Shown here: piece by piece, positions 1-64,000 of the stretch
Numbering within the stretch: position 1 is the first letter of the stretch
How the letters are laid out: the number at the start of each line of letters is the position of its first letter
Source of the DNA: Punica granatum
Taxonomy: Eukaryota > Streptophyta > Magnoliopsida > Myrtales > Lythraceae
Direction: 5' to 3'
Assembly (NCBI RefSeq): GCF_007655135.1
Contig: NC_045132.1
Coordinates: 10,044,001-10,108,000, forward strand
DNA length: 64,000 nt
Notes under the pieces: model-generated
The model's input: the letters and a program-made list of their open reading frames with translations, nothing else
What the model was told of the DNA's origin: nothing
Database searches by the model: none
Position numbers and translations under genes: made by a program

Positions 1-484
1 TTTCGCTTATCTACTTTATGCATTTTTATTTCCCGCACACGCACTGCATAACATACTAGCTTCTAGGTACCTATTGGTCGCGTCCCACAACCAGTAATAG
101 GAGCATAGGTTAGATAGGGGTTCGAAGTAGGGGTACGGCGCGCAGTTCGACTGTCGCTTAGGCCTTGAAAAGAATCCCGCTCGATTTCAAGGAATTGACA
201 CCCTTGAGTCGGGGGCCCCCATCCCTAGGTAGCACGGTCCTTGTAGTGCCAAAACCATGCACACTGCAGGAGCTCCACGCCATATTCCAACCCGACTTCA
301 GTAACAGTCCATCGAGTCGGCCTGCGCGCCATTTGAGTCCTTTTCTGTTTTTGAGAGAGATGTACGTTGTATACATTAAGCCGTGGGCATTTATTTTCTG
401 TACCCATGCATCATCTAATTTCAAAATTAGGCGTCATTTATATTAACTAGTCCTAAATCGGTTTTCCTTTCATCTTGGTAAGAG
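1..484 (+). other. 5' untranslated leader of element A
   Basis: This stretch precedes ORF1 and aligns by eye with the leaders of B (about 17290-17760), C (minus strand, about 35670-35210) and E (about 51440-51700). The most conserved part is 181-240, described as a separate entry. A GGTAAG word at 477-482 lies just before the probable ORF1 start. No primer-binding site is visible, so it must lie upstream of base 1. Short ORFs here on both strands are not conserved as protein. Confidence 0.75.
181..240 (+). promoter_or_regulatory. Conserved leader hairpin block (candidate packaging/dimerisation signal)
   Basis: TTCAAGG and CCTTGA flank a 9-nt loop (AATTGACAC) and form a 6-bp stem. The block continues into a GC-rich stretch with the self-complementary GGGGGCCCCC in this copy. 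It recurs almost unchanged in B (17457-17515), C (minus, 35463-35520) and E (51610-51655), while neighbouring leader sequence has drifted. Position between the primer site and gag is where retroelement packaging and dimer signals usually lie; that role is inference. Confidence 0.5.
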
Positions 485-1972
485 ATGGCGCGCTCGGTCT
501 CCTTTCCACACCTCGACAGGGTCACGCCACCACTTGAGGAAATCAGTCACATCTAGGCTCATCTACATCAGGTCAACCGCGACTACATCAGTACCTTTGT
601 TGGGGATATACCAATGCTAGCTATGTGCCGAGTGGATTGGAACTTCTTGGGAGCAGCGGTGACATTTTGGGACCCAGTCCACGCCGTTTTCAACATCCAA
701 GGTACCGAGCTCACACCTACCATCGAGGAATATCGCACTCTCGTCGGAAGAGTTGCAGCCACCCGCGACATTGTGGAACCTAACTTCCACACCACCCGAC
801 TTGTTTTGGTATCGCGTCTACTCGGGGTGCATAGGTCTCAGCTACAAGCCGAACTTGCATATTCCGGTGGCACAGAGATAGTCACCGCGAAACTACTCCG
901 TTTTATTGAAATACGAATGCGCGAGGTTCAAGGGGATCTTTTACAAAAGAATTTTTGTCATGCAATCTTATTTTTAATTTTCGGGACTCTATTATTCCCT
1001 CGCTCGGCCGGTCACATTGACGTAGCCTTAGCTAGCGTTGTCCTCCAAGTGGTGGGAGGTCGCGAATACGAGGTGGCCTTGTTGGCCGAGACCATACGGT
1101 CCCTTGATCGCGTTACAAGAAAGACCGATCGAAGGTTGAGAGGGTCCCCAATCCTTTTGCAAATTTGGCTCCAAAGCCATGCAAACCCCTTCGGCCTTGT
1201 TCGTCCGGTTATGTTTTTCACACGTTCGGAGTTTATCATTTCGCGGTTACTACCTCTGTTGCATGTGGAAGAACGCAAGGTCTCCGAGTGGATCAAAATT
1301 TTTCGCGAAATAGCACCAAAGGGCTTTAAATGGCGCGCCGCGTGGATGCCACCCGGACCCATGACCATTAAATGTCCTGATTTTAACGGAGTACCACTCG
1401 TGAGCCATGCGGGGTCCACCACCTATTTTTCGGCGCGAGTAGTGAGGCAGTTAGGTGGCTTACAGACAGTTCCCAAAGGTACGGCGCGAACCGAATTCGA
1501 ACATACTTGGCGGGAGGACCAGACGTCCATAGATTGCCTAAGTGAAATCAAACGGGTTATGACCGCGTGGCGGACTACGGTCATCGAACATCTTTACTTC
1601 CCCGAGCACCCGACCCAAGATGAACGGGACTTTCAAGCCACGGAGGAATATATCCTCCGCTTTTATCGATGGGGTCCATCAGAGAATGACGATTTCACAT
1701 ATTCCCCTCCAGTAGAAAGTAGCGCATCATCCGGGGCACCGGTACCGGACATGACCATCCAAGCCGAGCTCGCCAATCTCAGGGCTGAAAGGGATCGCCT
1801 CCGCCGAGAGATCGCCGAGAAGAATGAGCAGCTGGGCGATCAGCACCAACTATAGAAGGAACTTGCACAGACCCGCGCCCAACTCCAGAAGCGTGACCAG
1901 GAGTTGGCGCAAGCGAACGCTGCCTTGGAAAGGGTCAGGAAGAGGGCCTGTGTAGGTCCACGCACATCCTAG
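485..1972 (+). pseudogene. ORF1: DUF7745 / plant-mobile-domain-like protein, two in-frame stops
   Basis: This is the extra ORF that Tat/Ogre elements carry before gag. Its function in the element is unknown. The longest open piece, from 614, is 413 codons. It begins with a VDWNFLGAAVTFWDPVHAVF-type segment, has a central region rich in hydrophobic helices, and ends in a charged heptad-like coiled coil (LANLRAERDRLRREIAEKNE). The frame is also open upstream from an ATG at 485 except for TAG at 554-556. Downstream of TAG 1853-1855 the coiled-coil pattern resumes (KELAQTRAQLQKRDQELAQA) to a TAG at 1970-1972. I therefore take 485-1972 as the ancestral extent. Assignment to DUF7745 rests on recognising the sequence style, not on a search. 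Remnants of its first and last parts survive in B and C. Confidence 0.7.
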
Positions 1973-2280
1973 GATAGACACCTCAACCAGGCCCTCACCG
2001 GTGCTTTCCATGGTGACGGTCGCTTGCACCTCGAGCACGTTGGAAGACCGACTTAGGACTATCTTTTCAAAATTTGTATTGCACTTTGAACCATTCAGAG
2101 TTAATATGAATGACAGCATTAGTTTTTGAAAATTCATGCATCTCATGCATTTCTGCTTTTATTCACTGCTTTGCATGTTATTTTAGAGATAATTTCTTAC
2201 ATTAAACTCACACACTTATGGAATCCAGGTGTTAACAACTGGCGGCACCTCATCGATATCCCACTCGTTTCCAGCAAAGA
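1973..2280 (+). other. Noncoding spacer between ORF1 and gag
   Basis: About 300 AT-rich bases with no reading frame. The middle part (roughly 2060-2150) is also present in B near 18150-18260, in C on the minus strand near 34810-34700, and in E near 51960-52010. Conservation in elements without genes suggests part of the element's leader rather than lost coding sequence. Confidence 0.55.
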
Positions 2281-4711
2281 ATGGCAGAAGAAAATCAATT
2301 AGCTGTCTTTGAGGAAGATACGCCTATTACCCCAATTCATTCTCAAGCGCCGACTATGCATGCGCCACCACCACACGTGTCTCCTGTAGTCGTGCCACCA
2401 GCACATCGGGGAGTTTCCCCGACTCATCTTCCGCCACCTGTATCTTCGGGCCCACACCCGGCATATTCAGGAGGGCAGCCATCTTCCGCAGCTGATGATC
2501 GTGTACGTATTGCAGTACTTGAGAGTACGGTCAATCAACTGGCTGCCACCATGGCCACCAATATGGCCGAGCTCATGGCCCTACTCAAAGGCCCAAATCG
2601 TGCTTCTTCGAGCTTCACCCCACCTCCTGGGTACGGGCCAGCGGTCGATCCAAGCCCATGGGCCCAGCCGACCTTGATCCCCGATAATGGAGATCCGTCT
2701 GCCCCAATGATAGTGAACGCGCCGGCGACCCATCCAGTTAACAATCTTCCAGCACCACCTGCTTCAGCGACGATATTGGAACCACCTATGCTCATACCTC
2801 CACCGATCTCCACATCAGTCCCGGTTCCGGTCTCTGCGTCGGTCCCAGCTCCGACTTCCGCTGTCCCACCGCCGATCATATTCCTGCCTACAACTGCCCA
2901 GGCTCCTGCTCACACTGCTGAACCTCCCCCATACCAAGCTTCACAACCCCATATCAGCCTTTCTTACCAAGCTCCACCTCCCATAAATATAGCCTACTCT
3001 GAACCGGGCACGCCGAACCACGCGGCCCCTAGAGCTCCACCCACAAATTTTCTCTCGGAAACGGGGACTGAACAGGAACAGAGATTGAAGAAGTTGGAAG
3101 AGAATATCCGAGCCCTACAATCAGGCGGCTCCCGCCTCGATGCCGGCGACGGCGATTGGAGTCTCTTCCCAAGTATGCAGCTACCCCCAAAGATTAAGGT
3201 ACCTGAATTTCAGAGGTACTACGGCACCACCGACCCTCGTCACCATCTCCGTCACTACCGGGGAAAAATGCTGCAGTACTGGGACTACGAAGTGTTCGTC
3301 ATCCATACGTTCCAGGATAGTTTGGCAGGAGCGGCTCTGGATTGGTACATGTCACTGAAAGCTGCGGATATCCCCACGTGGACAGACCTCTCGAGCAAAT
3401 TCATCGACCAATACAGGTACTGTGCGGAGGCGCCCCCGACTCTACTGGAGCTCAGCACGATGGAGATGACCGGTGACCAGGGCTTCGAGGCCTATGCAGT
3501 GAAGTGGCGGGCTAGAGCGGCGAAGCATATCCCTCTGATCAGTGAGGCACAACAGATCCAATTATTCCACTCCACTCTTAAAGGTGCCTACTACTTGCAC
3601 TTGTTGGCCCATACGTCGTCATTCTCCAACCTTATGATGCCGGAAAGAAGCTCGACATCGGCATTAAGCTCGGCAAGATAGAAGGTCCGGCCGAGAAAAA
3701 GGAAGGAGAGTCCTCGAAGAGGGTCGCCACCGGGACAGCGGGAAGCAGGAGAGGGAAAGACACGTCCGTCAATGTTGTCAACTTAGGGCGCCAGGCCCCC
3801 CAGCAATATTCCATAAGCTACACGCCCGCACCACCAGCCACTCAAGCATATGCTCCACCTTCGATACATTATCAACAACAACCCCCAGCGCAGCAAGCTT
3901 ACTATTCCGCCCCACCGGCTTCCTTTCCATTGCCGGTCCCGCAGCAATACGCCCATAATTACGCTTCTGCTCCTCCTCAGACCCCGCAATACAGGCCTCC
4001 GGCTTCGAGAACTCCTCAGCTGAACAACAGGCCCCAGCCCCACAAGGTCAGCAAGGTGGCGCAACGCAAAATCGGCAGCGTAAACAGTTCACACCTCTGC
4101 CGGCTCCGCTCTCCTACATATACCGGCAACTCCTCGAGGGTAACAAGATCCGATCGATAGCACCTAACCCTGATTTCGACCCAACCATCCAAGATCAAAG
4201 TCGGCGCTGCGAGTACCATCAGGGCGCACCCGGTCACACCACTGACAATTGTTGGAAATTACGGGAGAGGATCCAACAGTTGATTGATGACAAGCAACTC
4301 ATGTTCAACGCCGTCAAACCCCCGAACGTGCAATCAAATCCTCTTCCCGATCACGGGTCGAGCTTAGGACCCAGCATTAACATGATCGGTGTTTGCGCTA
4401 TAGGGGAGTACGAGACCGGACAGGAGGCACCGGCCCCGTTTGTGATCGAATATGTTCCCGCAGAAGCTAGTGTAGGGTACGCAGGGTTCGATGCCACGCC
4501 CACCCCATTCGTGATAGAAGTCCCCGCACGAGAGCCATATCAAGACAGCAAGGTCCCGTGGACCTACGAAGGAAGTGTTGGGAACCTCGAGAGTCAATTT
4601 AGCGTCATGGGCGTGACACGCTCGGGTCGAGTCTATGAAAATCCGAAGGTCGCAAACAAAGGGAAAGCCCTGGCAATGCCCGAAGTCGCCCTGGAAGCCT
4701 CGTCCATTCCC
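2281..4711 (+). pseudogene. gag: capsid/nucleocapsid region, frameshifted
   Basis: Gag packages element RNA into virus-like particles. The start is the ATG at 2281 (MAEENQ...). Residues 1-260 are low-complexity and proline-rich. A short coiled coil (EQEQRLKKLEENIRALQ) lies near residues 263-280. From about residue 293 comes the plant retrotransposon gag core (PPKIKVPEF, then F.DSL.G.A..WY). A one-base loss near 3633-3636 moves the frame, and it moves again at about 4000-4022. After that a proline/glutamine stretch leads to a zinc-knuckle-like C-x2-H-x5-H-x4-C motif (CEYHQGAPGHTTDNC, about 4209-4253). TAG at 4712-4714 then interrupts the continuing frame. No single product is possible from this copy. 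Confidence 0.85.
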
Positions 4712-4714
4712 TAG

Positions 4715-5946
4715 AAGAAGGTGACTGAAGAAGAAACTGAGGCCTTCATGAAGATTATCAAGGCAAGCGAGTACAAGGTCGTTGAACAAATGGGCAAATC
4801 TCCAGCCCACATTTCACTACTCGCCCTCCTCTTGGGTTCAGAGCCACATCGTGAAGCGCTTCTGAGGGTCCTAACAGCAGCGCAGATCCCCAAAGAGACG
4901 GCTCCGAAGCGGATTGAGGAGACTATCAATTCGATTTTCTCCAACAACATTTCATTCTCAGATGATGAACTTCCCTCAGAAGGGTGGGCACACTCGCGGG
5001 CACTACACATTGTCTGCAAGTGTAATAACTTTATCATCGGTCGGGTCATGATCGACAATGGCTCGGCACTCAATGTTTGCCCGATTTCCACGTTGAAGCA
5101 GATGAACGTGGACTTTAACCGTATCCGTCCGAGCAAGACTGCGGTTCGAGCCTTCGACGGCTCTCGGAGGGAAGTAAATGGAGAGATCGACCTGGTGATC
5201 GAGGTGGGTCCCTGCTCATTCGCTGTTACGTTCCAAGTCCTAGACATCCCGAATGTTTTCAGCTTGTTGCTCGGGAGACCGTGGATCCATGCGGCTGGCG
5301 CTGTTCCTTCGTCCCTACACCAAAGGATTAAATTCATCGCACAAGATCGACTTATCACGGTCAATGGTGAGGAGGATTACGCCATTTACAAGGAAACAAC
5401 TGTTCCCTACATCAGTATCGGGGACGATCAAAATCTCCCCTTCCATTCATTTGAAACCATCTCCGTCATTCGAGACTACGGAGAGATCGGTCCAACCCGC
5501 GCTGACCGCATGGTGGGGAAGATTTTGCTGCACCATAATTAAATCCCGGGTTCCGGGCTTGGAGCACATGGGCAAGGGATCAACCGCCCCATCGAGGTTG
5601 AAGAATACAAGAACAGGAGGGGACTTGGTTTTCGCCCTTCCTGTCACGAGATTATTGAGGCCCGAAGGGGCAAGCGCCTTCACCGTCTCGCTGCACGCTA
5701 TGGGAAGATCAACAGGGGCATCCCGGTTCAGCCGCTCTCCTACTTTTTTCCTGGGCCTCCACACATCGTCGGAGGTACACTTGATGGTCTCTCCTCGGAT
5801 TCAGACAGCGAGCCTGTTGACCTGCCAAACATATGCGTTGTCACCGAGGAGACAACTCCAGGGGCTTACATTCACCTCGCGCAGGAAAATGAGGAACTCA
5901 ACAACTGGACCTCAGTCCAGCGTTACTCGGCTGTAATCGCCGATGT
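4715..5946 (+). pseudogene. Retropepsin-type aspartic protease with G-patch-like tail (pol exon 1)
   Basis: The protease processes the polyprotein. The active-site loop MIDNGSALNVCP places the catalytic aspartate at 5054-5056. DNGS is the usual Tat/Ogre form of D[TS]G. The second half has the expected hydrophobic-hydrophobic-G motif (FSLLLGRPWIH). TAA at 5540-5542 stops the frame, but the same frame stays open beyond it with a glycine-rich, G-patch-like start (PGSGLGAHGQGI) and runs to the intron donor at 5947. Element F (63559-63995) encodes the same tail, which shows the part after the stop is genuine coding sequence. The frame before 4712 is the same, so gag and protease were probably one ORF. 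Confidence 0.8.
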
Positions 5947-6142
5947 GTAAGGCCATCTATGTTTTGATATTCTCCGCGTGTCGGCATAGCCATAAGCCAC
6001 ACAACGGAAGAGGGATTCTTGTTATGGCATTCCGCTCTCATCATTAATAAAATCCCTACATGCATTTTTCAGAATTCTTTCTTTTTCTCTCACTTATTCG
6101 CAGCACTTCAAATTTTCTAAAACAATTTATTTAAATCGCCAG
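5947..6142 (+). other. Predicted 196-bp intron between protease and RT
   Basis: GCCGATGT is followed by the donor GTAAGG at 5947. The 3' end is pyrimidine-rich upstream and AT-rich before CGCCAG ending at 6142. Removing 5947-6142 joins the protease frame to the RT frame with no stop at the junction. Without removal, the TAA at 5948-5950 ends the protein. Element F has the same donor (GATGT/GTAAG) and acceptor position (63558 to 63345, minus), and its splicing also keeps frame. Pea Ogre elements are known to splice an intron at this place. Confidence 0.8.
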
Positions 6143-7402
6143 GCTCCACTCGAATCTGAATCTTCGACGCGTTGATTCGAATTCATCCGAGGAACCCCTT
6201 GAAGAGTCCCGACCCATATACTTCGGGGAAGGACTCGACGAGGATGGTCGAGTGCCCGAGATAGAAGAGAGTTTGCGCCGCCTTGAGAACCGCCAACTCA
6301 CTTCCGTGGAGCCGAGAGAGGAGATCAATGTGGGTACCGAAGAAGAACCTCGCATCCTAAAGATCGGGACAGGTCTCGACCCTATACAACGAGCCAGGAT
6401 GATCGAATTTCTAAAAGACTACCAAGAGGTCTTCGCTTGGTCCTACGCTGACATGCCGGGCTTAGATCCATCGATTGTCAAGCACTTCCTGCCGCTTGAT
6501 ACAGAGAGGTTTCCACCCAAGAGACAACACTTACGGCGGCAACGTGCCGGCCTTCTCCTCCGCATCAAAGAGGAGATTATTAAACAGATCAACGCAGGGT
6601 TCCTGGAGGTTTGCAATTATTCTGAATGGGTAGCGAATATCGTGCCCGTAGAGAAGAAGGATGGAAGAGTTAGAGTCTGCGTCGACTACAGAGACCTCAA
6701 CAAAGCCAGTCCCAAAGATAACTTCCCCCTACCTCACATTGACGTTTTAGTCGACAACACAGCACGCCACACGTTGTTCTCCTTCATGGATGGCTTCTCC
6801 GGATATAACCAGATTCGGATGGCCGAAGAGGACAAGATCAAGACGACGGTCATCACAATGTGGGGCACTTTCTGTTACCGAGTCATGCCCTTCGGCCTCA
6901 AAAACGCCGGGGCAACATATCAGAGGGCGATGGTCACGCTATTCCACGACATGATGCACAAAGAGATCGAGGTCTACGTTGACGACATGATTGCCAAATC
7001 CAAAGAAGGAGAGGACCATCTGGTTAATTTAAAACGCCTTTTTGACCGCCTCAAGAGGTACAAGCTCAGACTCAACCCGACGAAGTGCACATTCGGCGCT
7101 AAGTCAGGGAAACTGTTAGGGTTTGTGGTCAGTGAGCGAGGCATTGAGGTTGACCCGGACAAGGTGAAGGCAATCAGGGAGCTACGTCCGCCATCGACGG
7201 CCCGCGAAGTACGAGGTTTCTTGGGACGGCTGAATTACATTGCAAGATTTATCGCAAACCTGACAGACAAATGTCAACCACTCTTTCGTCTGCTTCGTAA
7301 AAATGCGGCAATTGAGTGGGACGAGGAATGTCAGAAGGCCTTCGATACTATTAAGGCATATTTGGCTCAGCCACCAGTGCTAGTTCCGCCGAACCAGATC
7401 GT
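6143..7402 (+). pseudogene. Reverse transcriptase (pol exon 2), frameshift at its end
   Basis: RT copies element RNA into DNA. The frame is open from the predicted acceptor. Motifs in order: EV.NYSEWVANIVPV.KKDGR..VCVDYRDLNKA (6609-6714), FSFMDGFSGYNQIRM with the first catalytic aspartate (6778-6822), MPFGLKNAGATYQ (6886-6924), and YVDD at 6975-6986 with the other two catalytic aspartates. Thumb and connection follow (LNPTKC.FG, GFVVSERGIEVDPDKVKAI, RGFLGRLNYIARFI). All key RT residues are present. A single-base loss near 7390-7398 shifts the frame: this frame meets TGA at 7407-7409 while homology continues in another frame from about 7400. Confidence 0.9.
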
Positions 7403-8260
7403 CGGCTGATCCTTTACTTGACAGTGCGTCGGCAATCCCTAGGATGCATGTTAGGGCAGGAAGACGAGTCCACGCGTACAGAACACGCCATTTATTATTT
7501 GAGCAAGAAGTTTACCGAAGGGGAGTCTAACTACCCGAAGATTGAGAAGATATGTTGCGCGCTAGTGTGGGTTATGCAGAGACTTCGACAATACATGCTC
7601 TACCACACTATCCGCTTATTGTCAAAGGCGGATCCCCTGAGGTACTTGCTCGATAGTCCATCTTCCATGAAGAACATTTCAAAGTGGCGATGTCAGCTGA
7701 CAGAATATGACATTGAATATGTGCCCCGTACATCGGTTAAGGGGCAGGCAATTGCAGATCACTTAGCGGAGTTCCCAATCGAAGACGATACGCTAATCAA
7801 CTCTAATTTTCCGGACGAAGGGATTCTCCAAGTGGATAGTGAGGAGAACAAATTCGCATGGAAGATGTATTTCGACGGCGCAGTGAATTCCACCGGTTTT
7901 GGTATCGGCGCAGTGCTGATATCCCCCGACGGACGTTATTATCCGATTGCAGCAAAAGTCGATTTTCCTTGCACCAACAACGTGGCCGAATACGAGGCAT
8001 GCATCCTTGGCCTGCAAGCGGCGATCGACTTCAAGGTGAAGGAATTGGAAGTATTCGGAGATTCTATGCTTACAATCTTCCAGACTCTGGGGCAATGGAA
8101 GACGAAGGACGAGAAACTAGTGCCATATCACGAGTATCTTGAGGAGTTAGCGGAGAACTTCGAGAAAGTCTCATTCACATACACGCCGCGCATCAAGAAC
8201 CAATTTGCAGATGCACTCGCGACGCTCGCATCCATGGTGAGCATCACGAAAGAAAACCTC
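7400..8260 (+). pseudogene. Dual RNase H: degraded native RNase H plus archaeal-type RNase H
   Basis: RNase H removes RNA from RNA/DNA hybrids during reverse transcription. The first domain (about 7400-7770) is the native Ty3 form (LGCMLGQED, HAIYYLSKKF..GE.NY..IEK, ISKWRCQLTEYDIEY, ADHLAEF). The residue expected to be its first catalytic aspartate falls in a diverged VRRQ stretch. The second domain (about 7860-8240) is the archaeal-type RNase H typical of Tat elements. Its four acidic residues are visible: YFDGA (D 7874), AEYEA (E 7994), GDS (D 8060) and FADALA (D 8210). This suggests the second domain took over catalysis, which is the accepted idea for Tat elements. Confidence 0.85.
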
Positions 8261-9583
8261 ATTGAACCACTCGAGATCGAGATCGCCAAAGGCCCTGCTC
8301 ACTGCGACGCAATCGAGGCGACCGATGAGCAGCCATGGTACGAAGACATTAAGCATTTCTTGCAAACCGGTCAATACCCTACATTCGCTAACCGTCGTGA
8401 TCGAAAAACACTTCGGCGACTCGCAGCACATTATTTCCTGAGTGGAGAAACTCTCTATCACCGTTCTTTTGACGCCACACTACTCTGGTGTGTTGACGAA
8501 GTCGAGGCACAACGTCTCATGGGAGAGATACACGAAGGGAGCTGCGGACCCCACATGAGCGGGCTTATGCTTGCCAAGAAACTCATGAGTTTAGGTTACT
8601 TTTGGTCCACCATGGAAGCCGATTGTGTCAAGCACGTCAAGCACTGCCACTTGTGCCAAGTGTATGCCGACCAGATCAAAGCACCGCCTAACGAGTTGCG
8701 CCCGATGGCAGCCCCATGGCCCTTTTCAATGTGGGGTATCGACGTGATCGGTCCTATCAACCCCAAAGCATCCAACGGACACCAATTCATTTTGGTGGCG
8801 ATAGACTATTTTACCAAGTGGATCGAGGCCGTAACGCTTGCTTCAGTCACAGCAAATGCCGTGGCACGTTTTCTCAAGCGTGACATCATCGCCCGATACG
8901 GAGTTCCCTAGACGATCATCACCGACAATGCCAAGAACCTGAACAACAGGGTCATTGACGAGCTTTGTGAGCGATTCAAAGTGCATCACCGCAACTCCAC
9001 TCCATACCGTCCCCAAATGAACGGTGCAGTGGAGGCTGCAAACAAAAATATCAAGAAGATTATCGAGAAAATGACGGTGACTTACAAAGATTGGCACAAG
9101 ATGCTTCCTTTCGCGCTCTTGGCATACCGAACATCTATCCGCTCTTCAACCGGGGCAACCCCGTATTCTTTGGTCTACGGCATGGAGGCCGTCCTCCCGA
9201 TCGAAGTGGAGATTCCTTCCATGAGGGTCCTCGCCGAGACCGAACTTGAAGAAGCAGAATGGGCGAAGCAACGTTGTGAACAGCTCAATCTCATTGACGA
9301 GAAGCGGCTAACGGCACTCTGTCACGGTCAATGCTACCAACAGAGAATGGCCCGACCGTTCAATTCGAGAGTCCGCCACCGAGAGTTCAAACCCGGTGAC
9401 CTCGTCCTGCGGAAAGTCTTACATATTACACCTGATTTTCGGGGCAAGTTCGCATACAAGTACGACGGGCCTTTTGTCGTCAAGGAAGTCTTTTCCGGAG
9501 GGGCAATCATTTTAAGCGACATGGACGGAACCGAAAATGCGCTCCCAGTCAACGCCGATGCCCTCAAGAAGTACTATCCCTAA
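8261..9583 (+). pseudogene. Integrase, one in-frame amber stop
   Basis: Integrase inserts the cDNA into the host genome. The HHCC zinc module is present (H 8531 in IHEGSCGPHMSG; C..C in HCHLCQ). The catalytic D-D-35-E triad is complete: D at 8741 (GIDVIGP), D at 8924 (TDNAKN), E at 9032 (GAVEAANK), with 35 residues between the last two. TAG at 8909-8911 cuts the frame just before the second aspartate, and the same frame continues to a natural TAA at 9581-9583. The C-terminal part has FKPGDLVLRKV and a GPF/Y module (YDGPFVV, near 9461-9481) as in most Ty3/gypsy integrases. No chromodomain follows, in line with Tat rather than chromoviruses. Confidence 0.9.
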
Positions 9584-10714
9584 TTGGGTGCTTCGTCGTT
9601 CTACAGCCGTTGCATGTCCCCGCAGCTACAACTCACACTTCCAACACTTGCCTTCTTCCGTATTCTTCAGGCTTCGCGCCCGTTTTACTTCAGTGCATCT
9701 TCTGTTATCAGCATTTATGCCATCTCCATCCAATCCTTCCATATAAGAACATCTATGAGAGAAAAAGAATAATTTTCCCGCAAGGTTGAAAACCTCCCCG
9801 AGGCGACCTAGGCAAAAATTAGGGAATGAGGGGCACGACTTAAAATCCCGCAAAGGGGAGCAGTGGCAAAAGGAGAGCATGAGTTATATCCTTGCTAGGC
9901 TGAAAACCCACAAAGGGCAGTCTAGGCAAAAGTTAAAGGAACCGATAGGTGCGATCGGACCCTATCTTGGGCAGTCGTAGCAAAAGGAGAGCATTCATGA
10001 GAGAAAAGTCAAAATAAAATACCCCGTCAGGTCGTTGCGCGTTTTGCGGCCTGGGCAAAAATTAGGGGAAATTGTCGGTTCAACCACGAAAGAGCTGCGA
10101 CACCTCGTGTGGAGCTATGACAAGTAGTGGTTTAGCGGTTTTCAGCTCAAGCAAACTCTCTTCGACTCTACGGGTTCAAGACATGCCTCGAAATGAGTTC
10201 GAATCGTCGTATCCTTGATTTAGAGGATTCCTAAAGATCCTTCCTTATACCTTCATGCAAAAACTCTGCGGGTCATGCTCGTCTTGCAAAGGCCATTCCT
10301 TCAAGTCAAATACATGTCATACTCGGGGACGCGGTCGCCCCTCAAACGGCCACTGAATCTAAATTCCCGGAATATCATTACATAGATTTCTTTACATATC
10401 GCAATTTCAGCAAGTTTTGCCCGACTGACAACGATCGTTGGTTATCGTTTTCCTGCATACAGGTCTGAGTGTATAGATCCCGGGAGGTGTCCCCCGAGCG
10501 GGAGTATGTCTGTCTCGTTCGACAAGCCGCAGTCCCTATTCGGGTGAAGGACCCAAAAAGGAGCACACGTCAACTCCGCCAGACAAACCCATGGGCGCAC
10601 GACCAGCGACAGGGCGCAGTTATCACTGCATTATTTCAGCACAATACCGGCTTAACACCGAACAGATAGCCCTACGCTACCTCATAACAGTGATTCTTAC
10701 TCTCGCATTCACCG
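9584..10714 (+). other. 3' untranslated region of element A before the array
   Basis: No credible gene. From 9780 to 10070 a loose repeat of about 50-60 bases recurs around the words 'ggcaaaa(a/g)ttaggg' and 'ggcaaaaggagagc', each preceded by a GC-rich, partly self-complementary stretch. The same words recur in the noncoding blocks of C, D and E (for example near 54430-54560), so this is a shared 3' UTR component. A's version is much shorter than theirs. Confidence 0.6.
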
Positions 10715-11860
10715 TTCTTTGGACTTCGTGTCCTTATTTACTGTTTTTCGGACTTCGTGTCCACATCTACTGCATTCTGGACTTCGTGTCCACATTTACT
10801 GCTTTTCAGACTTCGCGTCCAGGACTTCGTGTCCATCTTTAACGCTTTTCGGACTTCGTGTCCATCTTTATCGCTTTTCGGACTTCGCGTCCAGGACTTC
10901 GTGTCCACATTTACTGCTTTTCGGACTTCGCGTCCAGGACTTCGTGTCCACCTTTACCGCTTTTCGGACTTCGCGTCCAGGACTTCCTGTCCATCTTTAC
11001 CGCTTTTCGGACTTCATGTCCACATTTACTGCTTTTCGGACTTCATGTCCATCTTTGCCGCTTTTCGGACTTCGCGTCCAAGACTTAGTGTCCATCTTTA
11101 TTGCTTTTCGGACTTCGCGTCCAGGACATCGTGTCCACATTTACTGCTTTTCGGACTCCGCGTCCAGGACTTCGTGTCCATCTTTACCGTTTTGCGGACT
11201 TCGCGTCCCGGATTTCGTGTCCATCTTTACCGCTTTTCGGACTTCGCGTCCAGGACTTCGTGTCCATCTTTACCGCTTTTCGGACTTCGCGTCCAGGACT
11301 TCGTGTCCATCTTTACCGCTTTTCGGACTTCGCGTCCAGGACTTCGTGTCCATCTTTACTGCTTTTCGGACTTCGCGTCCAGAACTTCGTGTCCATCTTT
11401 ACTACTTTTCGGACTTCGCGTCCGCCTCTTACTGCATTTTGGACTTCGTGTCCACATTCATTGCATTCCGGACTTCGTGTCCGTGTCTACTGCATTCTGG
11501 ACTTCGTGTCCTCATTTACTGCTTTTTGGGCTTTGTGTCCACTTTCATTGCATTCCGGACTTCGTGTCCGTGTCTACTGCATTCCGGACTTCGTGTCCTC
11601 ATTTACTGCTTTCCGGACTTCGTGTCCGCATTCACTGCATTTTGGACTTCGCGTCCGCATTTATTGCATTTTGGACTTCGTATCCACATTCATTGCAATC
11701 CGGACTTCGTGTCCGTGTCCACTGCATTCCGGACTTTGTGTCCTTATTTACTGCTTTTCGGACTTCGTGTCATCATTTACTGCTTTCCGGATTTCGTGTC
11801 CGCATATACTGCTTTTCAGACTTCGTGTCCGCATTTAATGTCCTTCAAGTATGCGTCTAC
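10715..11860 (+). repeat. Tandem array A: 29- and 43-bp hairpin-word units
   Basis: Two unit types occur. The 43-bp unit (measured at 11238, 11281, 11324) carries two words, GGACTTCGCGTCC and GGACTTCGTGTCC, then a CTTTACCGCTTTT spacer. The 29-bp unit (measured 11469 to 11498) carries one word and a TTTACTGC-type spacer. Each word is an inverted repeat with a GGAC/GTCC stem and a TTCGC or TTCGT loop. The 43-bp type fills about 10.80-11.43 kb and the 29-bp type lies on both sides. All three forward frames are open across most of the array, which is a by-product of the repeat and not a gene. Confidence 0.9.
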
Positions 11861-11970
11861 ATTTACTAATTTATGGTTTGTACTATTTTGCAACAGGCCA
11901 GACGATCGCTAGGATCAAACGAGGTGCTTCTCAGAGTCTTTGGCTGCATCCTCTATCCGAGCACACAACC

Positions 11971-11984
11971 AAAGAGGGGCAAGC
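11971..11984 (+). promoter_or_regulatory. Polypurine tract of element A
   Basis: AAAGAGGGGCAAGC directly precedes the LTR start TGTCAGCACC. The identical 14-mer precedes the LTR in D (43506-43519, minus) and E (57284-57297). Upstream, the words 'ctttggc..' and 'atcctctat(c)cgagc' are also shared. This is the expected plus-strand priming site. Confidence 0.85.
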
Positions 11985-12884
11985 TGTCAGCACCCAATTT
12001 CGGTCCATCGGCTCCAGGGGGGGCAAAATTGTCATTTTTCTATTTATCACCTTTTTAAAAAAAAAATTACTGTTCCGGGCAGTCCGGGCAGGCCGGGCAG
12101 CGGCAACCGGCTGCCCGTGATCTGGCTAGCCACCCAGAACAGGAAATCGCGGATTTCCGCGATTTCCTCCCCAAATTGGCCGAAATCTCAACCAAAAATT
12201 GCAATTAAAGGGGGGGAAATCGAATTCGATCGGGACACAACAGAACCCACGGAGAAAAAAGGAGAAATTGGCTCTCGTTTCGGGATTTTGGCAAATCGTT
12301 GCCCGATCGGAACAACGCCGGAAAACTATGAAATCGCCTTGATTCCGACCGTCCCGGCCATCAGTGAAGCCCAGATCGGAGCCGGCGTGACCCAGGCGGT
12401 GCTCAGACCCCTCACCCGATCCTTTTCGCGTCGTCGTCGCGGCGTCCAACAGCCGGAACCGCCGCTCGCAGCCGATCGGCGCCGCCAGCACCACCCTCCT
12501 CCGGAGCTCCTCACTGACGGGCTTCGGCCCATTATTTCTCTGTTGCAGGACCAGCCCAGTCGGCCCAGTCCGCCAACCTCGGCCCAGCTATCCTTCCGCA
12601 GCCCAAGCCTTCGTTCGGCCCGAGTTGCTCCAGACCAGCCCACTCCTTTCGGGCGGTTTCTCCTTCGGACCGGCCGACCGATCCGATCCGATCCGACCCG
12701 TTCGTCCGGCAGCTTTCGTATATTACAGAAACGCCCCCAAACTTTTGGGTTAGGTAAAATCTCAACTTAGCGGCATGTTTAGGGCTTTATATTAAATATC
12801 ATGCTTGCTTGAATGATGATGACATGAAATAATTGCTTGTTGGTTGCATAGATTATCAAAATTATGCCGAATCCGATTATTCTA

Positions 12885-13395
12885 ACTTTCTAATTTGTTC
12901 CATTCTAGTCCTGCAACGAATTTTCATATTTTTCAATCCTGCCCAAATTCCCAAATCAATTTTAAACCAGTCCCATGACATTTTCGATATTTTCATCACG
13001 TCCCTAATTTTTTTCAGAATCAAATACTGCTCCAGCAAACTTTTGCATTTGTTTCAATTCAGTCCCTGGAGCATTTATTAATTTTTTTAAAATCAGCCCT
13101 AAATTTCAAAATTCATTTCAAACATACTCTGGGCTATTTCATTATTTCTAGCACATCCTCCGAATTTTTCAGAATTTAAAATCACCCCGGTAAACTTTTC
13201 AATTTGTTTCAACTTTGTCCCTGCAACATTTATTCATTTTAAAACCAGCCCTGAATTTCAAAAAATTAATTTTAAATAAACCCTAGCCCACTTTATACTT
13301 TCCCGAACATTCTCCAAATTTTATAGAATTTTAAAAAATCATTCTTCAAATTTTTATTTGATTTGTTTCAGTTTAGTCCTTGAGACATTTTGCCG
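12885..13395 (+). repeat. Degenerate ~155-bp tandem repeat inside LTR of A
   Basis: A phrase of the form 'atttgtttcaa(t)t..agtccctg.a.catt' recurs at about 12891, 13047, 13201 and 13357, a spacing of 154-157 bases. Between the phrases lie similar 'aaaatcagccctaaatttcaaaatt' stretches. Copies are strongly diverged. The segment is AT-rich compared with the GC-rich start of the LTR. Confidence 0.6.
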
Positions 13396-14723
13396 TTACT
13401 TTATCAGTCTTTATTATTCTACATTATGTTGTTCGATCTTTATGCAAATTTTTCGAGATGACTGGAAATTAGAGTTTATCGGGCGATCTATTATTGATCG
13501 TTTCGACGGCTTGAAACCCAAAAAAAAATAAAATAAAGCATTCAGCAGATTTTAATTAAACTTAATGATTTCACCAATCGGGTAAACGGGACGTTCATTT
13601 GACTAATTAATTCACTCGACCTTAATAATTTTGCACGAATTGGTAATTAATCGGAAATACGCGTCGATAAATTGCAAATACGTGTTGAAGCCTTCTTTTC
13701 AAAATTCGCAAATTTCATACTAAAATCTGAGACTCGTAATCCGATGTGACATGGACGTCTGGGAAGAACTTGAATGTTTTGACTCGAGGCCTCCTAATTT
13801 TAGGTAACTCAAATCAGGGTGTGGAAGTTCTTTTTAGATCACTTCCGGATAGATTGACCGTTTCTTTGACTTTTTGGGGTTCTCGCATAACCCTAGAAGA
13901 ATCAGGGAATCAGTCAACGCCGGTCACAGGTCGGGAATAACGGTTTAAGATACCAACATTTGACTTAATCGCATACTCGGCCTAATAGAAAACAAAATGG
14001 GGATAGCGGGCTAGGCACTAGGCTGTAGGATTCTCGTGTCAAAATCCACATTCTATAATAACCTATCATAATCAAAGTGTCACGATACATAACATTTTAA
14101 AATCCACCCACACATTCGAGACTTGATCACGGACACACACAGTCTGTCAGGTCCGGTAAATGATGCTGAATGCTACATGCCATTCCCCTCTTGCTTTTTG
14201 CTTGTTTTAGAGTAGGATTTGTATGCCAAGATACCTCGGTTAATAATCAATTAATCCACGTAAATTTGGTGATAACAAAACCCCATTGATTGTTTATTTG
14301 AGCTTACTTGTTACATCTTTTGCACTTGATTGTTATGCGGATCGAGCCCGATCCTTTAGGACTCGATTCACATTGGGTCCAACGCCCATAACCGTCGATC
14401 ACGGGGTCCAATGCCCTTATACACCGAGTGCACACTTTAATTTCAATTTCAGTCTTTTCAAACCACACGGTGAGCACGAGTGGAATAATAACCGAATGCG
14501 AACCAACCGGGATCCAATTGTTATAATTTGTATTTCATTTATTTGAGAGAACAATGTGAGGATTTATGTTGTATGTTTATTCATGTAAGAATCCCGGTCG
14601 GAGAGCAGACGGTCGGAGTGTTTCTTCGAATTTACGGTGTCAAAACGCGTAAGATGAGCGAAACTTAATTAAGCGGTAATTAAATAAAATGGCAAGCCTA
14701 GACAAACTAGAGTACCGATAGTG

Positions 14724-14746
14724 CATGCGAGATATAGGCTCGCATG
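14724..14746 (+). promoter_or_regulatory. Conserved U5 hairpin 1 (CATGCGAG / CTCGCATG), LTR of A
   Basis: A perfect 8-bp stem around the loop ATATAGG. In B and E the same position reads CGTGCGGG / CCCGCACG with the identical loop, so two stem positions changed together on both arms. This supports a selected structure in RNA or DNA. Confidence 0.6.
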
Positions 14747-14846
14747 TAACAGAACCCCCGAATTCGGAACCTTGGGTTTCGCAGACCATATGCCTTAGCA
14801 ATTAGGTGTACTCCGTACCCCTAGACCTGGGTAACTTGCCGGCCCT

Positions 14847-14860
14847 CGACCTTCGGGTCA
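14847..14860 (+). promoter_or_regulatory. Conserved U5 hairpin 2 (UNCG loop), LTR of A
   Basis: CGACC-TTCG-GGTCA: four pairs plus a weakened outer pair here. The equivalent site is a perfect CGACC-TTCG-GGTCG in E and a TACG-loop version in B and C. UUCG and UACG both belong to the very stable cUNCGg RNA tetraloop class. Confidence 0.55.
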
Positions 14861-16910
14861 TAAAATGGCAAGTGGCGACTCCTTCTCACGTGCGTCCGTC
14901 GCGCGTCCTCGGGAAGGTGGATACTCCCAAGCCGCGTTGCATTTAGGCGCGCGCATGCGTGCCCCGACCAGACGAAATTCGGGTGCGCACAATGTGCTTG
15001 TTTGCGCACCCAAGATCATGGCGGCATCCGCTTTATAGAATGTGTGTTATTATCATGTTTGACGTTTTACGCATGCAAGAAACGGTTAAAACCGATTCTT
15101 GGAATTGATTGTAATCACAATTTTCATTTAATCATTGGTTTCATATTAATTCGTATGCTAGGTACGTTAATATCGAACAATCATTTCATTGATCCATAAC
15201 AATTGAAGTTCGCAGTCTCAATCATTAAACCACTTCACAAACGGGAAACGAGACGTACCATTCGGCTAAATGAACTACTCGGCCTAAGTAATTGGATAAA
15301 TCGAATATCAACTCGTAAACGCGTCGACGAATCACTAAACGGTGAGAGTGTCCTTTTAAAATTAACAATTTCAAAACATCAAGACACATAACACGAATAG
15401 AATTAGTGTCAAGGGAGCACTCGTGCGCTATGACTCGAGTCAAGACCCGATTTGAGGAGGCTCATGTCTAAGTGCGCGAGTCCTCTTTGGACCTCTTCGT
15501 GTCATGCGATCCCAACTTCCACATACACGCCCTACACGTTTTACCGTTCAAAGGGTATGACCATCATTTCGTGATTCGCCGACATTCTAGGCGTTAGGGA
15601 GACCGAAACACCTCGATCTATGGACGAAAAAGGGCAACCCGTTCGGGTGCGAGTTTCATTCGTATGGCCCATTCCGTTCACTTTCGGTGTTTCTATCTTC
15701 CTATCGTAGATTCGGTGGTGAACATTTTATTTCTGTCACGAAACACAAAGAACCGGATTAATCATGTATTTGACTTAATCAAACATTAGATAATGGATAG
15801 GGGGAATGCTAGATTCCAATCTAGAGTCAAAATACGAGTTTGGCTAATTCGGTGAAACCGTAGTAACACCTAACTGAATAAGAGTTCTAAAACAAGTTCA
15901 CACACATAATTGGCTTAGAACCATATTCTAGCCCACCATCTATGTTTGCCTAGGTTAGATACTTTGTTTATTACTCAACCCCGGTTAATAACTGATTAAA
16001 TCACGTACACTCGACTTAATACACCACTTGTCTGTATTCACCGGTATTTGTCAGTTATTGTCTGTTTTTCGTCAGTTTTATCATTTTTCTTTCGTCTTCC
16101 ATTTGTCTTTGCTAATTTGTTGCGGTTCGGGTCCGAACCCATAGGTTACGTAATACACGAGGTCCAACGCCTTAAACCACCGAACACGAGGTCCAACGCC
16201 TCCTAACTCACTGAGCGCGCGCAACCCGAGTGCGAAATGGGATCTAGCCTCGATTCACCATCATACTCCAAACATGGCCTATGTGGAAGGCAATTTGAAT
16301 TGGATGTGTGAAACGTGTTTAGATATCACCCGGGAGCTCGGTCGGTTCGACGGTTACAGCGGGAATCAACCGGTTCTCCTGCAGACCGTTGGTTCGATCG
16401 GACCCGACCCCCGGCTCCTTGAGCCCGCGTTGCCTTAATTCATTTATCGGTTATTCAAAACACACGGTGAGCCGGAGCGGAATATTAGCCCAATGCAAAT
16501 CGATCATAATCCATTTACTTATTCAGTTACACTTTGTAATTATTCGAGAGAACATTGTGAGGATTTTATCTGTGCACTCACTCATTCATTTGTAAGGATC
16601 CCTGATCGGCGAGCGAGAGGTCCGAGTGTCGAACCGGTCAAGTCGGTCTATTGTTACCAAGAGATGAGTAAGCTCGAATACTCGCGGTTTCGGTTCGCGC
16701 AGGGAATCGACCATCACGGTTCGATGAACTGTAGCGCTAAGATAGTGAACCGATTCCTCGACGCACAAGCCTACTCATCTTTCGGATTCTTGGCCCAACT
16801 TGATTAATTCATCGACTTTACGGTGTCAAAACGGGCGAGTCAAGTGCAACCCTAAATCACGCGGTAAATAAACAAAACGGCAAGCCTAGCAAACTAGAGT
16901 ACCGAAAGGG

Positions 16911-16933
16911 CGTGCGGGATATAGGCCCGCACG
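16911..16933 (+). promoter_or_regulatory. Conserved U5 hairpin 1, LTR of B
   Basis: CGTGCGGG-ATATAGG-CCCGCACG, a perfect 8-bp stem with the invariant loop. Compare with A at 14724-14746, where two pairs differ on both arms. Confidence 0.6.
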
Positions 16934-17033
16934 TAATAGAACCCCCGAATTCGAAATTTTCGATTTCGCATGACCATTGCCTTAGCATTTAGGTGTACCC
17001 CGTACCCCTAGACCCCGGCGACTCAACGGCCCT

Positions 17034-17047
17034 CGACTTACGGGTCG
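17034..17047 (+). promoter_or_regulatory. Conserved U5 hairpin 2, LTR of B
   Basis: CGACT-TACG-GGTCG. The loop differs from A and E (TTCG) only at the N of UNCG, and the T opposite G keeps a wobble pair. Confidence 0.5.
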
Positions 17048-17180
17048 TAAACAGTAAGTGGCGATTCCTTCTCACGCGTGTCCGTCGCGCGTCCCCGGGA
17101 AGGTGGACATCCCCAAGCCGCGTTGCATAGGCTTCGCGCATGCGTGCCCCGACGAGATTAAAATTCGGGTGCGCATAGCT

Positions 17181-17199
17181 TGGCGACTCCACTGGGGAC
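17181..17199 (+). promoter_or_regulatory. Primer-binding site of B
   Basis: TGGCGACTCCACTGGGGAC begins three bases after the LTR end. TGG matches the tRNA 3' CCA. The same 19-mer follows the LTRs of C (35763-35781, minus) and E (51336-51354). From memory, Ogre elements use a tRNA-Arg primer; I could not check the tRNA here. Confidence 0.8.
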
Positions 17200-18315
17200 A
17201 TACTTAGTGGGTTCGAGCTCAATTCCGTTTGCTTGCTTGCATGTTTATTTATCGCTTTCCGTACATTTATTTTAAGCACATTTATTTCGCGCACATTTAT
17301 TTTACGCACTTGCATCGCATCATTCTAGCGGGTTTCTAGGTACCTTGTCCGAATCCCACGGGCACCAAAATAGGAAGCTAGGTTAGTCAGAGGTTCTGAG
17401 TAAGGGAACGGATCGAGTCGACTATGCCACCGAATCGGCCCCCAAAGATCCTCGCTCGATTTCAAGGAATTCACACCCTTGAATCGGGAGCCCCCATCCA
17501 TAGATAGCACGGTCCCGGTAGCACCGAACCATGCATCGTGCTATGCCTCCATGCAAGCCTTCAACCCGACTCCGACAATAGTCCATCGAGTCGGCCTGCG
17601 AGCCAATTGAGTCTTTTCCATTTCAAGAGCGATGTACATGTAATTTCTATTAAGCCATGGGCATTTACTCTCTTCGCACACATGCATCATGCAGTTTTCA
17701 AAAATTAGGATGTCATTCATGTTGACGAGTCCTAAACGGATTTTCCTGTCGTCTTGGTAAGGGACGCCTTGCTCGGCCTCCTGCCCGCGCCTCGACAGAG
17801 TCCGCCAACACACGAGGACCTCACCGACCTGCCACAGAATGCGAATGGTGTATATTCCGGGATAACATGATCGACCTCATCAACACTAGATTCGATCACC
17901 GAGAGGTCGCTGAGAGACGAAGAACTTGCCGGCCAACCACCTTAGAGGGAGCTCTCCCAAACCCGTGCCAAGATGCAAAGATGCGGTCAGGAGCTCGCTT
18001 GAGCGAACGCCGCCTTGGAGAGGTCTAGGAAGAGGGCTCGAGGAGGCCCACACATGCACTCTGGGATAGATATCTCCGCAAGGCCCTCGCCTAGAACCGG
18101 TGCTTTCCGAGACCGCGCTCGCTCAAACCCCAAGTGTGGTGGCAAATCAGCTTAAGGCTCTATTTTACAAAATTTGCATTGTACTTTGAACCTTTCGAGT
18201 TAATGTGAACGACAACATTAGCCTTTGAAAACTCACGCACTGCATGCATCCTATCCATTTACTGTTTTACACGACGATTAACACTACCACACGGTAGACA
18301 AAGTTGTGACCGCCT
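17200..18315 (+). other. Leader of B with internally deleted ORF1 remnants
   Basis: Matches A's leader up to its ORF1 start ('gtcttggtaagg', about 17750-17815). After about 120 bases it matches only the end of ORF1 and its coiled coil (about 17940-18060) and the following spacer (about 18150-18260). The central body of ORF1 is gone. C has the same two remnants on the minus strand, so the deletion predates the separate copies. Short ORFs here are relics. Confidence 0.7.
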
Positions 18316-18890
18316 TTGCAGGTGGACCTCTCGTGGTCCTCACCCTTCCTCCACGGCGAGACGATCAGTAGCTCAATGGCCAACCATCCAAGCAACGCTA
18401 ACTCCCCATTAATCCCGCGCAATCGATTACGTCATTGCATGGCTGAGCACACGTCCCTCCATGCTACAAGTGCTTCCATCAACACAATTGAGCGTGCCCT
18501 TTCCGCGTTGTGCGAGCACACCCCTATCTTGCCCATGCACGCATCCTCGACACACCTTGTGCATGTCTCTCAGTGCGCTCGCACGACGCCTACTAGGCTA
18601 GTTCAATCCCCTACGCCCTTACGCTGAAATCGCGAATATAGTTTGCTCCTTCATTGTTTTTTCTCCCATTGTAGGAAATTTTACACAAGAAGACATCATG
18701 AATACTGATCGACCACAATTGAGACAACAAACGTCTTCCATCCATCCAGCTCCTTGGGATTTCAACACTGAGTCCCCATCCTTGCTCCACAAAGCAAGAC
18801 CGCAAGCAAATCAGCGTCACCGCATCGCAGCGCCTCACCCAATTCCTCAGCATCGACCTTTGCTTTCGCATTTATTGCACTTTCCTATCA
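18316..18890 (+). other. Internal noncoding region of B
   Basis: Related to C (minus, about 34645-34150) and, from about 18630, to E (52490-52760) and D (minus, about 48345-48060). Similarity is at DNA level with frame-breaking differences, so I do not call the 103-codon ORF starting at 18316 a gene. Confidence 0.55.
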
Positions 18891-19065
18891 ACCCCGCATT
18901 TATTGCATCGGGCTTCGGCCCCACATCGGGTTTCAGCCCTGCATCGGGCTCCAGCCCTGCATTTACTGCATTGGGCTTCGGCCCCGCATCGAGCTCCGGC
19001 CCCGCATTTATTGCATTGGGCTTCAGCCCCGCACCGGGCTCCGGCCCTGCATCGGGCTCCGGCCT
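18891..19065 (+). repeat. Short hairpin-word array of B
   Basis: Repeats of GGGCTTCGGCCC or GGGCTCCGGCCC words separated by 'gcatttactgcatt' spacers. GGGC-TTCG-GCCC is a C(UUCG)G tetraloop hairpin if transcribed. The last unit stops at the LTR start with no polypurine tract between, which marks a deletion join. Confidence 0.8.
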
Positions 19066-20392
19066 TGTCAGCACCCCATTTTGGTCCACCAGCTCCAACG
19101 GAGGAATTTCGACCAAGGCTCGGGACACTATTCACTATCGGGAAATCGGAGGCAAATAGACGGGCACAGAGTCATGAACAACGGGAGAGGAGCTGGGTCC
19201 AGTAGAAAAGCAAAGGAGAGCGGTCAGAAGAACAGACAAACAAGGAATCCCGAAAACGACAGAGCTGGCACTATGGCACTATTCATCACCGAGTCACCGA
19301 AGCACCGAAAGGTGCCCAATATGGGACTCTAAAAATCCCCCTCAGTGCCGAAGTGACCAACGACACATCTGAGCGCGCTCCGGAGACATCCTGCTTAAGT
19401 CGGGACACTCCGATCCCTCACAGACGCCTTTTCTGACGGGGTTCCGAAAGGCTCGACCCACTGACAAGTAAACGGCACCCGGAAACGGGCCTACAGGCAC
19501 CTAGGGACCACCAGGGTCGGGGAATGAGCTTCAGATGACCTTCCGGAATTCGACTTGATCTCCCGAGGGACGTTTCAATGGCCACAAACATCTCCTGGCG
19601 GGCCTTTGGGGCACGTTCACGGAAAACAGAGACCACAACGATCCCCGAGCACCTCAAGACGTTCGGAGAGCACTGAGAAGACCCCGATCACAAGTCCTTA
19701 GGTCTTCCCGGGCCAACGGTCTTCGATCGGGGACAACGAGCCAACGATGTCCCACGAAGCAAAAGGGTCGCCGAAACGAATGTTAGGATGCACAAAGAGC
19801 AATCGGGGACCGGGGGGCACTAAACTCCACTCCGAACGTCCAAACAGGGCAAAATCGGCTCTCGAGGCGCCGAGTCGCCTGAACACTCGTTCACACGATG
19901 TATGGCGATATTAGGCTCATTCAAATCCTCTTCGATCAAGCATTCCAAATCTATAAATTAATTGGACATCGGAGATCGGATGCCCGTGCAATCAAGTCTC
20001 AAGCTTTTTCCGGCCTTTCTCGCAATCGAACGGGGCCCACAGCTCAGCCAGGCCGAGCCATCAAGCCACGGCTCAACCCCAAGCCACAGCTCAAACCCAC
20101 GGCTCCGACGTGACAACCCCAGCCACGACTGAAACCCTCCCACCGTCGGCGGCTCCATCCCATGGCCGGCGGCTCCATGGAGGCTTCCTCCTTCCCCCCA
20201 CCACAAATTTGAAATATCTCTTACACATCTTACACATCCATCACTTCCCATCACTTCTCATCACTTCTCCCTTACTTCCTTCACACTCTAAGTGACCATT
20301 TCCCCTCCCTAATCCCTTCTTCAAAATTCGGCAGCCCCTTAAGCATGCCATAACCGCAATTAGTTTCACTTAATCGGGCCATTGGCCTAGCC

Positions 20393-20399
20393 TATAAAG
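20393..20399 (+). promoter_or_regulatory. LTR TATA box, element B
   Basis: TATAAAG within 'gcctataaagc', followed within about 80 bases by a CT-rich leader ending 'caagaatcctctcaaactcca'. The same arrangement occurs in E (48413, 58907) and on the minus strand in C and D, so this is the likely core promoter. Confidence 0.65.
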
Positions 20400-21612
20400 C
20401 CCTATCCATCATTAAGCTTAATCACTTCTTCATTCCCATTCTCTCTCAAGCCAATCTCTCTCAAGAATCCTCTCAAACTCCAGCCCACTCCCACCATTCC
20501 GTTCAGCCCTTGCCAAGGCCAAAACCGGCCAAAATCGTCGGAAAACCACCCGGTATTCCGACAACCACCCGACCCGACTTAAACCAAAAATCACCAAACT
20601 CCCTAGCCTACATATTTTCCACCCCCTAAGTCCATTTTTGGGCTTAGTTTTTCCATTTGAAGACTCCATCATTGCGTTCTGCCCGCACAAAGAGTCGGGT
20701 CCCGAAACCAGTAACCGGGTGCATCCGAGCCCTCCACGCGTGCCGTTTCGCTCCATGACCTTGGCGAGTCGTACCATCACGTCCAAAGGGTTCCTCACAA
20801 CCTTCACCCTCCCCCGTGAAGAGGCGGTCACGATCCTAGGGCCGGTCCACCGTGCACAACCACCGTTTCATCGTTTTCTTCTATACCGAGTTCCTCGTGT
20901 TTTTACCGAACTTTCTCTCACTATTTCGGGCTTGTCTAGGGCTTGGCAGGTTCGGGACTATCCACGGACATCTAGATCCATCCCTTAGGAGTCCAACAAG
21001 ACAATCTTGCACCGTGCCGTGGCCGGAGCTCGCGTGCCGACCCGTTTTTTCCCGGACTGCCGCGGCTGCCACCTTTCGGGTCTCTTCACCCGTAGCTTCA
21101 AACCGAGTCTAGCGACTCCCCGGCCGCTTCCCCGACTCTTTCCCTCGTGCAACGAGGCAAGGTAACGACCCTCTACAACTTAGAAGAGCTAGGATTCTTA
21201 ATCTTTGCTTGCATGAAATGCTTGTACGTTCTTAAGGATTCGAATGCATGAAAGCTCACGTCTTTTCTTCGAATCCATGCTCCCATGCACACCATACATC
21301 GTCACATGTACATCTCCGTTATTATTCATGCCCATACATCGTGTTAATATGCATGCATGATGCTAGAAGGGTCGGATCCAAGAAGAGGAGATCGGCATAG
21401 ACTCGAGGAGGCCCAAGAGTCTCTCGGCCGAGCCTCATGAGGAGTGCCGTGAGTCTCTTCGGCCTCCTAGGGTCCATGACCCTCTCCTCTTCCCTGATTA
21501 AGCCATCTCTAGGTGCGGAAAGTCTCTAATCTTGACTAAGAAATGATGGATGAAGGGAAACGGCTCGATTCCGAACGGGAGAAGCCCCTTTGGCCACGGG
21601 TTGAGCCATGGG

Positions 21613-21648
21613 ACTCACGGCCTAGTCTCTAGGGAGAGACCCGTGAGT
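21613..21648 (+). repeat. Compound inverted repeat in LTR of B
   Basis: ACTCACGG ... CCGTGAGT forms an outer 8-bp stem around an inner TCTCT/AGAGA stem. Similar modules with different stems lie near 21390-21460, 21800-21845 and 22110-22160. Confidence 0.5.
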
Positions 21649-23582
21649 TCCCTTGGCCCACCAGAGGCTAGGGCGGTCTCCCCCTTTCCGAATAGGGTCG
21701 ATTCCTATGTTGTTTTTATCATTAATTGTAGGTGACATGTTAACATGACGGGAAACGTCCCGAATCGGGGCCGAAGAAACTCTCCCGACTAGTGTGAGCC
21801 ATGAAAGCTCACGGCCCTCCTTGATGGAGTGTGGCCGAGAGCTTCCTTGGACCACACAAGTCCGGGAAGCATTCTTCCACCTCGAGACGGACCGGTTCCC
21901 GTATTTTGTCCATTTCGCCATTATTTGAGTCGATGTCGTCTTATTGCTTTCGTTCAAATATCTCGTTCGTGTGTATTCGTATGATTTTATATGATTATGG
22001 TCACGGCGGTATTGAGATGAGTAAAAATATGTATTATGAACGTGCTTAACGTATTATGCATGCAAGGAATGGCCCGAACCGATGTAGGATACCACCTGCG
22101 ACCCAAGGCGGGTCAAGGAGGCCTCTCGGTCTAATCCTTCGGAAGAGGGCCGAGTGCTCCTTGACCCCCCGGGTCTAGGGTGGTCTCCTCCGTCGTTTCG
22201 CGTTCGATCCTTGGAATTGAGTGTATTCGTATCCGTGTTCCGTTGCTAGACGTGTGTTAATCTCGTAATAGGCGAATGGATTTCGGACCATTACCCATTA
22301 AACCAATGATGACCGTAACAAGGAGCAACAAACATCGAATAATTTCACAAACGGGATAAGCGGGACGTGCTACTCGGCTAATTAAATCACTTGGACTAAA
22401 TAATTGGGTAAATTGGTTATTAACTTGTAAACGCATCGATGATTTACGGAACGGCGTGAATGCCCTTTTTCATTAAAAAAAACTCACAATTTCAAAATAC
22501 CGAGACATGTAACACGAATAAAATGGATGTCTAACGAGTACTCGCGTGCTATGACTCGAGTCCGGGCCCGATTTGAGGCGGCTCGAGTCAAGACGCGCGA
22601 GTCTTTCTTAGACTTCTTCGTGTGACATAATCTCCAATTTATACACGAACATCGCAATTTCATCATCCAAGGACATAATCGTCATTCTGTGATTCACCGA
22701 TACCCTAGGCGTTAGGGAGTTGGAAACACTTCGATCTAATGGACGGAAAGGGCAACCCGTTCGGGTGCGAGTTTCATTCGCACGGCCCATTCCGTTCACT
22801 TTCGGTGTTTCTATCTTCCTATCGTAGATTCGGTGGTGAGCATTTTATTTCAGTTACGAAACACGAAAAAACGGATTAATCATGCACTCGACCTAATCAA
22901 ACGCTAGATAATGGATAGGCGGAATGATAGATTCCAATCTAGAGTTAATACACGAGTTTGGCTAATTCGGTGAAACCCGCAGCGTCACCTCACTGAATAA
23001 GAATCTTAAAACCAACACACAAATGTAATTGGCTTAGAACCCTATTCTAAGACCACCACCTACGTTTGCCCAGGTTAGATACATTGTTTGCTAACCAACC
23101 CCGGTTAATAACTGATTAAACCACGTACATTCGGCCTAATATACAACTTGTCTGTATTCACCGATACTTATCAGTTGTTGTCTGTATTTCATCAGTTTTA
23201 TTAGTTTTCTCCTGTTTTATTCTTGCATTTGCTGATTTATCGCGATTCGGGTCCGAACCCATAGGTTACGTGTTACATGGGGTCCAATGCCCCAAATCAC
23301 CGAACACGAGGTCCAAAGCCTCCTGATCCACTGAGCGCGTGCAACCCGAATGCGGAATGAGATCTAGCCTCGATTCACCGTCACACTCCGAATGCGGCCT
23401 ATGTGGAAGGCAAATTTGGATTGGGCACGTGAAACGGGTTTAGATATCACCGCGGAACTCGATCGGTCCATCGGATACAGCGGGAACCAACCGGTTCTCC
23501 TGCAAACCGTTGGATCGATCGGACCCGACCCCCGACTCTTTGAGCCCGCGTTGCCTTAATTTGCTTATCGGTCGTTCAAAAA

Positions 23583-23682
23583 NNNNNNNNNNNNNNNNNN
23601 NNNNNNNNNNNNNNNNNNNNNNNNNNNNNNNNNNNNNNNNNNNNNNNNNNNNNNNNNNNNNNNNNNNNNNNNNNNNNNNNNN
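23583..23682. other. Assembly gap (100 N)
   Basis: Exactly 100 N, the usual placeholder for a gap of unknown size. It separates B's 3' LTR from the 8-kb array of C, so their distance and relative orientation are not established by this sequence. Confidence 0.98.
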
Positions 23683-26600
23683 TAAAATGGACGCGAAGTC
23701 CGTGGACGCGAAGTCCGGAAAGCGATAAAGTCACTAGGCCGAAACACGAGAAAAGCAGTAAATGGACGCGAAGTCCGTGGACGCGAAGTCCGGAAAGCGA
23801 TAAATTCACTAGGCCGAAGCTCGAGGAAAGCAGTAAATGGACGCGAAGTCCGAAAGCATAAAGTCACTAGGCCGAAGCCCGAGGAAAGCGGTAAAATGGA
23901 CGCGAAGTCCGTGGACGCGAAGTCCGGAAAGCGATAAAGTCACTAGGCCGAAGCCCGAGGACCGTAAAATGGACGCGAATCCGTGGACGCGAAGTCCGAA
24001 AGCGATAAAGTCACTAGGCCGAAGCCCGAGGAAAGCAGTAAAATGGACGCGAAGTCCGTGGACCGAAGTCCGAAAGCGATAAAGTCACTAGGCCGAAGCC
24101 CGAGGAAAGCAGTAAAATGGACGCGAAGTCCAGAAAGCAGTAAAGTCACTAGGCCGAAAGCCCTAGGAAAGCGGTAAAATGGACGCGAAGTCCGTGGACG
24201 CGAAGTCCGAAAGCGATAAAGTCACTAGGACCGAAGCCCGAGAAAGCAGTAAAATGGACGCGAAGTCCGTGGACGCGAAGTCCGGAAAGCGATAAAGTCA
24301 CTAGGCCGAAGCCCGAGGAAAGCAGTAATTGGACGCGAAGTCCGGAAAGCGATAAAATCACTATGCCGAAACCCGAGGAAGCAGTAAAATGGACGCGAAG
24401 TCCGTGACGCGAAGTCCGGAAAGCGATAAAGTCACTAGGCCGAAGCCCGAGGAAATCGGTAAAATGGACGCGAAGTCCGTGGACGCGAAGTCCGGAAAGC
24501 TATAAAGTCACTAGGCCGAAGCCCGAGGAAAGTAGTAAAATGGACGCGAAGTCCGTGTACGCGAAGTCCGGAAAGCGATAAAGTCACTAGGCCGAAGCCC
24601 GAGGAGCGCAGTAAAATGGACGCGAAGTCCGGAAAGCGATAAAGTCACTAGGCCGAAACACGAGAAAAGCAGTAAAATGGACGCGAAGTCCGTGGACGCG
24701 AAGTCCGGAAAGCGATAAAGTCACTAGGCCGAAGCTCGAGGAAAGCAGTAAAATGGACGCGAAGTCCGGAAAGCAGTAAAGTCACTAGGCCGAAGCCCGA
24801 GGAAAGCGGTAAAATGGACGCGAAGTCCGTGGACGCGAAGTCCGGAAAGCGATAAAGTCACTAGGCCGAAGCCCGAGGAAAGCCGTAAAATGGACGCGAA
24901 GTCCGTGGACGCGAAGTCCGGAAAGCGATAAAGTCACTAGGCCGAAGCCCGAGGAAAGCAGTAAAATGGACGCGAAGTCCGTGGACGCGAAGTCCGGAAA
25001 GCGATAATGTCACTAGGCCGAAGCCCGAGGAAAGCAGTAAAATGGACGCGAAGTCCAGAAAGCAGTAAAGTCACTAGGCCGAAGCCCAAGGAAAGCGGTA
25101 AAATGGACGCGAAGTCCGGAAAGCGATAAAGTCACTAGGACGAAGCCCGAGGAAAGCAGTAAAATGGACGCGAAGTCCGTGGACGCGAAGTCCGGAAAGC
25201 GATAAAGTCACTAGGCCGAAGCCCGAGGAAAGCAGTAAAATGGACGCGAAGTCCCGAAAGCGATAAACTCACTAGGCCGAAGCCCGAGGAAAGCAGTAAA
25301 ATGGACGCGAAGTCCGGAAAGCAGTAAAGTCACTAGGCCGAAACCCTAGGAAAGCGGTAAAATGGACGCGAAGTCCGTGGACGCGAAGTCCGGAAAGCGA
25401 TAAAGTCAATAGGCCGAAGCCCGAGGAAAGCAGTAAAATGGACGCGAATTCCGTGGACGCGAAGTCCGGAAAGCGATAAAGTCACTAGGCCGAAGCCCGA
25501 GGAAGCAGTAAAATGGACGCGAAGTCCGTGGACGCGAAGTCCGGAAAGCGATAATTCACTAGGCCGAACCCTAGGAAATCAGTAAAATGGACGCGAAGTC
25601 CGGAAAGCAGTAAAGTCACTAGGCCGAAGCCCGGGGGAAAGCAGTAAAATGGACGCGAAGTCCGTGACGCGAATTCCGGAAAGCGATAAAGTCACTAGGC
25701 CGAAGCTCGAGGAAAGCAGTAAAATGGACGTGAAGTCCGGAAAGCAGTAAAGTCACTAGGCCGAAGCCCGAGAAAGCGGTAAAATGGACGCGAAGTCCGT
25801 GGACGCGAAGTCCGGAAAGCGATAAAGTCACTAGGCCGAAGCCCGAGGAAAGCCGTAAAATGGACGCGCGTCCGTGGACGCGAAGTCCGGGAAGCGATAA
25901 AGTCACTAGGCCGAAGCCCGAGGAAAGCAGTAAAATGGACGCGAAGTCCGTGGACGCGAAGTCCGGAAAGCGATAAAGTCACTAGGCCGAAGCCTGAGGA
26001 AAGCAGTAAAATGGACGCGAAGTCCAGAAAGCAGTAAAGTCACTAGGCCGAAGCCCTAGGAAAGCGGTAAAATGGACGCGAAGTCCGTGGACGCGAAGTC
26101 CGGAAAGCGATAAAGTCACTAGGACGAAGCCCGAGGAAATCAGTAAAATGGACGCGAAGTCCGTGGACGCGAAGTCCGGAAAGCGATAAAGTCACTAGGC
26201 CGAAGCCCGAGAAAGCAGTAAAATGGACGCGAAGTCCGAAAGCGATAAAATCACTATGCCGAAACCCGAGGAAAGCAGTAAAATGGACGCGAAGTCCGGT
26301 GGACGCGAAGTCCGGAAAGCGATAAAGTCACTAGGCCGAAGCCCGAGGAAAGCGTAGCCGAAGCCCGAGGAAAGCGGTAAATGGACGCGAAGTCCGTGGA
26401 CGCGAAGTCCGGAAAGCTATAAAGTCACTAGGCCGAAGCCCGAGGAAAGTATAAAATGGACCGAAGTCCGGTACGCGAAGTCCGGAAAGCGATAAAGTCA
26501 CTAGGCCGAAGCCCGAGGAGCGCAGTAAAATGGACGCGAAGTCCTGGACGCGAAGTCCGGAAGCGATAAAGTCACTAGGCCGAAACACGAGAAAAGCATA

Positions 26601-29600
26601 AAATGGACGCGAAGTCCGTGGACGCGAAGTCCGGAAAGCGATAAAGTCCTAGGCCGAAGCTCGAGGAAGCAGTAAAATGGGACGCGAAGTCCGGAAAGCA
26701 GTAAAGTCACTAGGCCGAAGCCCGAGGAAAGCGTAAAATGGACCGAAGTCCGTGGACGCGAAGTCCGGAAAGCGATAAAGTCACTAGGCCGAAGCCCGAG
26801 GAAAGCAGTAAAATGGACGCGAAGTCCGTGGACGCGAAGTCCGGAAAGCGATAAAGTCACTAGGCCGAAGCCCGAGGAAAGTAGTAAAATGGACGCGAAG
26901 TCCCGAAAGCGATAAACTCACTAGCCGAAGCCCGAGAAAGCAGTAAAATGGACGCGAAGTCCGGAAAGCATAAAGTCACTAGGCGAAACCCTAGGAAAGC
27001 GGTAAAATGGACGCGAAGTCCGTGGACGCGAAGTCCGGAAAGCGATAAAGTCAATAGGCCGAAGCCAGGAAAGCAGTAAAATGGACGCGAATTCCGTGGA
27101 CGCGAAGTCCGGAAAGCGATAAAGTCACTAGGCCGAAGCCCGGAAAGCTAAAATGGACGCGAAGTCCGTGGACGCGAAGTCCGGAAAGCGATAAAGTCAC
27201 TTGGCCGAAACTCGAGGAATCAGTAAAATGGACGCGAAGTCCCGAAAGCATAAAGTCACTAGGCCGAAGCCCGAGGAAAGCGGTAAATTGGACGCGAAGT
27301 TCCGTGACGCGAATTCCGGAAAGCGATAAAGTCACTAGGCCGAAGCTCGAGGAAAGCAGTAAAATGGACGCGAAGTCCGGAAAGCAGTAAGTCACTAGAG
27401 AGCCGCGAAGCCCGAGAAAGCGGTAAATGGACGCGAAGTCCGTGACGCGAAGTCCGGAAAGCGATAAAGTCACTAGGCCGAAGCCCGAGGAAAGCCGTAA
27501 AATGGACGCGAAGTCCGTGGACGCGAAGTCCGGAAATCGATAAAGTCACTAGGCCGAAGCCCGAGGAAAGCAGTAAAATGTACGCGAAGTCCGTGGACGC
27601 GAAGTCCGGAAAGCGATAAAGTCACTAGGGCCGAAGCCCGAGGAAAGCAGTAAAATGGACGCGAAGTCCAGAAAGCATAAGTCACTAGGCCGAAGCCCTA
27701 GGAAAGCGGTAAAATGGACGCGAAGTCCGGAAAGCGATAAAGTCACTAGGACGAAGCCCGAGGAAAGCAGTAAAATGGACGCGAAGTCCGTGACGCGAAG
27801 TCCGGAAAGCGATAAAGTCACTAGGCCGAGCCCGAAAGCAGTAAAATGGACGCGAAGTCCGTGGACGCGAAGTCCGGAAAGCGATAAAGTCACTAGGCCG
27901 AAGCCCGAGGAAAGCAGTAAAATGGACGCGAAGTCCCGAAAGCGATAAACTCACTAGGCCGAAGCCCGAGGAAAGCAGTAAAATGGACGCGAAGTCCGGA
28001 AAGCAGTAAAGTCACTAGGCCGAAACCCTAGGAAAGCGGTAAAATGGACGCGAAGTCCGTGGACGCGAAGTCCGGAAAGCGATAAAGTCAATAGGCCGAA
28101 GCCCGAGGAAAGCAGTAAAATGGACGCGAATTCCGTGGACGCGAAGTCCGGAAAGCGATAAAGTCACTAGGCCGAAGCCCGAGGAAAGCAGTAAAATGGA
28201 CGCGAAGTCCGTGGACGCGAAGTCCGGAAAGCGATAAAGTCACTTGGCCGAAACTCGAGGAAATCAGTAAAATGGACGCGAAGTCCCGAAAGCAGTAAAG
28301 TCACTAGGCCGAAGCTCGAGGAAAGCGGTAAAATGGACGCGAAGTCCGTGGACGCGAAGTCCGGAAAGCGATAAAGTCACTAGGCCGAAGCCCGAGGAAA
28401 GCCGTAAAATGGACGCGAAGTCCGTGGACGCGAAGTCCGGAAAGCGATAAAGTCACTAGCCGAAGCCCGAGGAAAGCAGTAAAATGGACGCGAAGTCCGG
28501 AAAGCGATAAAATCACTAGGCCGAAACCCGAGGAAGCAGTAAAATGGACGCGAAGTCCGTGGACGCGAAGTCCGGAAGCGATAAAGTCACTAGGCCGAAG
28601 CCCGAGGAAAGCGGTAAAATGGACGCGAAGTCCGTGGACGCGAAGTCCGGAAAGCTATAAAGTCACTAGGCCGAAGCCCGAGGAAAGTAGTAAAATGGAC
28701 GCGAAGTCCGTGGACGCGAAGTCCGGAAAGCGATAAAGTCACTAGGCCGAAGCCCGAGGAGCGCAGTAAAATGGACGCGAAGTCCGTGGACGCGAAGTCC
28801 GGAAAGCGATAAAGTCACTAGGCCGAAGCCCGAGGAAAGCAGTGAAATGGACGCGAAGTCCGGAAAGCGATAAAGTCACTCTGCCGAAGCCCGAGGAAAG
28901 CAGTAAAATGGACGCGAAGTCCGGAAAGCAGTAAAGTCACTAGGCCGAAGCCCGAGGAAAGCGGTAAAATGGACGCGAAGTCCGTGGACGCGAAGTCCGG
29001 AAAGCGATAAAGTCACTAGGCCGAAGCCCGAGGAAAGCCGTAAAATGGACGCGAAGTCCGTGGACGCGAAGTCCGGAAAGCGATAAAGTCACTAGGCCGA
29101 AGCCCGAGGAAAGCAGTAAAATGGACGCGAAGTCCGTGGACGCGAAGTCCGGAAAGCGATAAAGTCACTAGGCCGAAGCCCGAGGAAAGCAGTAAAATGG
29201 ACGCGAAGTCCAGAAAGCAGTAAAGTCACTAGGCCGAAGCCCTAGGAAAGCGGTAAAATGGACGCGAAGTCCGGAAAGCGATAAAGTCACTAGGACGAAG
29301 CCCGAGGAAAGCAGTAAAATGGACGCGAAGTCCGTGGACGCGAAGTCCGGAAAGCGATAAAGTCACTAGGCCGAAGCCCGAGGAAAGCAGTAAAATGGAC
29401 GCGAAGTCCCTGGACGCGAAGTCCCGAAAGCGATAAAGTCACTAGGCCGAAGCCCGAGGAAAGCAGTAAAATGGACGCGAAGTCCAGAAAGCAGTAAATT
29501 CACTAGGCCGAAGCCCTAGGAAAGCGGTAAAATGGACGCGAAGTCCGGAAAGCGATAAAGTCACTAGGACGAAGCCCGAGGAAAGCAGTAAAATGGACGC

Positions 29601-31690
29601 GATGTCCCAGGACGCGAAGTCCGGAAAGCGATAAAGTCAATAGGCCGAAGCCCGAGGAAAGCAGTAAAATGGACGCGAAGTCCGGAAAGCGATAAAGTCA
29701 CTAGGCCGAAGCCCGAGGAAAGCAGTAAAATGGACGCGAAGTCCGTGGACGCGAAGTCCGGAAAGCGATAAAGTCACTTGGCCGAAACTCGAGGAAAGCA
29801 GTAAAATGGACGCGAAGTCCGGAAAGCAGTAAAGTCACTAGGCCGAAGCCCGAGGAAAGCGGTAAAATGGACGCGAAGTCCGTGGACGCGAAGTCCGGAA
29901 AGCAATAAAGTCACTAGGCCGAAGCCCGAGGAAAACCGTAAAATGGACGCGAAGTCCGGAAAGCGATAAAGTCACTAGGCCGAAGCCCGAGGAAAGCAGT
30001 AAAATGGACACGAAGTCCGTGGACGCGAAGTCCGGAAAGCTATAAAGTCACTAGGCCGAAGCCCGAGGAAAGCAGTAAAATGGACGCGAAGTCCGTGGAC
30101 GCGAAGTCCGGAAAGCGATAAAGTCACTAGGCCGAAACACGAGAAAAGCAGTAAAATGGACGCGAAGTCCGTGGACGCGAAGTCCGGAAAGCGATAAAGT
30201 CACTAGGCCGAAGCTCGAGGAAAGCAGTAAAATGGACGCGAAGTCCGGAAAGCAGTAAAGTCACTAGGCCGAAGCCCGAGGAAAGCTGTAAAATGGACGC
30301 GAAGTCCGTGGACGCGAAGTCCGGAAAGCGATAAAGTCTCTAGGCCGAAGCCCGAGGAAAGCCGTAAAATGGACGCGAAGTCCGTGGACGCGAAGTCCGG
30401 AAAGCGATAAAGTCACTAGGCCGAAGCCCGAGGAAAGCAGTAAAATGGACGCGAAGTCCGTGGACGCGAAGTCCGGAAAGCGATAAAGTCACTAGGCCGA
30501 AGCCCGAGGAAAGCAGTAAAATGGACGCGAAGTCCAGAAAGCAGTAAAGTCACTAGGCCGAAGCCCTAGGAAAGCGGTAAAATGGACGCGAAGTCCGTGG
30601 ACGCGAAGTCCGGAAAGCGATAAAGTCACTAGGACGAAGCCCGAGGAAAGCAGTAAAATGGACGCGAAGTCCGTGGACGCGAAGTCCGGAAAGCGATAAA
30701 GTCACTAGGCCGAAGCCCGAGGAAAGCAGTAAAATGGACGCGAAGTCCGGAAAGCGATAAAATCACTAGGCCGAAACCCGAGGAAAGCAGTAAAATGGAC
30801 GCGAAGTCCGTGGACGCGAAGTCCGGAAAGCGATAAAGTCACTAGGCCGAAGCCCGAGGAAAGCGGTAAAATGGACGCGAAGTCCGTGGACGCGAAGTCC
30901 GGAAAGCTATAAAGTCACTAGGCCGAAGCCCGAGGAAAGTAGTAAAATGGACGCGAAGTCCGTGGACGCGAAGTCCGGAAAGCGATAAAGTCACTAGGCC
31001 GAAGCCCGAGGAGCGCAGTAAAATGGACGCGAAGTCCGTGGACGCGAAGTCCGGAAAGCGATAAAGTCACTAGGCCGAAGCCCGAGGAAAGCAGTGAAAT
31101 GGACGCGAAGTCCGGAAAGCGATAAAGTCACTCTGCCGAAGCCCGAGGAAAGCAGTAAAATGGACGCGAAGTCCGGAAAGCAGTATAATCACTAGGCCGA
31201 AGCCCGAGGAAAGCGGTAAAATGGACGCGAAGTCCGGAAAGCAATAAAGTCACTAGGCCGAAGCCCGAGGAAAGCGGTAAAATGGACGCGAAGTCCGGAA
31301 AGCGATAAAGTCACTAGGCCGAAGCCCGAGGAAAGCGGTAAAATGGACGCGAAGTCCGGAAAGCGATAAAGTCACTAGGCCGAAGCCCGAGGAAAGCAGT
31401 AAAATGGACGCGAAGTCCGTGGACACGAAGTCCGGAAAGCGATAAAGTCACTAGGCCGAAGCCCGTGGAAAGCAGTAAAATGGACGCGAAGTCCGTGGAC
31501 GCGAAGTCCGGAAAGCAATAAAGTCACTAGGCCGAAGCCCGAGGAGAGCAGTAAAATGGACGCGAAGTCCGGAAAGCGATAGAGTCACTAGGCCGAAGCC
31601 TGAGGAAAGCAGTAAAATGGACGCGAAGTCCTGAAAGCAGTAACCGGACGCAAAGTCCGGGGACGCGAAGTCCTGAAAGCAGTAAAGTGA
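23683..31690 (-). repeat. 8-kb tandem array C: 61- and 76-bp units with a 2,252-bp higher-order repeat
   Basis: The long unit is 76 bp (29111 to 29187). On the element's sense strand it holds one GGGCTTCGGCCT word, two GGACTTCGCGTCC words and a TTTTACTGC spacer. The 61-bp unit lacks one GGAC word (15 bases). Roughly 110-120 units are present. Three rare variants recur exactly 2,252 bp apart ('gcgcag' 28761/31013; 'agtgaaatgg' 28841/31093; 'cactctgccg' 28877/31129), which shows higher-order duplication. Small deletions are much denser in 23.7-27.9 kb than in 28-31.6 kb. Antisense ORFs up to 140 codons are by-products. Confidence 0.9.
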
Positions 31691-34345
31691 TGACGGGACT
31701 TGGCCCTGCATAAAGGTGAAGATGGTGGGACTTGGCCCTGCAGAATAGTGAGCGCCTACGTATCCTGTGAGACCGGGAATCAACGTCTGCCATGGTTCTA
31801 GCTGCTTGGCATCTGTGATCCTAACATCATTAGCAAGTCGTAGTGTGTCGTTAACGATGTACGGGTGTATCAATGCTTATGAAGATAACGTCATTGTGAC
31901 ACACGATGCTTCAGTTTTGGATTCCCTAGGTGACTCGCGAAGAACTTTGCTTAGGCAAGTACGACTGTATCTTGCCTTCAAAGGCCTCAATGCGAGGCCT
32001 TCAGGGACTTTTGTCGACCATGCATGGGCATATTAAGACGTTCTCAGTGACGCCCTAGCGACTCTATCGATTGTTCGAAGCTCTTGTCGGCTTAGGACCC
32101 TTCTCGTCAGGGTAGCGCAAGGCAGCTGCGTTTGTGACCCGCATGGGGAGTTCTGCGCAAATTTGACCAGGCCTCAGTCTAGTCTTCCCAACGTGTTATG
32201 ACTAGGCTCCCGGAAAGGAATGTCTGGGATTTTGGCTTTGTGGTAGCCGATTGAAGGGTGGCTGTGACCCATTTTGGAGTTATTTAAATGACAAGGAGAA
32301 AAGAGAAAGCTTAGAGAGCACGTTGCCCCAAGCTAAAAGGATACACGGGTTCACGCCTGCAGGGAAATGTACCCCTATTTTGTCTTTCCGCGGTGTGGGC
32401 TGCGCCAAACTCCTCGGATGGCGTGCTCGGTTGTCCACTACCCCTGGGGAAGAATCCGCCTTGGAAAGTTGAGTTATGTTGAAGAGCCGATCGGGGATCG
32501 CGTTGGAGTAGACATCCTAGCCATGTCCCTTGGGGATCCCTAGCTCGAGCAGTGTGCGAGAGCCTCGGGTGACTGTTTTGTTTATCTCTCGTTTTGCTCT
32601 CCTTTTACTACGGTCACCCACCTCGGGGCCGCACCTCTCAACCTAAAGGGGATGAACTCTCCTTTTGCCACAACCGCCCGCCTCGGGATTTTCGGTCATG
32701 CCTCTCTTTTGCCCTAGCTTTTTCCTAGGTCGCCCCGAAGGGTTTTCGACCTAGCGGGCTCGATTCTTTTATCTCTCGAGTTTGCAAGGGCGAAGTGCTC
32801 GAATGATTCGACGTTCGAGTGCGTTACGCTCTGTCTCCGTCGAGGAGTTGCGACTGCTGCTTCCCTTTTTGTTGGGATTTGTTCATTTCTTTTGGATCGG
32901 GGGTGCCGGTGCTTTTGGTGAACCTCAGCATTGCCCCATTTTTTATTGGCGGGTTTTTCCCGCTTCTTTTCTCTCTCTCTTCATTGGCGGGTTTATCCCG
33001 CTTTTTTTCGCTCTGTTTTTTTCCTCGCAGCTGGGGTCTGTATTGTGCCCCTTGTACTTGTTTGAAACTCCTCGACTTTGCATCATCGAGGCTGCTTTTG
33101 TTTGCTTCGCCCCATGGAGACTTGATGTACTTTGTTGTCCTAGCCCAATTTTGCGAGGGCTGGTTTTCTCAGAAGTCTGATGCTTGTGCACTCAAAAGCC
33201 GAACTTCGCGTCTTTGTCCTTGCAAACTTTACAAGTCCTTTCCCCTATTGTCTAAAACGAAAACAAAATTGCCCCAGTAGTGTGGGTGACCAAGGTTGCC
33301 TCCGCGTGAATGTTGGACGGGGATGCCCCGGTCTTTGTGATTTGTGTCGGGCGTCTTGTACAACCATCATCCCCGATCGTGCTTGTGGTTCCAGCATCAG
33401 TTGTACGCCGGAAAGGTGTGCTCTCGAAGCCGATAGGCATGTTTGTTTGTCGATTGAGAAGGTTGTGCCGAAGGCATGCAGCTCGTTCGGATGCTTCCGT
33501 CGTCGGCTTCATAGGGGGTACCTCCTTGTCGGGCCCTTCCCTACTAAAGTATAGGAAGAAAGACCCGATAGGAGTTCTCGGGGAGGTGTGAACCCGCACA
33601 TCGCTCTTCGCCCGCGACTGGCGTGTCCCTGTGAAGGATGACAAAGAGGATGATGCATTAGGCGATTATGCGGTGGAATGTGTGGTAAGAAATGTAAGGT
33701 GGACCCATGGGAGGTTCCCTCATCCAGCGCGCGACCCGTGGGTGCCGCGCGTGGGGGACACTCAATTCCGGGAGTCTAATCATCACCACCCTGGGGTGGT
33801 CAGACTGTGATCGCGAGCCGTATAGGCGTACTTTCCCTAATTGCTGGTTGGCATGCACAGCCGTCCTAGGGAAGGCTCGAGGAGCCGGGTCCCAAGAGGA
33901 CTGGCGAGTTGAACAGATCCGACAGAATCAATAGGGCGTCTTCGGGACTGTCCTAGTGCCACTAGAAGGGTTTGTTCACGTCGGGAACCCATTTATGAAT
34001 GCATATATAGAAGAGAGTTTAAGGAAGAAGGCGTGTTGCCCCGGCGGCTGGTTGATGGCCACAGCGGAGGGTGGGTCGGGATCATTCTCCGGTCGGAGAT
34101 GTGACCGTGCTAGTGACTTTCGTAGCGGGTGGGCAGGGCCATGCTCTGTTTGTCGGAGTTATTGCCTGTGATCTTTTGCGGAGGGAGGGTTGGGATTCGG
34201 TGTCGAAGTTCCAAGGTGCTGGACGGGAAGTGTTCATTGTCCTAATTGTGGTCGTTCAAGGTCCAAGTTGCCTTCTTGTCGGTTATTTCCTGCAATGGGA
34301 AGAGGAAAGGCAATGAAGGAACAAGAACTATTCGTAATTTGAATG
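31691..34345 (-). other. Conserved noncoding block of C
   Basis: Co-linear by eye with D (44841-47635, minus) and E (about 52900-55430, plus). Landmarks include 'gagcgcctacgtatcc' (31749), 'gccgatcggggatcg' (32485), 'ttgccacaaccgcccgcctcgg' type words (32670-32700) and 'gccgtcctagggaaggc' (33861). No ORF is kept across the three copies, so I see no gene. Two hairpin words of the GGGACTTGGCCC form sit at 31696-31740 next to the array. Confidence 0.65.
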
Positions 34346-35762
34346 CAACAGCGTAGGGGAGCGAACTAGCCTGGTAGGCGTCATGCAGGCACACTGAGAG
34401 ACATGCACAAGGTGTGTTGAGGATGCGTGCATGGGCAAGGTAGGGGTGTGCTCGCACGACGCGGAAAGGGCACACTGTTGTGCTGGTGGAAGCACTTGTA
34501 GCATCGAGGGACGTGTGCTCAACCATGCAATGACGTAATCGATTGCGCGGGATTAATGGGGAGTTAGTGTTGCTTGGATGGTTGGCCCTTGAGCTACTGA
34601 TCGTCTTGCCGTGGAGGAGGGGTGAGGACCACGAGAGATCCACCTGCAAAGGCGGTCACAACTTTGTCTACCGTGTGGTAGTGTTAATTCTCGTGTAAAA
34701 TAGTAAATAAATAGGATGCGTGCAATGCGTGAGTTTTCAAAAGCTAATGTTGTCGTTCACATTGACTCGAAAGGTTCAAAGTACAATGCAAATTTTGTAA
34801 AATAAAGCCTTAAGCTGATTTGCCACCACACTCGGGGTTTGAGCGAGCGCCGCCTTGGAAAGCACTGGGTCTAGGCGAGGGCCTTGCTGAGATATCTATC
34901 CTAGAGTGCATGTGTGGGTCTTCATGAGGCCCTTTCCTAGATCTCTCCAGGGCGGCGTTCGCTCAAGCAAGCTCCTGACCGCATCTCTGCATCTTGGCAC
35001 GGGTTTGGGGGAGCTCCCTTTAAGGTGGTTGGCCGGCGAGTTCTTCATCTCTCAGCGACCTCTCGGTGATCGAACCTAGTGTTGATGAGGTCGATCATGT
35101 TGTCCCGGAATATACCCCATTCGCGTTCTGTGGCGAGTCGGTGAGGTCCTCGTGTGTTGGTGGACTTTGTCGAGGCGCGGGCAGGAGGCCGAGCAAGGCG
35201 TCCCTTACCAAGACGATAGGAAAATCCGTTTAGGACTCGTCAACATGAATGACATCCTAATTTTTGAAAACCGCATGATGCATGTGTACGAAGAGAGTAA
35301 ATGCCCACGGCTTAATATAAATTACAAGGTACATGTACATCACTCTCGAAATAGAAGAGACTCAAAGTGGCACGCAGGCCGACCTGATGGACTATTTGTC
35401 GGAGTCGGGTTGAAGGCTTGCGTGGAGGCATAACACGATGCATGGTTTGGTGCTACAAGGACCGTGCTACGTAAGGATGGGGGCTCCCGACTCAAGGGTG
35501 TCAATTCCTTGAAATTGAGCGGGGATCTTTGGGGGCCTAATCGACGGTCCAACCGTGCGACGTACCCTTACTCGGAACCCCTATTTAACCTATGCTCCTA
35601 TTACCGGTCGTGGGACGCGACCCATAGGTACCTAGAAGCTAGTATGATATGCAATGCATGTGCGGGAAATAAAAGTATGTTAAGTAGATAAGCGGGAAAT
35701 GCGGAAAGCGGTAAATAAACAAGCAAACAAAGCAAGCGGGAACGAGCCCGAACCCTCTAAGT
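34346..35762 (-). other. Leader of C with ORF1 remnants
   Basis: On the minus strand this follows the primer site and matches B's leader throughout: conserved hairpin block at 35463-35520, start of ORF1 at about 35215-35150, and end of ORF1 at about 35010-34880. The segment 34645-34240 equals the internal region after 18316 in B. No intact gene. Confidence 0.7.
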
Positions 35763-35781
35763 GTCCCCAGTGGAGTCGCCA
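35763..35781 (-). promoter_or_regulatory. Primer-binding site of C
   Basis: The complement reads TGGCGACTCCACTGGGGAC, identical to B and E, three bases after the LTR end. Confidence 0.8.
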
Positions 35782-35914
35782 AGCTGTGCGCACCCGAATT
35801 TCATCTCGTCGGGGCACGCATGCGCGCTTTTGGATCGCGCGGCTTGGGAATGTCCACCTTCCCGTGGGGATGCGCGACGGACACGCGTGAGAAGGAGTCG
35901 CCACTTACTGTTTA

Positions 35915-35928
35915 CGACCCGTAGGTCG
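35915..35928 (-). promoter_or_regulatory. Conserved U5 hairpin 2, LTR of C
   Basis: The minus strand reads CGACC-TACG-GGTCG, a perfect 5-bp stem with a UNCG-class loop. Confidence 0.55.
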
Positions 35929-36030
35929 AGGGCAGTTGAGTCGCCCGGGTCTAGGGGTACGGGGTACACCTAAATGCTAAGGCAATGATCTGTGCGGAAC
36001 CGGAAAATCCGTGTTCGGGGGTTCATGTTA

Positions 36031-36053
36031 CGTGCGAGCCTATATCCCGCACG
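36031..36053 (-). promoter_or_regulatory. Conserved U5 hairpin 1, LTR of C
   Basis: The minus strand reads CGTGCGGG-ATATAGG-CTCGCACG. One pair has become G-T (wobble), so the stem is kept. Confidence 0.55.
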
Positions 36054-37897
36054 CCCTTTCGGTACTATGGTTTGCTAGGCTTGCATGTTTTATGATTTAC
36101 CGCATGAATTAAGCTGCACTCGGCTCGCACGTTTTGACACCGAAGATTCGGTGAATTAAACGATGTCGGTTGAGAAGCCGAGAGAGAAGTAAACCCGTAT
36201 GTCGGGGAGTTGGTTCACAATCTTGCGTTACAGTTCATCGAACCATGGAGGTTGAATCCCTGCGTGAACCAAAACCGCGAGATCTTGGATTTACATGTGT
36301 CTGGGCAAGCATTAGACCGATTCGATTAATTCGACTCTCAGACCGTTCGCTCACCGACTATAATTCTTACAGAACAAATGTACAAAATAAAAGTCCTTAC
36401 AATGCTCTCGAAAACAATAAATACAAATTACAAAAAGGGTCGAATTCCAGTCGTTTCGCGTTCGGTTATTATTCCACTCTAACTCGCCGTGAGTTTAGGG
36501 AAAAAGACCAAAGAACTGAAATTCAATGGACGCTCTCACTGAATAGGGCGTTGGACCCTGTGAGTGTTGATTAGGGCGTTGAACCCTGTGCTCGATGATT
36601 AGGGCGTTGAACCCTAATATTATTCGGCCTAGGGATCAGGCTCGACCCGCATGGCAAACAGGTGCGGAAAGATAACACGCAACATGTAAATAACAGACAA
36701 GGTGTTTGTTATTATCGAGTGTACGTGTTTTAACAAGTTGTTAATCCGGGGTATTTTGGCATGCAAATCCTACCCTAGACAAACAAGCACGTGCCAATGT
36801 TTTAGCATTCGGCTTTGTATTGAGAACTTGACAAAGAGAGTCAAATCTCATGTGTGTGGATTGCTTTTACAGTTGTTCTGTATTGTGACACTGAATTTCC
36901 ACTGAATTAGCCAAACTCATGTTTCGACTCTAGATTTGGAATCTAGAATTCCTCCTAACCATTATCTAGTGTTTGGTTAAGTCGAGTGAAAGGTTAATCA
37001 GCATTTTGCATGTTTTCTGACAGAGATAACCGTTCTAGTTACCCGAGTCATGTTAGGATGATAGAAACTCATCAGTTAGATAAGAAAGGGCTATGCAGAT
37101 GAACCTGCACCTGAACAGGTAGCCCGTTCTTGTCCCATACTGTAGTGTTTCTGTCATGCCAACCCTAAGAGTGTCGCTGAATTGTGAAAAGACGATTTTG
37201 CCCTTTATTTGAAAATTGTTTTCAGAAAAGGAGAAACATCGCAGTGCAGGCCACCTCGGCCTGTAGCCGGTGTCGACCAATTCCCTGGGTCGTCCAGGGT
37301 TGTGTAAGAACCCTGAAAAAGCCAAAGAACCAGTCGATCTGCCTGGAAGTGATCTAGAAAGATCTTCTGTATCCTGACCTGAGCTACCTGGAATCAGGTA
37401 AACATTCAAGTTGAGACACAGAAACCCTTTTCAGACATCCATGCTACATCGGACCGCGCGTTTCGGGTTTTGAAATTGATAAGTTTGAAAAGGGCACCAA
37501 CGTCATTTGACAACTCATCGACGCGAGTTATCAGTTAATGGCCAATTCGTGTAAACCTTATCAGTGTGAAGTGGGTTTAATCATGTGAGCGTCCCGATTA
37601 ACCCGTTTGTGGAATTAATGCTTAAGGGTTGTGCCGAATGCATTAATTGTAAAAACGATTCGTGACTCGGCGACCAAGACGGGTCAAGAAAGACCGAGGA
37701 AGATTCGGCCAACGATGGCCGAAACACCCTTTGGTCCTAATAGGCCCGAAAGGGTCTCCGAATTGCGAATCCATGCATATTTGGTTTGGAAAGACATTTC
37801 ATGTGAAATTCTCGATGTAATTGAACTTGCAAATTACACGAAATCCGAGAACGGATTTAAAACGGGAAGAGGAAGCCTCATGGAACCCGAATAACTC

Positions 37898-37947
37898 CAT
37901 GAGACTCTCGGCCTATTCTCCTTGGATAAAGCCGAGAGGTCTCATGG
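37898..37947 (-). repeat. Compound inverted repeat in LTR of C
   Basis: CCATGAGACTCTCGG pairs with CCGAGAGGTCTCATGG, 15 pairs with one bulged base, around a smaller inner stem. It corresponds to the CTCTCGG/CCGAGAG module of E at 49504-49537. Confidence 0.6.
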
Positions 37948-39449
37948 CTTGTATTTGGTTTCACGAGTTTTCCCCGTCTTGTTTTGAATCGTTTCTCGCA
38001 TGCTCAAACATCAAACATGTTAAATAACACGATTAAACGAAAGTCGGTATTATCATGATTTAAATAACACATTCAAACATGCAAACATGCACAAACATAT
38101 TATTAAAGAAATCGATAAAACAATACCGACTTCATGGATGTGAGAAAAACGATAAAACTCAGGAAACAATTTAAATCGGGGCAAAGGAATCCGGTCTTGA
38201 CCCAAAAAGGTCAAGAAAGCTCTAGGTTACCTCATGGAGAGGTTAACCCGAATGATCTCGGCTTTTCCGGGTCGGGATAGTTTCCTCGACTTCGATTTAA
38301 ATATTTCCCGACATGCTAGCAAGTTAAACAATGATAAACATGCATGGTGTAATAAGGAAATTGCATAATATTAAAGTTCGGAATTAAAATCATGCTTAAA
38401 ACCCCTCAAAACTCCATAAACACAACAATAATGTAAAAGTCCTAGCTCCTCTAAGTCGGGAATGGTCATACCTAGTCCCGAGATGCGGGATGGTACCTTC
38501 AAGAGTCGGGTTGGACCGTTGATGGGTCGGGTTTGGGCTGTTTTCCGTTGAACAGACCCGAATGGCACCAAACAGACCCGAATGGAAGGGTGGACAGACC
38601 CGACTGGCACAAGTCGGGTCGGACGTCGCCACGGAGGTTCCCGATGGAATTTTGAGGCAAGGTCGGGGGCCTTGGATAGCCAAGGGACTCCTCTAGGTGA
38701 CCGTGGTGGTCGTTTGTTCCCAGAGTTGTCGGGTCGACCCGTACAGTCCTGCAAACATCACCCAAAACAGAGCACGTCTGGAAACTGGCCCGACTGGGCA
38801 GTTTTCGGGTCGGAATTCATAACGATGGATTCCGATGGACTTTTTGAGCAAGGCCAAAGTCTCCTGACTCCTAACTGACCCCTGGAGGTGGTAGAAGTGG
38901 TCGTTCATCTAAAAGGGTCACGGATCGACCCGATCTGCAAGAAAACAGAACAGACAGTCAGAAACGCCGGCCCGACTGAGCAGTTTTCGGGTCGGAATTC
39001 ATAACGGTGGATTCCGATGGAATTTTTGAGCAAGGTCGGTGGCTCCCGACTCCTAACGAACCCCCGGAGGTGTTTGATGGGTTTGGAAAGTTCAGACCGA
39101 CTCGAGAAGGTGAGAAAACAGGGTTGGAAGTTTTGACCCGGCTGGGCCAAAACTGTGCTCGGTTCTGTACTGAGCTGATTCTCTAACTTAGAGGCTTCAA
39201 ACTTGAAATCTAAGCTCGGAAATGGATAGAGGGGGTCGAAAACATGTAGGATATGAAGTTTGGTGAAGTTTGGATTTAAGTCGGGATGGATTCCGACTTA
39301 AGTCTTGAGTGTTTTGCTTGGTTTTTGGGTGGTTCTTGCTTGCTGCGATTTTGCTGAAGTTCTTGGGAGGTTGAGAGCATTTGTTTGAGTGAGAAATGCT
39401 AGAGAGGGAGTGCAAGATGAGTTGTGTTTAAGTTAATGACCAAATGGAC

Positions 39450-39457
39450 TTATAAAT
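39450..39457 (-). promoter_or_regulatory. LTR TATA-like box, element C
   Basis: The minus strand reads ATTTATAAG, followed by a CT-rich leader ('ctctctagcatttctcactc'). It is equivalent to the TATA positions in B, D and E. Confidence 0.5.
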
Positions 39458-40770
39458 GTAAGCTTAATGACAAGATTGAGTGAAGTTAAATGCAATTAAA
39501 TGGTGCTTAGGGCATCCGAATTTCTTAAGAGGGATTAGGGAGGGGAAGTTGTCTTGAAAAGGTTGATTGGGAAGTGATGGATGGAAGAGTGGAGTTGATG
39601 GGTGTAAGAGTGGAGTTGATGGGTGTAAGAGATATTTGAAATGTCTGGTGGGGGTGTGCTGGAGCCGACGGTGGGAGGGGCTTGAGCCGCGGCTTGGGCT
39701 GTCCAATCCGAGCCAAGGGTTGGGCCGTGGCTTGGGGTTGAGCCGCGGCTTAATGGCTTGGCTTGGCTAGGCTGTGGGTCCCATCCGATTAGGAGAAAAG
39801 CCGGCAAACGCTTGAGACTTGATTGAGCTCGCGTCCAACCTCCGATGTCCGATTAATTTGAAGATTTGGAAAGCTTGAAAGACGAAGATTTGGATGAATC
39901 TAATATCGCCATGCGTCGCGTGAACGGACGTTCGGGCGATTCGGCGCCTCGGGAGTCGGTTTTGCCTTGTTCGGACGTTCGGAGTGGAGTTTAGCGTCCC
40001 TTGATCCCCGATTGATCTTTGTGCATTCTTGCATTCGTTTCGGCGACCCTTTTGCCCCGCGGGTGATTGTTGGCTCGTCGTCCTCGGTCGGGGACCGTTG
40101 GCCCGGGAAGACCTAGGGACTTTGACCGGGATTTTCTCAGTGTGCCCTGAATGCTTTGAGGTGCTCGGGGATTATTGTGAGGTGCTCAGAGATCATTGCG
40201 GTCTCTGTTTTCCGTGGAAGTGCCCCGGAAGTTCGCCGGGAGACGTTCGTGACTACTGGAACGTACTTCGGGAAACCGAACCGACTTCCGGAAGGTTGTC
40301 TGAAGCTTGTTCCCCGGCCCTGGCGGTCCCTAGGCGCCTGTAGACCCGTTTTGAGGGGCCGTTTGCTTGTCAGTGGAGCGAACCCCGGGAGCTCTGTCAG
40401 AAAAGGCGTCCGGGAGGGATCGGGGTGTCCCGGCTTAAGCAATATGCCCCGGAAATGCACCCGGACGTGTCATTGGTTGCTTTGGCATTGAGAGGGATTT
40501 TTGAAGCCCCATATTGGGTACCTTTCGGTGCTTCGGTGACTCGGTGATGAATAGTGCCACAGTGCCAGCTCCGTGGTTTTTTGGGGTTCTTTGTCCGTTT
40601 ATTCTTCTGACCGCTCTCTTCCGTCTTTCTCAGTGGACTAGCTTTTCTCCCGTCGTTTATGACTCCGTGCCCGCATATTGGCCCCTGATTACCGGGCGAT
40701 GAATAGTGTCCCGGGCTTCAGTCGGGAATCCTCGTGTGGGAAGTCAGTGGGCCAAAATGGGGTGCTGACA

Positions 40771-43505
40771 ACGATGATAAACATGCATGGTGTAATAAGG
40801 AAATTGCATAATATTAAAGTTCGGAATTAAAATCATGCTTAAAACCCCTTAAAACTCTATAAACACAACAATAATGTAAAAGTCCTAGCTCCTCTAAGTC
40901 GGGAATGGTCATACCTAGTCCCGAGATGCGGGATGGTACCTTCAAGAGTCGGGTTGGACCGTTGATGGGTCGGGTTTGGGCTGTTTTCCGTTGAACAGAC
41001 CCGAATGGCACCAAACAGACCCGAATGGAAGGGTGGACAGACCCGACTGGCACAAGTCGGGTCGGACGTCGCCACGGAGGCTCCCGATGGAATTTTGAGG
41101 CAAGGTCGGTGGCCTTGGATAGCCAAGGGACCCCTCTAGGTCACCGTGGTGGTCGTTTGTTCCCAGAGTTGTCGGGTCGACCCGTACAGTCCTGTAAAAA
41201 TCACCCAAAACAGAGCACGACTGGAATTTCGGACCCGACTGGCACAAGTCGGGTCGGACGTCGCCACGGAGGCTCCCGATGGAATTTGTGAGCAAGGCCA
41301 ATGGCTCCCGACTGCTAACTCACCTCCGGAGGTGGCTGTGGTGGTCGTTTTCCGAAAAGAGTCTCGGATCGACCCGATCTGCAGGAAAACCGCACAAACA
41401 GTCAGAAATTTCGACCCGACTGGGCAGTCAGGCTGTTTCTTCTTCCTGGGGTTAAACCGACGGGTTTTTCTTGGATTTCTTGACTCCTTGACACCCTATG
41501 GTTGTGTGGGGAGGTGTTTGATGGGTTTTGATAGCTCAAACCGACTTGGAAAGGCTTGAAACCCGGTTTGACATTTTTGACCCGAGAAGGACCAAATCTG
41601 TCCAGATTTTGTTCAAGGCTGGTTCTATGGCTTAGAGGCTTCAAACTTAAAATCTAAGCTCAGAAATGGATAGAGGGGGTCGAAAAAATGTGGGATATGA
41701 AATTTGGTAAAGTTTGGATTCAAGCCGGGAGGGATTCCGACTTAAGACTTTGCCCGGTTTTGCTTGGTTTTGCTTGCTGGAAATGGCTGAAGCTTGCTGC
41801 GGTTTGCTATGGAGTTTGAGAGCTTTTGAAGAGTGAGAAATGCTAGAGAGAGAGTGCTTGAAGGTGTATGATTAAGTTAATGACACTTGGACAATATATA
41901 GGAAAGCTTAAGTGCAAGATTATTGAAGAAAAGTGAAATTAGGGCCATGGATTAGTGGAATCCGAATTTTTTAATCAAGATAGGGATGAAGACTTCTTCC
42001 ATTGCATTGATGAGGAAGAGCCAAATGCATTGATGGAGATGGAGTTGATGGCTTGAGTGTTGAATAGAAAGACTAAAGATATTTTGGGCTTAGAGTGCAT
42101 GAGAGGGAGAGGATGATGCCAAAATTGTTGGGGCAAAGGGGCGGTTGCCCTTGGGCAGCCCGTGGGTCCCACGGCCCATGAGGAGAAGCCAGGAGAAAGC
42201 TCGGGTCTCGATTGGTCGCGCATTCGAAGTTCGTGGTTCGAATTGAACGCCGAATTATCGATATGCGCGAGAAAACGGTTTTAACGAGCCTAAGATTGGC
42301 ATTTTTCATGGAGAAATGTCTCAGAAGCGTACGAGACTCGAAAGCCGGTTTTGCTCATTGCAGGTGACCAGAGCGAAGTTGTCCGCTTCTGACAGCATAT
42401 CTCTTGTCTGTGTCTCACGTTGGTCATTTTGACATAAATTGTCAGACAACGTGAACAATTGTCCCTTAAGCCGGTAATGCTAACGTGGGGCCGGAGACGT
42501 CCTAGGAGGCCGAAACTGGATTTCTCATAATGATTTCTGAGTTGCTTGGGCACTCCGAAGATTACTGTAATCTCTGTTTGTTGATATCAGACCTCCAAGG
42601 ACTTGAAAAGTGTATCTGAGACCTCTAAAGCACTGCTCGGGAGGTCTAGATGAGTCGTTTGATTTATTCCGACGGTTCCACGTTGAGCCTTGAGAAGGTT
42701 AGCATGGTATAGGGTAGACACTCGGCATCAAGTTTCCGTGGAAAGGACCTCCGGATATGCATTTCCACTGAAAATGGCCATTTCCGCTCCTCGGAGGTTA
42801 TTCGGGAAACTGAAAAGGGTTTTGCTGTCTGTTTTGCCCAATTGTGAATGTCCGCTAGAGTTTTCAAGGCAATGCGGTATGAACTTCGTTTGCCGTAATT
42901 CCATTAGACCAGTCTTCGATTATGCTCTTCCGAAGAGGGGTATGCCCGTTTTGTCGCTTGGAAGTCATTCAGGGTGTCTGTATGGCTTCCAAAAGACAAC
43001 CTGAAGCACTGCACGTGCTCTGTATGATTGTGGGGCATGGCCGCATCTGATATTTGGAATTAACTTTTCTCCGAGAAACCGGCATTTCTGGACTTCCACT
43101 GAAAAGTTGTCTGTATATAGAAAGTTGTTCTGTATAGAGCAAATGATTTGCAAAATGCCTTTGGGGACACTTTTCATCTGTTTGGCATCGGAGTGGATTT
43201 TTGGAGTCCAATATTGGCTATCCTCCGATGATCGAGCGAACTATCGGAAAATAGAACCGTTCGTGTGATATAGTGAAAATGCCTGTTTTGGACATTGTTG
43301 AGCTCTCTAGTCACTCTGTTGTCCTTTGGTGACCCTTGGAGTCCTTCTGTCGTGTGTACATGTCATCTGCTTGATTTTGCTGACTTGAGAATGAATAGTG
43401 ATTTCTCGCTCTGTGGAGCCTTTTTCTGTGATAACGCTCAAGTCGTGGCATTGTTCGCTATTGATGGACATTGTTTGACTTGTGGATCAAAATGGGGTGC
43501 TGACA
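40771..43505 (-). repeat. 3' LTR of D, first 2,735 bp
   Basis: Starts TGTCAGCACC on the minus strand (43505) after a polypurine tract. Its first half resembles E's 3' LTR (for example 43080-43150 against 57650-57710). The part next to C (40771-41420) is almost the same as C's 38331-39000, so D's LTR is a mosaic of the two LTR types. TATA at 41894-41900, donor-like AGGTATG at 40914. The phrase 'gactggcacaagtcgggtcgg' occurs at both 41045 and 41235, an internal duplication of about 190 bases. Confidence 0.75.
41894..41900 (-). promoter_or_regulatory. LTR TATA box, element D
   Basis: The minus strand reads CTATATATTG, followed by the same CT-rich leader as in C and E. Confidence 0.55.
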
Positions 43506-43519
43506 GCTTGCCCCTCTTT
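43506..43519 (-). promoter_or_regulatory. Polypurine tract of D
   Basis: The complement reads AAAGAGGGGCAAGC, identical to A and E, immediately before the LTR start. Confidence 0.85.
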
Positions 43520-43924
43520 GGTTGGATGCTCGGATAGAGGATTTGGCCAAAGACATAAAGAAGAACCCTGTTTTGGTCAGAGTGTTTGCTTTGACATCTC
43601 CTTTGATAGTTCCTTTCCTCCCTCTTTGGATATGTAGGGGATGTTGTACCTAATGTAAAGCAAGAAGAAACAAAATAAGGCTTGGACAAGTTTTTGCATA
43701 AAGTGGGGAAAAGATATATGAAGACAACATATGTAGTAACATGAAATGACATAAAAAGGAAACATGAAAACAATGTGCGGTTTGAAGTAAAGAATGCAAA
43801 GGTTAAAGAAAAGTACAAAGCTTAATGGAAAGTGCAAAACTTAATGGAAATTGCAAAGTGCAAGGCAAAAAAAGATAGAGCGCTTGCCCTAGGTTTTGCA
43901 AGATGTGTAGGTGAGAGGACCCAG
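43520..43924 (-). other. Spacer between array and polypurine tract of D
   Basis: AT-rich, purine-rich on the plus strand, with short repeats such as 'gcaaaacttaatggaaa' (43830-43860). It matches E 56960-57283 on the other strand. No gene. Confidence 0.6.
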
Positions 43925-44840
43925 CGAACTTAAGAAGCAATAAAGTAAACCTGCACGGGTTAGCAGACCCGGCAAGGTTGCAAGAGCCACGAGCAAGGTG
44001 GCTTGGCGAATTTGCGGAGCAGGTAAGTAAATTCGCACGAGTTAGCAGACCCGGCAAGAGTGCAGGAAAGTAAGCTCGCACGGGTTAGCAGACCCGGCAA
44101 GATTGCAAGAGGCACGAGCGAGGTGGCTCGGCGAACTTGCAGTGCAGGAAAGTAAGCTCATACGGGTTAGCAGACCCAGCAAGAGTGCAGGAAAGTAAGC
44201 TCGCATGGCTTAGCAGACCCGGCAAGAGTGCAGGAACGTAAGCTCGCACGGGTTAGCAGACCCGGCAAGAGTGCAGGAAAGTAAGCTCGCACGGGTTAGC
44301 AGACCCGGCAAGATTGCAAGAGGCACGAGCGAGGTGGCTCGGCGAACTTGCGGTGCAGGAAAGTAAGCTCGCACGGGTTAGCAGATCCGGCAAGGATGCA
44401 GAAATGTAAGCTCGCACGGGTTAGCAGATCCGGCAAGGATGCAGAAATGTAAGCTCGCACGGGTTAGCAGACCCGGCAAGAATGCAGAAAAGTAAGCTCG
44501 CACGGGTTAGCAGACCCGGCAAGGATGCAGAAATGTAAGCTCGCACGGGTTAGCAGACCCGGCAAGAGTGCAGAAGAGTAAGCTCGCACGGGTTAGCAGA
44601 CCCGGCAAGAGTGCAGAAGAGTAAGCTCGCACGGGTTAGCAGACCCGGCGAGAGTGCAGAAGAGTAAGCTCGCACGGGTTAGCAGACCCGGCGAGGCTGC
44701 AGAAATGTAAGCTCGCACGGGTTAGCAGACCCGGCAAGAGTGCAGAAAAGTAAGCTCGCACGGGTTAGCAGACCCGGCGAGGATGCAGAAAAGTAAGCTC
44801 GCACGGGTTAACAGACCTGGCGAGGTTGCAGAAAAGTAAT
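43925..44840 (-). repeat. Tandem array D: 43-bp CGGGT-word units
   Basis: The unit length is 43 bp (44581 to 44624). Each unit carries CGGGTTAGCAGACCCG, an inverted repeat with CGGGT/ACCCG stem and 6-nt loop, then 'gcaagagtgcagaaaagtaagctcgca'. About 20 units. At the left end a longer variant adds 'aggcacgagcgaggtggctcggcgaacttg'. It lies at the same place in D as the arrays in A, C and E but has a different sequence. Confidence 0.9.
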
Positions 44841-47635
44841 GCAAAGTCTAATATGAGTGCAAATGCTTGGGAATGGAATGATGCGCGAAAGGAATCTTTG
44901 TGATTCAATTTGAGGCTAGTGCTTGTCGACGCTGCAAATGATGCTGTGACAGAATGCTTTGTCGCTCGTTGTCTGATTGCAGTGCAGTTGAATGAACAGA
45001 TCGGTGTTGATGCTGGGACGAAGTCATTTCATTGAAGCCTTGCTTTTGGGGCGGTAGTATGTTTGCTCTGTGAGAAGATTGTCGGAAGCCGACGTTTCGC
45101 ATTCCGAAACTCGAGCTCTGGTGAGGAGCGCCTACGTATCCCGAGTGGTCGGGAATTAGAGTCTGCCGTAGTTCTTGCTGTTTGCAATACCTGTGAGCCT
45201 GACATTACTAGTAAATCATGTGAGAAATACTAACATGAGATAGGCACAGGTAAGCAGTAAAAAGTCGTTGTGACGCGGAGATCTTCAGTTTCAGGTCGCT
45301 TGAGCAACCCGTGAAGAATTTTGCTTTGACAGTGCAAGTAGGTCCCGTTCTCGGAGGCCTAGATGCGAGGCCTCCAGGGGCTCCCGTTAGTCATGGGCAT
45401 ATCGAGACTTCCCAACGATGCCCTAGCAGTTCTATCGTTTGTTGGACGCGCCCGTCGGCTTTGAACCCTTCTTAATAGGGTACCGTAGGGCGGCTGCATT
45501 TACAACCCGCTTGGGGATTTCTGTTTAGATTTGGTCAGACTCGGTCTAACCATTTCCAAAGTGTTATGACTAAACCCCCGGAGAAAAATGTCAGGGATTT
45601 TGGCTCTGTGGTAGCCTGTTAAAAGGGCGGTTGTGGCCCATTTGGAGTTATGCAAAGACAAAGAGAAAAGAGAAAGCTTAGGAAGCACGTTGCCCCAAGT
45701 TAAAAGGATACGCGGGTTCACGCCTGCAACGAGATGTACCCTCATTTTCCTTCGTCCTTCTGTTGTGTAGGTTGTACTGAACTGCTTGAACGGCGTATTC
45801 AGTTACCCACTGTGCTTGAGGAAGGTTCCTTCTTGGACGGTTGAATGGTATTGGAGAGCCGATCGGGGATCGTGTTGGAATAGATAACTTGGCCACTTCC
45901 CTTGGGGATCCCTTGTCCACACGATGTGTGAGAGACTAGGGGGCAATTTTATTTATCTCTCGTTTTGCTCTCCTTTTGCTACGGTCACCCACCTCGGGGC
46001 CGCACCTCTTAACCTAAAGGGGAAGAGCTTTCCTTTTGCCACGTCCGCCCCAAAGGGTTTCCGGTCATGCCTCTATTTTTCCCTAGCTTTTGCCTAGGCC
46101 GCCCCAAAAGGGGTTTTCGACCTAGCGGGTTCGATTCTTTTATCTCTCGAGTTTGCAAGGGCAAAGGTTTTGAAGGATTCAACCTCCGAGTGCATTGTTT
46201 TTTGTCTCCGTCGAGGAGTTTTGTCTGCTGCTCCCCTTTTGTCGGAGTTTGTTGATTTCTCTGGATTGGCGACGCCGGTGCTTTTGATGAACCTCGGCAT
46301 TGCCTTTCTTTTGTTGGTTGGCGGGTTTTTCCCGCTTCTTTTCTCTCTCTCTTCATTGGTGGGTTTTTCCCGCTTCTTTCCGCTCTGTTTTTTTCTTGCA
46401 GCCGGGGTTTGTTTTGTGCCCCGTGTATTTGTTTGAAACTCCTCGACTTTGCATCGCCGAGGCCGCTTTGGTGTGCTTCGCCTCGTGGAGACTCGTTGCA
46501 TGTTGCTAGCCCTATTTTATGAGGACCGGCTTTCTTGGAAGTTTGACTCTCGTGCACTCGAAAGCTGAACTTCGTGTCATTTGCCCTTGCAAGCATTGCA
46601 TGTGAATTTTCCCCTGTTGACTAGAAACAAAATGTAGAATTGCCCCGTGAATAGGGAAACGAGGTTGCTCTGGTGCGAATGTTGAACGGGGATGCCCCGA
46701 TCTTCATTCGTTGAAGTGGCCCATGGTAAGCGCCTTGTGCGATATCTCTGATCATCTCTTGCTGTTCTTTGCAGTACGTGCCTCTTGGAGGGTGCACACT
46801 GCTGAAGTCACTGGATGTTCAAGGAAGACAGTTGCATAAATGCTGAGTGATTCGTTCGATTGTCCTCGTCTTCGACTTCATAGGGGGTACCTCATCGTCG
46901 AACCCCTCCCTCGCCAAAGTATAAGGAAAAGGTCCGAGACAAGTTCTCGGGGAAGCATGAACTCGCGAATCGCTCTTCGCTTGTGGTCAATGTGCCCCTG
47001 TGAAGGATGACAAAGAAGACAATGCATTAGGCGATTATGCGGGGGATATGTGGTAAGAAATATAAGGTGGTCCCATGGGAAAATCCCTTTTTGTCCCGCC
47101 CGCGACCCATGGGGTGTCGCGTGCAGACGACATTTGTTTCCGAGAATCTGGTCATCACCACTCTGGAGTGGTTAGACCGTGACTGAGGTCACATAAGCAT
47201 ATTTTCCCTAATTGCGGGTAGGCCTGTGCAGCCGTCCTAGGGAAGGCTTGAGGAGCCGGGTCCCATGAGGACAGGCGAGTCGAACAGGTTCAACAGAACT
47301 AATAGGGCGTTGCAAAGACCGTCCTAATGCTCCGTTGAAGGATTTGTTCATGTCGGAAGCCCATTTGTGGGAATGCATTTAAATTAAAGTAAAAGAGAGT
47401 TTAAAGAAGACTGCGCATGTTGTTCCAGTGCTTAGTCGACGGCGACGGTAGAGGACGGGTGAGATCCATTCTTTGATCGGAGGCATGATCGTGCCGGTAT
47501 CTCCTGCGATCGAGAGTTGGGTCATGCTCCGTTTGTGGAGCTGTCACTTCCGGTCTTTGCAGTTGAAGGATTAGACTTGCTCCTCAGAGTATCGCTTGGA
47601 TGAATTTGAATCCAAGTCGATTTTGGATTTCAGAT
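44841..47635 (-). other. Conserved noncoding block of D
   Basis: Same order of landmarks as C and E: 'gagcgcctacgtatccc' (45128), 'gccgatcggggatcg' (45860), 'cgggtttttcccgcttc' repeats (46320-46375), 'gccgtcctagggaaggc' (47231) and 'gcctgtgcag' style flanks. The longest minus ORF (195 codons from 46596) is related to one in E (53926-54372) only over part of its length and with frame changes, so I do not call it a gene. Confidence 0.65.
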
Positions 47636-48050
47636 GAGCCTGAAAGCAGTAAATGTGAGGTGTCAAAACCTGAAAGCAGTAAATGCGTGGCTGGAGCCCA
47701 AAAGCAGTAAATGCTGGGCCGGGGCCCGAAAGTACTAAATGCGAGGCCGAAGCCCGAAAGCAGTAGATGTGGGGCCGAAGCCCGAAAGCAGTAGATGCGG
47801 GGCCGAAGCCCGAAAGCAGTACATGCGAGGTCGAAGCCCGAAAGTGGGGTCGAAGCCCGATGCAGTAAATGCTGGGCCGAAACCCTATGCAGTAAATGCT
47901 GGGCCAAAGCCCGATGCGGGGCAAAAGCCCAAAAGTTGGGTCGAAGCCCTATGCAGTAAATGCTTGGCTGAAGCCCGATGCGGGGCAAAGCCCAAAAGTG
48001 GGGCCGAAGCCCGATGTGGGGCCGAGCCTGATGCAGTAAATGCATGCTCG
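47636..48050 (-). repeat. Second, smaller hairpin-word array of D
   Basis: On the plus strand, 'gaaagcagtaaatgc' spacers alternate with GGGCCGAAGCCC-type words (sense strand GGGCTTCGGCCC). Later units drop the spacer and run word after word. One unit has GAGGTGTCAAAACCT, another inverted repeat. It matches B 18891-19065 and E 52770-52890. Confidence 0.85.
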
Positions 48051-48345
48051 ATAAGAAAGTGCAAGAGATGCAAAAGCAAAGGTCAATGCTAAGCAACAGT
48101 GTAAGGCGCTGCAAAGCAGTGACTCTGATTTTCTCGCATTCTTTGTGGAGGGAGGGTGGGAACTCAGTGTTGAAATCCCAATGAGCTGGATGAGAGACGT
48201 TTGTTGCCTCAATTGTGATGGTTCAGTATTCAGGCTGCCATCTTGTTTGGGGATTTCCTGCAATGGAAGAAGGAAACAATGAAGGAGCATGAACTGTTCG
48301 CAATTCCAATACAAGGGTGTAGGGAAGCGAACTAGCCTGGTAGGC
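48051..48345 (-). other. Internal segment of D up to the junction with E
   Basis: Homologous to B 18630-18890 and E 52490-52760. Homology stops at 'gcctggtaggc'. The final TAGGC (48341-48345) is shared with E's LTR at the join. Confidence 0.65.
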
Positions 48346-48412
48346 AAACCGAAATTTGCTAATGGGAGGCTTAAGTGTGCTTACTTTTGCTTAATTACCC
48401 ATTAGCTTTGCC

Positions 48413-48419
48413 TATAAAT
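48413..48419 (+). promoter_or_regulatory. LTR TATA box, 5' copy of E
   Basis: TATAAAT in 'gcctataaatg'. The same box is at 58907-58913 in the 3' LTR. The CT-rich stretch after it would be the start of the transcript. The core promoter survives in the truncated LTR. Confidence 0.65.
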
Positions 48420-49503
48420 GACCCAAAAGTGATTAAGATAATGACTTCTCCTCTTACACACTCTCTCCAACCTTTCTCCTTCAAGAAATCCTCTCAAACT
48501 CCATAGCCAAGAACACTCAAGAACCAGCAAGCTTCAACACTTCAAAACCAAGAGAGAAAAACCGAAGCAAACCCGAAGAAAGCTTTGAGTTTCTTAAGTC
48601 GGAAGCCGATGTTCATCATCCAGACTTAAGTTCAAAACTTCTCAAACTCCATGGACCACATGTTTTGGACCCAAGGAGTTCATTCACGAGCTTAGATTTT
48701 TGGTTTGAAGTCATTTGCTCATCATTTCAGGTTGATTTCCTCATTTCGGGCGAAGATCGTGCTCTCGGGTGAACAGTGCACCCGTAGCCTCACGCTCGCG
48801 CGTCCAGCCGCGAGCCCACGAGCCTCCCGTGCTCTCCAGCCGCACGCCCCGTGCACCTAGCTCCTCGAACGTGCATGCCCTTGCACCCGAGCACTCTTCC
48901 AAGCATTCAACCGAGTCACCCGACTCTCGAACACTTCCCCGACTCTTTCCTCGTATCCCGAGGCTAGGTAAATCACTCTTGACTTAGAGGAGTTACGGCT
49001 CTTTACATTATTTGCATGGCTAATGGAGTAATATGGCGTTTTATGCATGTTTAACTTGCAAGACTTAATTTTTATACACTTTCTTGTTATATTATGCATG
49101 TTCATCATCATATAACATGTTAGCATGTCGGGAAACATTTGGATCGACCCTCGGAAGACCTTCCCGACCCGAAATAAGCAAAAGAGCTCTCGGGTTTGCC
49201 TCAAGAAGAGGTGACCGAGGCTTGGCTTGCTTTCCTCGGGTTAAGATCGGCCTTCTTAGCCCGATCCAAGCTTGATTCCCGAGTTTTCTCGTGTTTTCTT
49301 ACGTGCATGAAGTCGGTATTGTTTTATCGATTCCTTAAATAACTTGTTTGTGCATGTTTGCATGTTCGAATGCGTTAGTCAAGTCATGGCAATACTGACT
49401 TTCGTTTAATCATGTCATTTATCATGTTTGTCGTTTAAGCATGCGAGAAATGATTCGAAACGAGATGGGGAAACCTCGTGGAATCCCATTCGAGCCATGA
49501 GAC

Positions 49504-49537
49504 CTCTCGGCTATCTCCAAAGAGAAGTAACCGAGAG
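49504..49537 (+). repeat. Compound inverted repeat in LTR of E
   Basis: CTCTCGG...CCGAGAG outer stem with TCTC...GAGA inner stem. A second module at 49189-49219 has CTCGG...CCGAG outside and CCTC...GAGG inside. Both recur in the 3' LTR (about 59690 and 59995). Confidence 0.6.
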
Positions 49538-51055
49538 CCTCTTAGACTCGTACGGGTGGCATGAGGATTCCTCTTCCCGTTTTGAGTCCGTTATCGGCTT
49601 TCGTGTAATTTGCAATTTACATTATTGTCGCAATATCGCATGAAAATGTCTTTTCAAAACAAAGCATGTATGGATTCGGGTATCAATGACTCATTCGGGT
49701 CCATTCGGTTACGAGGGTAGTTTCGGTCATTGGACCAAATATCCTCGATCCTTACAGAACCGTCTTGGCCATCGATTCACGAATCGTTTTCACAATTAAT
49801 GCATTCCGCGATAACCTTAAGCATTAATTCCACGAACGGGTTAATCGGGACGTTCACACGGTTAATTCATTCAATTTAAACAACTTTGCATGAATTGGAC
49901 ATTAATCTGTAACTCGCGTCGACGAATTACAAAACGGTGTTAATGCCCTTTTCAAAACCCTCATACTTTCAAATCCGTATTGTGTTGTTCTCCTTTTCTG
50001 GAGACAAATTTTCAACTCAAGGGCAAGAACATCATTTTGTGATGTGCCGACATCCTAGCTCAGTTTAAGGTGTCAGTTGGGTACTCTGTATCAAAATCAC
50101 AATTAACTGATTAATCATTTCACTCGACTTAACCAAATGCTAGAAAATGGTTAGGTGGAACTCTAGGTTCCAAATCTAGAGTCAAAACACGAGTTGGGCT
50201 AATTCAGTGGTAATTCAGTGTAACAACACCGAATCACTGTAAAAACAATCCACACACTCGAAACTTGACTATGGACACCCGACATGTCAGGTTCTCAAAC
50301 CAAAGGCGAATGCTAAAACATTGGCACGTGCTTGTTTGTCTAGGGTAGGATTTGCATGCCAAAATACCCCGGATCAATAAACTTGTTAAAACACGCACAC
50401 TCGACAATAACAAACACCTTGTCTGTTATTAACATGTTGCGTGTTATCTTTCCGTACCTGTTTGCCATGTGGGTCGAGCCTGATCCCTAGGCCGAATAAT
50501 ATTAGGGTTCAACACCCTAATCATCGATCACAGGGTCCAACGCCCTAATCAACACTCACAGGGTCCAACGCCCTATTCAGTGAGAGCGTCCATTGAATTT
50601 CAGTTCTTCGGTCTTTTCCATAAACTCACGGTGAGTTAGAGCGGAATAATAACCGAATGCGAGTCGACTGGAATTCGGCCATTTGTAATTTGTATTTATT
50701 ATTTTCGAGAGCATTGTAAGGATTTTTATTTTGTACATTCATTCTGTAAGAATTCCAGTCGGTGAGCGAACGGTCCGAGAGTCGAATTAATCGAATCGGT
50801 CTAATGCTTACAAGTAAATCCAAGAACTCGCGGTTCTGGTTCACGTAGGGATTCAACCTCCATGGTTCGATGATCTGTAACGCAAGATTGTGAACCTATT
50901 CCCTGACACACGGGTTTACTTCTCTCTCGACTTCTCCACCGACATCGTTTAATTCATCGAAGTTACGGTGTCAAAACGTGTGAGTCGAGTGCACCCTAAT
51001 TCATGCGGTAAATAAAACAAAAATGCAAGCCTAGCAAACCAGAGCACCGAAAGGG

Positions 51056-51077
51056 CGTGCGGGATATAGGCCCGCAG
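51056..51077 (+). promoter_or_regulatory. Conserved U5 hairpin 1, 5' LTR of E
   Basis: CGTGCGGG-ATATAGG-CCCGCAG: one base missing from the right arm compared with the perfect 3' LTR copy at 61555-61577. Confidence 0.55.
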
Positions 51078-51182
51078 TAACGTGAACCCCCGAACACGGA
51101 CTTTCCGGTTCCGCACAGACCAATACCTTAACAACAAACTAGGTGTTCCATACCCCTAGACCCCGGGTAACTTATCCGCCCT

Positions 51183-51196
51183 CGACCTTCGGGTCG
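51183..51196 (+). promoter_or_regulatory. Conserved U5 hairpin 2, 5' LTR of E
   Basis: CGACC-TTCG-GGTCG, a perfect stem with a UUCG loop. Repeated at 61683-61696 in the 3' LTR. Confidence 0.55.
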
Positions 51197-51335
51197 TAAA
51201 ATGATAAGTGGCGACTCCTTCTCTCACGCGTGTCCGTCACGCGTCCCCACGGGAAGGTGGACACTCCCAAGCCGTGCGATCCAAAAGCGCGCAATGTGAG
51301 CCCTGACGAGAGTCCACATTCGGGTCCGTACAGCT

Positions 51336-51354
51336 TGGCGACTCCACTGGGGAC
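51336..51354 (+). promoter_or_regulatory. Primer-binding site of E
   Basis: TGGCGACTCCACTGGGGAC, three bases after the LTR end, identical to B and C. Confidence 0.8.
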
Positions 51355-52050
51355 ACACTTAGTGGGTTCAGGCTCGATTCGTTTGCTTGCTTGCATGTTC
51401 ATTTACCGCTTTCCGCAATTTTTCGCTTATTTATTTTACTCACATTTACTTTTCTGCACTTGCATTGCATCATCCTAGCGGAATTCTAAGTACCAAATGC
51501 CTGAAATCCCACAGGCACCAATTTAGGAAGCTAGGTTAGTCAGAGGTTCCGAGTAAGGGAGCGGATCGAGTCGGCTCCGCCACCGAACCGGCCCCCAAAG
51601 ATCCTCGCTCGATTTCAAGGAATTGACACCCTTGAATCGGGAGCCCCCATCCCTAGTTAGTGGTTGTCCCAGTAGAACACTGAAACCATGCATAAACAGG
51701 GACCGTCATGCTGGACCAAAATTTGCCTTCATGCCGCCAACCGACCCAAAAGTTGAGTCTTTGAGTCGGCTCGTAGTTTTTCTTTTAGGCGAGCCTTTTG
51801 TTGTTTTCACTGAATGAGTGTTGTACAATGTAAAGAACTCGTGTTATAATTTATTTTTTCTGCACCTGCATGCATGTTTTCAAAATAACCTAGGACATCA
51901 CATCGGTTTAATGTTTAAGCTCCCCTTTTCAAATTAACTATCTTTGCAAATTAAGGAACTTGAACCAAATCGATGCAATGGCATTAGCTTTTGAAAACTT
52001 ATACACTGCATGCATTCTAGCTATTTCTATGTTTGCACAACAGATGCCAT
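51355..52050 (+). other. Leader of E
   Basis: Matches the leaders of A-C up to the conserved hairpin block (51610-51655). It then jumps to the spacer before gag ('ttttgaaaacttatacactgcatgcat', about 51990), so ORF1 is removed almost completely. No gene. Confidence 0.65.
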
Positions 52051-52051
52051 G

Positions 52052-52240
52052 TCTCGCACAACAGGCGAGTCGTGCCAACATTCGCGGATAGACCACCCGC
52101 GGTCTTCACTTCTCCATAGCGAGATGTGCTGTGACCAGAAGCCGAGTCCATCCCGGCCACCTTCCCCGCACGACAGGCGAGTTGTGCCAACCTTTGCGGG
52201 CAAGCCACCTGCGGCCTTCACTCTTCCTCCATGGCAAGGC
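52052..52240 (+). repeat. Imperfect direct duplication (two ~70-bp copies)
   Basis: 'cgcacaacaggcgagtcgtg' (about 52054) and 'cgcacgacaggcgagttgtg' (about 52170) start two copies, spaced about 116 bases, of a segment that continues 'ccaac.ttcgcgg..a..ccacc.gcgg.cttcact'. B has one related copy near 18310-18360. Confidence 0.65.
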
Positions 52241-55200
52241 GAGCTATGGACCGAGGGCTGACCCACCTTCCAAGGCGAAACTAACCAACAGCAACTTCTT
52301 ACTAACAAAGAGCGTCATCGCATGATTGGACGCACATCTCTCCGCATGACCCCACGCATCTACCAACGATTAAGCGTGCCTTATACATGTCCAAGCATGT
52401 TCACACCAACTCATACACGCATGCTCAACATATCAATGCATGTCTCGTGGTGGGCTCGCACGACGCCTACCAGGCCAGTTCGCTTCCCTACACTCTTGCA
52501 TTGAAATCCTGAATAGTTCATGCTCCTTCATTGTTTTCTTTTCCCATTGCAGGAAATTCTCAACAAGAAGACAGCCTGAATACTGAGCGAACACAATTGA
52601 GACGACGAACGTCTCTCATCCAGCTCCTTGGGATTTCAACACTAAGTCCCCATCCTTACTCCACAGAGCAAGACCGCAAGCAAATCAGTGTCACTGCTTT
52701 GCAACGCCCTGCGCTATTCCTCAGCATTGACCTTTGCTTTCACATTTCTTGCACTTTCCTATCAAGCCCGCATTTACTGCATTGGGCTCCGGCCCTACAT
52801 CGGGCTCTGGCCCAGCATTTACTGCTTTTGGGCTCCGGCCCGGCATTTACTGCTTTTAGGTTTTGACACCTCGCATTTACTGCTTTCAGGCTCATCTGAA
52901 ATCCAAAATCGACTTGGATTCAAATTCATCCAAGCGATACTTCGAGGAGCAAGTCTAATCCTTCCACTGCAAAGACCGAAAGTGACAGCTCCACAAACAG
53001 AGCATGACCCAACTCTCGATCGCAGACCAGCACGGTCATGCCTCCGATCAAAGATTGGATCTCATCCACCTCCGTTGTGGTCGCCGACTAAACACTGGGG
53101 CAACACGCTCAGTTTCCTTTAAACTCTATGTTGCTTTCATTCAAATGCATTCCCACAAATGGGCTTCCGACATGAACAAATCCTTCAATGGAGCATTAGG
53201 ACAGTCTCGAGGACGCCCTATTAGTTCTGTTGGACCTGTTCGACTCACCTGTCCTCATGGGACCCGGCTCCTCGAGCCTTCCCTAGGACGGCTGCGCATG
53301 CCTACTCGCAATTAGGGAAAACATGCTTATGTGACCTCAGTCATGGTCTAACCACTCCAGAGTGGTGATGACTAGATTCCCGGAAACAAATGTCTTCCAC
53401 ACACGACACCCCATGGGTCGCGTGTGGGACAAAAGGGATTTTTCCATGGGTCCACCCCATATTTCTTACCACATATCCCCCCGCATAATCGCCTAATGCA
53501 TTGTCTTCTTTGTCATCCTTCACAGGGCCACATTGACCACAGGCGAAGAGCGATGCGCGAGTTCACGCTTCCCCGAGAACTTGTCTCGGACCCTTTCCTT
53601 ATACTTTGACAAGGAAGGTGTTCGACGATGAGGTACCCCCTATGAAGCCAAAGAGAAGGACAATTGAGTGAATCACTCAGCATCGATGCAACAGTCTTCC
53701 TCGAACATCCAGTGACTTCAGCAGCGTGCACCCTCCAAGAGGCATGTACTGCAAAGAACAGCAAGAGATGATCGGAGACATCGCACACGGCGCCTGCCAC
53801 AGGCCACTTCCACAAATGAAGACAAGGGCATCCCCGATCAACATTCGCACCAGGGAAACCTCGGTTTCCTATTCCACATGGGGCAATTTGACATTTTATT
53901 TTCCTAGACAATAGGGGAAAATCACATGTTACGCTTGCAAGGGCAAATGACACGAAGTTCAGCTTTCGAGTGCACGAGAGTCAAACTTCCAAAAAGCCGA
54001 TCCTCACAAAATAGGGCTAGCAACACGCAACAAGTCTCCACGAGGCGAAGCACACCAAAGTGGCCTCAGCGATGCAAAGTCGAGGAGTTTCAAACAAAGA
54101 CACGGAGTACAAAACAAACCCCAACTGCAAGAAAAAAAAAGAGCGAAAAGAAGCGGAAAAAACCCGCCAATGAAGAGAGAGAGAAAAGACGCGGGAAAAA
54201 TCCGCCAATGAACAAAACAAGGCACTGCCGAGATTCATCAAGAGCACCGGCGCCGCCAATCCAGAGAAGTCAACAAACCCCAACAAAAGGGGAGCAGCAG
54301 ACACAACTCCTCGACGGAGACATAAAACAATGCACTCGGAGGTTGAATCCTTCGAACCCTTTGCCCTTGTAAACTCGAGAGATAAAAGAATCGAGCCTGC
54401 TAGGTTGAAAATCCCTTTTCGGGGCGGCCTAGGCAAAAGTTAGGGTAAAAGAGAGGCACGACCGGAAACCCTTTGGGGCGGTCGTGGCAAAAGGAGAGTT
54501 CTTCCCCTTTAGGTTGAGAGGTGCGGCCCCGAGGTGGGTGATCGTAGCAAAAGGAGAGCAAAACGAGAGATAGATAAAATTGCCCCCTAGTCTCTCACAT
54601 ATCATGTGGACAAGGGATCCCCAAAGGAAGCGGCCAGGTTATCTATTCAAACACGATCCCCGATCGGCTCTCCAATACCATTCAACCGTCCAAGAGGAAA
54701 CCTTCATCAAGCACAGTAGGTAACTGAATACGCCGTCCAAGCAGTTCGGTACAGCCTACACAACAGAAGGACGAAGGAAAATGGGGGTACATCTCGCAAC
54801 AAGCGGGAATCCGTGTATCCTTTTAGCCTGGGGCAACGTGCTTCCCAAGCTTTCTCTTTTCTCTTTGTCTTTGCATAACTTCAAATGGGTCATAGCTACC
54901 CTTCAATAGGCTACCACAAAGTCAAAATCCCAGACATTCCTTTCCGGGGTCTAGTCATAATGCTTTGGAAATGGTCAGACCGAATCTGAACAGAAATCCA
55001 CAAGCAGGTTGCAAATGCAGCCGCCTTACGGTACCCTATTGAGAAGGGTTCAAAGCCGACGGGGGCGTCGAACAAACAATAGAACTGCCAGGGCATCGTC
55101 GGGGAAGTCTTGATATGCCCATGCATGGCTAACGGGGGCCCCTGGAGGCCTCGTATCTAGGCCTCCGAGAACGGGAGCAAAATTCTTCACGGGTTGCTCA

Positions 55201-55440
55201 AGCGACCTCGAAACTGAAGATCTGTGCATCACAATGACGCTCTTTTTACTGTTTACCTGTGCCTATCTCATGTTAGTATTTCTCAGATGATTTACTAATA
55301 ATACTAGGATTACAGGTACAACAGGCACGCAAGAACTACGGCGGACTCTGATTCCGGAACACTCGGGATACGTAGGCGCTCAACCCCAGAGCTCGAGTCT
55401 CTCAACACACGGCATCCTGCAAAGCAAAATCCCACATCAC
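52241..55440 (+). other. Conserved noncoding block of E, with array remnant
   Basis: Plus-strand counterpart of the blocks in C and D, with the landmarks in reverse order. At 52770-52890 a remnant of the small array is kept (GGGCTCCGGCCC words with 'catttactgc' spacers). At 54400-54560 the 'ggcaaaagttaggg / ggcaaaaggagag' phrases also found in A's 3' UTR occur. Short ORFs (for example 53926-54372) are not maintained between copies. Confidence 0.65.
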
Positions 55441-56955
55441 TGCAGCCAGGGTTTCACACCCGCTTTACTGCTTTCGGGTTACACACCCAACATTTACTGC
55501 TTTTGGGTTACACACCCACACATTTATTGCTTTCGGGTTACACACCCACACATTTACTGCTTTCGGGTTACACACCCAACATTTACTGCTTTCGGGTTAC
55601 ACACCACACATTTACTGCTTTCGGGTTACACACCCACACATTTACTGCTTTCGGGTTCACACCCACACGGGTTACCCACACGGGTTTCACACCCACACGG
55701 GTTTCACACCCACACGGGTTACACACCCAACATTTACTGCTTTCGGGTTCACACCCACACGGGTTTCACACCCAACATTTACTGCTTTCGGGTTCACACC
55801 ACACGGGTTTCACACCCAACATTTACTGCTTTCGGTTCACACCTACACGGGTTTCACACCCACACTGCTTTCGGTTACACACCCAACATTTACTGCTTTC
55901 GGGTTTCACACCCACACGGTTTCACACCCAACATTTACTGCTTTCGGGTTTCACACCCACACGGGTTACACACCCAACATTTACTGCTTTCGGGTTTCAC
56001 ACCCACACGGGTTACACACCCAACATTTACTGCTTTCGGGTTACACACCCACATGGGTTTCACACCCAACATTTACTGCTTTCGGGTTTCACACCCACAA
56101 GGGTTACACACCCAACATTTACTGCTTTCGGGTTACACACCCACACGGGTTTCACACCCAACATTTACTGCTTTCGGGTTTCACACCCACACGGGTTTCA
56201 CACCCAACATTTACTGCTTTCGGGTTTCACACCCACACGGGTTACACACCCAACATTTACTGCTTTCGGGTTTCACACCCACACGGGTTACACACCCAAC
56301 ATTTACTGCTTTCGGGTTTCACACCCACACGGGTTACACACCCAACATTTACTGCTTTCGGGTTACACGCCCACACGGGTTTCACACCCAACATTTATTG
56401 CTTTCGGGTTTCACACTCACACGGGTTACAAACCCAACATTTACTGCTTCCGGGTTTCACACCCAGACGGGTTACACACCCAAAATTTACTGCTTTCGGG
56501 TTTCACACCCACACGGGTTTCACACCCAACATTTACTGCTTTCGGATTTCACACCCACACGGGTTACACACCCAACATTTACTGCTTTCGGGTTTCACAC
56601 CCATAGGGGTTACACACCCAACATTTACTGCTTTGGGGTTTCACACCCACACGGGTTACACACCCAACATTTACTGCTTTCGGGTTATACACCCACACGG
56701 GTTTCACACTCAACATTTACTGCTTTCGGGTTTCACACCCACACGGGTTACACACCCACACATTTACTGCTTTCGGGTTACACACCCAACATTTACTGCT
56801 TTCGGGTTTCACACCCACACATTTACTGCTTTCGGGTTTCATACCCACACATTTATTGCTTTTGGGATACACACCCAACATTTGCTGCTTTCGAGTTACA
56901 CACCCAACATTTACCGTTTTCGGGTTACGCACCCCACATTTATTGCTTTTAGGGT
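55441..56955 (+). repeat. Tandem array E: 29/30- and 46-bp GGGT-word units
   Basis: The spacer 'catttactgctttc' alternates with one word (29-30 bp units, 55521/55551/55580) or two words (46-bp units, 55932/55978/56024). Words are GGGTTACACACCC and GGGTTTCACACCC, inverted repeats with GGGT/ACCC stems. About 35-40 units. Open reading frames of 367 and 299 codons through the array result from the absence of stop words in the unit. Confidence 0.9.
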
Positions 56956-57283
56956 TCCACACTCACTTAACACAACTTTCATTAAGCTCCGCACTTTTCA
57001 TCAACTCAACTCTTTCTGTCAAATTTCACACTTTTCTCTAAGTTTCGTATTTTTCATTGAGCCCATTTCACATTTTACATGCATTTCCTTTATGCACCTT
57101 CCTATTTATTGCAAGACTCGCTTATGCCTTATTTCGTTTTTTTCCTTCGCATTTAGGTATGGTATTTCCCACATATTCAAAGAAAAAAAGGAAGACAGTC
57201 TTGGGAGAAGCCATATTGGACATCACGACCAAAACAGGGTTCTTCTATATCTTTGGCCGAATCCTCTATCAGAGCATCCAGCC
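56956..57283 (+). other. Spacer between array and polypurine tract of E
   Basis: AT-rich. Matches D's spacer on the opposite strand, ending in the shared 'gaccaaaacagggttcttct' and 'atcctctatc.gagcatcc' phrases before the polypurine tract. No gene. Confidence 0.6.
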
Positions 57284-57297
57284 AAAGAGGGGCAAGC
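57284..57297 (+). promoter_or_regulatory. Polypurine tract of E
   Basis: AAAGAGGGGCAAGC immediately before TGTCAGCACC, identical to A and D. Confidence 0.85.
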
Positions 57298-58906
57298 TGT
57301 CAGCACCCTATTTTAGTCCACAAGTCAAACAATGTCCATCAATAGCAAATAATGCTACGACTTGAGCGTTATCACAGAAGAAGGCTCCACAGAGCGAGAA
57401 ATCACTATTCATTCTCAAGTCAGCAAAATCAAGCAAATGACACATGCATATGATAGAATGACTCTAGGGGTCGTCAAGGAGCAATAGAGTGACTAGAGAG
57501 GTTAGCAATATCCAAAACCGGCATTTTCAGTATATCACACGGACAGTTCTATTTTCCGATAGTTCGCTCGATCATCGGAAGATAGCCAATATTGGACTCC
57601 AAAAATCCACTCCAATGCCAAACAGATGAAAAGTGTCCCCAAAGGCATTTTGCAAATCATCTGCTCTATACAGAACAACTTTCTGTATACAGATAACTTT
57701 TCAGTGGAAGTCCAAAAATGCCGGTTTCTCGGAGAAAAGTTAATTCCAGATATCAGGTGCGGCCACGCCCCACAATCATACAGAGCACGTGCAGAGCTTC
57801 AGATTGTCTTTTGGAAGCCATACAAACACCCTAATGACTTCCGAGCGACAAAACAGGCATACCCTTCTTCGGAAGAGCGTAACCGGAGACTAGTCTGATG
57901 GAATTACGGCAAGCGAAGTTCACACTACATTGCCCTGAAAACTCCAGCGGACATTCGCAATTGGGCAAAACAGACAGCAAAACCCTTCACGGTTTCCCGA
58001 GTAACCTCCGAGGAGCACAAAAGGCCATTTTCAGTGAAGATCTATATCCGGAGGTCCTCTTTGGGGAACTTGATGCCGAATGCTTATGTTACACAATGCA
58101 AGCCTTCTCAAGGCTCGATGTGGAGTCGTCGGAATGATTCACACAACTCGTCTAGACCCCCCGAGCAGTGCTTTAAGGGTCTCAGATGCACTTTTCATAT
58201 CCTTAGAGGCCCAATCTCGGCAAACAGAAATCATAGTGATCTCCGGATCGCCCAAGAAACTCAGAAAGCAATCTGAGAAATCCAGTTTCGGCCTCCTAGG
58301 ACATCCCCGGCTCCATATTTTGCATTACCGGCTTAAGGGTCAAGTGCCCACATAATTTGACAATTTATGTCAAAATGACCAACGTGGGATGCAGATACAA
58401 GATATGCTGTCAGAAGTGGGCAACCACGCTCTGAATGCATAAAAGGAGCAAAATCGGCTTCCGAGCCTTATATAGACATTTGGCAATTTCTCACGGAAAA
58501 TGCCAATCTCGGACTCTTCAAACCCGTTTCCTCGCGTATATCGATAATTCAACATTCGGTTCGAACCACGAGCCTCGAATTCGCGATCAATCGAGACCCG
58601 AGCTTTTTCTCGATTTCTCCTCTTCGGTCGTGGGACCCACGGGCTACCCAAGATGAGTCACCCTATGCTCTAGAAGCTTCTTCTTCCTCTTCAATGCAAG
58701 AAGCCAACTTGCCCTCTCTTAGCCAAAATATCTTGGAGAGGTTGAAGACAACACTCAATGCTCATCAATGCTCATAAATGCTCTTGGATCATCTTCATCA
58801 AGAACACTTGGTTCACATTCATCCTCATCCTCATTAGGCAAACCGAAATTTGCTAATGGGAGGCTTAAGTGTGCTTACTTTTGCTTAATTACCCATTAGC
58901 TTTGCC

Positions 58907-58913
58907 TATAAAT
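58907..58913 (+). promoter_or_regulatory. LTR TATA box, 3' copy of E
   Basis: TATAAAT in 'gcctataaatgg', one base different downstream from the 5' copy. In a 3' LTR this promoter would read outward into G and F. Confidence 0.6.
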
Positions 58914-61554
58914 GGCCCAAAAGTGATTAAGATAATGACTTCTCCTCTCACACACTCTCTCCAACCTTTCTCCAAGAAATCCTCTCAAACTCCATAGCCA
59001 AGAACACTCAAGAACCAGCAAGCTTCAACACTTCAAAACCAAGAGAGAAAAACCGAAGCAAACCAGAAGAAAGCTTTGAGTTTCTTAAGTCGGAAGCCGA
59101 TGTTCATCATCCCGACTTAAGTTCAAAACTTCTCAAACTCCATGGACCACATGTTTTGGACCCAAGGAGTTCATTCATGAACTTAGATTTTTGGTTTGAA
59201 GTCATTTGCTCATCATTTCAAGTTGATTTCCTCATTTCGGGCGAAGATCGTGCTCTTGGGTGAACAGTGCACCCGTAGCCTCACGCTCGCGCGTCCAGCC
59301 GCGCGCCCGCGAGCCTCCCGTGCTCTCCAGCCGCACGGCCCGTGCACCTAGCTCCCCGAACGTGCATGCCCTTGCACCCGAGCACTCTTCCAAGCGTTCA
59401 ACCGAGTCACCCGACTCTCGAACACTTCCCCGACTCTTTCCTCGTATCCCGAGGCTAGGTAAATCACTCTTGACTTAGAGGAGTTAGGGCTCTTTACATT
59501 ATTTGCATGGCTAATAGAGTAATATGGCGTTTTATGCATGTTTAACTTGCAAGACTTAATTTTTATACACTTTCTTGTTATATTATGCATGTTCATCATC
59601 ATATAACATGTTAGCATGTCGGGAAACATTTGGATCGACCCTCGGAAGACCTTCCCGACCCGAAATAAGCAAAAGAGCTCTCGGGTTTGCCTCAAGAAGA
59701 GGTGACTGAGGCTTGGCTTGCTTTTCTCGGGTTAAGATCGGCCTTCTTAGCCCGATCCAAGCTTGATTCCCGAGTTTTCTCGTGTTTTCTTACGTGCATG
59801 AAGTCGGTATTGTTTTATCGATTCCTTAAATAACTTGTTTGTGCATGTTTGCATGTTCGAATGCGTTAGTCAAGTCATGGCAATACCGACTTTCGTTTAA
59901 TCATGTCATTTATCATGTTTGTCGTTTAAGCATGCGAGAAATGATTCGAAACGAGATGGGGAAACCTCGTGGAATCCCATTCGGGCCATGTGACCTCTCG
60001 GCTATCTCCAAAGAGAAGTAACCGAGAGCCTCTTAGACTCGTACGGGTGGCATGAGGATTCCTCTTCCCGTTTTGAGTCCGTTATCGGCTTTCGTGTAAT
60101 TTGCAATTTACATTATTGTCGCAATATCGCATGAAAATGTCTTTTCAAAACAAAGCATGCATGGATTCGGGTATCAATGACTCATTCGGGTCCATTCGGT
60201 TACGAGGGTAGTTTCGGTCATTGGACCAAATATCCTCGATCCTTACGGAACCGTCTTGGTTATCGAATCACGAATCGTTTTCACAATTAATGCATTCCGC
60301 GATAACCTTAAGCATTAATTCCACGAACGGGTTAATCGGGACGTTCACACGGTTAATTCATTCAATTTAAACAACTTTGCATGAATTGGACATTAATCTG
60401 TAACTCGCGTCGACGAATTACAAAACGGTGTTAATGCCATTTTCAAAACCCTCATACTTTCAAATCCGTATTGTGTTGTTCTCCTTTTCTGGAAACAAAT
60501 TTTCAACTCAAGGGCAAGAACATCATTTTGTGATGTGCCGACATCCTAGCTCAGTTTTAGGTGTCAGTTGGGTACTCTGTATCAAAATCACAATTAACTG
60601 ACTAATCATTTCACTTGACTTAACCAAATGCTAGAAAATGGTTAGGTGGAACTCTAGGTTCCAAATCTAGAGTCAAAACACGAGTTGGGCTAATTTAGTG
60701 GTAATTCAGTGTCACAACACCGAATCACTGTAAAAACAATCCACACACTCGAAACTTGACTACGGACACCCGACATGTCAGGTTCTCAAACCAAAGTCGA
60801 ATGCTAAAACATTGGCACGTGCTTGTTTGTCTAGGGTAGGATTTGCATGCCAAAATACCCCGGATCAATAAACTTGTTAAAACTCGCACACTCGACAATA
60901 ACAAACACCTTGTCTGTTATTAACATGTTGCGTGTTATCTTTCCGTATCTGTTTGCCATGCGGGTCGAGCCTGATCCCTAGGCCGAATAACATTAGGGTT
61001 CAACACCCTGATCATCGATCACAGGGTCCAACGCCCTAATCAACACTCACAGGGTCCAACGCCCTATTCAATGAGAGCGTCCATTGAATTTCAGTTCTTC
61101 GGTCTTTTCCCTAAACTCACGGTGAGTTAGAGTGGAATAATAACCGAACGCGAGTCGACTGGAATTCGGCCATTTGTAATTTGTATTTATTATTTTCGAG
61201 AGCATTGTAAGGATTTTTATTTTGTACATTCATTCTGTAAGAATTTCAGTCGGTGAGCGAACGGTCCGAGAGTCGAATTAATCGAATCGGTCTAATGCTT
61301 GCCTAGATACAAGTAAATCCAAGAACTCGCGGTTCTGGTTCACGCAGGGATTCAACCTCCATGGTTCGATGATCTGTAACGCAAGATTGTGAACCTATTC
61401 CCCGACACACGGGTTTACTTCTCTCTCGGCTTCTCCACCGACATCGTTTAATTCATCGAAGTTACGGTGTCAAAACGTGTGAGTCGAGTGCACCCTAATT
61501 AATGCGGTAAATAAAACAAAAATGCAAGCCTAGCAAACCAGAGTACCGAAAGGG

Positions 61555-61577
61555 CGTGCGGGATATAGGCCCGCACG
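61555..61577 (+). promoter_or_regulatory. Conserved U5 hairpin 1, 3' LTR of E
   Basis: CGTGCGGG-ATATAGG-CCCGCACG, perfect 8-bp stem, same as B. Confidence 0.6.
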
Positions 61578-61832
61578 TAACGTGAACCCCCGAACACGGA
61601 CTTTCTGGTTCCGCACAGACCAATGCCTTAACAACAAACTAGGTGTTCCATACCCCTAGACCCCGGGTAACTTATCCGCCCTCGACCTTCGGGTCGTAAA
61701 ATGATAAGTGGCGACTCCTTCTCTCATGCGTGTCCGTCACGCGTCCCCACGGGAAGGTGGACACTCCCAAGCCGCGCGATCCAAAAGCGCGCAATGCGGG
61801 CCCTGACAAGAGTCCACATTCGGGTCCGTACA

Positions 61833-62661
61833 ACCTTCCAGTTCTATGATTGTCTAATGCCCTAAATTAATTATCCCTAATGTCTTAGCGAATAACTAAC
61901 TAGAAACATTGCATTAATCCCTGGATAATCTCTAATTAAACTAATTAACGCAGATTTCGCATTTAACTAATTAGTCTAATCTAGAATTTCTAACAAACAC
62001 TATATCAACTCCCGTATCAATAGTGTTTCTAACAATTATAACCAATTAAGAATTAAAATTGAAATTATAGGAATTGCAATCATGAATCATCAACACATCT
62101 ATTAATCCTATAACATGGCGACAATCATCATATTAGCTTCCTAGGGTTTCATCATATTCACACAACAAAAGCTTAGAACATCATGGAATTGAAAACACAA
62201 TTATAATTCCAAGGAGTTATTGCAATAGAATCCATATTCAGCAGTAAACTCAAGATATTGAATCCTAAAACAAAAACCCAACGATTCCTTTAAGGAATTG
62301 TCTCTTCCACAATTCTTCGCTTCAAATCAATTGATCCAAGTGACGGCTCCAGACAAGACTCTCTCCAAAAACTCTCTAGGTTAAAGAATGGTGAAAGATG
62401 GCTCCCCCCCCCCCCAGGGTTTCCTAATCTTGTTATGAGGAGTATTTATATCCAAAACAAATAAAAGATTTCCGAAAGATATAGGCTGGCTCCAAATTGC
62501 GCAAAACTCCTCAATATTGCTCGTAATTCCATCTAAGTCCTCAAAGACCTACAATATCAAATTACACATAATTAAGCACCGACTTCTTATAATTTCTATA
62601 AAATTAATAATAATTTAACATGAATTGCACAATAAAATAAGAGTATAATATGCCCTTATCA
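61833..62661 (-). mobile_element. Segment G: probable LTR fragment of an unrelated element inside F
   Basis: AT-rich and unlike any other part of the window. Read on the minus strand it starts TGATAAGGGCATATTATACT at 62661, right where F's reverse transcriptase reading frame is interrupted, so it looks like the start of an LTR inserted into F. E's LTR cuts its other end at 61833. I cannot name the family and see no primer site or coding sequence. It holds a run of 12 C (62404-62415) followed by 'agggtttcctaatc'. Confidence 0.45.
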
Positions 62662-63344
62662 CTCGGCCATCCGAATTTGGTTGTATCCAGAGAAGCCATC
62701 CATGAAAGAAAACTGGGTGTGACGCGCCGTGTTATCGACTAGCATGTCGATGTGGGGCAAGAAAATTGTCTTTGGGGCTAGCCTTATTGAGGTATCGGTA
62801 GTCGACGCAGACTCGAACCCTTCCATCTTTCTTTTCCACCGGCACAATGTTTGCCACCCATTCGGAATAGTTACAGACTTCGAGAAAGCCTGCGTTGATC
62901 TGCTTGACAACCTCCTCCTTGATGCGGAGAAGGAGGCTTGCCCGTTGCCGTCGCAATTGTTGCCGTTTGGGCGGGAACTTCTCAGTGTCTAGCGGGAGGA
63001 AGTGCTTTACTATTGACGGGTCTAGACCCGGCATGTCGGCATAGGACCAGGCGAAAACTTCTTGATACCTGGTCAGGAAATCGATCATTCGGGCCCGTTG
63101 CGTTGGGTCGAGGCTCGTGCCGATCTTTAGGATGCGAGGCCCGTCTTCAGTGCCCACGTTAATTTCTTCCGTCGGCTCGAGCGAGGTGAGCTGGCGATCC
63201 TCGAGGCGGCGCAAACTCTCTTCTATCTCGGGCACTAGACTGTCTTCGTCGAGCCCTTCCCCAAAGTATATGGGTTCTGGCTCTCCGAGACATTCTTCGG
63301 ATGGGTTCGAATCAACGTGTCGAAGATTTGGATTCGAGTGGACC
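62662..63344 (-). pseudogene. Reverse transcriptase N-terminal part of element F
   Basis: On the minus strand, from the acceptor at 63344, the frame encodes the same N-terminal region and first RT motifs as element A (EEINVGTED, FAWSYADMPGLDPSIVKH, NYSEWVANIVPVEKKDGRVR, VCVDYRYLNKASPKDNF). A frame change near 62760 follows. The next frame carries FSFMDGFSGYNQIRMAE and stops at 62662, where segment G begins. YVDD and everything downstream are missing. The protein sequence is close to A's, so F is another coding member of the same family. Confidence 0.85.
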
Positions 63345-63558
63345 CTGGAGAATTGAAAGAATCGTCTTAGAAAATTTAGAATGATGTGAACAAAAGAGTA
63401 GGGAAGAGAGAATGGAATAGACAAGGATTCAAGAAAATGCATATAGGGAATTCATTGATAGTGTGGATCGTGAAGCCATAACAGAGTTCCCTCTTCCGTC
63501 GTGTGGCCTACGGCTACGCCGACACGCGGGAAACATCTTGTACATAGATAAATCTTAC
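63345..63558 (-). other. Predicted 214-bp intron of element F
   Basis: Donor GATGT/GTAAG (G at 63558) and acceptor CTCCAG ending at 63345 on the minus strand, preceded by a T/C-rich stretch. Removal joins the protease-tail frame to the RT frame. Both sites match A's intron (5947-6142), although the intron bodies differ in sequence and length. Confidence 0.75.
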
Positions 63559-64000
63559 ACATCGGCGATCACATCCGAATAGCACAGGACTGAGGTCCAG
63601 TTGTTAAGCTCCTCGTTTTCCTACGCCGGGCGGATGTGAACCCCTGAAAGAATCTCCTCGGTGACGGCATACACGGTTGGCAAAGCGTCAGTCGTGTCAT
63701 CGAAGTCCGAGGAAGGGCCGTCAGAGGTGCTCCCGATGATGAGTGGAGGCCCGGGGAAGAAGTGGGATAGCGGGGGGACTGGAATGCCCCTGTTGAGCCT
63801 ACCATAGTGCGTAGCGAAGCGATGGAGATGGTTGCCCCGGCGGGCCTCAATAATTTCGTGGCAGGAGGGGCGAAAGCCGAGTCCCCTCCTATGCTTGTAC
63901 TTTTCAACTTCAATGGGGCGGCTGATTCCTTGCCTGCGCTCCCCAAGGCCGGTGCCGGGGATGTAATTGTGGCGCAAAAGGACCTTCCCTATCATGCGGT
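63559..64000 (-). pseudogene. Protease C-terminal / G-patch-like tail of element F
   Basis: Open on the minus strand from the window edge: a G-patch-like start (NYIPGTGLGERRQGI), then RRGLGFRPSCHEIIEARRG, then PPLSHFFPGPP, as in element A. TAG at 63621-63623 interrupts the frame, which then continues (ENEELNNWTSV) to the donor. In A the segment after its own TAA encodes the same protein, which supports both as real coding sequence. The catalytic aspartate would lie right of the window. Confidence 0.8.

Follow-up and report, generated by a model that had tools for sequence, protein, structure and literature searches.

The window, a 64,000-base stretch of pomegranate DNA, contains nested LTR elements of the Ogre/Tat type, labeled A to E. 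The main coding features and the polypurine tract of element A were located as follows:

557 to 1852, plus strand: ORF1 of element A, plant mobile domain/DUF7745 (PF10536, E 2.9e-12; PF24924, E 1.6e-29)
6135 to 7406, plus strand: reverse transcriptase ORF of element A
7355 to 8908, plus strand: single ORF of element A with RNase H, a second RNase H (RVT_3), and integrase
11971 to 11984, plus strand: polypurine tract AAAGAGGGGCAAGC of element A, followed by the 3′ LTR from 11985

The gag of element A was found at 2236 to 3678, downstream of the plant mobile domain ORF, an extra ORF that a passage of PMC6317226 gives for 57% of Ogre elements. The single ORF carries RT_RNaseH (14 to 118), RVT_3 (173 to 291), Integrase_H2C2 (381 to 437), and rve (456 to 516), so that RNase H and integrase flank the second RNase H (aRH), the arrangement by which the same passage defines the Ogre lineage of the Tat clade. 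Ogre elements have an intron separating the gag-pro and RT-RH-INT reading frames; in element A a break stands between ORFs, and the ORFs scanned there yielded no protease domain. The ORF with the integrase core is followed by the next ORF at 9580, a repeat array at 10715 to 11860, and the polypurine tract. A polypurine-tract peptide was present in 13 of 45 array-like proteins and in 0 of 120 control RT proteins. With these domains, the tract, and its peptide, the arrays described below lie in the tandem-repeat 3′ UTR of Ogre/Tat elements of pomegranate, the setting that the initial annotation had proposed. Elements C, D, and E are seemingly coding-poor. A putative primer-binding site, TGGCGACTCCACTGGGGAC, stands in the related elements at 17181 (B), 51336 (E), and 35781 (C), that of A being left of the window.

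Seven arrays, read in the sense of their elements, were found at roughly the coordinates annotated before and contain inverted-repeat words:

10715 to 11860, plus strand: array A (site 2), GGAC-TTCG[T/C]-GTCC words in units of 29 and 43 nt, lying past the pol ORFs and ahead of the polypurine tract
18891 to 19065, plus strand: array B (site 1), GGGC-TTCG-GCCC words
23683 to 31690, minus strand: array C (site 2), about 8 kb, GGAC-TTCGC-GTCC and GGGC-TTCG-GCCT words
43925 to 44840, minus strand: array D2 (site 2), CTTGC-CGGGT-CTGCTA-ACCCG-T-GCGAG hairpin, TTACTTTTCTGCACT-like spacer, minor word CGAGC-CACCTC-GCTCG
47636 to 48050, minus strand: array D1 (site 1), GGGC-TTCG-GCCC words, then AGGT-TTTGAC-ACCT and TTTCAG-GCTCAT-CTGAAA
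52770 to 52890, plus strand: array E1 (site 1), GGGC-TTCG-GCCC words, homologous to D1 and B
55441 to 56955, plus strand: array E2 (site 2), GGGT-T[T/A]CAC-ACCC words on ACATTTACTGCTTTC spacers

The expected position before a polypurine tract held for A, D2, and E2, with AAAGAGGGGCAAGC recurring at 57284 to 57297 in E and at 43506 to 43519 on the minus strand in D, but not for B, where the tract was absent between the array and the LTR that it adjoins at 19066. Array C ends at an assembly gap of 100 N, its 3′ side being unassembled, and the site-1 array is missing from element C.

In six of the seven arrays, an inverted-repeat word of 12 to 14 bases alternates with a pyrimidine-rich, TTTAYYGC-like spacer, there being one to five words per spacer, while D2 combines a longer hairpin with a different spacer. 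The TTTAYYGC motif, at no more than one mismatch and with short flanks included, occurred 31 times in A, 4 in B, 218 in C, 10 in D1, 5 in E1, and 36 in E2. Among 738 neighboring pairs, 121 were word-word and none was spacer-spacer; array A had 12 word-word neighbors (45 words, 32 spacers; again no spacer-spacer pair), array C 72 (300 words, 226 spacers), and array E2 25 (62 words, 37 spacers). The linker between doubled words differs, being A in array A, AC in C, ACAC in E2, and six or seven bases at site 1. This suggests that doubling of the word alone arose in about four separate events and doubling of the spacer alone in none, for which we reckon odds of about 1 in 16. The alternation outside the main D array stood as first described, but the TTTACTGC spacer is not fixed genome-wide, since the predicted pomegranate proteins P0163 and P0165 carry the word of E on other spacers. 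The words AGGT-TTTGAC-ACCT and TTTCAG-GCTCAT-CTGAAA (D1 and E1) and the minor word of D2 had been overlooked. We read this as a known repeat region whose units have a new, hairpin-based anatomy.

The arrays had been called unrelated, which proved wrong. B, D1, and E1 are homologous (74 to 84%, flanks included), and array C contains the word of A plus a B-like word. D and E are siblings whose flanks are 88.8% and 84.4% identical around differing site-2 arrays, and D2 and E2 occupy one interval; A and C probably fill one common interval too. Such alike flanks around unlike arrays, with the repeat differing between families, show the fast turnover characteristic of Tat 3′ UTRs. By an eye count, the words of A or C share 7 or 8 of 13 bases with that of E2, the flanks are 76 to 84% identical, and the arms are still complementary.

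Two arrays have spacers that recur in the 5′ leaders of the elements, just behind the primer-binding site. The leader motifs and a leader hairpin, whose register we set ourselves, are located as follows:

17248 to 17261, plus strand: leader motif of B, TTTATCGCTTTCCG, an identical 14-mer occurring 68 times in array C
51402 to 51413, plus strand: leader motif of E, TTTACCGCTTTC
51446 to 51460, plus strand: second leader motif of E, TTACTTTTCTGCACT, the 15-mer once in D2 and its first 13 bases four times
35704 to 35715, minus strand: leader motif of C, TTTACCGCTTTC
17347 to 17363, plus strand: leader hairpin of B, GTCCG-AATCCCA-CGGGC
51499 to 51516, plus strand: leader hairpin of E, GCCTG-AAATCCCA-CAGGC
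35606 to 35622, minus strand: leader hairpin of C, GGTCG-CGTCCCA-CGACC
76 to 92, plus strand: leader hairpin of A, GGTCG-CGTCCCA-CAACC, with one mismatch

The array C spacer matches the leaders of B, C, and E over 14 to 15 nt, and the D2 spacer, singled out before as exceptional and indeed unlike the TTTAYYGC-like one, matches the leader of E over 15 nt, the next best among 1,772 tiles being 11; both matches are in the sense orientation only and are the best of 21 comparisons. The match of D1 was weaker (P = 0.008), and those of A, B, E1, and E2 were not significant. The leader hairpin stands about 160 nt past the start of the primer-binding site, with varying stems and a constant TCCCA loop end. 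In a MAFFT alignment of the leaders its arms were not aligned, and RNAalifold on that alignment placed a stem (columns 169 to 174 with 186 to 190) that partly overlaps the hairpin and is partly broken, its covariation term of +0.69 giving no support. We also considered whether the words were copied from the leader hairpin; the likeness amounted to 10 bases between the leader of A and array C, and we make no such claim.

Whether the words form hairpins depends on the test. Core stems measure just 4 bp in most cases; stems of at least 4 bp were found in 49 of 88 distinct words and 87 of 187 single words versus 21% of 15,909 control windows. Against shuffled repeats, one form each of eight clustered types showed no significant excess of perfect Watson-Crick stems (Fisher P = 0.31), partly because the clustering chose decayed forms for some types. 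On the other hand, the pooled folding energy of eight word types against mononucleotide shuffles, run after the perfect-stem test on the commonest forms as listed by hand, gave Fisher P = 7.7e-7 in sense and 1.4e-6 in antisense, and 0.0018 without the two words of D2 and the last word. The two words of C (P = 0.013 and 0.19) were omitted from the pooled set because they nearly duplicate other words. This test is somewhat liberal, as 10% of 150 control 22-mers reached P ≤ 0.05. Individually unlikely were the long hairpin (P = 0.004) and the minor word (P = 0.001) of D2; most families are singly close to chance, and short palindromes in arrays therefore call for pooled tests. The folding excess was equal on both strands, without strand bias. 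No Rfam model matched at the gathering threshold across the 64,000 bases, and among inverted repeats bracketing five arrays (C being gapped and B left out), the nearest to significance were those at site 1 in E and D (P = 0.054 and 0.100).

The matched stem changes reported before hold between families but are nearly absent within arrays. The arm types GGAC/GTCC, GGGC/GCCC, GGGT/ACCC, and AGGT/ACCT differ between families in a matched manner at three of the four stem positions, and only 1 of the 24 permutations that re-pair the four types is fully complementary. Within arrays, stem changes are nearly all one-sided, with compensated double changes in 0 of 11 changed pairs in A, 0 of 31 in the GGAC words of C, 3 of 68 in its second word, 0 of 20 in E2, 0 of 16 in D2, 0 of 3 in B, and 0 of 12 in D1. 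Stem C>T and G>A changes on distinct words were balanced (24 and 25). This balance and the few compensated changes give no sign of guarded pairing in one RNA strand. The proposal that structure rather than sequence is kept therefore holds in part: six arrays have a common format with arms matched between families, but selection on structure is unsupported, and the spacer sequence is conserved in most arrays and, for C and D2, agrees with that of the 5′ leader.

Our leading, still tentative explanation, to which we give a probability of roughly 40%, is that the format is maintained by copying errors at hairpins in reverse transcription. The element's polymerase would stall at hairpins and switch template in the virus-like particle; such switches would double words, extend arrays where the next spacer supplies homology, and now and then carry leader sequence into the 3′ UTR. 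A switch could also copy one hairpin arm onto the other, so that matched arm changes would arise without selection, an idea that leans on work on quasi-palindromes. The format would persist because units of hairpin plus homology are what the process amplifies, whatever their exact sequence, and, as pairing would not be maintained after insertion, later changes inside arrays would be unmatched. We count for this copying mechanism the anatomy of the units, the doubling of words alone, the differing arrays between alike flanks, the unmatched changes within arrays, and the sense leader matches. According to a passage of PMC7004042, Macas 2009 had already proposed that strand transfer between co-packaged copies produces the arrays of Tat elements. 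Counting against the mechanism, core stems of 4 bp are weak for a pause site, four word doublings to no spacer doubling are suggestive at most, and the leader match, strong for C and D2, is weaker for D1 and not significant for the other four arrays.

It is rather unlikely that the units are instead selected RNA modules, each reproducing a leader module in compact form (a T-rich motif, then a hairpin of variable stem) and serving as a binding or dimerization site of the genomic RNA, with packaging or dimer formation increased by their multiplication beside the polypurine tract. This would suit the coding-poor C, D, and E, and it draws on the position of the leader motifs matched by C and D2, the leader stems GTCCG/CGGGC, GCCTG/CAGGC, GGTCG/CGACC, and GGTCG/CAACC on one loop end, and the matched arms between families. 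However, folding lacks strand bias, the C>T and G>A changes balance, P0163 and P0165 have other spacers, and element C has no site-1 array.

Descent plus chance, in which one ancestral weak-palindrome repeat spread and diverged and the matched differences of four related arm types are coincidental, seems doubtful. The stem frequency of control windows, the perfect-stem result, a between-family covariation test resting on 1 in 24 permutations, and the unmatched changes within arrays would all fit, but the D2 hairpins and the pooled folding would not, nor would the complementary arms of words as different as those of A or C and E2.

Less probable again, we consider it quite unlikely that the arrays are multimers of the 5′ leader module, with motif and variable-stem hairpin in the same order, acting as a many-fold recognition or dimerization site by which elements, including coding-poor ones, compete for the particle. 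In that case, the rapid replacement of words whose arms go on pairing would reflect an intragenomic arms race over RNA recognition.

That a dimeric protein binds the words as palindromic DNA, in enhancer or chromatin sites, is very unlikely: palindromy is equal on both strands and the spacing is fixed, but both half-sites differ between families while sibling flanks are alike, which leaves no conserved, fixed binding site. Long open frames run in several frames through arrays A, B, and E, and database gene models cross arrays of this kind; that they encode a repeat protein is ruled out by units of 29, 43, and 46 nt that cycle through all frames and by stops in the C and D2 units, and Neumann 2019 (in a passage of PMC6317226) excluded array ORFs as low-complexity by-products. 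Among viral contigs, an integrase-ORF search found no relatives; a 16-base spacer pattern matched once in each of 26 contigs, which we read as chance.

Among known systems, retroviral packaging and dimerization leaders also have hairpins downstream of the primer-binding site (in the passage of PMC3902901 compared), and the putative pomegranate leader hairpin would resemble them in position and shape only. In Tat elements, the stretch from pol to the 3′ LTR commonly contains tandem repeats, which are a source of plant satellite DNA. Those of Macas 2009 agree with ours in lying downstream of the coding region and ahead of the 3′ LTR, in differing between families, and in a proposed origin by strand transfer in the particle, whereas hairpin word, constant spacer, and leader match go unmentioned in the passages compared (PMC7004042). 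Soybean GmOgre/Gmr9 has five interleaved minisatellite families 3′ of the Ogre coding region, two with nine of the last 11 bp in common, but the text compared contains no wording on hairpins, palindromes, secondary structure, spacers, or inverted repeats (PMC3305785). Retand also has family-specific tandem repeats in its pol-3′ LTR region; it is another Tat lineage, for which the text compared emphasizes antisense ORFs and lacks the words hairpin, stem-loop, and secondary structure (PMC11963269). In the passages compared, the last two sources term the origin or function of such repeats unknown. The hairpin word, the spacer, and the leader match in two arrays make this unexplained region testable, namely, for the claims that hairpins set the amplification unit, that spacers are seeded from a leader of the same lineage, and that the arrays aid entry of RNA into particles.

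Six of the seven tandem-repeat arrays carried by the nested Ogre/Tat-type LTR elements A to E (arrays A, B, C, D1, E1, and E2) alternate inverted-repeat motifs, here called words, with TTTAYYGC-like spacers. Tokenising by word and spacer patterns, with neighbours no more than 12 bases apart and D2 excluded, gave 308 word-spacer, 309 spacer-word, and 121 word-word pairs, but 0 spacer-spacer pairs, with 1 to 5 words per run between spacers. Spacers with at most one mismatch numbered 31 in A, 4 in B, 218 in C, 10 in D1, 5 in E1, and 36 in E2 (short flanks counted). The shared word-and-spacer format proposed in the initial annotation was thus recovered in these six arrays, but not in D2, where the spacers are TTACTTTTCTGCACT-like. 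Doubled words are joined by different linkers (A in array A, AC in array C, ACAC in array E2, and a stretch of six or seven bases in the site-1 arrays B, D1, and E1), which we take to reflect probably about four separate word-only doublings.

The annotation had also considered the arrays to be unrelated, a view contradicted by shared flanks and by the homology of the site-1 arrays. Elements D and E are siblings, with 45106-47729 being 88.8% identical to 55401-52800 and a second flank, 42150-43681, being 84.4% identical to 58652-57126; between these matching flanks lies a CGGGT hairpin array in D and a GGGT array in E. Array C begins behind the same upstream flank as D (31750-34110 versus 45126-47494, 74.5%) and terminates at an assembly gap, and the downstream flank of site 2 (arrays A, C, D2, and E2) is also present in A (83.5% over 91 bases). 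At site 1, B, D1, and E1 form one homologous array, which in D and E lies upstream of site 2 by approximately 2.5 to 2.8 kb, and element C has the site-1 flanks with the array absent. The 8-kb array C is bounded on its 3′ side by a gap of 100 N (23582-23700), and its true length may differ from the assembled one. The site-1 arrays of E (about 52689-52987, +) and D (47542-48123, −) are flanked by a broken inverted repeat, GTCACT..TTTGCA / TGCAAA..AGTGAC (p = 0.054 and 0.100 for E and D, respectively). In element A, the relevant features are as follows.

7355-8908, ORF containing the integrase core; the next ORF reaches 9580
10715-11860, array A, between the pol ORFs and the polypurine tract preceding the 3′ LTR at 11985

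The two top protein matches of the element A reverse transcriptase were predicted Punica granatum proteins (one 88% identical across 94% of the query, the other 94% identical across 78%); in the 120 entries listed from 5,571 hits, the other plants named reached 58 to 71%. These matches assign the window to pomegranate or to a very close relative. Element A begins its gene order with an ORF1 bearing a plant mobile domain, followed by gag, reverse transcriptase, two successive RNase H domains, and integrase, as in the Ogre layout (PMC6317226); the ORFs of A that were scanned yielded no protease domain. Elements B to E are mutually related by LTR, leader (the 5′ sequence behind the primer-binding site), and 3′ sequence, and in part likewise to A, and blastn found no DNA match of at least 80 bases between them and pol of A. 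Since none of the 10 further ORFs scanned (9 of them a subset of those in B to E) showed a Pfam family above the cut-off, we call C, D, and E apparently coding-poor. Element D contains a 203-aa sense ORF (46012-46620, −), also without such a family, inside a 2.4-kb stretch common to C and E. At 48341, the 5′ LTR of E seems to be without about its first 1.5 kb and abuts the truncated element D, a junction that seems to be a deletion or an assembly join.

Outside the arrays, the window contains three exact copies of TTTAYYGCWTTY, all in sense and located in the B, C, and E leaders, 66 to 67 bases behind the primer-binding site start; the leader of A starts left of the window. As the best of 21 leader-array comparisons, array C matched the leaders of B, C, and E exactly over 15, 14, and 15 bases (shuffle p = 0.001, 0.006, and 0.001), and among 1,772 outside tiles, only those leader tiles and one LTR spot at 49228 had a match of at least 14 bases to array C. 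Likewise, D2 matched the leader of E over 15 bases (p = 0.001; next tile, 11), and D1 matched that leader over 12 bases (p = 0.008). D2 has one copy of the 15-mer and four copies of its first 13 bases. In the same 21 comparisons, no significant match was found for A, B, E1, or E2, and antisense matches reached 8 bases at most. The D2 spacer fits the leader of the sibling E but not the leaders of B and C, with which it shares 7 bases each, suggesting that spacers may derive from whichever leader was in use when they were seeded. The leader of B also contains about three tandem ACATTTATTTTACGC copies (17263-17309, +), a spacer-like small array.

About 160 bases behind the primer-binding site start, the leaders carry a hairpin, listed here in our own register rather than one taken from an alignment.

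17347-17363, +, leader hairpin of B, stem GTCCG/CGGGC
51499-51516, +, leader hairpin of E, stem GCCTG/CAGGC
35606-35622, −, leader hairpin of C, stem GGTCG/CGACC
76-92, +, leader hairpin of A (partial leader), stem GGTCG/CAACC, one mismatch

The loop ends in TCCCA in all four, and three of the five pairs differ on both sides across elements, counting the U-G pair of B. Folding p values for B, E, C, and A were 0.011, 0.0005, 0.034, and 0.069 in sense and 0.68, 0.0025, 0.020, and 0.012 in antisense. RNAalifold on a MAFFT leader alignment gave a partly overlapping, broken stem at the hairpin and no overall covariation support.

Matched stem changes, another feature of the initial annotation, were found across families but hardly within arrays. 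The arm types GGAC/GTCC, GGGC/GCCC, GGGT/ACCC, and AGGT/ACCT are altered on both arms at stem positions 1, 3, and 4, and only the observed one of 24 re-pairings is fully complementary (p about 0.04); this support is modest, given four related types that were chosen as palindromes. Two further forms were decoded from protein sequences rather than read in DNA. One, GGGT-TTGGAC-ACCC, is compatible with the predicted pomegranate protein P0124 in two frames at 4 places (0 in 120 controls); its loop resembles that of AGGT-TTTGAC-ACCT, and the two forms differ at position 1 on both arms in a matched way. The other, the five-pair GGGAC-TTCGG-GTCCC, is compatible with 9 of 45 proteins. Within arrays, compensated doubles among changed stem pairs were 0/11 in A, 0/31 for the GGAC word and 3/68 for the second word of C, 0/20 in E2, 0/16 in D2, 0/3 in B, and 0/12 in D1, with zero changed pairs in E1. 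With compensated doubles nearly absent and stem C>T and G>A balanced on distinct words (24 versus 25), nothing appears to guard pairing inside existing arrays. Unmatched changes are expected of inserted, decaying copies and are compatible both with copying errors in replication and with selection of the words as RNA modules, a reading we consider unlikely. Stem changes in the GGAC words of array C are rich in C>A (18/32, versus 1/11 in A and 3/22 in E2).

Plain descent with chance has, in our view, the same low standing as selected modules. On whether the hairpins exceed chance, single families are hardly informative. Perfect stems in the eight clustered word types gave a Fisher p of 0.31, and stems of at least 4 bp occurred in 21% of 15,909 control windows versus 49/88 distinct and 87/187 single words. 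Folding energies of the commonest word forms against mononucleotide shuffles gave p values of 0.006 (A), 0.013 and 0.19 (the two words of C), 0.068 (D1), 0.075 (B/E1), 0.011 and 0.010 (E2), 0.18 (AGGT), 0.041 (last word of D1/E1), 1.0 (pre-array stretch), 0.004 (D2), and 0.001 (D2 minor word). Pooling 8 of these 12 (A, D1, one E2 form, AGGT, last word, pre-array stretch, D2, and D2 minor), the remainder being kept out as near-copies, gave 7.7e-7 (antisense, 1.4e-6), and 0.0018 when the two D2 words and the last word were removed. Single and pooled values alike are somewhat too good because 10% of 150 control 22-mers reached p ≤ 0.05. Dinucleotide shuffles of twelve units gave sense p values of 0.014 and 0.022 (A), 0.012 (B), 0.24 (C), 0.15 (D1), 0.006 (D2), <0.002 (D2 minor), 0.066 and 0.018 (E2), and 0.32, 0.24, and 0.098 (three E1 stretches).

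Of 7,998 candidates scored out of 5.8 billion, 42 proteins matched translated array A at E ≤ 1, namely 41 from Punica granatum and one from JGI (P0160, E = 0.27); the 36 at E ≤ 0.001 were all from Punica. Array E2 added three, all from Punica, two at E ≤ 0.001. These proteins are gene models that span arrays; P0121-P0165 comprise 38 predicted Punica proteins at E ≤ 0.001 and 44 at E ≤ 1, and some also contain reverse transcriptase- or integrase-like stretches. In this 45-protein set, which is biased by its queries, 12-base spacer-compatible patterns occurred 376 times in 16,443 residues versus 14 in 62,761 of 120 control reverse transcriptase proteins, GGAC word-compatible ones 507 versus 2 times, and the polypurine-tract peptide in 13/45 versus 0/120; the bare 8-base spacer pattern was less telling (524 versus 413). 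The spacer is less fixed than the annotation had assumed: the GGGTTTCACACCC word (57, 16, and 25 compatible places in P0163, P0164, and P0165) is accompanied in P0163 and P0165 by places compatible with CYCCGCTGCATTCGGG (12 and 8; 0 in P0164) and CACCACCGCAGTTCGGG (11 and 1; 0 in P0164), with TTTAYYGCWTTYGGG almost absent (0, 0, and 1 in P0163, P0164, and P0165).

We tentatively propose, with a probability of about 0.4, that the array format arose during reverse transcription, when hairpins would have prompted template switching and the copying of arms. Templates would be switched at hairpins, and arm copying there would leave one arm templated by the other, an idea drawn from work on quasi-palindromes. 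Word-only doubling, differing sibling arrays, and leader-like spacers would follow from such switching and copying, as would changes matched between and unmatched within arrays. Among the matches listed in the open-access literature, hairpin words, a constant spacer, and a leader match appear undescribed for Tat/Ogre 3′ UTR arrays in the passages covered. Strand transfer between co-packaged copies is an earlier proposal for the origin of Tat arrays (Macas 2009, via PMC7004042), and palindromes and stem-loops are described in general terms as taking part in tandem repeat formation from transposable elements (review, PMC10794571).
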